Shown piece by piece: positions 1 through 46,517 of a stretch of DNA of 46,517 nt. Below the pieces are notes generated by a model. The model did not search any database and was not told the DNA's origin. It saw only the letters and a list, made by a program, of their open reading frames with translations. A program made the position numbers and the translations under genes. Position 1 is the first letter of the stretch, and the number at the start of each line of letters is the position of its first letter. Source of the stretch: Saccoglossus kowalevskii (Eukaryota > Hemichordata > Enteropneusta > Harrimaniidae); NCBI RefSeq assembly GCF_000003605.2, contig NW_003147296.1, positions 7,502 through 54,018 on the forward strand, written 5' to 3'.

Positions 1-1339
1 TTTATAATTCCGCCAACATTACGCGGCACCCTTTGTTGATGAAAGCTTAATGAGAAACATTAATGAGAAAGCGCATATTTCATAATGTAACACGATTTGT
101 TGATTGTACAAATTTACAGAATGCAAAATTAGTGAACAGATAGGATTAAGCGAAAATGGTATTATGGGTTGTTCGTATTTTTCAATCTAAAGGGCATTTG
201 AACATTTTCCAATATATACAATGGATGCGTTGAGTATGTAGCATGCCCCGATTTCATTTTTCCAATTTGCTCGTTTCAAGCGCTTAACTAGAAACAAAAA
301 CAAACTCTCCAACGTTATATGAATAAATCAAAAAATGGTATTAAGGGATGTCAGTATTAAATAATTGGTATTTTAAATGTTTATTTGACACTTTTTGAAA
401 TATAAATATAAAATGGACTCATACCCTAGTGGTGCACATGATATCTTCTACTTGGTTCACACCATCTTATTTATCAAGTACTTTTTAATGACTGTTTTCG
501 GTATTTGTGATACTAGTACATAAACTTCTCTAGAGTAGCGACAGAAAGTTGAAATTTAATGAAACACCAGTAGCTCGAAACAACTATAACCTGTTTTCCA
601 CATGCCATAATGAGTCTACGAATCACCAGAATACAAGCAGTATTTGTTTACAACTTAATTACAACACTGAGATAGAGACTTCCGTTTTCGACATTGTAAA
701 ATTATTTCGTTTTTATTCAGGAAAATACAGTAGTTTTACAAAGTAATTCATATTAATTAAAGTTATTGTTTATACTACATAGTCATAATTCAAGACAAAT
801 AAATAGCAAAATGATTGAGAATATAGCAAGTTTGTTTCTGTAATAGGGAATACATTTCGTTATGAATTATTCCTAATATAAATTTCTGAATTATCTCGTC
901 AAAATCATTTTTTTCAGTTTTTATTTCTCCCAAAAAAACGAAAGAATGTCACAATGTCGAAAACGAAAAGTCTTTATCATAGTGTTTAACATAAGAACAA
1001 AATAACGAATAAAAAAGAGTAGGATTGAGCAAACATAAAAAGGAACAAGTCATTGAAAATGACACAGTCCCCGTTAAAATTTTTGAAAGTTCTCTTTGTG
1101 CTCGTCACATTAAAGCGGAGGGGTTGTCGCGAGCGTGTCCTTGAAACTTGAGTTCCAAGTGGCGCATACAACAGATTGTTTATTTACATCAAAACACGTG
1201 TTCCATGTAGTAGTAATATGGCCAAAAATAAAAACAGCTGTTATTCGGCCATCTTTGATCTGATTATGAAACACACTGACATGTATGATGTATGTGCCAA
1301 ATACGAATGAAAATAGTACATAAATTGTGGAAATATAGT
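1..1339. other. Non-coding flank, no gene recognised
   Basis: AT-rich sequence with frequent stops in all frames. A 65-codon open stretch at 549-746 resembles no family I know and has no convincing splice context. An upstream exon of gene A carrying its initiator codon could lie here, but I cannot identify one. Confidence 0.5.
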
Positions 1340-2241
1340 AGTAAGGCTAAAAAGTCAGATGGCTGTCAATCGGCCATCCTTGACTAGATTTTGAAACAAA
1401 CTGTTATGGACATGCATCCTAACCAAGATACCGCATAAAAAACCCAAAAACAAGGTGCCTGCCAGTCGACCATATTTGATCCAATTGCGAATTAAATCGT
1501 CATGGACATGTATTCTAACATGTATAATATATGTACCAAGTTTGAATGACAACTGACAAAGCATGTCCAAAATACAACATTTTCAAAAAACAAGATGGCT
1601 GCCAGTTGGCCATTTTGAATCGAATTGTAAAACCACTGCATGTGCATATGTCCCACATAAGGTACTAGGCACATGCAAAGAATAAACGGAATCGGTTCAC
1701 AGGATTCTGAAATATGACTCTGGACAGACTGACACACGGACGGACGGACACACGGACGCACGGGCTTACAGACTCAGGAACTCACGGACGGTCGGGGAAA
1801 TGAATCCTAACATGTAAGTTCTATGTACTAAATTTGAATGAAAACTGACAAAGCATGTCCAAAATAAGACATTTTCAAAAACAAGATGGCTGCCAGTCGG
1901 CCATCTTTGATCCAATTGTGAAATAAATCGTTATGGACATGTATCCTAACATGTATAATCTATGTACCAAGTTTGAATGAAAACTGACAAAGCATGTCCA
2001 AAATACAACATTTTAAAAAAAAATGGCTGCCAGTCGGCCATTTTGAATCGAATCGCTAAACCACTGCATGTGCATATGTCCCACATAAAGTACTAGGCGC
2101 ATGCAATGAATGAACGAAATCGGTCCAAGGGATTCTGAGATATGACCCCGGACGGGGACACACGGACGCACAGACGCACGGACGCACTGACAGAGACCGA
2201 ATTATAAGTCCCCGTTTTCGGACTTCGTCCGAACGGGGACT
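1340..2241. repeat. Dispersed repeat with internal tandem copies and a terminal hairpin
   Basis: A block of about 140 bp recurs with variation (copies near 1480-1640, 1800-1940 and 1930-2050). Each copy carries the phrase AAGCATGTCCAAAATA followed by a self-complementary stretch, AAGATGGC with GCCATCTT on the other arm. Runs of CGGACGCACGGA-like sequence follow at 1727-1790 and 2150-2190. The element ends at 2207-2241 in a strong hairpin whose arms are AGTCCCCGTT and AACGGGGACT around TTCGGACTTCGTCCG. No open frame or transposase is visible, so it is probably a non-autonomous element or SINE-like repeat of unknown class, possibly oriented on the minus strand. Confidence 0.65.
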
Positions 2242-3372
2242 AAAAAATGTAACACCATAGTTCAATAGTGTTTATAAATAAAATATTGAACCACAGTTAA
2301 TTATTTATTTGTCATTATTTTAACGCTAGATGAAGCATGTTCATGTCACTCATATATGACGATATGTTAATATCAAGATTCTTATTTTATTTCCATCACA
2401 ACCGTTCGTCTTCAAAACAACAGAGCTTGTTTTATTCAGTGCTTAGTGATATTTTTTTTTTAATTATAAGAATATATTTAGAGAGAAGAGAACAAATGAA
2501 TTATTATTCAGGCCCGATCGCCGTCGCGTCTATTTGTCAGTATGTTTTTTGTGTGCGATGTGTTATCATAGTTGTGTGACATTGCTCCAATTTAATATTT
2601 CATAAGGATAATTAACCAATTCCTTGTGTGGCTACTACTTTCTTGCATTATTAATTTAGATATAGATAATGTACATGTTCATAATAACGCATATTTTAAT
2701 AATTCAAACAAATACAAAACTAGTACGTTGAATGACATGTCAATGAGCTATACTGTTGTACAGACTCGCTCTCTCGTGAATAGCTCAGGAAGTGTTGTTA
2801 ATTCTCAATTCATCTGTGGCCAAATGTTGTAAGACTACATGTCGCCTAATCATGCAAATATGTAATAATAATTCTCGCTGCAATATATTCATCCCCTGTC
2901 ACTAATTTAATACTGTAAAATTAATTCATGTGTCTATTGCAGTGAACCAATATTTTACTCCATTACGCTATGGTATGCATCAGACTATATAGTGTTCATG
3001 TCACACAGAAGCAGAATTAAATACACATTTGTCACATTATAAGCAATAAAATATTTTTGTTATACTTCTAATATTGCATATTGTTCATTTATCTCCCCTG
3101 CATGTTTCCATTTGCCATTCTATTCCCTGCCGCAGGTCGTTCTGGGCATAGGCCCACCCCTTTTTTATGTAAATTTTCCATGCTTAAGACCCTGGGCGCT
3201 TACCCGGACAAGCACGGTATAAACAATTTCGACACTGTACACAATACATACTCGTGAAACAAGTTTGAAACAACGATATTTCTAAGTTTACCAATTATGT
3301 CGAACATGGTACTACTAGTATATTCATTGCTGTAACAATTAAAATCAAAAATAATCATACTCTTTTTTGAAG
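2242..3372. other. Region upstream of gene A, no exon resolved
   Basis: No coding segment can be supported here. The first recognisable exon of gene A begins at 3373 with the last base of a codon, so an upstream exon must supply the initiator or the preceding residues. It may lie here or further left. No TATA box or initiator stands out from the AT-rich background. Confidence 0.4.
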
Positions 3373-3697
3373 GTATTTAAAAAAAAAGAATCCACATTAT
3401 ACCAATGAAGAAGTCGACTTATCCGGACACTCAATAACGACAAACAACTTAGAAGAAAGAAATCAACAGCTCGTGTCAGGAGGTACACACGATATACAGA
3501 GTGAGAAATCTATGAAAGAGGTAGTTGAAGAATTCGGATTGAGCACTACCACCCATGGTGTTTCTCACATCGTTTCAGCCACAAATCGTTGTAGGAGATT
3601 AACTTGGATGATAATCCTGTTCGTTGCGTTTTCCGTTCTTTTGTTACAACTGGCACTATTGGTAAAACAATACTTCGAATACAATGTCAATGTTCAG
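3373..3697 (+). CDS. Gene A exon: N-terminus and TM1
   Basis: The acceptor TTTTTTGAAG precedes the exon and the donor is CAG|GTCAGT. The frame is open from 3374, with no ATG until Met47, and the aligned paralogue shares the same exon start (RYLK). It encodes EEFGLSTTTHGVSHIVSA, which contains the family's conserved His-Gly motif, then a hydrophobic TM1 and the typical YFEYNVNVQ that leads into the ectodomain. It ends in phase 0. This exon is clearly more diverged from gene B than the next two. Confidence 0.88.
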
Positions 3698-6600
3698 GTC
3701 AGTGTTCTGTATAACATATATTTTCACCGGCACCTCGACCGACGTTCCACAGCAGCTTGCTCAGAGCCCATAGAAATATACGGCACAGTGGTGCGCGTCT
3801 TAGCAACGTAGAACGTACTGTGACGTAGCTTATTTTTTAACGCCATTTTCATTCAACAAATACACTGTACATACTATGTAAATATACTAACAAAACAAAA
3901 AAAATACGTAACAAATCAAACGAAGTGGTGCCGTCTAACAGCAAAGTACACGACTCTCAGATTCTTTAGAGCACAGTCCCTCTATCAAACCATCGCTGCT
4001 TATCGTAGGTGTGAATAATCTGTTTACCCGTACGCGGATAGAGACAAAAGATGGCCTGTTGTTGCCAGATCGACAATAGAGGGACTGTGTTTAGAGAGAC
4101 GAACTGCGCAATCGCAGATCGAATGTCACAAAACGACAAGTGCGACTAAAATTACGCGAAATAGCTACAACATCCTAGTTTTCTCTCCAATAAAATAATC
4201 AAACAGTGAAATGCAAACCTTGGAAACTCGTAAATATTGCCACGTGCTCTTCAGATAAATTCGGAATGAATGTACCCGGATGTAGGCGGAGCCTCGTCAC
4301 AGAACGTTCCATGTTGCTTAGATGCGCACCACCATTCTCCTTCCCAGAGATCCTTGCAGCCAGAACACCGAAATTATATTCGTAGAATATAACTCTGCCT
4401 GAGAGATGGGCAATCTCCTTCCCATATGTCTTTGCCCTTTACTTAATAAACTGTGCGGAGTTCGCACTGTACCATGTATTCCAGGGGGCTCTGCACAAGC
4501 TGCTGTGGAACGCCGGTCGAAAGCCGGTGAAAACAACTAAAGTCGAGAAAACAGCGCAAACTCAACCATGAGATCATTCCGAACAACCAAATTTAAATAT
4601 GTTGTAAATGTAGGGGCAATCTTGTTACACTGTTCAGGAGAGTCTCAACAATTTTAATTGTTAAAAATACAGTTTTTCGAGAATTTTGCGGTTGTTTTCA
4701 ACCAGGATTTTCGCTCCCGAGAATATCAGCTGGTCGACACAGGAATATGTCCATCTGTAATTCGCGAATCTAATTGGCTGTCATGATCACGAGGTATAAT
4801 AGAAACATATGGCAGGTACATGGGAACATGAGGTTTAATATGTTTTCAGTTTCTCCACTACGATAACTTGCTTTTTTGAGACAATTGGAATTTAATCTGA
4901 AATTATTACTTGTATTACAATACAAATATTGTATATACCAGTCATTTTACACTTCATGATTGTTAACATATATCCCATCATTGTGCTTTGTGTTCTCATC
5001 TGTATCGTACAATGTGGTAGCTTTACACACACAATCTGTGTATGTATATTCTAAATGTTATAGTAGGCATTGTGGGTGAATACCACCGAGCAACAATTTA
5101 GCATACACTTGTACACGTTCTAGCTTTTATCAAGCTGATTTGCGTTAACATTTACAAAGTCGTATTTACTACTACTATGATCTATTATTCGAATAACTCA
5201 GTTATATCATTAATATATAAATAATAACTTTATTACACTACTAAAAACCTTCAGAAGGTTTTTGTATGGTAAGGAACATAAATACAAAGAAATACAAAAA
5301 CCATAAAATTCAAAAGAGATAACATAAAATAAAAATGTTTATAAAATAAAAGAAAAAACAAATTAATTACTTTCTGTGGTTTGAAAAATTGTGTTCTTCA
5401 AATATATTGCTAAGGTATATTATTCTCCATAATTTTTTGAAATATGGAATTCACATCAATTGTGTAAATATTTATTGCACACTCAAACATTTTTCTATAT
5501 AGTTAGTACAAAATACCAGGAAATGTTTTTCATCTCTTAATGCTTCTATTTCTAAGTTGTGGAATTTTGAAAGCATTTTCATGAGGTTGAAATTTGAAAT
5601 GTTTTGCAAATAATTTTCCATATTATAACTTACTTTGAATAATTTGTATGTTCTCAGTTTTGATCCCCTATTTCCATTGGGTTTACTGAGATTTAGTTCT
5701 TCTCTCCATCATTGAACATAATTCTTAGAGAGTCAGAGTTTTACTTTTTTAGTATTTGATCCCAATTTTTCATATTGTGATCATTTTTTTATTTTAATGT
5801 CCCAGTGTAACTTTAATATTCCTCACCCAATTTGAATTATTTTTATCAATTCATCCAGGGCTAATTTTAAAATGTGATTATCTGACAGACTATATAGTCT
5901 ATGCCAGTATTTAATTTGAGCAAAATTAATTTTTGATTTTATTTGTAACCTACCAAGTTCTGCTTTCAATCTACTAATTGGCGTTATTTTACTCACTCCT
6001 AGGATAAACCTGTAAAAATGACTGCAAACTTGCTCTAAACTGTTACTGTCAGTTGGGATTTCATTGGGCCAGATTTCAGCACCATACATGAGTATAGGTG
6101 AAATTAACTAGTCAAAAAGTGATGGTGATAGTATTTGTCTGATGCTGAAAAGAGCCTTCATTGGTTTATTTTTTAACATAGATAAGTTTGTTTTAAATTT
6201 TCCATTTGGAGTAAATATTGCCCTTAAATAGCAAAACTCACTAAGTGCTGTTATGTCTTGGTTGTTGATTTTAAAATCCATGTTTTTAATCAGTCTGTTA
6301 CTGCAATTAAATACGATAACTTTAGTTTTCTTTACGCTTACTTCTAAATTCCAATTTATACAATATTCATTTAATTTGTTAAGAGAGCTTTGTAGGCCGC
6401 CTTCCGTTTCTGAAATAAGTGCAATGTCAACTGCATATTGGATGCAATTTAAAGGTTTCTCGTCCATTTGAACTGGTTTGTCAAGTTGATCCCCAAATAA
6501 TTCTGGCAGATCGTCTGGCAAAATGTTGAATAAATTTGGTGACAAATTGCAACCTTACTCAACTCCACAGGTGGACTGAAATCCGTCAGTTATACCCTCT

Positions 6601-9600
6601 GACAATTTAACTTTATATTTAATATCCTTATACATAGATTTTATTATTTCATAAAAGCTCCCCGTAATACCAATGTTTTTTTAACTTGAGAAAAGAGCGC
6701 ATCCCTTCAGATGCTGTCGAGAGCTTTTCTAAAGTCAACAAAACAAGTCTATAAGTCTAAACTGCTGCTTTTATTTTTATTTTTATTATAAATTGTGTTT
6801 TCAACTGCTGTTTTTAATAGGAAAATTGCGTCTGTCGTTCTCCTGTCTTTCATAAAGCCAAACTGCATATCAGTAAATAATTTATTTTCTTCCAAGTTTG
6901 TGGTCAATCTTTGATTCATTAAGTCAGTAAATAGTTTTGAGAGACAACTTGTTAATGCAATAGCTCTTCAAGTACCAAGATTTAATTTGTCGCCTGATTT
7001 GTGTAGGGAACAAGAATTGTAGATTTTCATGTTGCAGGAAAATTTTTCCACTGTCTAGAATACAGTTGAAAAGTTTCTGTAAAAATCTCATCATAAACTT
7101 ATTTTGGTTTTCAACATTTTATTGGCAATGCTGTCATCAGCGGCTGGCTCATTATTTGTTAGTTTACTTACAGCGCTAAAAATTTCTTCGTATGTGATAT
7201 TTGAGTTTGAGTTTGATATTGGTGTTTGATATACGGCTGGTTGGTTGTTTTATTAGCAACTTAGAGGTACTAATTAACTCTCGTTTTACTGTAGAACACG
7301 ACTTATCAAACCATTGTTGTTTTGGATATTCATATTTTTTATTATTTATTTTTCTTTTATTGGTTACCCTTTTAAGGCAGTTATCCGCTGCATCAATTAA
7401 TATTGTGTTGAACTGTTGGTTCATTGACATCACTGTCTTTGAAATCATTGACAGGGCAGTTTTTGAACATTGTTTCAAAATTTGAGTTTTGTAACATGAC
7501 TTTGTATTTTTGCTTTATCTCATCGTCCCAAATGATTATTTTACAGTGCGGTTTCAATTTATCCACAAGCTTTGTGTTCTTGATGTGATTGTAATTTACA
7601 GTCACTGAGAAACAAATAGGACAATGATCTGACAAGTAATTAATATCATGAATTTTAAGATATTATATATGTTTGTGTAAATCTTTTGTGATAATGCAGT
7701 AATACACTGTACTTGCACCAGCCGGATTATGACAGATAAAGTTGCCATTTAAACCATCTTCCTACCTTTGGCTATTAAAAGCTTATTCATAATACAAAGA
7801 TTGACTAATTGTTTGCCAAACCTATTGTTAGTTTTTTCTTGGGTGTGCCTTTTTCAAAATCTTCTAAAGTGCAATTATTTGGAATGGGTACATGAATGTT
7901 ATCTTCAAATGCAATGTAATCAATTAGATTTCCAGTGAGACTATTGAAATCACCTGCTATAATTACCTGGGCCTGATTGAATTTTTTTTTATTTCTTTTT
8001 CTAAATTGCCAAAGTAGTCAACATCTAAGTGATAAACCGAATTTTCGAGTGGAATGTAAATACAACCCAAATAAATATCATTTTCTAATGAGAAAAAATT
8101 CCTTGTTCAATTTACACAAAAGGAAGTCATTAATTTCAGACTTTATTTCCCTCAGCCCTGATTTAAACAAAATTGACACTCCCCCAGAGTTCCTCCTATT
8201 TCTAGCTGTTTTAAAATAGCTATCTAATACATCTAATGAACTACTATTACTATCCAGCCTACCCAACCAAGTCTCTTGTAAGCATAAAATATAAAATTTC
8301 TGTAAAATGGAAATAAAGTCGGATACATCATTAGTTCCAACATGTAATATCACCATTTTAATCTGCTCTTGGTTTGTAACATTGGATATATAGCTGGATG
8401 CCTCAGAGATGGTTGATGTGCGAATTTTCTTCACTTTTTTATATTTTTACATCTGATTAGGGCTTATGTGTTTGTCATGGGATCTCCAATAATTAATATG
8501 TCAACACCCTCTAAATTATGATGGGTATGTTGTTTCATTTTATCAAGCTTTATTTTGTTTGTCCTCGATAACAATTGCTTCTGAGGTAGTAGGGACACAG
8601 TGTTTTATTTCAGCTTGTAGGTCAGTAGAGGAAGTGTTTTCGTCATTAGCACTCTGTAAGCAGGCGTACCGATTTTGAGTTTCAATTGGCTCTGGTTGAA
8701 TATTCTTAATATTTAACTTATCCTTTAATCTCTGTAGCCATGGCTGTGTTTTTTTTACCTTGAGTGTGCCTCAAGTTTGTTTTCCGTAACCTTTTGCTAT
8801 GTTATGGAATTTCTCGAAATTGGCTGATTTTTGCTGTAGATTAAGCTCCAACTCGGTAAATCTATTTTATAAAGTCATGAGTTTATCCTCAATACTGTCG
8901 ATCATGATTTCAAACTGTGACATTTCTAGATTTCTTCGATGAGAAATGGGAGTACTTGTTTCCATGTTTACTGTTTCCGTCTGTTCAAGATGGCGGCTTG
9001 TTGTTGATCTATCGCAAATAGTCGATTGTTGGTAGTTGTCTTTGGCATTATTTTTGTTGTCTTCATAACCACAGTCATTATTATTATTATTTAATCTCAA
9101 TAGCGACTTGCTCATTGTGATAGAATTGTCGTTATCGGATTCTACGTAACTTACGTTTGACGTGCTGTTTTCCCATTATTGATGCCATCGTTGTCATTTG
9201 CGTACATTTGAATATACTGTTCTGCGTCTTCAGTTGCCTGGATAACCATTCGTCAGTCGATGACATTCTTTCCAAGTAGTCACGATCCCCGTCTTCTGTC
9301 CAATTACAACTGCATAGAAATTCATTTTTGTCCCTTTCGGCGTTTTCTTTGATTTCCTTTGTTTTGGGTCAGCCATTTCTATGTCGGCACATAATTGATC
9401 CAACTCGTCGGAGCCCTAAGCAAAACTGTTGGGTCTGGTGTTTCGTGCGGATCTTCTAGTCATGACTAACGTTCGCCGAAGCTTTCTTTATATGTTTAGT
9501 GGTAGATCTACGTTGATTTCAAAATGGTAATGAACCTGCAACCGCCGTATCGATTTGATTTTGAAGAGCTCACTCACACACGTGTTGACAGTACGACGTC

Positions 9601-12600
9601 ATGCTATATAGAATGAACAGTTATAATGAAAGTAGTTCAAACACAATGCAGTGATACATGAACCAACCGTGCCCTTATGAGGGAGTAGCCGAACTTTACT
9701 GCGATTAGGCCAAGGAACACCTCGCAATCCTCGACTCCCTGTCCTTTAATACATGAACATAAAACTAAGGCTCTCATCCCGATCAACAATTGTGGTTTTC
9801 TCACACGTTGGCACATTTTTCTATCCCACCACATGTTGCACAGTGTAGTTGTTATCACAGTACATTTATTTCCATACTTGTCTCTTATATGACGGGATAT
9901 TATATAAAAATCCCAGTCATATCTAAATTATTTGAAGCAGTTTGTACATGGATCCCAATGATGTACTTCAACAAGTCTGGAATATGTTTGTCCATTATAG
10001 TTTTCTTTATCTTACCCTTTATTAACTGTATGCGTCATTCCCCCTTTGCCACTTCGACCATGCAGAAAACATACCAGTGTGCCACCACTACGATGTCCTT
10101 TACGTATGTTTATATGGTAGGCTGTACTCAATCACATAACAGTTAAATACAAGATCAAAAACGCACGTGTCTGCTTTTCGATACCATGGTTTCATTGTAA
10201 AAGAAAAGTTGTGCCACGAATATATGGATACTCTGAGATGACGTGGACATGTGGCCAAACTACCCAATGAATAATGTCTGCATGCCTAATCCATTTAAGC
10301 CATGTAATCTTTAGCATTTCGGAGAAAACCTTACTTTCTCAATACACATATGTAAATTCCCGAACAGGCTTGGCATACGACTCCGACTGAAACATTGATT
10401 TTAAACAGTCTCCTCTGGAAGCATAAATAAGGCTCCGTCTGGTGCAACATTCGGTATTTTGGCCACCAGTGAACAAGAATATCACCCAAGGGCTTTGCAA
10501 TAATGTTAGTTCATGTGCCTCAGATAATTCTACTTCTGGATCTATTGAGATGAACTATGGCCAATTTAGACGCACGGAGTCATATTCCGACTTGGAACAG
10601 TGTAACCTTTGGATCCTGGATCTGTATTGCAGATAGCTGTTGTTTCATCAACTGAACTGATGTTTCCAAGTGTCACAGTTTGTAATACCAACAAACTACG
10701 ACGATCTGCCGTACGAGATACAAATTATAGTGATTTACTGGCTGTGGATACTGACTTAGTTCTACCATACTATGGTATGTAGAAATATAGTACACTTCTA
10801 ACAATATTCAGTAGGACTGCGGAATGGAAACATGGTCTTGAGATGTATGCCTATGCTGTTGATAAATATTGACATATTAGAACTTTGTCTTTGTCGCAAG
10901 ACCGCAAATTTACTATTGCAATAAAGAGTATGGCATACATTATTTGGATACATAATCTGAATAGGTTCACAGGGCATGTCCTACATTTCTATTTTTTTCA
11001 CATTTTGTAATCCATGCAATACTAAGTCAAAATTAGCTTCTGTTATCAAAATGACGCACATAAATAACACGTGTAATTTGATTGGATCATGATTATTCGT
11101 TCACACTACACATACAGTTAATTTAAAGGTTGTACAAATGTAATGCTTATTTCACTTTACTCCACAGTGCCCTGTATGGATGGCGATTTCAACTGTACCA
11201 ATGGTATACATTGTATTAAACAATATCTTGTGTGTGATGGAATAATTCATTGTGAAGATAAAAGTGATGAAAATGATTGTTTTTATGGTAAATTAAATAA
11301 CAAAATTCAAAATAAAAAAAAAACTGTCGTAAATGGAGATTCGACATACAAATCTTAAACCAGACTTAACTGGTAGTTATTGTACCCCTACGAACAAGTT
11401 AATCAGATATAGTAGTAATGTTAACTTAGCCGTAACTGGTAGTTATTGTACCCTTACGAGCACGTAAATCTAAGATGTAGTAGCAATGTTAACCCAGACT
11501 AAACTGGTAGTTATTGTACCCCTACGAACAAGTTAATCAGATATAGTAGTAATGTTAACTTAGCCGTAACTGGTAGTTATTGTACCCTTACGAGCACGTA
11601 AATCTAAGATATAGTAGCAATGTTAACCCAGACTAAACTGGTAGCTATTGTACCCCTACGAGCGCGTTAATCGAATATATATAGTACCAATGTTAACACT
11701 GTAAATTTGTCTGAAATTGTATCATACCACTGGTTTTATTCGGCGTTTCACGAAGGCCTTTAAAAGTGTAATCTGTATGTAGAATCGTATATTATAGCCC
11801 ACAATGCATTGCGCCATCCGCGTGTCAACCAGGCGCGGGGAAAATATGAACACTTGACTTTGTCATAGACTGAAGGACTAATAATCAAAGATGATCAATT
11901 GTGTGTGATAATGATTAAACGTCGTTTCCTAATTACAGAAATCATACTCATAGTTCATAATCAACTTCCATTCAATAATATGAATCAAAGTGAATTATAT
12001 ATCATGTGATATAATGACGCTTTTCAGGCGAATTCCAATGTCATGCTTATTATAGGCAACCATCAATGTACGTGTTCGATTGGTAAACATAGTCACTCAT
12101 TTAACATTCTAAATTGATATCAGAATATGTTAACAAACATCATCAAAGTCTAACAAAGACATACATACTTTGATGTTGTTAGGTGAATGTGGCAAAGACG
12201 AATTTCACTGTGATAATGGCAGCGAACAAGGGGCGTGTATACCATTAAATCTGGTTTGTGATAAAATATTGGACTGTTACGATGGCCAAGACGAAGATAA
12301 ATGTGGTAAGTACATACTAACCACGTGAATATTAAATATGTCACAAAATTAAATAATTGTTTACCAAGTTTAATTGAAATCTGGATTTTGATTTATCATT
12401 AGTTTAACTATAAATTAGATAATTATGTATACATATTATTAATATTTAAGGATATAAACAATTAATAAGATCTGCATATTACCATAATAAAGATCATTGA
12501 AAAAAAAATAATCACACAGAAGAATATACGGTCATAACAAACTTCATATTGTAATATAAATTGTCATGTCCCCATTCATTATGAATACTAATTATTCAAG

Positions 12601-15600
12601 GTGAAAAATGTGTAAGGGTATGTATATTTACGTCTTTAATATTTTCAGAATGTGATGTAATGACAGATTATAGATGTATCCTCTCATTAGAGTGTATTTC
12701 TAAGGTCAAAACATGCGACGGTGAATACGATTGTCGTGATGGCAGTGATGAAAGCAATACAGTATGTGGTAAGCATATGATACGTGATTATAAACCTATG
12801 TCAACCAAATCAACGGAAATTAAAAGACAAATTGAACACAGACATTCTTTAGAAAACAATTTTAACTACTAACAATTTATAAAAATAATAATTATTTAAA
12901 TGTTTGTCCGTCATACAGAACATTGTAGTTTGACATGTAATGCACCATTTTATTTTACGCCGTTGGAATTTACCTATTTGTAAAATATCATGGGAGCGTT
13001 AGTTTCAGGCAGGCTGCATTTTTCTTCTCAATATAAGATACGTTTTTGGCTAAATCGTCATTGCAATACAACATTTGTTATTATTTAAAATAAAAAAAAT
13101 TGGGCGTATTTGTTATTCAACAGAGACACCATTAACGAATATTGCTCCAATGGCTCCGTCGTCACTGCAGCATGCTACTTACGCAGACCCTGAACTGGCA
13201 TATGATGGGAATACCAGTACATGCTCTATGACATATACTATCTATGAACCATTCTGGTCAATTGATTTGGGTTCAAATGCTTTGGTATATGATGTAACTA
13301 TTACGCACAATGGCAACTATGAATGTAAGTATAGTTTCTTTATATTGCATTTCTAGTTCTATTGATGGGTGAGTATATATAACTTATACCGTAAATATAA
13401 AAAGCAAATATACAATTATATATATATTAGAAATCAATGTAGAGTAATTTTGTATTGGTTTCCGAATCGACTATGAACGGTCTTCGAACTTACCGTGAGT
13501 TGTGTCATAGCCACGCGACACAAATTCGTATGTATCTGAAAATTGTGACGAACTGTATACTACAGAAGTACAAAAACACGTAAAAATTTCGAGTCCCGAT
13601 TTTATAATTTACTGAAAGGGTGGGCTTAGGAACTGATTTTCTGTTCTGATTAGTGACAAATACCGTAATACTGTTATTCATTGTGTTCCATGTTGCTACA
13701 TTTACTCAGTTGATACCAATTTGAGAATTGTGGCATGCGTTACGAGTATAAATATATGTTTTTCAAGTGGAAACATGAAATCATTATTATATTTGCAAGA
13801 TGCAAGTCTCACCAACGCTGAAATAAGAATTGGTGGGGACAACCATTTCCTCGAGAATGAACTGTGTACGGCGAGACTACTTCCAACTCAGACTTCAAGT
13901 TTGACATTCACCGTAGAATGTGACGATCCATTGTATGGACGGTATCTAAGTATCCAGGTTATGGAATCTACACAATCTTTGATATTGTGTGAAGTGGAAA
14001 TTATGGCTGTAGGTGAGTTCACACTACTTATCATAAGGCAGAACGCTACTCGCGCATTTACTACGTTTACGTTTCAATGATTGCCTTGCCGAAGATATTG
14101 TACGGCACACACTGCAATGTGCATTCAAGAACGATGTTTCAGAACAAAACAAAGCGATCAATTGTGATCAAGATTTGATGAATAATGCTGTAATGGGTGA
14201 TTCAAATTCAACCGGGTTAATCCTATTTAACCGAAATCGATTGTACTGACTCGTAAGTGAAAGTAGTAGGTAGCGCGTCTACCTAGTGTGAAGAGGCGAT
14301 TGTAGTGATCGCGAGTTCGAACCCCGTACGTCACATTGTATTTGTGAGTTTGTTTACATGTACAATTATTGAATAACATAGCATGTCGCAAGTTCTATAG
14401 ACAAAATCAACGATGTCTTGAACATTAACGTTTTCAGCTCGTAGAAATATGGACGACGTGTAGTCAATTTTGAAATGTAGTAAAGGATACTAATGTCCTC
14501 TCTGCTTGTCAAACATTTGAGAAAGTAGACGGGGATTTGATAATTCAAAAAGAAAACTGTTGTACTTATATTCGAATCTATGTGAAGTACGACTGAGGTA
14601 GATGTGACTGCTGTTTTCCCAATAATGTTTGCTGTAACTTATCATTGCGAATGCAGTTTGTGACCTAACACAGATCATGTGCAGTTAAAGAACATTATAA
14701 AACAGAATATAGATATGAAAGGTGCACCTACATTTACTCACTAAGCTATATAAAAAAACGTCTTATTCCAGTGAATTCTCTATCGAATGTGGCATATGGC
14801 AAACCTGTCGAACAAAGTAGTCAGTATAGAGATGGAAGCGCCATTAAAGCTGTAGACGGTGATACAAGCAGTGATTACTCTCATCATAGTTGTATGCATA
14901 CCCAGTTTGAATATGAGCCGTGGTGGAGAGTTGATGTTGGATATCAATGTGAAATACAAGATATTGTGATTACCAACAGACTGGATTGCTGTGGTGCGTA
15001 CACGACATGTTTAAAATGGGTTGTGAATAAAATAATATGTAAAGTAAAATACGTTCACCTTCCCTTGACTCATAGTTATGTGGCAGGAGTATTTTTACAG
15101 TGTTGTTACAAACTACCAAACCACACCAAACTAACGAGATTCATGATCCCAATCATGTGAGAGACTGTCAGCAGCCCAATTACAATACGTAGGGGCATTT
15201 AGCTAATTACTTACATGTCGCGTTCATATAAATATTTTATGATTGACTTCATTGAGTATTGGTTGCCTAATATTCATACACGAAATGTACACAGATGACC
15301 GAATAACAAACACCACTGAAGCTCCTATTTAAAATTGAGTTTAATCGCATGAAGATTGTCAGTAATCAATAGAGCAATAATAAATGAATAAGTCAATTAA
15401 TTAATTAATTGATGCAGTTAGTATATGACAATTGTCTTACATAAAACTATTGTAACAATATATCACCTGCGATAGAAAGATGAGGTTTGGACGGAATATA
15501 GGTTTCCTGAAATTAATTTCGACGGCGTTTCATGAGGAGATGAATGAATGCTATATTTTACTAGGAAATCGTTTAATTGGTGCCGAGGTGAGAGTTGGAA

Positions 15601-18600
15601 TTAGTAAGTCACTGAACGAAAGCAACACACTATGTGGTATTGTGACACGTGACAATATTGACGAAATTGACATTGCCATTAACTGCGGAGATAACGTGGT
15701 GGGAAGATACGTCAGTATTCAGATATTAAACAGAACAGATTACCTACATGTATGCGAAGTGCAAGTATTTGGCAAAGGTAAGCAATCGTATTTTAAAAGG
15801 AAGATATTTATTTATTTATTTATTATTAAGCTCATTGTCGTTGACCCTTAGTTCAGGTTCAATCACAGCAATGTGCTAGGTATACTACACCTACTTAATT
15901 TGTTATGTGACTAATTCTTTTAAAATTCATCGGTCAATTCATACTGTGTGCCATTATTGTCCAACTGTGTGTTATAGTTTGCTCTATATATCTGGTTACA
16001 CGCTCAGGTTATACGCTCGTATACACTTGATAAATTCATCATAGATAATTGAAAATGATTTATAAGTTGGTGACTTCTCGTAGTAATATCGTAATATATA
16101 TCCATTCCCCAGTTGCGGTTGATACGCTTTCAAATGTGGCATTTAATAAGTCTGCGTATATGAGCAGTGTTTGGTTTGGTAATACAGCTGATAAAGCCGT
16201 TGATGGCAACACCTACCCTGTACTTGATTCAGGAACGTGTATCCACAGTGCTGAAGAAAGTGAACCATGGTGGAGAGTTGATCTCGGTGGAATTTATTTC
16301 GTGTACAAAGTGACTCTTTACAATAGACTAGACTGTTGTGGTATGTAAAAATAATATGTATATTCTATCTGCATGCTTGTCTAATCGGAGACAAATAAAT
16401 ATGCTGACTAATGTCAAACCTCCTCCCACCGATGGCTTTGAAAGATATTGTCCACATATAGCAGTCCACATAAAGAGTTCTGGAAATGTGGCAATATTTG
16501 ATAATTTACATCTGAATATGGACCATGCTCATTAATATAAGGCTAACATTGATAGGATGGACCAATACATATGAGAGTGAAAACATATCCCCCTACGAAT
16601 CATATATGCTGCATGTTACGATAGAATGTGTTTTATTGTATAAAAACGATCACACTTTTATTGGCGTACTCACAATCAGAAAAAAATTTCCATTAAATGA
16701 ACAAATAACAAATAACACACTTTAATCACAGGCTTAACAGGGAACAAATTTAGAAGCCTGATAGTACAAATAGTCAGTCTCTCAAAACTTAACATTAATA
16801 CTACTCGAAAATGTACATAACAAAGAATACAAACATATATGAAAATTAAGCAAATATAAAGTATCACGAAATCAGATTAACACCGCTAATGTATACAAAA
16901 ACAAGTAGAATTTAAACAAAGCAAAGAAATTGAAGCTGTACATATTATGTTTAGGTTAATAGTTCAAATACTAATGATTGAATAGCGATCAACTTTCAGA
17001 ATGCTCACAATTACCCACGTGTTTGTGGTCGAGTAATAATATGTAAATTACATTATTCATGAATGCATGGAAAACGAAATGATGCCCGCTGACATGCTAA
17101 ATACACAAATAATCTGGGCAAATGTAAAATGCCTAAACTTAATAATAAAGGAAACCGGAAATAACTCATTACTTTTCTCTTGTTTGTATACTATATAGTA
17201 AAAACATCAACTATGTATATAGACATCTAAGTAAACTGGTAACAAGATTAAAGAGAAATTTCATGGAACGACCAGTCACTGTTTACTGAGTAAACAATGT
17301 ACCTCTATTTTGTTCTTGTAGAGAAACGATTGGCTGGAGCTGCTGTTCGTGTTGGGTACTATGAAGATGCACAACAAAACCTCAGATGTGGTCAACAAAT
17401 AATCCCTCAGATTACAAGTTGGAGGGAAATACACAGGGAATGTTCCACTCCTATTTTGGGCAGATTCGTCAGTGTACAGATAGAGGGAGTTGATAGTGGA
17501 TTTTTACATATATGTGAGGTAGAGGTTTTTGCAGATGGTAAGTAAAAGTACATGTATCATGATCGACATGATGTGCATTTTCGTACGATCAGGTATATAT
17601 TTTGTGACTTGATCTTCTTTTTTTCCAGAGCTATTGATAGATCCAATTGAAAAGATAAAGCAACGTGCATTATTAGGACTTTTTGACAAACAACAATTCA
17701 GGCGACTTATATCAGACACAGGCAAAGTATACAATGATATGTCGCTCGAGAAGTGTCTGAGTAAATGCTACTTTCAGAAAGCGTTTGTATGCAAATCGTT
17801 CGACTATATTCAAGATATGTATGTATGTACAATTTACAGCGTTGACGCCACTTACGAGAACTCTAGCTTGATGATTGATGGAAGTGCCAATTATTATCAA
17901 CGACTTGTTCACGGAGGTATGGACATTCATACTATAGCCACATTATTGCTCGATTACTTATATATATGATCTTAACGGTTGAAAAAAGAATCGCCTGGGT
18001 TAAAAAAGCGCAAGCTTCCTTCATTTACTTAGATTTCTTTTTATAGTTTACATTGCCTCAGAAAACTCATCTCACTGCCCACCTGATATGTGGCAATGTG
18101 GTTCGGGAGAATGTCTGCATACATACAGAGTATGTGACGTCATCATAGATTGTCTGGACTCATCTGATGAAGAGGGTTGTACGTTCAAAGAAAACAGTGA
18201 GTATAATACTTCATCGAGACAATCCATGACGTTGGCGCAGATATGTTTATGCGCTAATTCTTGGCTTTTCGATCACAAATAGAGTAGATGAAATGTTGTG
18301 TTAAAGCGGGAAGCTCGCCACCTGCGCACGCGCGGGAATTGAGTCCCAACCGACGGTAACACACGCTAAAAACGCAAATGTAAACAATGACACGCTATGG
18401 CCATCTGACGCATGCTCAGGTGACGACTCTCCCGCTTTAAGGTATAGATACACACCAGTGCTGTGCTATCATCGATAGTCTATAGCCAAGACTGTTCAAT
18501 GACCAAATATTTTAATTTGTTATATTGAGGAAGAGGGCTTGCACATTGAAACTTTAGTTTCCATGAATGGAAATTGCTTATTACATTATTACTAAAATTA

Positions 18601-21600
18601 CTTTAAGAATTATACATGAATGGCATCAGCGAATTGTTTTTGGAAAGATGTTATCTTATAACGGCTAAATTATATTTCGCCAAACATAAATACTACAGTG
18701 TATAAACATGCAACAACTCATGTGGTTTAATGATAATATACAAATTGGTTACATCTATTACAAGACGTGGAGTAAAAGATGTATCAGGCTATTGAATGTT
18801 ACATTAGATGATAATGATAACTTATTGATGAACAGGAAAGTAATTGAGACAAAATATATTTATAAGAAGCTATTAAATAGAAAAATTGATTTGAAAAATT
18901 ACAAATTAAATGGCAAAATAAATGTGAATACAATATACCTGGATGATGACTGCACAAATATTTTACATTAGCAAAAAATACAACAATTGATTTTTCGATT
19001 TGAGGTAATTGGTTATATGTAAGAGGGTTAGTGTGTATAGCACAATGTAACTGGTGCAGTTCAGATATTGAAAGCATGTGACATCATTTCTGGTTTTCTG
19101 ATTATGCAAACATCCCGTAGAGAGAAATTAATATTTTAATACAGAGTCAGATTTACCATGGCAATATACTATACGCTATTATGTATGAATGTAAGCAAAA
19201 TAAAACGGGTTAATCTGTCCCGAAGATTTCTTAGCCAAGCAAACTAGGTATGATCACAGTTCATATTTGATTGATTGCATTTTGCTTTCAAGTATGCACC
19301 TACCTATTTCTCTGGAACAAACTTACTTTGTCAAGCAATGACTTTCAATCTTGATATAAGTGTATAATATGAAAATGTCAAAGGCATTTAAAGTATTGAC
19401 GCGGACTATGTCATTTGACATAATCATTTGTTCCATATGTTTATGTTGTAATTGAATACAAATATCTTCTCGAGATAGTAATTGTTGACACAATAATTGT
19501 CATTTACATGGGATAGTTCAGACAATAACAACGGTATTCAAGGTAAATTGTCGGTAGGCGACTGAATCTGGCTACCATCGATTGTTCAATGTTATAAAAT
19601 TGTGAATTGTAGGGACACGAGGACCAGAACATAAACACCTGTCATTATGGATGGACGTTTTCAAAAACATAACGGAGGATGTGTTGGTGTATCAACGCTT
19701 CTTCAAAAGTGTTTATAGAGACAATTTATTCGACCGTGTTAAAGGCGAAGATCCTCCCGACTGGACACGATTCAAAACCTTCAGCAGTACACCGGATCAC
19801 AGTGACCTTAGACATGTGCTGAAACTAACTGAAGCAGAGATCTTGGCCTACGGTCATCAGATGGATGACTTCATTCTACAGTGCAATTATAATTCAGAGA
19901 AATGTGAACCAAGGTATTGTATATTAAGAATACTATCATATCTAGCCAATAATAAGTGAAAAGAGTGTACATTCCCACGAATACATCTCACACGATTTAC
20001 AATAAGCATCATCATGTACTAACAACTAACAAGTACACAGCAATACACGGCAAAATCAAAGAAAACTAATATAAATGAACATCATGGCACACATCAAAGA
20101 AGTGATGTCACGTGTTTCGAAATGCACATAATTCCAAATACATGTTCTGAAATGTTGTACATTAGGCAACTGTATATCTAAAAACGAGGCCTCGTATATA
20201 TGCCATTGAAAATGTGTCAGTTTCTCAATATTCATATAATGTGGCATGTATGTCGCACGTGACAAATCAAGTATTCCTAGTCGTACAAACCGTTGACCAC
20301 CTGCTTATTGTTTTAAAAATTATCAATATGCTACAACTGTACTTACTAATAATATTTTCAGTGATTTCGTGGCGTTTCAAAATGATTTCTACGGGAACTG
20401 CTTCCAGTTTAATGCTGGGAGTAACCAGACAGCGAAAAGGGCCATGGGAACCGGATCATCATATGGTAAGTAGTAAAGAAAATAAATAGACAATGAGAAT
20501 ATGATCATTATACTGTATGCAATGAGCAAATAACGTAGTAACGTTGACAGAAGTAAAACGAATGAGCAAATTAAGAAGTGGAAAATAGAAGCATGTTATG
20601 GTACGTAATGAGCAAATCATGCGAACAATGTGAACATGGCCACGCTGAGTAATGAGCAGGTGAAGTATACAACGGTAACATGTACAATAATGGGTAAAAA
20701 CTGAGTAAATAACATCGAAAATGGGACAGCACTACCATATTATAAGTTATAAGCAATTGAAGTAACCACCATATTGCACCATCTGCAATGAGCTAAGAAA
20801 GTGGACAATGGAACACAATTATCACATGACAAGCAAAAAAATGAAGTGAACAGTGGTAACATGTTCTTCATGGGTAAGCAGTGAGTAGTCAATTGAACCT
20901 TGCAACCATATACTAAGCAATGAGAAATTGGAATGAACATAATCGCAATGCAACAATTGGATATTATTAAGTAATTGGTAATAAAATGATTTGGGGAAAA
21001 ACATTAGTTAACACTGATTAAATGGAGTTTGAAATGGCAACCATCATATATTGTGAGCAAAAGAGTGCGAGGAAGCGGGTTCATGCGGCTTGTTGTCATG
21101 ACATCAATAGCGAATTTAAGCATGAGCTCACATGCTGCTTTCTATCCACTAGTCCACAACATAAATGAAATTCAGTCTTTGAAACTAAGTCACGGAATCT
21201 AAACTACGAATCAAAGTTTGTTATAAATTTCAGGTTTACAACTAACCCTTTTCACGGAGCAAGAAGATTATCTCAGTATATACGGACAAGATTCTGGTGC
21301 CAGGGTTGCAATCCTTCCCCGTGGCATTTTGTCTTTTCCAGTTGATGAAGGTATTACTGTAAAACCTGGAACGATCACGTCCATAGCACTGAAAGAGGTA
21401 TGATTAGGTACAACGGTTTATTTTGAATACTCCAGCTGTGAATAAACATTCCATCGTTACTTACATAGACAGAATAGGCAACGAACTGAAGACAACGGAT
21501 TCTATATCACATTAGGATTCAGTTTTGTCAGTTTCTGAGAGCCACTTTTCAATAACATAACAATCCCCGTAGATCAGATGCTTGTATATTACCGCATTTA

Positions 21601-24600
21601 ATAAAAAAAATTGTCGCGACTGACTCCCGATATACATTAGTGTTTGTACGGGTTATACTGATATTTGTTGGCACTAGTATAAGTTACTTTAATCACATAC
21701 CTGATCCAAAATGTAAATTGCATGTAAGTCAGTTATAACAAATATATGTATACACACAAACGAAATAAAGTAACAGAAAAGAGGAAGTAAAGATTAGTAG
21801 ACCAGAATAAGAAACACGGCAGCTGGCACACAATAAGGGGATTGTACCACTAAAACATTTTGGGATGATAACAATTCATTGATCCATACACATTGCATGC
21901 CAAACAATAGCAGCCAAAGTGGTGTGATACATGATTCAGCATGTTAGGTATTATAGTACCATATTCTATATCATTATTCGTTCCAGTAGAAATGTATGTT
22001 TTTTGCCCTGCACACGAGAGTGAGCTAGTTCGAGTTTCAATTCTGCAATGCATCAAAGTAAGATAATTTAATGGGACAGTTAACACAAGATGTGGAATAC
22101 ATTGTTTTGGATTGAAGCAAAGTATAATCTTTAACGATTTTCCACTTTCACAAAATATATATTTTACATCAATGATGGTTAATACAATTCTTTCAGAAAG
22201 TGAATGTTCGCATGCCATGGCCATACGGCAACTGTACCAATGGACAGACTGAGCAGACAGTATACGACCAGCAAAATAATACTTTGTACTCTATACTAGT
22301 AAGTTTATTAGTTATTAGTTGTTGTGTATTCATCGGCAAGTCTGTGTTTGCATATTAAGCATCAAAACCATGTACCGCCTACAAATACACAACCATATTT
22401 AATATACGTACATAATAAAGGTTTTCTGAAATCAACATTATAATTAAAGCCAAGAAAAATTTTGAACGTATCACAGTTCATCAATTAAAATATATAACTG
22501 ACGACTATTTAATTTTTGCTCATTCCAATGTATGAATGTATTCGAAATTCTATTGGGGAATTTCAATCGATTTTTCAAAAAAATATTGTACATAATTTAT
22601 ATTATAGTCATGTGAGAAGGCATGCTCAGAAAACGCATTGATACACTACTGTGGTTGTTCTGAGTATCTATTTACCGACGCACCACGATGTCAACTTTTA
22701 AACGAAACACAAGGTATGTTATTGGCAGTTATTTGCTCCAGAAGACTTCTACAATACATGTAGTTGCACACATACGTGTAATTGTGTAGAATCTGTGGAA
22801 ATTTGATCACAACTAGAGGCAATATTAATATGTTCAATATGTATCGAGAGAATAATTTAGCAAAATAATATGTAATAACAGGCCGTCATTGTTTGTTCAA
22901 TATGTTTAATGATGTTGTGTTGTGTCGTAATTGTGCTGGAAGCAACGAGTAGAATTATTATACAATTTTAGGTAGACATATTCGTGTATTTAATATTTTA
23001 TATGTTGCGATTACACAGAACTATGTCGACAGTTAACCAAATATTTGTATAATATCGGTGAGATAAAATGCAGCTGTCCTTCTCCGTGCAAGTAAGTATT
23101 ACAATTTCAAATTAAGAGACAATGTCAGAAGATACTTGTAATACTAATTATTATCATACAACTGTCGCCATAGTACCATAAGTTACAGCGTGACGTAATG
23201 ATGTGGTATTGCATTCTAACTTATTAATAAATATGATTTTCAAATATAGAACTATTACACGATATTTCCAAAATGGCGAACATGTTTGAACACGAAGAAA
23301 AAGAAAGTGCCACAAATTATCGACTTATTGCTCAGTTATGGGCTTCATAAACCAAGCGGTTGAATTAATAGGATGTATAATAATAAGGTTAACAGTTACG
23401 GTTAAGGTTAAATAGATAACGCAACGTATATACGCATTGTACGAGGTCGCATCGACCAACGCACACTCTCGTTTTACCATCTTTATGCCTACTTCACAGT
23501 TCTTCACCTTAAAATATCAATCATGTAATACTGATATATTCTTTATTGTATAAACCTTTCTTATCGTTTTAATACATCCATATCATTTTACTACATGTTT
23601 TTGCCATTGTAATACGGGTCTCCGAATAATTCCACATTTCCCCCTAGAATCGTTATCTCACTTAATCTTAGTTCGAGAGAGAAAAAAATTGAGGTGGTGT
23701 CGAAAATGCACTTCGAAGCCCATATTGCTGATCCTGTATGTGATTGAAACATGATAACATTGGAAGCATCATTATACATTTTGGAAGAAACCTGAACTGA
23801 AAGTGCAATTTGAAACGAGATTGACCATTCTTCTCGTAGTAATTCTGTTCCGTAGTGCAGCGGAACAGGGCAGAGTTGCCACTGTAAGGTCGGGTTTTCA
23901 TTGTAGCAAATATAAATTCACATTGAACGAAAACATTCAAAACAACAACAACAATTATCATACACATTAACCGAATTAACATACTAAAGACTGTCGCACA
24001 TGAAGTCCCAGTTTGTGTTTATCTTGAATTTATTATTATAGTACTGAAAACTATGTTAAATGAAGCAGTTACACGTCAAAAAACTACTACATTTTATCAC
24101 TCTTTTATACTTTGCCGCGAATAATCTTTAAGCATTACATCCGGTGTGTAGTTTATAACATTTGTTTTGTAATCTGTGTATATTTCAGAGAAACAAACTA
24201 CGATATGACCTTATCACAGTCATTGTGGCCATCAGATGTATATCTGGTATGTATTTATTAAACAATAATTATTAAACAATAACTGTGAATTTCCTACTTT
24301 TCATTACGTGAATTGATTATTATTTTTATGCATATTATATCTTATGTAGAACAAACTTCTAAAGACGTTGAAATGGCAACATTCCAAGTTAAAGAACGTG
24401 AACGATATGCAGTCAGCCAGGTAATCATATGACGTAGAAACAATAACAAATGTACAGATATACATTTGCTCCATTATTCGTATGACCAATTAACCTAATA
24501 ATACTTGTATTGATGAATATGTGTGATGTGTGAGATAAATATGAAAAAAAATGTACCAACTGATATACGCATGTAGTGTTGTTGGTCGTTTGATATTTGA

Positions 24601-25167
24601 ACACTTGTTCATACATTGACTGATCTGTGTTATGTAATGTATGGAAAATGATTCACAAATATTTGCATGTTAACGGTATATGATAACAACAATGTCTTAC
24701 TATCTTTATTACCTAGTTCAAACCTTGTGCGACTAGAAATATACTTTGAAACTTTAAACTACGAGTCGGTGTACGAATTGGCTGCATACAAGGTAGTTAA
24801 ATCCTGTTTCTTGTATATGGCCATTGCATTTTCTGCTATACTAGCTGCTCCACATAGCTGTAAACGAAATACTGTATTTGGTTCTCCTATTTTCACAAAA
24901 TCCAGTTAAGGTGCGATTGTTTTTACGTGTGTTATTTATCTATTTTGTTAATTCATTACACTTGTGTTATTATTTCAGTGGGAAGACGTCCTGAGTGATA
25001 TCGGAGGAACATTTGGACTTTATGTTGGAATATCAATCATATCCTTCTGTGAATTTGTGAGTTTTGTTGTTGTACTTTGTCGGCAATATCGCAAGAAAAA
25101 CAAAGACACAGTTGGTCAGTGGAACCAGAAACAGTCGCGTGTTAGAGAACACGCTGTAATAACATAA
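3373..25167 (+). CDS. Gene A: mosaic DEG/ENaC channel with LDLa, fucolectin and PAN modules (23 exons, spliced)
   Basis: This is a plasma-membrane cation-channel subunit of the degenerin/ENaC/ASIC family. Domains by residue, counted from the first full codon at 3374: cytosolic N-terminus with the HG gating motif (61-62); TM1 (about 77-97); first ectodomain strand with FPSVTVCN (109-155); three LDLa repeats (156-276); three fucolectin FTP modules (277-414, 415-559, 560-707); PAN/apple (708-803); a fourth LDLa (804-853); finger, knuckle and palm of the channel with its Cys-rich pattern (854-1205); TM2 with GIS filter (about 1216-1240); a short basic cytosolic tail and stop. The total is about 1267 residues, against 500-600 for ordinary family members. 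All exon phases join without a break, so the gene looks intact. The gating stimulus is unknown; an acid, peptide or glycan ligand are all possible. The initiator is not in the first listed exon frame before residue 47, so a 5' exon is missing from this model. Confidence 0.9.
3721..4533. mobile_element. Long-TIR MITE-like DNA transposon
   Basis: The two ends are imperfect inverted repeats of more than 100 bp. The left end begins TTTTCACCGG and continues through GTTCCACAGCAGCTTG. The reverse complement of the right end begins TTTTCACCGG and also contains GTTCCACAGCAGCTTG. Further in, GGTGCGC...TTAGCAAC...GAACGT...CTGTGACG is shared by both arms. The right arm carries about 130 bp of extra sequence (4332-4460). 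No transposase frame is present. I see no clear target-site duplication, so the outer boundaries are approximate. Confidence 0.75.
3972..4089. mobile_element. 118-bp MITE nested in the larger MITE, 7-bp target duplication
   Basis: Perfect 14-bp terminal inverted repeats, CACAGTCCCTCTAT at 3972-3985 and ATAGAGGGACTGTG at 4076-4089, are flanked by the direct repeat TTTAGAG at 3965-3971 and 4090-4096. This is a complete insertion scar. It entered after the host MITE was in place. There is no coding capacity. A 7-bp duplication does not settle the superfamily: hAT elements normally give 8 bp. Confidence 0.8.
5243..5263. other. 3' UTR hairpin of the LINE
   Basis: A perfect 10-bp stem, AAAAACCTTC and GAAGGTTTTT around a single A, sits about 10 bases inside an AATAAAG/ATTATT-type LINE 3' terminus (minus strand). 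A stem here is the sort of structure that the LINE's own reverse transcriptase could recognise. That role is inferred. Confidence 0.5.
5823..7140 (-). pseudogene. LINE reverse transcriptase remnant
   Basis: The minus strand carries GCNLSPNLFNILPDDL (RT block with the usual G-x-x-L-S-P-x-L-F) followed by QYAVDIALISETEGGL. The latter is the catalytic Y-A-D-D block, with the first Asp changed to Val (about 6437-6426). A TAA at 6555-6557 interrupts the GVxQG block. The downstream segment 6089-5823 (MYGAEIW..., FYRFILGVSK, AELGRL) matches the post-RT region of such LINEs. The substituted Asp and the stop make it non-functional. Confidence 0.8.
7393..8330 (-). pseudogene. LINE AP-type endonuclease remnant
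   Basis: Three hallmark motifs appear in order on the minus strand: LQETW (8267-8281), AGDFNS (around 7942-7955) and SDHCPICFSV (around 7632-7605). These are the catalytic Glu, Asp/Asn and Asp/His blocks of apurinic-type LINE endonucleases. The GGVSILFKSG block at about 8180-8150 fits the same fold. They lie in different frames with stops between, so no active enzyme can be made. Confidence 0.75.
8330..8515 (-). pseudogene. SGNH hydrolase-like fragment of the LINE
   Basis: In shifted frames the minus strand encodes VDILIIGDPMTN (near 8505-8470) and then MVILHVGTNDVSD (near 8358-8325). These are blocks I and III of the SGNH/GDSL esterase fold found in ORFs of CR1/L2-type LINEs. The nucleophile block normally reads GDS; here the codon at about 8479-8484 is CCC (Pro) instead of a serine codon, so the active site is lost. 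The fragment stops soon after block III, where endonuclease sequence follows almost at once. Confidence 0.6.
8867..9463 (-). pseudogene. LINE ORF1 remnant with viroplasmin-like (RNase H1 N-terminal type) domain
   Basis: From an ATG at 9463 the minus strand reads a short basic leader, an in-frame TAG, then MNFYAVVIGQKTG, TTWKEC and NGYPG (about 9325-9236). After a frameshift the match resumes as ATEDAEQYIQMYA. This order (Y-A-V-V-x-G, G-I, T-x-W-x-E-C, G-Y/F-P-G, then EEAE-Y) is that of the viroplasmin/RNase H1 N-terminal fold, which binds RNA-DNA hybrids. A second shifted frame (9115-8867) is Asn- and Ser-rich and ends in an amphipathic stretch. The domain could bind the retrotransposition intermediate. 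It is clearly inactive here. Confidence 0.65.
9476..10632. other. Intron 1 remainder, nothing recognised
   Basis: Open stretches at 9790-10146 (plus) and 10442-10636 (plus) have no recognisable motifs and lack matching splice phases. No RNA gene or repeat is evident. The last bases, TCTGTATTGCAG, form the acceptor of the next exon and are shared with gene B. Confidence 0.5.
10633..10774 (+). CDS. Gene A exon: first ectodomain strand, FPSVTVCN
   Basis: Acceptor TATTGCAG, donor TATG|GTATGT; starts phase 0 and ends phase 1. It encodes IAVVSSTELMFPSVTVCNTN followed by KLRRSAV. In the family, FPAVTICN-x-N immediately follows TM1 and holds the first conserved ectodomain cysteine. The shuffled modules begin right after this exon, where ordinary channels continue into the finger. 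Confidence 0.9.
10775..11167 (+). other. Intron, nothing recognised
   Basis: AT-rich intron of about 390 bp. It has no similarity by eye to the equivalent intron of gene B (40128-40424), although the flanking exons are over 90 percent identical. Confidence 0.6.
11168..11287 (+). CDS. Gene A exon: LDLa repeat 1
   Basis: This is a single 120-bp exon, phase 1 on both sides (acceptor CTCCACAG, donor TATG|GTAAAT). It has six cysteines in LDLa spacing and the Ca-binding end CDGIIHCEDKSDENDC. LDLa repeats are about 40-residue Ca-dependent ligand-binding modules of extracellular proteins. It differs from the gene B copy at about 7 of 120 bases. Confidence 0.92.
11358..11700. repeat. Intronic tandem array, alternating 66/68-bp units
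   Basis: The phrase CTGGTAGTTATTGTACCC begins at 11370, 11436, 11504, 11570 and 11638 (the last with one base changed), so spacings are 66, 68, 66 and 68. Alternate units are nearly identical (ATCAGATATAGTAG against ATCTAAGAT), showing a dimeric higher-order unit of 134 bp. It is non-coding and lies 70 bp after the LDLa1 donor. Confidence 0.9.
11701..12182 (+). other. Intron remainder, nothing recognised
   Basis: AT-rich intron between the tandem array and the LDLa2 acceptor (GTTGTTAG). No conserved element is seen. Confidence 0.5.
12183..12305 (+). CDS. Gene A exon: LDLa repeat 2
   Basis: A 123-bp exon, phase 1-1, donor TGTG|GTAAGT. It encodes ECGKDEFHCDNGSEQGAC and then VCDKILDCYDGQDEDKC: six cysteines with the acidic Ca-binding cluster intact. 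Its counterpart in gene B differs at about 18 of 123 bases. Confidence 0.92.
12306..12648 (+). other. Intron, nothing recognised
   Basis: A 343-bp AT-rich intron with a clean GTAAGT donor and TTTTCAG acceptor. No further structure is seen. Confidence 0.6.
12649..12768 (+). CDS. Gene A exon: LDLa repeat 3
   Basis: A 120-bp exon, phase 1-1, acceptor ATTTTCAG, donor TGTG|GTAAGC. It encodes ECDVMTDYRC, LECISKVKTC and CDGEYDCRDGSDESNTVC, with six cysteines and an intact Ca-binding cluster. The gene B copy has a GC donor at the same point. Confidence 0.92.
13048..13075. other. Single 28-bp sequence homologous to the gene B minisatellite unit
   Basis: In the intron after LDLa3 this stretch includes GTCATTGCAATACAACATT and matches the 28-bp unit repeated about 100 times in the same intron of gene B at about 24 of 28 positions. 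It occurs only once here. It looks like the single-copy ancestor of the array. Confidence 0.7.
13124..13324 (+). CDS. Gene A exon: FTP (fucolectin) module 1, first half
   Basis: A 201-bp exon, phase 1-1, acceptor TTCAACAG, donor GAAT|GTAAGT. It encodes NIAPMAPSS, ELAYDGNTSTCS, EPFWSIDLGS and VYDVTITHNGNYE. This follows the fucolectin/tachylectin-4/pentraxin FTP plan (N-x-A, A-x-DGNT, EPWWRVDLG, V-x-I-x-N). The second Trp is kept, but the His of the CxH-T loop and the RLDCC end are missing, so the sugar site is lost. Confidence 0.85.
13325..13799 (+). other. Intron inside FTP module 1
   Basis: The GTAAGT donor and TTTGCAAG acceptor define a phase-1 intron at the same position as the internal introns of FTP modules 2 and 3. 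Nothing else is recognised. Confidence 0.6.
13800..14012 (+). CDS. Gene A exon: FTP module 1, second half
   Basis: A 213-bp exon, phase 1-1, donor GTAG|GTGAGT. It encodes LTNAEIRIGGD, ENELCTARL, VECDDPLYGRYLSIQVMEST and LILCEVEIMAV. This is the C-terminal part of an FTP fold (RL-x-GA-x-V-x-VG, C, C, GRYVSIQ, LCEVEV). The acceptor choice at AAG|AT rather than nearby AGs gives the same length as the other two modules. Confidence 0.87.
14013..14771 (+). other. Intron containing a tRNA-like repeat
   Basis: A 759-bp intron between FTP modules 1 and 2. Apart from the tRNA-like segment at 14257-14334 I see no structure. Confidence 0.6.
14257..14334 (+). repeat. tRNA-like / SINE-head sequence
   Basis: It has a good internal box A (TAGTAGGTAGCGCGTC) and an exact box B core (GAGTTCGAACCCCG) at normal spacing, and the ends pair weakly (GTGA with TCAC). 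The T-stem has mismatches and no proper anticodon arm can be drawn, so this is more likely a tRNA-derived SINE or pseudogene than a working tRNA. Confidence 0.45.
14772..14993 (+). CDS. Gene A exon: FTP module 2, first half
   Basis: A 222-bp exon, phase 1-1, acceptor TTATTCCAG, donor TGTG|GTGCGT. It encodes SNVAYGKPVEQSS, AVDGDTSSDY, SCMHTQ, EPWWRVDVG and ITNRLDCC, nearly the FTP consensus. The His at 14897 and the Arg at 14978 are 27 residues apart, as are His52 and Arg79 of eel fucolectin, and the adjacent Cys pair of RLDCC is present. Sugar binding is therefore plausible. Confidence 0.93.
14994..15564 (+). other. Intron inside FTP module 2
   Basis: A GTGCGT donor and TTTTACTAG acceptor at the module's conserved phase-1 position. 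It contains an AATT-rich microsatellite near 15395-15415 and nothing else recognised. Confidence 0.6.
15565..15777 (+). CDS. Gene A exon: FTP module 2, second half
   Basis: A 213-bp exon, phase 1-1, donor AAAG|GTAAGC. It encodes NRLIGAEVRVG, NTLCGIVTR, INCGDNVVGRYVSIQIL and LHVCEVQVFGK. The Arg at 15570-15572 falls seven residues after the RLDCC Arg, matching the third fucose-binding residue (Arg86) of eel fucolectin. Confidence 0.93.
15778..16112 (+). other. Intron between FTP modules 2 and 3
   Basis: 335 bp, GTAAGC donor and TCCCCAG acceptor. Nothing recognised. Confidence 0.6.
16113..16340 (+). CDS. Gene A exon: FTP module 3, first half
   Basis: A 228-bp exon, phase 1-1, acceptor ATTCCCCAG, donor TGTG|GTATGT. 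It encodes LSNVAFNKSAYMSS, KAVDGNTYPV, GTCIHS, EPWWRVDLGG and YNRLDCC. His at 16244 and Arg at 16325 keep the 27-residue spacing of the fucolectin binding site. Confidence 0.93.
16341..17321 (+). other. Intron inside FTP module 3
   Basis: A 981-bp AT-rich intron with GTATGT donor and TTCTTGTAG acceptor, at the conserved internal FTP position. Short open stretches at 16338-16725 are uninterpretable. Confidence 0.6.
17322..17537 (+). CDS. Gene A exon: FTP module 3, second half
   Basis: A 216-bp exon, phase 1-1, donor GATG|GTAAGT. It encodes KRLAGAAVRVGYYED, LRCGQQI, RECSTPILGRFVSVQIEG and LHICEVEVFAD. Arg at 17327-17329 completes the His-Arg-Arg set of this module. It is followed 91 bp later by the PAN exon. 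Confidence 0.93.
17629..17916 (+). CDS. Gene A exon: PAN/apple-like domain
   Basis: A 288-bp exon, phase 1-1, acceptor TTTTTTCCAG, donor GGAG|GTATGG. It encodes KVYNDMSLEKCLSKCYFQ, FVCKSFDY and MYVCTIYSVD, then YYQRL. The pattern C-x3-C, C-K-S-F-x-Y, C-x-I-Y/L-S matches PAN/apple modules, which bind proteins or carbohydrates. The N-terminal third (QRALLGLFDKQQFRR) is less typical and may be a linker. Confidence 0.8.
18047..18196 (+). CDS. Gene A exon: LDLa repeat 4
   Basis: A 150-bp exon, phase 1-1, acceptor TTTTTATAG, donor AACA|GTGAGT. It encodes HCPPDMWQCGSGECLHTYRV and then CDVIIDCLDSSDEEGC, a canonical six-Cys LDLa with intact Ca cluster. It is the last inserted module; the next exon resumes channel sequence. 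Confidence 0.92.
18197..19612 (+). other. Intron with a TTAA-flanked MITE
   Basis: A 1.4-kb intron. Apart from the MITE at 18301-18440 nothing is recognised; the open stretch at 18708-18971 is an AT-rich chance frame. Confidence 0.6.
18301..18440. mobile_element. 140-bp MITE with TTAA ends (piggyBac-like)
   Basis: The ends are TTAAAGCGGGA and TCCCGCTTTAA. The inverted repeats match at about 20 of 24 positions (to CACCTG on one arm and CAGGTG on the other). TTAA at both outer edges is the target duplication expected of piggyBac-type transposition. The element is clearly more GC-rich than its surroundings and has no coding capacity. Confidence 0.75.
19613..19913 (+). CDS. Gene A exon: channel finger resumes
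   Basis: A 301-bp exon, starts phase 1 and ends phase 2 (CCAAG|GTATTG). It encodes LWMDVFKNITEDV, TRFKTFSSTP, LKLTEAEILAYGHQMDDFIL and QCNYNSEKCEP. In ASIC-type channels this corresponds to the finger helices ending in the D-x-L-x-x-C-x-(F/Y)-x-G-x-x-C motif. It is the first exon with asymmetric phase, marking the end of the shuffled block. Confidence 0.9.
19914..20361 (+). other. Intron, nothing recognised
   Basis: A 448-bp intron, GTATTG donor, TATTTTCAG acceptor. Confidence 0.6.
20362..20465 (+). CDS. Gene A exon: YGNCFQFN motif
   Basis: A 104-bp exon, phase 2 in and phase 1 out, donor TATG|GTAAGT. It encodes DFVAFQNDFYGNCFQFNAGS, the family's highly conserved D-F-x5-YG-x-C-(Y/F)-x-F-N-(S/A)-G segment of the ectodomain. 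Confidence 0.93.
20500..21060. repeat. Degenerate tandem repeat in intron
   Basis: The phrase AATGAGCAAAT or close variants (AATGAGCAGG, CAATGAGCTAAG, CAATGAGAAAT) recurs at intervals of roughly 40-60 bp, with linked phrases such as GGTAACATGTxC and ACCATAT. It appears to be an old, diverged minisatellite filling the intron between 20466 and 21233. Unit boundaries cannot be fixed by eye. Confidence 0.5.
21234..21397 (+). CDS. Gene A exon: ectodomain LQLTLF...YGQDSGARV
   Basis: A 164-bp exon, phase 1 in and phase 0 out, donor AAAGAG|GTATGA. It encodes GLQLTLFTEQEDYLSIYGQD, then GARVAILPRG, FPVDEG and KPGTITSIALKE. This matches the G-L-x-L-x-L-x(9)-Y...GV-x-V-x-I-H...P...G-x-x-V-x-P-G segment of the family. 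Confidence 0.92.
21398..22196 (+). other. Intron, nothing recognised
   Basis: A 799-bp intron. An antisense open stretch at 21850-22224 overlaps the following exon and shows no motif. Confidence 0.6.
22197..22298 (+). CDS. Gene A exon: PYGNC segment
   Basis: A 102-bp exon, phase 0-0, acceptor CTTTCAG, donor ACTA|GTAAGT. It encodes KVNVRMPWPYGNCTNGQTEQ and YDQQNNTLYSIL, matching the family's R-L-x-x-P-Y-x-x-C block. Confidence 0.92.
22299..22607 (+). other. Intron, nothing recognised
   Basis: A 309-bp AT-rich intron, acceptor TTATATTATAG. Confidence 0.6.
22608..22713 (+). CDS. Gene A exon: cysteine-rich CxxxC...CGC
   Basis: A 106-bp exon, phase 0 in and phase 1 out, donor CAAG|GTATGT. It encodes SCEKACSENALIHYCGCSEY and then DAPRCQLL, the family's C-x-x-x-C...C-x-C...C thumb disulfide set. 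Confidence 0.92.
22714..23018 (+). other. Intron, nothing recognised
   Basis: A 305-bp intron, acceptor GATTACACAG. Confidence 0.6.
23019..23091 (+). CDS. Gene A exon: CSCPSPC
   Basis: A 73-bp exon, phase 1 in and phase 2 out, donor TGCAA|GTAAGT. It encodes ELCRQLTKYLYN and EIKCSCPSPC, the conserved C-x-C-P-x-x-C at the base of the thumb. Confidence 0.9.
23092..24188 (+). other. Intron, nothing recognised
   Basis: A 1.1-kb intron. The antisense frames at 23591-23982 contain no motif I recognise. Confidence 0.6.
24189..24246 (+). CDS. Gene A exon: ETNYDMTLSQSLWPS
   Basis: A 58-bp exon, phase 2 in and phase 0 out, donor TCTG|GTATGT. With the two preceding bases it encodes KETNYDMTLSQSLWPSDVYL, matching the family motif C-x-x-T-x-Y-x-x-x-x-S-x-S-x-W-P-S. 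It is too short to be found as an isolated open frame. Confidence 0.93.
24350..24420 (+). CDS. Gene A exon: pre-palm linker
   Basis: A 71-bp exon, phase 0 in and phase 2 out, acceptor TTATGTAG, donor GCCAG|GTAATC. It encodes NKLLKTLKWQHSKLKN, a basic helix in the region between the WPS motif and the N-x-x-x-L-x-I/V-Y-F strand. This part is variable in the family, so the call rests on phase and position. Confidence 0.8.
24421..24716 (+). other. Intron, nothing recognised
   Basis: A 296-bp intron, donor GTAATC, acceptor TTACCTAG. Confidence 0.6.
24717..24792 (+). CDS. Gene A exon: LEIYFETLNYESV strand
   Basis: A 76-bp exon, phase 2 in and phase 0 out, donor AAG|GTAGTT. It encodes SNLVRLEIYFETLNYESVYE and LAAYK, matching N-x-x-x-L-x-V-Y-F-x-x-L-x-Y-E of the last extracellular strand before TM2. 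Confidence 0.93.
24979..25167 (+). CDS. Gene A terminal exon: TM2 and C-terminus
   Basis: Acceptor TTATTTCAG; phase 0; stop TAA at 25165-25167. It encodes WEDVLSDIGGTFGLYVGISI, a further hydrophobic run through EFVSFVVVL, and a short basic tail (CRQYRKKNK). D-I-G-G-x-x-G-L-x-x-G-x-S is the family's pore signature; GIS occupies the G/S-x-S selectivity-filter position. The tail has no obvious trafficking motif. Confidence 0.95.
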   Translation, partial: WEDVLSDIGGTFGLYVGISIISFCEFVSFVVVLCRQYRKKNKDTVGQWNQKQSRVREHAVIT

Positions 25168-28100
25168 TTCCAATGAGGTATAACAATTACAAAACAGAAT
25201 AGTTCAGAATAGTTCAACTAAATTCAAAATAATCAGTGATTACAGTTAAACTATAAGCACATACAACTTGAAGCTGTAGTCGATTCCAATGTGTCAATAG
25301 AAATGTTATTTTCATCTATACTAACACATTTATATGTTGTATATCCATGAATCCATGTTTTATGTTTGTCATGATTAGGTTTACTAATACATCATCAGAT
25401 TGGTCATTTAATTTATCAGAATATTAGCATTCTTTCTAGTATCGCCGACGGTTTGAACAATGGTGAAATGCATACACATCAAGCATTTCTGCATTTCTTA
25501 TGTGCGTCCATGTTCGATATTATTGTGAATACCATTCGATTAAAACTATTTTTTCAATGAGGTATATGTCATCAACTCTGTACTCCACCTATATAAGTGG
25601 TTTGCTATTAAAGTTAGTTCAAATCTGACTGGTTTACATCAAGTGTATTGTTTATTAGTATCATTAACTGCATAGCTTTGCAAATTATTTTACAAGTTAC
25701 AGTGGCAGCACGAGCTGCAACTTGAGAGCAATTCAGAGTGTGCTTTAGTTTTAGCATCATTTCATTATAACAGTCTGAATCTAGCTAGCTGATTATCTGA
25801 ATATCACATGCATATGATATCATATCTGTGTTTCCAACCGAAACTGAATGAAGAAAACCCAACTATGAACAATATTGTAGGTGAGCGATCAACTGATCAA
25901 AACAGAGAAACATAGTTGATGTTTTACTATAAGTTTGAAGATTTGTAACGAGACAGTCAAGTTCAATGGATGATTCTTTGGTAATTTTGTTTATTGTTCA
26001 CGTGTACTTATGATGTCTGATGTTTAGGTTGTTTTTCTACCAGTACATTCTATCCGGTCCTGTCCTGTCAATATTGTTCAGTAATCACTCGCTTCATCAA
26101 ACCAAAATAAAGATATGTGTTCTCATGTAGTCAAGTTCTCCTAATCAAGAAAATCAAATTTGTGTTAAAAGTTTCATACTGTATGAGAAGTTAAGTGTCT
26201 AGCAATACTTTCGAATTAATCGGTATATGTTGCTTAACGAATTCATACACTAATTTAATAATTTTGTTGATATCCCAAAAACAAATTGCTCAAATGGATT
26301 AAACTTTTGTATAGTTGAGTGGCTAACACTACTTTAAAATTAAACTGCGCTCTAATAAACTACTTTCACCCTGTTGTGTATAAATTTTCAAATCAGATGG
26401 AAAATGAGCGATAGGACACCATTTTGTTTGATAATGTTCTTCAGGTGCCATAATTCTAAGATTTCTTACCTTATGGCTCAAGGCAATGTCATGTCAAATG
26501 ACCCGTCAAGTTGACAATATAATGTGTGATTGTCATGAAAACCGTGATGACAAACAAATGAAGGTGCATTTTATGACGCATGATATAGATGAATGTGCAG
26601 TCAACTCGAAAAGTACACAAAGACCGCTAGCAAAAATGTCATCATATTATGTGTGCATTAATGTGAATTTGAATAATTAATGAGATTAATGTCATTAAAA
26701 ATAAGGTACATGTCATGTATCTCCAACACTATATTCAACCAACATCTGCGGTTTGTTGATGCTTTCCTACAGTGTCTTGGTCTGTGAGTACAATACAATA
26801 ACTGTTATCTTTATTTTGAATGACTTGCTACAAGCAGAATGGAAAAGATAAATTCATCTTTATACAGTTTTTCGTCGATTTTTTCTCACGAACTCGGGGA
26901 TTTTGTAGTTTGTAACTCCTTACCTTCTTAAAATTGTACTGTGCACATTACTTCCAAAAGAAACTAGCAGAATTGTGTGTGCCCGTTCTTTTTGACAAAA
27001 CTACTAACACCTAACTACTATATAAATGACCTATTTAATCTGCAAGAAGAATAGACAATGTTGATTGATACAATATATCCAAGTTTATCTTCAATCTGCT
27101 CATGTGCATTTCAAGGTATGTGGCAGCATAAACACCGTTTTAGATCAATTTTATTGTTGATGTTGTTTTGAGAAAACAACAAACATAATCGTACATGCAT
27201 TGTCAGATTACAATCAAAATATACACTATTGTATCTATCATGGCATGAATTGAGCTGTGTCAACGACCTGTTATGTTTAGGTGTAAAAACAGTGTGTGTG
27301 CACCATAGAGACCGTAAAGTGGATGATCACTGTCTGGTGCATGACATCATTTGAGAAATGTTGATGTGTGTGCACTCAACTCGAAATAGTAAGCTCCATT
27401 ATCTTGCTAGCTAAGAAAAATTTCATCAAACATTCAAAGTATTTATATGCACATTTATGTGTGATATTCTTGTGAATTAAGTAAATTAATACTATAAAAT
27501 AGTTTACGTACATCATTCATCACCAAACACATAATACAAAGTTATTATAATTGGTAAATGTTTCTTTTACATGTACAATAATCAAAATGTTCTATTTTAT
27601 ATTCTTCTTAAACGTAAGTTTCTCTGGATATACTATTAGACTCTAATTACTGAATTTGTAATTGCAATGGGATGTACATCTTCAATGTATCTGAATGTGG
27701 AACCAAATGGTTTGGCTTGTGTACCTTTTGTGCTCAATTAATATATATAGCAATTATGCTACATAGGAATAATCTGCACTTTACTATGGCCAGGAATAAG
27801 AATATACTACGTAGGGGGTAATGTGAAAATAAAGGGAAATATGATCAGAATGTACCCACTAAATTACTCAACTACAACTGGAAAAACATTCGTGCCCAAT
27901 AACATGATACATGATAAATATATATGTCTTCCGATTGATGACATTAATGTTATACTATATTGTCCATTCGCCCTGCAGGTCCCGCGTTTTTGACCGATTT
28001 CAATATTTTTCACAATTTCATACTTACATGTAAGCTTTTCATTCATTATATAGATGAACGCTTACATATAAGCTTGTTGGTCCAGCATACACTAAGCATG

Positions 28101-28560
28101 ACTTCGTCATGTACTGCTTCTAATCAATAAGTAACACTTCCCAACATGTATTAGAAATTTTAGTTATAGCAGGAATGTATGTAAATGCTATGACACTTCT
28201 ACCCGTGAGTGTTTGCCAGAGAAGTCAATTTTTAGTGTACCAATACCACTGCGCATGTGTGAATTTTCACAACCACCCCACACATTTTTGTAACCAGCAA
28301 AGGTGCTGAACATAGACCAACTAATTATATCAAAAACTATCCATCACACAATATGAAAGTAGATACGGATATTATATTAATATGTAGTTGGGTTAAAATT
28401 ACAGTGTCATAGAAAGACAGTTTGAAATAGCGTGTAGTGAATGTGAACTTACAATGATTAGATGTACATGTGCAATTTGAATCACTGACGCCACAAACTA
28501 CATTCAGAATATATTCCTGCACACAAATATACCACTTGTATGTGCTGTGAAATTCCCTAA
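25168..28560. other. 3' flank of gene A, possible 3' UTR
   Basis: AT-rich and non-coding. Consensus AATAAA hexamers at 26106-26111 and 26354-26359 are the best candidate polyadenylation signals, but none can be confirmed from sequence. Otherwise nothing is recognised. Confidence 0.4.
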
Positions 28561-31500
28561 ATATCGAGTATAAAACGGGCTGTGAGGTCAGTCAATGACG
28601 TCATCAGTGAACACTGATAATTCATTCATTCTAGTACGTCCTATAGAAGTGCTACTATGAAAAGTCCTGTTTACTGACAATTTAAAAAATGAATCATGGT
28701 GAGGTGTTTTGCGCATGAATGCCTTAACGATTCATGTTAAGTTTCTCGAAATCCCACATAAAAAAATCACGTGGTTGGTTAAAAACAATCGGCAAAACAA
28801 CTAACCTGAAAGTGAAGACACAACGTTCTAGCTATTAGTAAAAAGTGAGTAAATGAATATTGTATGAGTTAAAAGACATACTCTAACATCACTTGAACTA
28901 CAGTACTAATTTCACCCAACTTCCCATGTTTTAATCAACCGCTTTATCGCTTAATGTGCGACCGCACGGTATTTTTCGACCAGAAAACGAACGCATTTTT
29001 GCCTTTTGCTCGCTTATTGATAACACCGACCGCTCTTCCAAACATTGATCACTGGCATAGGAGTGGTCGAAATAGTGGTTTTAATGACACAGTGTGTGGG
29101 ATACAACGAGTATTAACTATTTTTAAATTCCGAAGGACACTTCAAATCTATGCCACTTTGTATCGTTCGCGAACACAACTTGAATTAAATTTAATATTTT
29201 ATTTTTTAATGGAAATGGTAGAAGTGTGACGGTGGACAAACAGTTTTATGGAAAAATAGTCTACGTGAATTTAGCATACATATGTTATGTGAATTGGCTG
29301 TGTTCCACAATATGCTGATGGAGCGGGAATGTGTACCGTTTATAACGATGCCAAATCCATCTCGGTCCGGTAAGATTTTACATCAAAATTCAGTCTCGGG
29401 GTGGGCTCATTCTGTAAAAGAACCAGTCCTCTGTGATAGTGAAATCGAGCCACATGCCCGAAAAAAAAAAACGAACAAAGCTTGACATTAATAAATAATT
29501 TATTGGGCTCGAGTGAATAATTATGAAGCCCATCGAAGCACAAGAACAAAAGTACGTAAATTGGCACCGGTGATTAGATGGTGCGAGAACCTTTCAATTT
29601 GCGTCAAATATGCTTTGTTATAACATAATTGATTGGCTGAAAGTCACATGATCGAAGCGCGACCTGGGTCACAGAACCATATATGTCTGTATAATCAACA
29701 TAAAGCCTCATTTCCTCCTCGAATAGTACACTTGGAAGTACAATTCAATGGAAAACAGCGGCAACAACTAAATTATTAGTCAAGCGTGGTTCCATTCAAG
29801 TATGACTTACATATATTACATTAAGTAATCAAAACTATGAATAATTGAACATAGTTGTATGAAATAAATTATTCTCATCGTGAATTAATTATCTATTCCT
29901 TGGCACCGCTGGAATATAGCGCCGATAATTTTTATCAAAGCTACCATAGAGTAAATGCCTCCCCATGGTAAGGATAAGATAAACAATTCTTTATTCCAAC
30001 CGTCAGAAATCCGACATTTTCTAATTTGGTTACATTCGAAGATGTGATGAAAAATGTTAGCAACGCTGAGGTAATTTCTGTATTCATTCAATTGGGAAAG
30101 AAAATATTTTTTCATTTAATTAATGGCCATACACTAGTTAGTGAAATGATCATCCCAAGATGTTCTGGTCGGCTAGATATACGCATCTATCATCACTAAT
30201 TGAGTATTCAACATGCATCAGCAACTTCATTGTTAGATTTAGAAGTGCGTATGATCGGTTTTGCTGCTTGCCTCCAGTTTCCTCGCCAGTAAGTACTTAT
30301 ATTTAGTTCATATTTAACGGTAAATTTAAATGATAGTAGTTTGGTCTAGCACGTAAATTGGTTAATGCGATTGCTTTCTAATATGTGCTGTTTAAGTATC
30401 TTAAATGATAAATGTCTGTTATATATCAATTAGTTAAGTTTTTTAAAAGGTTTCATAAACGCGTCAATGTTGTGTTCACAATATTATGGTATGTCTCTAT
30501 AATTGTTAACAAGTAAAGCCATTTTTTAGTGTATCGTGACAATAGTTGCATACAATTCATAGTAAACTTGATAATTTTGTCTAGATAGCAAACCAATGGA
30601 TGTGTCGACATCCAGATAGTGGTAAGGGAATCGTGTCCGAGTTTCTAAAGTACGATCAAGACGCTCTATATTGTACGATTTAGGCTCGATCTAGCAAATA
30701 CAAAACCTGAATTTCGAACAACCAATGCTCAACCAATTCAACAATCAGCTGCTTTTTCTAGACCGAATTCAGAGAGACAAATTATAGAGTGGCAACACCG
30801 TGTTTTTATAGGAAATTCAGCATAACTTATGTATCAAACATACCATTCCTACTGATTGTGATTAACTTAACTGTCAAAGTTTCTCTTTAATAATTGTTGT
30901 TGTGTCACTGTAACAAGACAATAAAAACAATATACGCATGCTTTTTTAGGAAAAATTTTTTCCTGTGAGTCACCTCTATATGCTAACATGGTTGGCTGCA
31001 GGATATATGATATCCCTGACCCAGGGGTGCTGCCAGACCCCACATGTTCAAGACTGCATATTTCTGCAACTTGGGCAATGAACCAGTGATCACTCAATTA
31101 CATTTTGCTGCACTGTGGGAGGTAATCTCAAATTAGGTTGGGCAAATTACCGGCTACCAAAAATTACATTATGGGAGAAAGAGGATTAAAATAATATCTT
31201 AAACTTTATAGGATATTGTTACCAAGCAGCATTTCCAGAAATGAAGGCGTATTTTTTTGATGACGCACGTTCATCACCAAAACCAAATGTTCACGCATAC
31301 ACTGCATAAATCGTAAAAAAATAACCTTCATATCTCACAAACATTTGACTCGCTGTCTGCGTTCTGTTGTAGAATTGCATTAACGATCGCCGTTCATTAA
31401 TGCCGATTTTTTTAGACGAGGGTAACAATGAGCTCATGTATTGACACTATCTTTGCATTTAAAGTTTCATGGATGTATTGGTAATATAATTACTATTGTA

Positions 31501-31615
31501 TTAATCATTTCAAAAGGCAAAAGAAAAAAAAAAAGAAATTATCAATTTAGAGTAGTTAGTTTGGAAACTTAGTGAACATTTAACATTTGTGGAAATAATT
31601 TCAGGCAAACAAACA
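28561..31615. other. Intergenic, nothing recognised
   Basis: Short open stretches at 28954-29229, 29282-29485 and 30867-31097 show no domain, no splice context and no ATG with support. Confidence 0.5.
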
Positions 31616-31712
31616 TTCACATAACTCGTAATACGGAATTTGCACTCGCTGACACGGCGTAGCGCTTCGGCACTACAAGTGGACGTGCTAACCACTCAAA
31701 TCAACCTGAAAC
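31616..31712 (-). repeat. tRNA-derived SINE fragment
   Basis: Read on the minus strand, TTTGAGTGGTTAGCACGTCC is a good box A and AGTGCAAATTCCG a weakened box B, separated as in SINE heads. It has no credible cloverleaf, so it is probably an old SINE rather than a tRNA gene. Confidence 0.45.
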
Positions 31713-33216
31713 AGAGGTTACTACTTATTATGAGCGGAGAGATCAAAGTTACTGATCACATTCACTTGATATTTTTCATTAATACTAAACTGTAATATCT
31801 ATTTTAGCTTGAATAATTCGTTGAACTCAATACGCTCGTATCTGCATACCTCCAATTATAAATTAATTACTGTTAATAACGTACTAATTAGTAAAAGTAA
31901 TGCCATTAATTTAAAGTTATGCTCTACTAGATGCACGTCGTATATCATCAATTATTGATTATATCAGCGGTTTCAATATTAGTGTTAAATTAGTCTGTAT
32001 AACGACTGTGCTTGCACTCAGTGTCTTGGTCAGTAAGTACTTTTATTGCATATCAGACGTTAACGGACACATTATCCAGTAGCGTTATACTATATTATCC
32101 ATACTCTTTATTTGCATTATTTTGCATGAAATTTGTGTGTGTGTACAAAATAGTTGAATGATTTACAAAATATAATTCAAATGTCCAAGCATTTGACCGT
32201 CTGGATAAGCAATATCCAGAATAACATTCTATTCCAAATAGCATTTTTTTAACTTAAGTACCAAGAAGGTAATGGCTCATAAAATCGACTGTTATTTTAA
32301 CAGCATTGACTATTTCCACTACATGGTAACAAAGTCAAACTAGGATAATTCTTTGTGAACTTTCCTTCAGTTGCTGTTTTTTATAATGTGTTTAAACAGC
32401 TAACCTTTCTTAAATTTTGTCAAGTTTGTAACAACGCTTTAGCTAAACCACCAAATTACTATTGTCGATGTTATCTTTTCTTATAAGAAAATTTGTTTTG
32501 TAGAAGACTTTTAAACTTCTGAAATGTGATTATAGTATGATTTTTGAAGTGACACATATCACAATTTTAATACGTTTTTGAAATTTGTTGTTTTATTTTC
32601 CTACTAAATATCTAAAAGCCTTGTATTTGATTTGAATGATATGTGAACATAATTTGGTAAATTAATCACGGGGATCAGACAAAAGTCGTATAGGAAAATG
32701 TTAAATTCCAAGAACAAAAAACGACCGGAAAAACAATACACAAACACAACACAAAAAACGACATGTACACCAGCAGCGATTGAGTTAGTAAATGCTAAAC
32801 GTATAGAAAATTGTTAATAGTAATATTGACTCAAATTGAAGACACATGTCTAAGTATGAAGAAGCACACTCCCTAATCTAAATGTATAAATATCCTAATA
32901 TAATAAATAAATTTAGGATTGGTGTGGGAAAGTGCATCATTAATATATCTGAATTTGAAAATAAAGGGTTTTATACTGTTTTTAACTAATTACTGAAGCG
33001 GCTTCATATTAATACCGACATAAATCTACTAACAATGGAGCACAATTTATTTCCATTGGAATGCCGATACTTTGTTGAAAAATATATTTGAATATATATA
33101 ACTCTACAAATATGTTATCAATAAGAAATTCCAATATACTGATAATGTCATTTTTAATGCTGAAAAGTGTTATTCTGGAGGGCACCGCTGATAGCAGGAG
33201 GTTGCACAACAGTTCA
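31713..33216. other. Intergenic, nothing recognised
   Basis: AT-rich DNA without coding signal, running up to the assembly gap. Confidence 0.5.
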
Positions 33217-33341
33217 NNNNNNNNNNNNNNNNNNNNNNNNNNNNNNNNNNNNNNNNNNNNNNNNNNNNNNNNNNNNNNNNNNNNNNNNNNNNNNNNNNNN
33301 NNNNNNNNNNNNNNNNNNNNNNNNNNNNNNNNNNNNNNNNN
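33217..33341. other. Assembly gap (125 Ns)
   Basis: A run of N marks unresolved sequence. Its true length is unknown. A CAGCAG-rich stretch follows directly, and a minisatellite lies 165 bp beyond, so local repeats may explain the break. Confidence 0.95.
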
Positions 33342-33412
33342 GCAGCAGCAACACACAGGGTACTCACTTGAAATGTTACTGTCCTCAGACTAGCTTATTT
33401 ATAGGGCATACA

Positions 33413-33780
33413 TGGCCCAGATTCAGGTACACCACCTGGGTTTCCACATGAGCCAATCAGGATGTGGTCTTGCCAGCAGCTCTCTCACGTAGGCAACTCA
33501 GTAGATCGTAAACATCCTTTGTTATGTAAATCACAAGCATGCCTGGTAGATTCCACTTGTCCTTCCAGAGTTGTAAACATTCTTTGTTATGCAAATCACA
33601 AGCACGCCTCGTAGATTCCACTTGTCCTTCCAGAGTTGTAAACATTCTTTGTTATGTAAATCACAAGCATGCCTGGTAGATTCCACTTGTCCTTCCAGAG
33701 TTGTAAACATTCTTTGTTATGTAAATCACAAGCACACCTAGTAGATTCCAATTGTTTACATAGTTGTAAACAAGTATGAC
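33413..33780. repeat. Dispersed repeat carrying a 65-bp minisatellite
   Basis: The unit begins GTAAACATTCTTTGTTATG and continues through TCACAAGCATGCCTGGTAG. Starts at 33508, 33573, 33638 and 33703 give exactly 65 bp each, with a partial unit from 33766. The 95 bp in front (from CCCAGATTCAGG) are shared with a second copy of the repeat at about 41967-42110, which has only one unit. Confidence 0.9.
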
Positions 33781-36700
33781 CTGTCAAATTATTAATTGAA
33801 CATTTAATTTTTCTAGCTTTAAATCTAGCTTTTATGGTGTTTTAGGGTGTTCAACACAAGATAGACAAGTCATCCATTTCTTCCTTGACAGGATTGTTGA
33901 ATAACTTATGATTAGCAGGAATGTCATTGTTATTTGTATGTATGTAAATTTATTATATCCAGTAAGCCCTCATGGTCTTAAATAAGGCAATCTTAATAAT
34001 ATGACTTACAGACAAACACTATACTATTGTAAACCCAACATATCTATCATGGAAATCAGACAGACAATTGAGTGCAACCTGATCATTAAATACAGACTTT
34101 GGACATCTGTTGATTCTACAACATACTTCACTTTGAATAGCCTTTACTCTCCGACGAAGTATCCAGCTCAACCCCATTTCGTTCATTTCGTATAGTATAT
34201 TCTGAACTGAGACCATACTAATTTTACAATTGTGATTCCAGATCATATATTGCGATTCTTGGGTTCATATAATATTATCGTGAGTAACATGTGAAATTAT
34301 GTCCACATCTCCAAGTAATAACATGACTAACAGAGTATAATTGAATGAAGAGGCAGAACACTTAAAGTTATGTGATGTTTTATGGTTTATAGTTGAATAC
34401 ATAAAAGGAGATTGTACGTATATATTCATGAGACAGAATAGAAGCAGACTGATTATTAAAATAAAGAAGGTAATTTTGAAGTAGTCTCCTTATTATAAAG
34501 TATCTTGTTTATATTAATATTATCAATTCCTTTAATGGCAAACGTCAGACGCATAAAAAGACGATGTTCATTTGTCAAAGGCTTTGATTGAACTGCCTTG
34601 AAAAATCTGTGTGTTGAAACGCCAGCAATATATTACCCAGGATGTAGAATGTATTGCTATCCAATCTGACAATATAAATACATAATCTTCTAAGTCACAG
34701 AGTGTAAGAAAATACAGTAAACTATGTATGCTTTTCACATAGTTCAAGAAAGTTTTGAATCGGATAGAATATGAAGATATGGCATAAGGTTTGTTAGCTA
34801 GAGTTGATGGTATCGCCTCTCTTTGTGACTTCGTTTTTTTCTTCGTATAGAAGGGTTATGGAGTCTCATCACAATAACTTCATTACACCCATGACTTGAC
34901 AGATTACAGATATGTTGTCATTGCAGCCGTAATATCAGTATTCTACGGACAGGTGAACTGAGTATAGAAATGTTGGTGGGATAGTAGATTTTCTCTAGAA
35001 TGCGTACACACATATTGAACAGAGAACAATTTTCTTGGTTGAAATGATTGTAAATTTCCAGGCAATTTTAATAAACGGTCGAATGATACTCTTACTTCTA
35101 CCCAAGAAATGTTTAACCAAGTTCAAATAAACCAAGTCAATTGAAATTTGACAGTATCTCGCGTCATTATAGTATGATTTGTTTATGTATATCATTGGTA
35201 TAAAACACTACATGTTAGGTATGTAGGGGAATGTATTATTTCTATTTGGCTTGAATGATAATGAAACAAAATTTGTTAATTGAAATAATCGGTATACTGT
35301 ACTTTGCAAAATTCTAAAAGCTCAAAAACAGACAAATTGAATAAATGGTTGTATGATATCCTTAGTTAGCCTGGTAAACATTTCAATCAAGTTAAAATAA
35401 AATTTTAATACTAACAGTTTTTGTTCTCCTATGCAGTATACTGTGATATCTATTGCAGACTGAATGATTTGTTGACTACGTTAATGCAATGTTTCTGTTC
35501 CAGTGTTTGCAAATCCGTTGGGAGCTTAATATAAAATAACCTAAGTAATGTACCTAATTAATTAATTAATACGATAAAAAGTGTATGCTCGATAAACGTC
35601 ATACATCATCAAACTTAAGGTATTTGGCGCACACCAGAATTGTCATTATTAGTGTTATATCTGGACTGCATGGTGTTTGTGTTTTCATCCAGTGACTTGG
35701 TTAGTCATATAATAAATGATTTTCTTGTTTTGTTATGCTACTGAAACATTCGTCAATATTGTAACGGGAACTCTTATAAATGTCGATTAAATGTAGATTA
35801 AGTATTTTTTATTGTAAAAGTTTTAAAATAGCCTTATGGATTTCGAATCTATTTCGGGTTTAATTCCCAAACATATTGCTGACTTTTACATATTACATTT
35901 TAATCTGCTCTTGTTTAGCTCACATCGCTCATAAAAAAATCTTCTTGTACTCGTTATCCTATTTCATATATTGGTGTTCGTGAACATGGAAACTTTTAAA
36001 AACTTTGCTTCGTGGTCTTCTATGGGTTTCCATGTGAACTAGCCCACGATACTTATATTCAAACCAGGGACGTTAGTAAAGGGGCATACAATTTCAGTAA
36101 ACTGTCCAGTGACATAAATCAATAAATGTTCTACAACTTTGATTACTCATACTTTTATCAATTCATCGAGTTAATTGGAATTTTCTGTACATAAGTGTCA
36201 AAAACAGATGCAAATCTGCAACATGGAGTTCCCTGTTTAATGATAAAATACGGTTAGTATTCTAACGCATAAATATAAATAAAAATGTAAATAAGGCTGC
36301 AAACATTAATGACTGACATTAATCACAAATCATTAATTATGGACAACATAATCGATCAACATATCTAACATATATCACTTTTGAATCAACTAAGTTCATT
36401 ACTTTAGATTAAGTAAAACCTACATGTAAACGTTTGGACATAAAGATTTACAATATTACAATTAAGTTTCCTGCACAAACAAAACAATGTCAATTCCTAG
36501 CATTCTTTACATACAAATACAAAGTGAACTGTTTTATATGAGGTATGAGGATTTCACCTAATTATAATCTTATATAATTGAATATTGAACAAGTATATCA
36601 CTAATCTTTCAAGGACATTCATCTTCACGTGACCAGCTAATACTGTAATCATCAATGTGAACAATATTAGTCAGTATTTTACATCTGCAACATACACCTA

Positions 36701-38602
36701 GGAGTTAGGTATTTATATAATTAATGACGCTACATAATCACCTGATACATTAATCTAATCTTTTAATGTGTGGAAAACATCCAGATATATGTATATGTGT
36801 CTGTAAAACATATAACACATCTATTGGGATGCGGTTAGTGTGTACATAGTTACCTAAGTGAGTTAGCCACATATCTTCATCCATATGTATACTTAGTAAT
36901 CAGTATAAAGGGCTATTTTAAGATATAGCTGGACATTAGAATAAATCATGAGGTCAAATAACCATTTCATGGTTTAGCTATAGTTCTTGTTTCGTGTGGA
37001 CACAATTCAATTAGAAGTGAATCAATATCGTAAAATACCTTTCAGAATAATATATGTGCATAAATAATGTGGTCACACTACCTGCTATTAGTAACAACAT
37101 TATTTGTTAGTAAAAGGTCATAATGTGTAATCAATGGATTTTGGATTTTGTTAATTAAATCAAAACACTAAGCATTTGATTGGGAACTATGAACACGCGA
37201 ATGTAGGTAGTCTTTAGATAACCAGAAACAAACGCAAAATGCTGTAAGACTGTATATATCTTTTAATCATGTAAATATGTCAACACATTCTCAATGAAAA
37301 TGCTTAGTCTTGTATAAATAAGAGTGTTATATATATATATATAATACAACTAAACAATATTCATAGTTTCCAAGAAAAAGTGCTTATATATTTATGTATA
37401 TTTATTCATATACTTAGGTGAGGTGAGAATAATATTCTGTTGGAGCAGAAAAACAAACATTTCAATTATGGACAGTTAATTTACTGTGAACATAGTAAGT
37501 ACGCATATACATATCTTTTTCGCATTTTTACTAATCTATGTTGACATATCAAATTCCCCCTTTTAACCATCAGTTCGTACTGTAGATAACTTACATATAA
37601 CAGTCTTAACGCTTGGAATGATTCAGTGTTTATTGAAATTGACAGCCTCAATACAACAACACATGTAATTTAGATAAGTACTATACATTCAATTTACATT
37701 TGATTTTCAGAAGTGAGGCAATTACTTTATTATTTCAAATATTTTTAAATGAATGAATTCACAATTGTTTTAATTATATATATTTATAAATATATACAAG
37801 TAGTCTACTTAAACAACAAACATTGTAAATGTATGTAAACGTAATCTGTATATAATTTGTATGCAAATATGATACCTAATATAAGGTGACATAATTCCTC
37901 AAAGTTTTACTCAAAACAACTTGCTTATTAGATGCAAGTACATGAAATTGGAACAATATAACACGGAAATATTGTCAAAAACAGAAAACTGTCACACCAA
38001 GTGTAAAAAATCATTTTAAGGGTACATTTCAAACCTTGATGCTGTGACAAAATCGTCACCAAATTGCGAAAATCGAATTCGACTTGAATGCATCAGATTA
38101 CATAAAATGCATCAAATTTCCAAAATGAGAGTAATTGTAAACTGTTTATTTGACGCAATTTTCCCTATAACTGCCATACACTACAACGAGTGTTGGTTGC
38201 ATGCGAACTACCTACTAACTAGCGGGTTTATTGATCTGAAAGGGATGGGTCAACCATTGTCTGAGCGAAACCAAATGTAGGATTGAAATAACTAGTCACT
38301 AATCTGTGTATAGTAAATTGCCGCTGAAATAATCTATTTTATGTAATTAGGTCAAAACTTAACATCCCTTACAATACGTTTTGAAGGCGAGTTCGAGATA
38401 TAAGCACTCATATAGTTTTAAGGTTGTGTGCTCACGTCATATAAAATATTTTGACAAATGTGAAACAAAATAAAATAATGAATCATTGAGTTAAACAAAA
38501 TATTGCATCCAGACAAGTATATGTACCATAGTGTTATATTTATTGAGTGCAATAATTACTTCAAAATGATGCATATACAAATAATTATGTTTCTTACTGA
38601 AG
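33781..38602. other. Intergenic region upstream of gene B
   Basis: Very AT-rich, with simple repeats (TATATA near 37330 and 37775, AATT near 35560). No gene is recognised. The open stretch at 38044-38280 has no motif. The promoter and any 5' exon of gene B should lie here, but no signal stands out. Confidence 0.5.
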
Positions 38603-38921
38603 GTATTTGAAAAACATGGATTCGTTTGATAGCAATAGTAAAATGAACTTATCAAGACAATCATTGACGGCGATTAACTTAAAAGAAAGGAGGCGACCAC
38701 TTACACCGAGAATGTCAGACCACGAAGACAAATCTGTAAAAGATGTAGTTGAAGAATTTGGATTGAACACCACAGCCCATGGTGTTTCTCATATAGTTTC
38801 AGCAGACAACGGTTATGTTCGTTTGGCTTGGATATCAATCGTTCTCACAGCGACTGCCTCCCTTTTGATACAAGTGGCTCTATTGGTACACCAATACTTT
38901 GAATACAATGTTAATGTTCAG
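38603..38921 (+). CDS. Gene B exon: N-terminus and TM1
   Basis: Acceptor TTACTGAAG, donor TTCAG|GTAAGT, phase 0 out. It encodes a Ser/Arg-rich start, EEFGLNTTAHGVSHIVSA with the HG motif, and a hydrophobic TM1 (about WISIVLTATASLLIQVALLV) leading to QYFEYNVNVQ. The ATG at 38616 (MDSFDSNSKMNLS) is the likeliest start if the previous exon is non-coding. Divergence from gene A is highest in this exon. Confidence 0.88.
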
Positions 38922-41900
38922 GTAAGTACAACATACATGCACCCCAAACGTTGATTGTGTCAATTGTATATGTTATATTTGAAATGGCGGATATGTTTGG
39001 AATCATTTGGTATAATATATTTACTGTTTTTGCACCACCTATCATGTGATTTGAATAGATTTAATTGTTTGTTATTTTGTGTGACTTTGGACTTTCTTGG
39101 TAATGTAATAATATTACTGATTATTACTCCGGTATAGACATAAAGCATAACTACATAACCATTTTCCGCGTGCAGGTGCTAAGTACTCCTATTGGGAGAT
39201 CAGCTGTAGCCCTCTTAAAACGTGTTTATGTTGGAGGGTGCAATATTGCAGCTTCATACACTTTGCCTTTATGTTACCGGTACAGGGGTTGTATTTCGGA
39301 GATTGTGAATACTAGACCAGCAGAAAAGAATGCCGAGTCCCTGATCTTAGATATTGAAACAATGGGCACCTAACGCGCAGAAGTATATATTCTATCAATT
39401 AAAGAGATAGAATAATTAGTGAATTCAATTCATGAATGGTTTATGCTGAGTGGCGCGGAAATACTCAGTTGAAGAATTGGTGTTCGAACGAAGGACTGAT
39501 TACCGGTCTGTTTTTTGAACCGACTTTGTAAGAGCGGGAGAAAACTAATATCCGTATGTTCATCAATGTTGAACAGTGAGGGCACTATTGAATTGACTAA
39601 TCAATGTCGCGTCATTATCTATAGCCTGAGCGACAACTAATGTGAAATTGATTAATTTGCATGTGTAGGCAGAATTTGTGAGTTGTTGCCAGATTCGTAA
39701 AACGATATAACGTCGTTCATTGGACGACCCACATCTTTTGCATTCTTTTATTGAAAGCAACTGGGGCTTGAAGCTGTCACACAAATTTATATTATCAACT
39801 TTTAAATAGAGAGACAGCAAGGTCTGTAAAACCAAAGCAAAATCACTTTTATTTGGATATTGAGTGAAATTATAACCTTAATTAGCAAAGATAAATAAAT
39901 TGAGAAAGATATGCTATGGCGATCACATCCCACACAAGTTCCAATCTGACATGTTAAAAATCAATCGTTGCGGTCTGTATTGCAGATAGCCGTTGTTTCA
40001 TCAAATGAACTGATGTTTCCAAGTGTCACAGTTTGTAATACCAACAAACTACGACGATCGGCCGTACGAGATACAAATTATAGTGATTTACTGGTTGTGG
40101 ACACTAGCCTAGTGTTACCATACTATGGTAAGTAGTGTATAGATAATATAGATAATAATGCATGGCAATACCGCCTTTTTGTTTCGTGGCAACACTTCAC
40201 AGAACCGCATATTAATGATTAAAAGGAGGGGTATGTCAGAACATGGGTATGATTTTCATATATTGTAATTAATGTAATACTGAGCAAAATTATATGTATA
40301 TGGTATAATCAAAAGATATGTACGTTTAATTCGATCGGACCTTGTCTATTTATTAAGACTACATATGCAAAGATGTCTGGTTGTGTACATTCCATAAATA
40401 TAATGTTTTCACTTTACTCCACAGTTCCTTGTATGGATGGCGACTTCAACTGTACCAATGGTATACAATGTATCAAACAATACCTTGTGTGTGATGGAAT
40501 AATTCATTGTGAAGATAAAAGTGATGAAAGTGATTGTTTTTATGGTAAGGTCAACACACATTACTTACACACATAAATAGCCAGTGTAAGAGTAGATTAA
40601 AGGTTACCCCAGCTATAATTAAAATAAAACCCACGAACGGAGATAACAGTTTCAGTTAGACAGCATTTCGAGAGAACAAACCTCCATCATGTATGCATAA
40701 TGTGTATCCATGAAAACAAAGTCATGATATTTTCCGAAAAAATAGTATTGTCCTCAGTCGCAGGGGGACTCATCATATTCATGAAAATTCGCCCATTTTT
40801 GAAATATAAAGCAAATAGATCTAGATCTTTCACACAATTTAATAATTTGGTTTATTGGAAATCAAAATTGCCGAGCTTGGTGACAATTTCGATTACGAGC
40901 TTCAACGTCTAACCCAATAACATATCTCCGCTTCGAGACCAATTACATACGACGACCTTCGGCCTCTCACCCATTTATATATCTCAATAAATTACCAATT
41001 ATAACGATGTCATTGGTACTCCTGTGCCATAATTTATAATGTATTTACGTCGACCATTGTCATGAATGTATTAGTGTCTCAGTAAATCTGTTCAACTGTC
41101 AATAAGCTGTTGTTCTTTCTGTATCCAGTCATCATCCAAAAAATCTTACTCCACACTGTTCTAAATGGTAGAAACGTTCATCACGATCACGATCCTTGTG
41201 CAGCTTCTTCTATACATTTCATGAACAGTCGCAAATATTGTTTAGTTATCCTGTTCATAGACTCTATCTGACAATGATTCAGAATCGAATGGTACACAAT
41301 TGTCATATATATATAAAGCAAATTAATTCACACATATTTTTTGCAATACAAACACTGTTATTATATAAATGGCCTTGCAACGCATACACCAAGTACCAAT
41401 TTATGAAAGCATTACATAAATCGATGGTAAGAAAAGTATTGAGGTAGCGAAAAAGGTTTGATAACGTTTTTGAATAGACCATTCACGGTCTGTTGTCTCA
41501 CTCAGACTCCTATTTAGCGTATATGATTCAAAAGCCCAAATATAGAAGGACAAGTTAGCACAAACTGGACAGTCATTGTTCACATAATTTCCTCGCGACA
41601 ACAAACATGACAAAACTTGTAAATATGACTAAATCCGCTATTGCGCCATGAATTGTACGTAGCCCATTGAAATGTGTCCTCGATAATCAAACGACCTATT
41701 CTTCCCATTGTTTTTTGCCCCCTAATTATTTAATAATTAGCCCAAACCCAGACGTATTTCGCGCCGTCATTATCGTGTGAATGATAAGCGCAAGTTTGAA
41801 TGTCCAAGCCCGAACGCACCTGATTTGACGGCGGCCACAATAAGCCGTACTGAATCGAAACCTGAATCGCTTGTCTCACTATATCACAGCAGGAACATGC

Positions 41901-43221
41901 AGAGTACGTAGTTGAAATCGTGGACTCCAACTGTCTTCAGTCGAACCTATTAATAGGAATAAATGGCCTAGATTCAGGTACACCACCTGGGTTTCCACAT
42001 GAGCCAATCAGAATGTGGTCTTGCTAGCAGCTGTCTTACGTAGACAAATCAGTAGATGGTACACATCCTTTGTTATGTGAATCACAAGCACACCTGGCAG
42101 ATTCCAATTGGCTTGTATATTTCCTTTGAGGTCTCAATACAACAAACAAACACCATGCTATAGATTGTCATACTTGGAATTCTACTCTATACTCTGTTAC
42201 CCATCAAAAATGAAACAGCAACAACACACGAATTGTATAGTAAAATGTCATACACAATCACATTATTATTATTATTAACTGTATTAACATTGGGGTAAGC
42301 GGATTAGGGACACGACTCAATACTTATTTTTACTTATAAACTCTTCTACGTAACAGTAACGTTTGTGTCTACGAATGGAAAATTGGCCATTCTCTACGAT
42401 GATTGTGTTTTAGTCTAAACATTTTAAAGCAACTGGCTACCTTCATGGCAGGGTGTCGCACTTCATATTCTCGGTTCTCATACATTCGCACACACGCAGA
42501 ATACAAACGTCACAGAAACACAGTGTCCATACTTTTGTGTATGCAAATGTTGTTTGTGATTAACATCAACAATGTGACGAATAAACATATTTATATTAGA
42601 CTTCAAACTCGCCAAAATAGAATTCAAAATGTGTAATACACTTATACAATTTTAGATGATTGTGGAAAGGATGAATTTCACTGTGACAAAGGTAGCGAAA
42701 ATGGAGTGTGTATACCCTCGAATCTGGTTTGTAATAACATATTGGACTGTTACGATGGCCAAGACGAAGATAATTGTGGTAAGAGTTGATGTTATTAGAG
42801 AATAACAATATTTGTGTGTGAACAGTTTAATTGAAATCTCAGAATTCTTCAAAACAATATTGGAATAACTTGTACTAAATAAACTTAATAATAAGCTGCG
42901 ATGACATAATACATACATATCAAGTTTCATTGAGAACTAGTAAGTGGTTATTAACAAATAATTGTATAGTGGCATAATTTATGTAACAACCAATTTCATC
43001 TGTTTGAATACTTACAGTAGTTTTTTCCCAAGTAATGAGTCATCCTGAGTAACTTCATTTGTTTTAGGATCGCATTATTTGAATCATATCAATATTTTCA
43101 GAATGTGATACAACAATAGATTATAGGTGTATCCTGTCATTAGAGTGTATTCCTAAGATAAAAACGTGTGATGGTGAATACGATTGTAGAGATGGCAGTG
43201 ACGAAAGCAACAATGTCTGTG
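38603..43221 (+). CDS. Gene B: tandem paralogue of gene A (5' half, five exons, partial)
   Basis: The same exon order, exon lengths and phases as gene A: N-terminus/TM1 (38603-38921), FPSVTVCN exon (39986-40127), LDLa1 (40425-40544), LDLa2 (42656-42778), LDLa3 (43102-43221). It is open throughout, so nothing marks it as a pseudogene. It continues beyond the window; the next exon (first FTP module by analogy) must lie beyond the 28-bp array. An initiator is available in this copy at Met 38616. Gene A lies 13.4 kb upstream in the same orientation, so this is a tandem duplication. Confidence 0.88.
38922..39985 (+). other. Gene B intron 1
   Basis: 1.06 kb, against 6.9 kb in gene A; it lacks the LINE and the MITEs, so those inserted in A after the duplication or were never copied. 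An open stretch at 39170-39373 is not supported as an exon. Confidence 0.6.
39986..40127 (+). CDS. Gene B exon: FPSVTVCN strand
   Basis: A 142-bp exon, phase 0 in and phase 1 out, acceptor TATTGCAG, donor TATG|GTAAGT. It encodes IAVVSSNELMFPSVTVCNTN. It differs from gene A at about 10 of 142 bases, seven of them in the last 40. Confidence 0.9.
40425..40544 (+). CDS. Gene B exon: LDLa repeat 1
   Basis: A 120-bp exon, phase 1-1, acceptor CTCCACAG, donor TATG|GTAAGG. It encodes CMDGDFNCTNGIQC and VCDGIIHCEDKSDESDC. About 94 percent identical to the gene A exon at DNA level, while flanking introns do not align by eye beyond the splice sites. Confidence 0.92.
40545..42655 (+). other. Gene B intron with a dispersed-repeat copy
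   Basis: A 2.1-kb intron. It holds the second copy of the 33.4-kb repeat (about 41967-42110) and a short (ATT)n run near 42265. It lacks the 66/68-bp array present in the matching intron of gene A. Nothing else is recognised. Confidence 0.6.
41967..42110. repeat. Single-unit copy of the dispersed repeat at 33413-33780
   Basis: It shares CTAGATTCAGGTACACCACC, TTTCCACATGAGCCAATCAG and ACATCCTTTGTTATG with the 33.4-kb copy, with scattered differences (about 88-90 percent by eye). It contains only one version of the 65-bp unit. Confidence 0.85.
42656..42778 (+). CDS. Gene B exon: LDLa repeat 2
   Basis: A 123-bp exon, phase 1-1, acceptor ATTTTAG, donor TGTG|GTAAGA. It encodes DCGKDEFHCDKGSENGVC and VCNNILDCYDGQDEDNC. 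The first acidic position of the Ca cluster, Asp in gene A (VCDK), is Asn here (VCNN), which may weaken calcium binding. Confidence 0.9.
42779..43101 (+). other. Gene B intron, nothing recognised
   Basis: A 323-bp intron, donor GTAAGA, acceptor ATATTTTCAG. Confidence 0.6.
43102..43221 (+). CDS. Gene B exon: LDLa repeat 3, GC donor
   Basis: A 120-bp exon, phase 1-1. It encodes ECDTTIDYRC, LECIPKIKTC and CDGEYDCRDGSDESNNVC, with six cysteines. The donor reads TGTG|GCAAGT: a GC-AG intron, where gene A has GTAAGC. GC donors with otherwise strong consensus, as here, are normally spliced. Confidence 0.9.
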
Positions 43222-43655
43222 GCAAGTATATCTCTAGTACATGATTATTTATGTTGTCAAAGAATCAATGAAAAGGAAGTACCTCCGTCTATCTATTAAA
43301 TTGCAGCATTCGTTAATTATATAACAATAACAATAATTTAAATGCTGTGTTGTTTTCTCTTTCAAAGCACCCACACATCAACAACCACGTTGAAAGATCA
43401 TGTTGGCATGACATAATCAAGACTGTAAACATAATTTTTCTTTCTTCCTGTATCTATTTAAGCATAGGCTGAAATCAGTATTGCTTGGAAACTTATAAAC
43501 GTGGCCAAACATATTTAGTGAAACGTTACAAATTGTCATATATAATGATATAACTAGCAAGTGTTTATTTATTTATCACATGCCATTGATGTTGAGTTGC
43601 AGATTAGCTGCTTTAGCTGTAAAATTCTTCCTAATGTAAATTGCACTTGAGAAAA
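43222..43655 (+). other. Gene B intron before the minisatellite
   Basis: Homologous to the gene A intron after LDLa3: AATAATTTAAATG near 43335 aligns with AATTATTTAAATG near 12890. No other feature. Confidence 0.6.
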
Positions 43656-46517
43656 CTAGCGTTATAATACAGAATTAGCCAAACTTCCATTGCAATACAG
43701 CATTAGTTAAACTGTCATTACAATACAGCATTAGCCAAACTGTCATTACAATAGAGCATTAGCCAAACTGCCATTACAATACAGCATTAGCAAAACTGCC
43801 ATTACAATACAGCATTAGCAAAACTGTCATTACAATACAGCATTAGCCAAACTGCCATTGCAATACAGCATAAGCCAAACTGCCATTACAATACAACACT
43901 AGCCAAACTGCCATTAAAATACAGCATTAGCAAAACTGCCATTGCAATACAGCATAAGCCAAACTGCCATTACAATACAACACTAGCCAAACTGCCATTA
44001 CAATACAGCATTAGCAAAACTGCCATTGCAATACAGCATAAGCCAAACTGCCATTGCAATACAACACTAGCCAAACTGCCATTAAAATACAGCATTAGCC
44101 AAACTGCCATTATAATACAGCATTAGCCAAACTGCCATTACAATACAGCATTAGCCAAACTGCCATTACAATACAGCATTAGCAAAACTGTCATTACAAT
44201 ACAGCATTAGCCAAACTGCCATTACAATACAGCATTAGCAAAACTGCCATTGCAATACAGCATAAGCCAAACTGCCATTACAATACAACACTAGCCAAAC
44301 TGCCATTATAATACAGCATCAGCTAAATTTCCATTACAATACAGCATTAGCCAAACTTCCATTACAATACAGCAGTATCAAAACTCTCATTATAATACAG
44401 TATTAGTCAAACTGCCATTACAATATATCGTTAGCCAAACTGCCATTACAATACACTAGCCAAACTACCATTACAATACAACATTAGCCAAACTGCCATT
44501 ACAATACAGCATAAGCCAAACTGCCATTACAATACAGCATTAACCAAAATGCCATTGCAATATATCATTAGCAAAACTGCCATTACAATACAACATTAGC
44601 AAAACTGCCATTACAATACAGCATTAGCCAAACTGCCATTACAATACAACACTAGCCAAACTGCCATTACAATACAGCATTAACCAAACTGTCATTACAA
44701 TACAACACTAGCCAAACTGCCATTACAATACAGCATTAGCAAAACTGTCATTACAATACAGCATTAGTCAAACTGCCATTACAATACAGCATTAACCAAA
44801 CTGTCATTACAATACATCATTAGTCAAACTGCCATTACAATACAGCATTAGTCAAACCGCCATTACAATACAGCATTAGTCAAACTGCCATTACAATACA
44901 GCGTTAGCCAAACTGTCATTACAATACAGCATTAGCCAAACGTCCATTACAATACATCATTAGCCAAACTGTCATTACAATACAGAATTAGTCAGACTGC
45001 CATTACAATACAGCATTAGCCAAACTGTCATTACAATACATCATTAGTCAAACTGCCATTACAATACAGCATTAGTCAAACCGCCATTACAATACAGCAT
45101 TAGTCAAACTGCCATTACAATACATCATTAACCAAACTGCCATTACAATACAGCATTAGCCAAACTACCATTACAATACAGAATTAGCCAAACTGCCATT
45201 ACAATACAGCATTACAAACTTCCATTACAATACAGCATTAGCCAAACGTCATTACAATACAGCATTAGCCAAACTGTCATTACAATACAGCATTAGCCAA
45301 ACTGTCATTACAATACAGCATTAGCCATAACTGCCATTACAATACTAGCATTAGCCAAACTGCCATTACAATACATCATTAGCCAAACTGCCATTACAAT
45401 ACAGCATTATTCAAACTGCCATTACAATACAGCATTAGCCAAACTACAATTACAATACAGCATTAGCCAAACTGCCATTACAATACAGCATTAGCCAAAC
45501 TGCCATTACAATACAGCATTAGCCTAACTGCCATTACAATGCAGCATTAGCCAAACTGCCATTGCAATACAACACTAGCCAAACTGCCATTAAAATACAG
45601 CATTAGCCAAACTGCCATTATAATACAGCATATGCCAAACTGCCACTACAATGCAGTATTAGCCAAATTACCATTACAATACAGCATTAACCAAACTTCC
45701 ATTACAATACAGCATTAACCAAACTTCCATTACAATACAGCATTAGCCAAACTGTCATTACAATACAGCATTAGCCAAACGTCCATAACAATACATCATT
45801 AGCCAAACTGTCATTACAATACAGCATTAGCCAAACTTCCATTACAATACAGCATTAGCCAAACTGCCATTACAATACAGCATTAGCCAAACTGCCATTA
45901 CAATGCAGCATTAGCCAAACTGCCATTACAATACAACACTAGCCAAACTGCCATTAAAATACAGCATCAGCCAAACTGCCATTATAATACAGCATTAGCC
46001 AAACTGCCATTACAATGCAGTATTAGCCAAATTACCATTACAATACAGCATTAACCAAACTTCCATTACAATACAGCATTAGCCAAACTGTCATTACAAT
46101 ACAGCATTAGCCAAACTGCCATTACAATACAGCATTAGCAAAACTGCCATTGCAATACAGCATAAGCCAAACTGCCATTACAATACAACACTAGCCAAAC
46201 TGCCATTACAATACAGCATCAGCTAAATTTCCATTACAATACAGCATTAGCCAAACTTCCATTACAATACAGCAGTATCAAAACTCTCATTATAATACAG
46301 TATTAGTCAAACTGCCATTACAATATATCGTTAGCCAAACTGCCATTACAATACACTAGCCAAACTACCATTACAATACAACATTAGCCAAACTGCCATT
46401 ACAATACAGCATAAGCCAAACTGCCATTACAATACAGCATTAACCAAAATGCCATTGCAATATATCATTAGCAAAACTGCCATTACAATACAACACTTGC
46501 CAAACTGCCATTATAAT
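43656..46517. repeat. 28-bp minisatellite, about 100 units, running off the window
   Basis: The unit core is TAGCCAAACTGCCATTACAA followed by TACAGCAT. Frequent variants are CATTGCAATACAG, AACACTAGCC, GTCATTAC, TTCCATTAC and CATAAGCC. Contiguous units occupy about 2.86 kb. TAG within the unit and a length not divisible by three exclude coding use. There are no spacers, so it is not a CRISPR array. Variant patterns show higher-order duplications (offsets 364 and 1900 bp). Confidence 0.97.

Follow-up and report, generated by a model that had tools for sequence, protein, structure and literature searches.

Members of the DEG/ENaC superfamily are usually 500-600 residues long. ENaC beta and gamma, ASIC1 and FaNaC have in common two transmembrane (TM) segments, an HG motif, FPSVTVCN and a DIGG...G-x-S pore, and the inhibitory domain of ENaC lies between the finger helices. 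That domain is protease-sensitive and acts as a regulatory element in the finger/thumb region (excerpts of PMC10743461). The EGAS channels of C. elegans (EGF plus ASC) likewise have extracellular-type modules fused to a DEG/ENaC channel (excerpts of PMC10424705). Polycystin-1 and the sea urchin receptor for egg jelly (REJ) are membrane proteins of a channel-forming family that carry a lectin module, polycystin-1 also having an LDL module, and REJ1 binds a fucose sulfate polymer (excerpts of PMC7728438 and PMC1934368). F-type lectin domains (FTP) have been described in combination with other lectin, CCP and transmembrane domains, and the oyster bindins are F-type lectins in gamete recognition; the terms "ion channel", "channel" and "LDL" have no occurrence in the available text of the same review (PMC5712786, in part).

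The Saccoglossus kowalevskii locus analysed here encodes a predicted DEG/ENaC subunit which, compared to these relatives, has 698 additional finger residues, so that the usual length is doubled. Unlike the ENaC inhibitory domain, the insert consists of LDLa, FTP and PAN modules and is far larger; the comparison is one of composition and size. The modules of EGAS, in contrast, are EGF, and the likeness rests on the fusion, not on its position in the channel. Polycystin-1 and REJ belong to another channel superfamily and carry a C-type, not an F-type, lectin, and REJ1 itself is without the large multi-TM part. Among the open-access papers listed, we found no account of an LDLa, F-type lectin or PAN module in a DEG/ENaC channel. 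In the available main-text portions of PMC9822975, PMC10507113, PMC10148893 and PMC11750451 neither "LDL" nor "lectin" appears, and "LDL" is also absent from that of PMC9949801. The statement of the first-pass annotation that no described channel has this module order thus still holds among these papers, animal protein databases being outside that scope; such a database may already hold predicted proteins of this kind.

The gene and its tandem twin

The window, which is the whole stretch of 46,517 nucleotides that was analysed, corresponds to C3786:7502-54018 of a 572-Mb assembly of 4830 contigs. Copy 1 of the gene occupies window positions 3371-25167 (+). Its 23 exons, the ends of which were placed by eye on the sequence and then checked by a script, are as follows.

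3371..3697, +, exon 1: cytosolic N-terminus, HG motif, TM1; donor GTCAGT
10633..10774, +, exon 2: palm strand 1 (FPSVTVCN) and presumed finger helix 1, ends in phase 1
11168..11287, +, exon 3: LDLa 1, phase 1-1, Ca-site acids present
12183..12305, +, exon 4: LDLa 2, phase 1-1
12649..12768, +, exon 5: LDLa 3, phase 1-1
13124..13324, +, exon 6: F-type lectin 1, first half, triad lost
13800..14012, +, exon 7: F-type lectin 1, second half
14772..14993, +, exon 8: F-type lectin 2, first half; triad His and first Arg, CC pair
15565..15777, +, exon 9: F-type lectin 2, second half; second triad Arg
16113..16340, +, exon 10: F-type lectin 3, first half; 0 synonymous changes vs copy 2
17322..17537, +, exon 11: F-type lectin 3, second half
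17629..17916, +, exon 12: PAN/apple module
18047..18196, +, exon 13: LDLa 4, phase 1-1
19613..19913, +, exon 14: channel resumes, remaining finger helices
20362..20465, +, exon 15: YGNCFQFN segment
21234..21397, +, exon 16: ectodomain, presumably beta-ball/palm
22197..22298, +, exon 17: ectodomain
22608..22713, +, exon 18: Cys-rich segment
23019..23091, +, exon 19: CSCPSPC
24189..24246, +, exon 20: LWPS segment
24350..24420, +, exon 21
24717..24792, +, exon 22: final ectodomain segment ahead of TM2
24979..25167, +, exon 23: DIGG...GIS pore, TM2, cytosolic tail, stop

All 22 introns are of the GT-AG type and their phases are consistent. The joined frame has 1268 codons and a single terminal stop, the other two frames of the spliced sequence contain 73 and 112 stops, and there is no N within copy 1. 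The frame of exon 1 opens at 3371 and its first in-frame ATG lies at 3512; the start is provisional and a further coding exon upstream is possible. The insert spans residues 157-854 (698 residues) and consists of three LDLa modules, three F-type lectin domains, one PAN module and a fourth LDLa module. Introns 2 to 13, which are all those that border inserted exons, are in phase 1 (12/12), and the other 10 show mixed phases.

The first-pass annotation had proposed a single gene that unites the DEG/ENaC hallmarks with the LDLa, FTP and PAN modules, and the splice sites, the one open frame and the fitting phases bear this out. Its inner exon ends (10633, 10774, 11168, 18196, 19613 and 19913) and the gene end at 25167 were independently reproduced. 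It had also placed the insert in the finger domain, which stands, but ahead of the finger helices, which does not, since the insert follows the exon 2 stretch after FPSVTVCN, which we take to be finger helix 1.

The channel body was recognised by Pfam in the spliced copy 1 as ASC with 281.1 bits (cut-off 23.6) in two stretches. Only two hydrophobic segments exceed the threshold, residues 80-98 (TM1) and 1222-1240 (TM2), and they flank the insert; copy 2 (described below) also has two, near the protein ends. With one TM segment on either side, the insert is extracellular. The HG motif of the superfamily precedes TM1 (THGVSHI in copy 1 and AHGVSHI in copy 2), and the DIGG...G-x-S pore motif is found at TM2 (DIGGTFGLYVGIS in copy 1 and DIGGTLGLYAGIS in copy 2). 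The channel parts of copy 1, joined without the insert, align to ENaC gamma (9blr, E 6.7e-49), FaNaC (7yvb, E 1.6e-46) and ASIC1 (9e4a, E 3.6e-46). These alignments break off after exon 2 and resume late in exon 14, the part between being the divergent finger region. By every sequence feature tested, the predicted product of copy 1 is a member of DEG/ENaC.

A search of the contig with the copy 1 protein (tblastn) revealed a tandem twin beginning at window position 38601, which the first-pass annotation had left out. All 23 exons of this copy 2 are present in order. The gene continues past the window, with exons 6-23 at C3786:59961-70412, and its end by splice sites is contig position 70412. 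The five exons inside the window are listed here.

38601..38921, +, copy 2 exon 1 (TM1), start provisional
39986..40127, +, copy 2 exon 2
40425..40544, +, copy 2 LDLa 1
42656..42778, +, copy 2 LDLa 2
43102..43221, +, copy 2 LDLa 3, GC donor

The two copies have equal exon lengths in 20 of 23 exons and identical phases in 22 of 22 introns, and their proteins are identical at 1018 of 1263 aligned residues (81%). The introns of copy 2 comprise 21 of the GT-AG type and one GC-AG. The dN/dS ratio between the copies is 0.25 overall, 0.23 in the insert and 0.19 in exons 14-23; exons 1-2 are less constrained (0.56). A DNA comparison of the two gene regions gave 20 aligned blocks. These cover the 23 exons together with at most about 80 bases on their flanks and bridge three short introns (12, 20 and 22), whereas the interiors of the remaining introns do not align. 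Given these ratios and an alignment that leaves out most intron interiors, the insert and the channel halves both look selected as coding sequence. The strongest evidence for the predicted chimera is comparative, beginning with the tandem copy.

Several local features of the two copies were recorded. Exon 10, the first half of FTP3, differs between them by 0 synonymous and 1 nonsynonymous change, and window 16097-16348 is 98.8% identical to C3786:61598-61849 over 252 bases; dS of the other 22 exons ranges from 0.13 to 1.2. The likeness of exon 10 probably reflects gene conversion restricted to this single lectin exon. The GC donor of copy 2 (gcaagt, window 43221) follows LDLa 3; the corresponding donor of copy 1 is GT. 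Runs of N occur in the contig between the two copies and within one intron of copy 2, and intron 5 of copy 2 contains a 28-base satellite with about 102 units in the window (43662-46517), adjoining an N stretch. Intron 1 of copy 1 holds, on the opposite strand (5823-8446, -), pieces of reverse-transcriptase-like frames, by eye probably a broken LINE, and intron 3, between LDLa 1 and LDLa 2, holds a tandem repeat with a 68/134-base period (11351-11697). There is no Rfam or tRNA match within the window. In the assembly as a whole, one COX1 match contains 7 in-frame TGA codons, consistent with an animal mitochondrial code; the erythrocruorin-linker family of annelids had no match, and neither had its control.

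Related loci across the genome

The whole assembly was searched with the lectin part and the channel part of copy 1. Four further loci (one on C6, two on C309 and one on C3245) keep the module order wherever sequence is present. On C6 the order is repeated completely, from TM1 to TM2. Both C309 copies lie beside N stretches; one (C309a) is without LDLa 1-2 and the 3' end, and the other (C309b) has nothing after the first half of FTP3. The C3245 locus runs from FTP2 to TM2, and its contig ends 2.5 kb upstream. The paralog models exclude exons 1 and 23. As their donors (GT/GC), acceptors (AG) and phases (those of copy 1) were imposed, agreement on these points is built in. Exon lengths could vary within 30 bases, and of the 21 exons modelled on C6, 19 have the same length as in copy 1. 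Some paralogs may be damaged, and exon 8 of C309a was modelled poorly. On the more divergent C3226 and C2851, matches to TM1, LDLa, FTP, LDLa 4 and the finger follow in order on one strand.

With LDLa 1-3 as the query, 47 of 95 matches fell inside 30 same-strand intervals that lead from a channel N-terminus to its finger, where 0.03 would be expected if the matches were uniform over the genome; this comparison used 65 LDLa matches with 95 as the denominator, 43 N-terminal matches and 40 finger matches. At least 20 of the 30 intervals have an LDLa match and at least 6 an FTP match as well. These counts are lower bounds because the genome-wide searches list scored candidates only, and 20 of 30 is biased toward relatives of copy 1, as the queries came from an LDLa-carrying gene. 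The underlying tally of N-terminus and finger loci drew on 67 of 68 N-terminal, 65 of 95 LDLa, 19 of 29 PAN/LDLa 4, 46 of 104 channel-body and 33 of 139 FTP matches. The 30 excluded LDLa matches lie on contigs without channel-body or N-terminal matches, and the FTP matches used are those on contigs of channel loci, with the exception of a minus-strand cluster at C3226:191932-203921. As LDLa exons occupy the same position in 20 of 30 channel loci, the gene represents a family and not an oddity.

The remaining 10 intervals have no match to LDLa 1-3, although one of them (C2855) has a match to LDLa 4, and insert-free channels are present too (C3473, C692). Finger identity to copy 1 is 57%, 53% and 56% in loci without FTP matches (C2340:1078733, C4507), compared to 43% and 38% in the FTP carriers C2851 and C3226. 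The fingers of FTP-free loci being nearer to copy 1 than those of FTP carriers suggests, as far as these identities go, repeated gain or loss. We also considered an insertion into an ancestral phase-1 intron, which is unsupported: in C692, the one insert-free relative considered that has an intron at this site, the likely donor is in phase 0, and two relatives on C3473 read through the insert site in one open frame.

The searches also returned loci of other kinds. The DEG/ENaC relative at C692:72001-79000, which has no LDLa match, carries a polybasic RRRRQ near the insert site, which recalls furin-cleaved ENaC; the likely donor that follows it is in phase 0. One open frame of 1735 residues at C4670:36462-41501 accounts for 16 LDLa-like matches. 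Large clusters of F-type lectin exons are found on C4257, C2403 and C352 and at C3226:191932-203921, with no channel-exon match nearby. Matches to LDLa 3 (83%) and FTP1 (54% and 44%) share one strand at C289:87763-95167, where no channel exon was matched, and this is perhaps a further partial family member.

The structural half of the first-pass annotation, a DEG/ENaC subunit whose finger bears a recognition head, draws strong support from the tandem copy, the four additional loci, purifying selection and the recurrent LDLa insertions. On these sequence comparisons we are nearly certain that the predicted subunit carries a head of three LDLa, three FTP, one PAN and one LDLa module in its finger.

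Modules of the head and predicted fucose sites

The domain search of the spliced protein that had been suggested earlier recovered ASC, four stretches of Ldl_recept_a, and three stretches each of F5_F8_type_C_2 and F5_F8_type_C, whereas PAN_1 was absent from the whole-protein scan of copy 1 at E 0.001 and appeared when its exon was scanned alone (29.8 bits, cut-off 21.4). In such single-exon scans PAN_1 scores 29.8 to 38.6 bits in 5 of 5 cases (copy 1 and four paralogs). All four LDLa modules of copy 1 have six Cys and the acidic Ca-site pattern.

In both window copies exons 3-13 are phase 1-1 throughout, and the channel exons on either side (end of exon 2, start of exon 14) are in phase 1 as well. 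It is therefore predicted that any combination of head exons can be skipped in frame, and the whole insert could be spliced out by joining exon 2 to exon 14. Skipping of the whole head would, as a prediction only, leave a subunit of standard size with the junction LVLPYY-G-TRGPEHKH. Shuffling of phase-1 exon modules is the probable origin of the head; LDLa insertions are common among the channels of this genome, and FTP is confined to some of them.

F-type lectins bind fucose through a triad of His52, Arg79 and Arg86 and have a contiguous Cys82-Cys83 pair and the Ca motif h2DGx (PMC5712786, in part). FTP2 and FTP3 of the window copies belong by sequence to the same fold family as eel agglutinin (1k12), striped bass FBP32 (3cqo) and the oyster sperm bindins. 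FTP2 matches 3cqo with E 2.9e-45 and 1k12 with E 1.2e-22, and FTP3 matches both as well. When aligned to these two structures, FTP2 and FTP3 of both window copies retain the triad with its spacing, the CC pair and the Ca motif. The distance from His to the first Arg is 26 residues in 1k12 and here; the pattern H-x24, as printed in the available text of PMC5712786, fits none of 17 sequences, 1k12 among them.

Across the loci, the His-Arg-Arg triad at the 1k12 spacing is present in FTP2 of 5 of 6 and in FTP3 of 5 of 5, and AVDGD or AVDGN occupies the Ca motif in all 11 FTP2 and FTP3 sequences. Lectin 3 of C309b, of which the first half only is seen, was excluded from the triad counts, and for FTP2 of C309a the tblastn translation was used, since its exon 8 model is poor. 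FTP1 has the triad and the Ca motif in 0 of 5 loci, and in copy 1 it keeps the fold match (F5_F8_type_C_2, 40.3 bits). The CC pair is missing from FTP3 of C309a and C3245, and the second triad Arg from FTP2 of C309b. Sugar binding is hence not uniformly retained. Of the three lectin folds of the head, two thus have a predicted fucose site and the third is degenerate. With the triad, Ca motif and CC pair in place in FTP2 and FTP3 of both window copies, the glycan recognition proposed in the first-pass annotation gains support, and it is rather likely that at least one of the lectin domains binds fucose.

Possible roles of the head

Finger helices 1-3 form the peptide pocket of FaNaC1, to which parts of an adjacent loop and subunit also contribute, and the authors of that work locate at the same corner the contacts of other members with proteases, ions and, as proposed, the matrix (excerpts of PMC11026163). 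The insert is attached at the finger corner that corresponds to this region. In the simplest mechanism, three subunits would assemble into a trimeric cation channel. With Ca2+, lectins 2 and 3 would bind the terminal fucose of a glycan that is secreted or belongs to a surface or the matrix, and the LDLa and PAN modules would contribute protein contacts. Engagement of the head by a fucosylated partner would then shift the finger helices and open or modulate the pore. There is a precedent in polycystin-1: its ectodomain includes a lectin domain that activates the channel (PMC7728438, in part). On the other hand, the EGAS channels of C. elegans are among those without significant current in oocytes (PMC10424705, in part), which counts against gating. 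Taken as a whole, the reading that the gene encodes a DEG/ENaC subunit whose finger head engages fucosylated ligands to open or modulate the pore is close to an even call, leaning slightly to the negative; the step of gating or modulation by fucose-type binding, taken by itself, is possible but somewhat doubtful.

Instead of gating the pore, so large a head could serve in tethering or trafficking. Adhesion and binding are frequent functions of LDLa, FTP and PAN modules, and the architecture and motifs would also be compatible with a head that anchors the channel, mechanically or by adhesion, to a fucosylated partner (matrix, mucus or adjacent cells), where force and not ligand occupancy opens the pore. 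The FaNaC1 paper names this very corner as a proposed matrix-tethering site in mechanosensitive members (PMC11026163, in part); even so, we consider such a tether unlikely. Alternatively, the lectins may act in cis on N-glycans of adjacent subunits or partners, for assembly, trafficking or autoregulation. Copy 1 has 15 N-glycosylation sequons; copy 2 has 10, of which 8 follow TM1. The lectin domain of polycystin-1 is reported to act on polycystin-2 glycans (PMC7728438, in part). We rate this cis role lower still, as distinctly unlikely.

The two remaining explanations concern the gene itself. That exon 2 can be joined to exon 14 in frame (phase 1 to phase 1), so that an insert-free channel could be made, would agree with an independent gene of LDLa, FTP and PAN exons that sits inside an intron of an otherwise ordinary channel. 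However, exons 3-13 match the channel frame at both ends, a hydrophobicity scan found in them no above-threshold segment that could serve as a signal peptide or anchor, and such nesting would be needed again at 6 FTP loci that show both flanks and for the LDLa exons of 20 of 30 channel loci, which makes it very improbable. N stretches between the copies and in one copy 2 intron might point to an assembly artefact, but copy 1 is free of N and the order recurs on other contigs; as for a pseudogene, both copies have all 23 exons open, with a dN/dS ratio typical of purifying selection. An artefact or pseudogene is strongly disfavoured, to the point of being negligible.

If we return to a ligand-engaging finger head, its interest lies in a central question of the DEG/ENaC field, the way in which a binding event at the finger leads to pore opening; so far this has been studied via peptides, protons and proteases. 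A natural lectin head there offers a defined, mutable and probably fucose-specific handle on the same corner, and it comes with a natural series of paralogs with LDLa only, with LDLa plus FTP, or with neither. In the genes modelled, inserted exons can be gained, lost or skipped without a frame shift. A broader view, which we regard as less likely than not on present evidence, is that the DEG/ENaC finger serves as a module dock (at least 20 channel loci with LDLa, and at least 8 loci also with FTP), giving rise to combinatorial channels that convert glycan or protein recognition into cation current, a class of ionotropic lectin receptors. If gating is true, glycans would be added to the direct gating ligands of the DEG/ENaC superfamily, and such channels might take part in sensing gametes, microbes or mucus.
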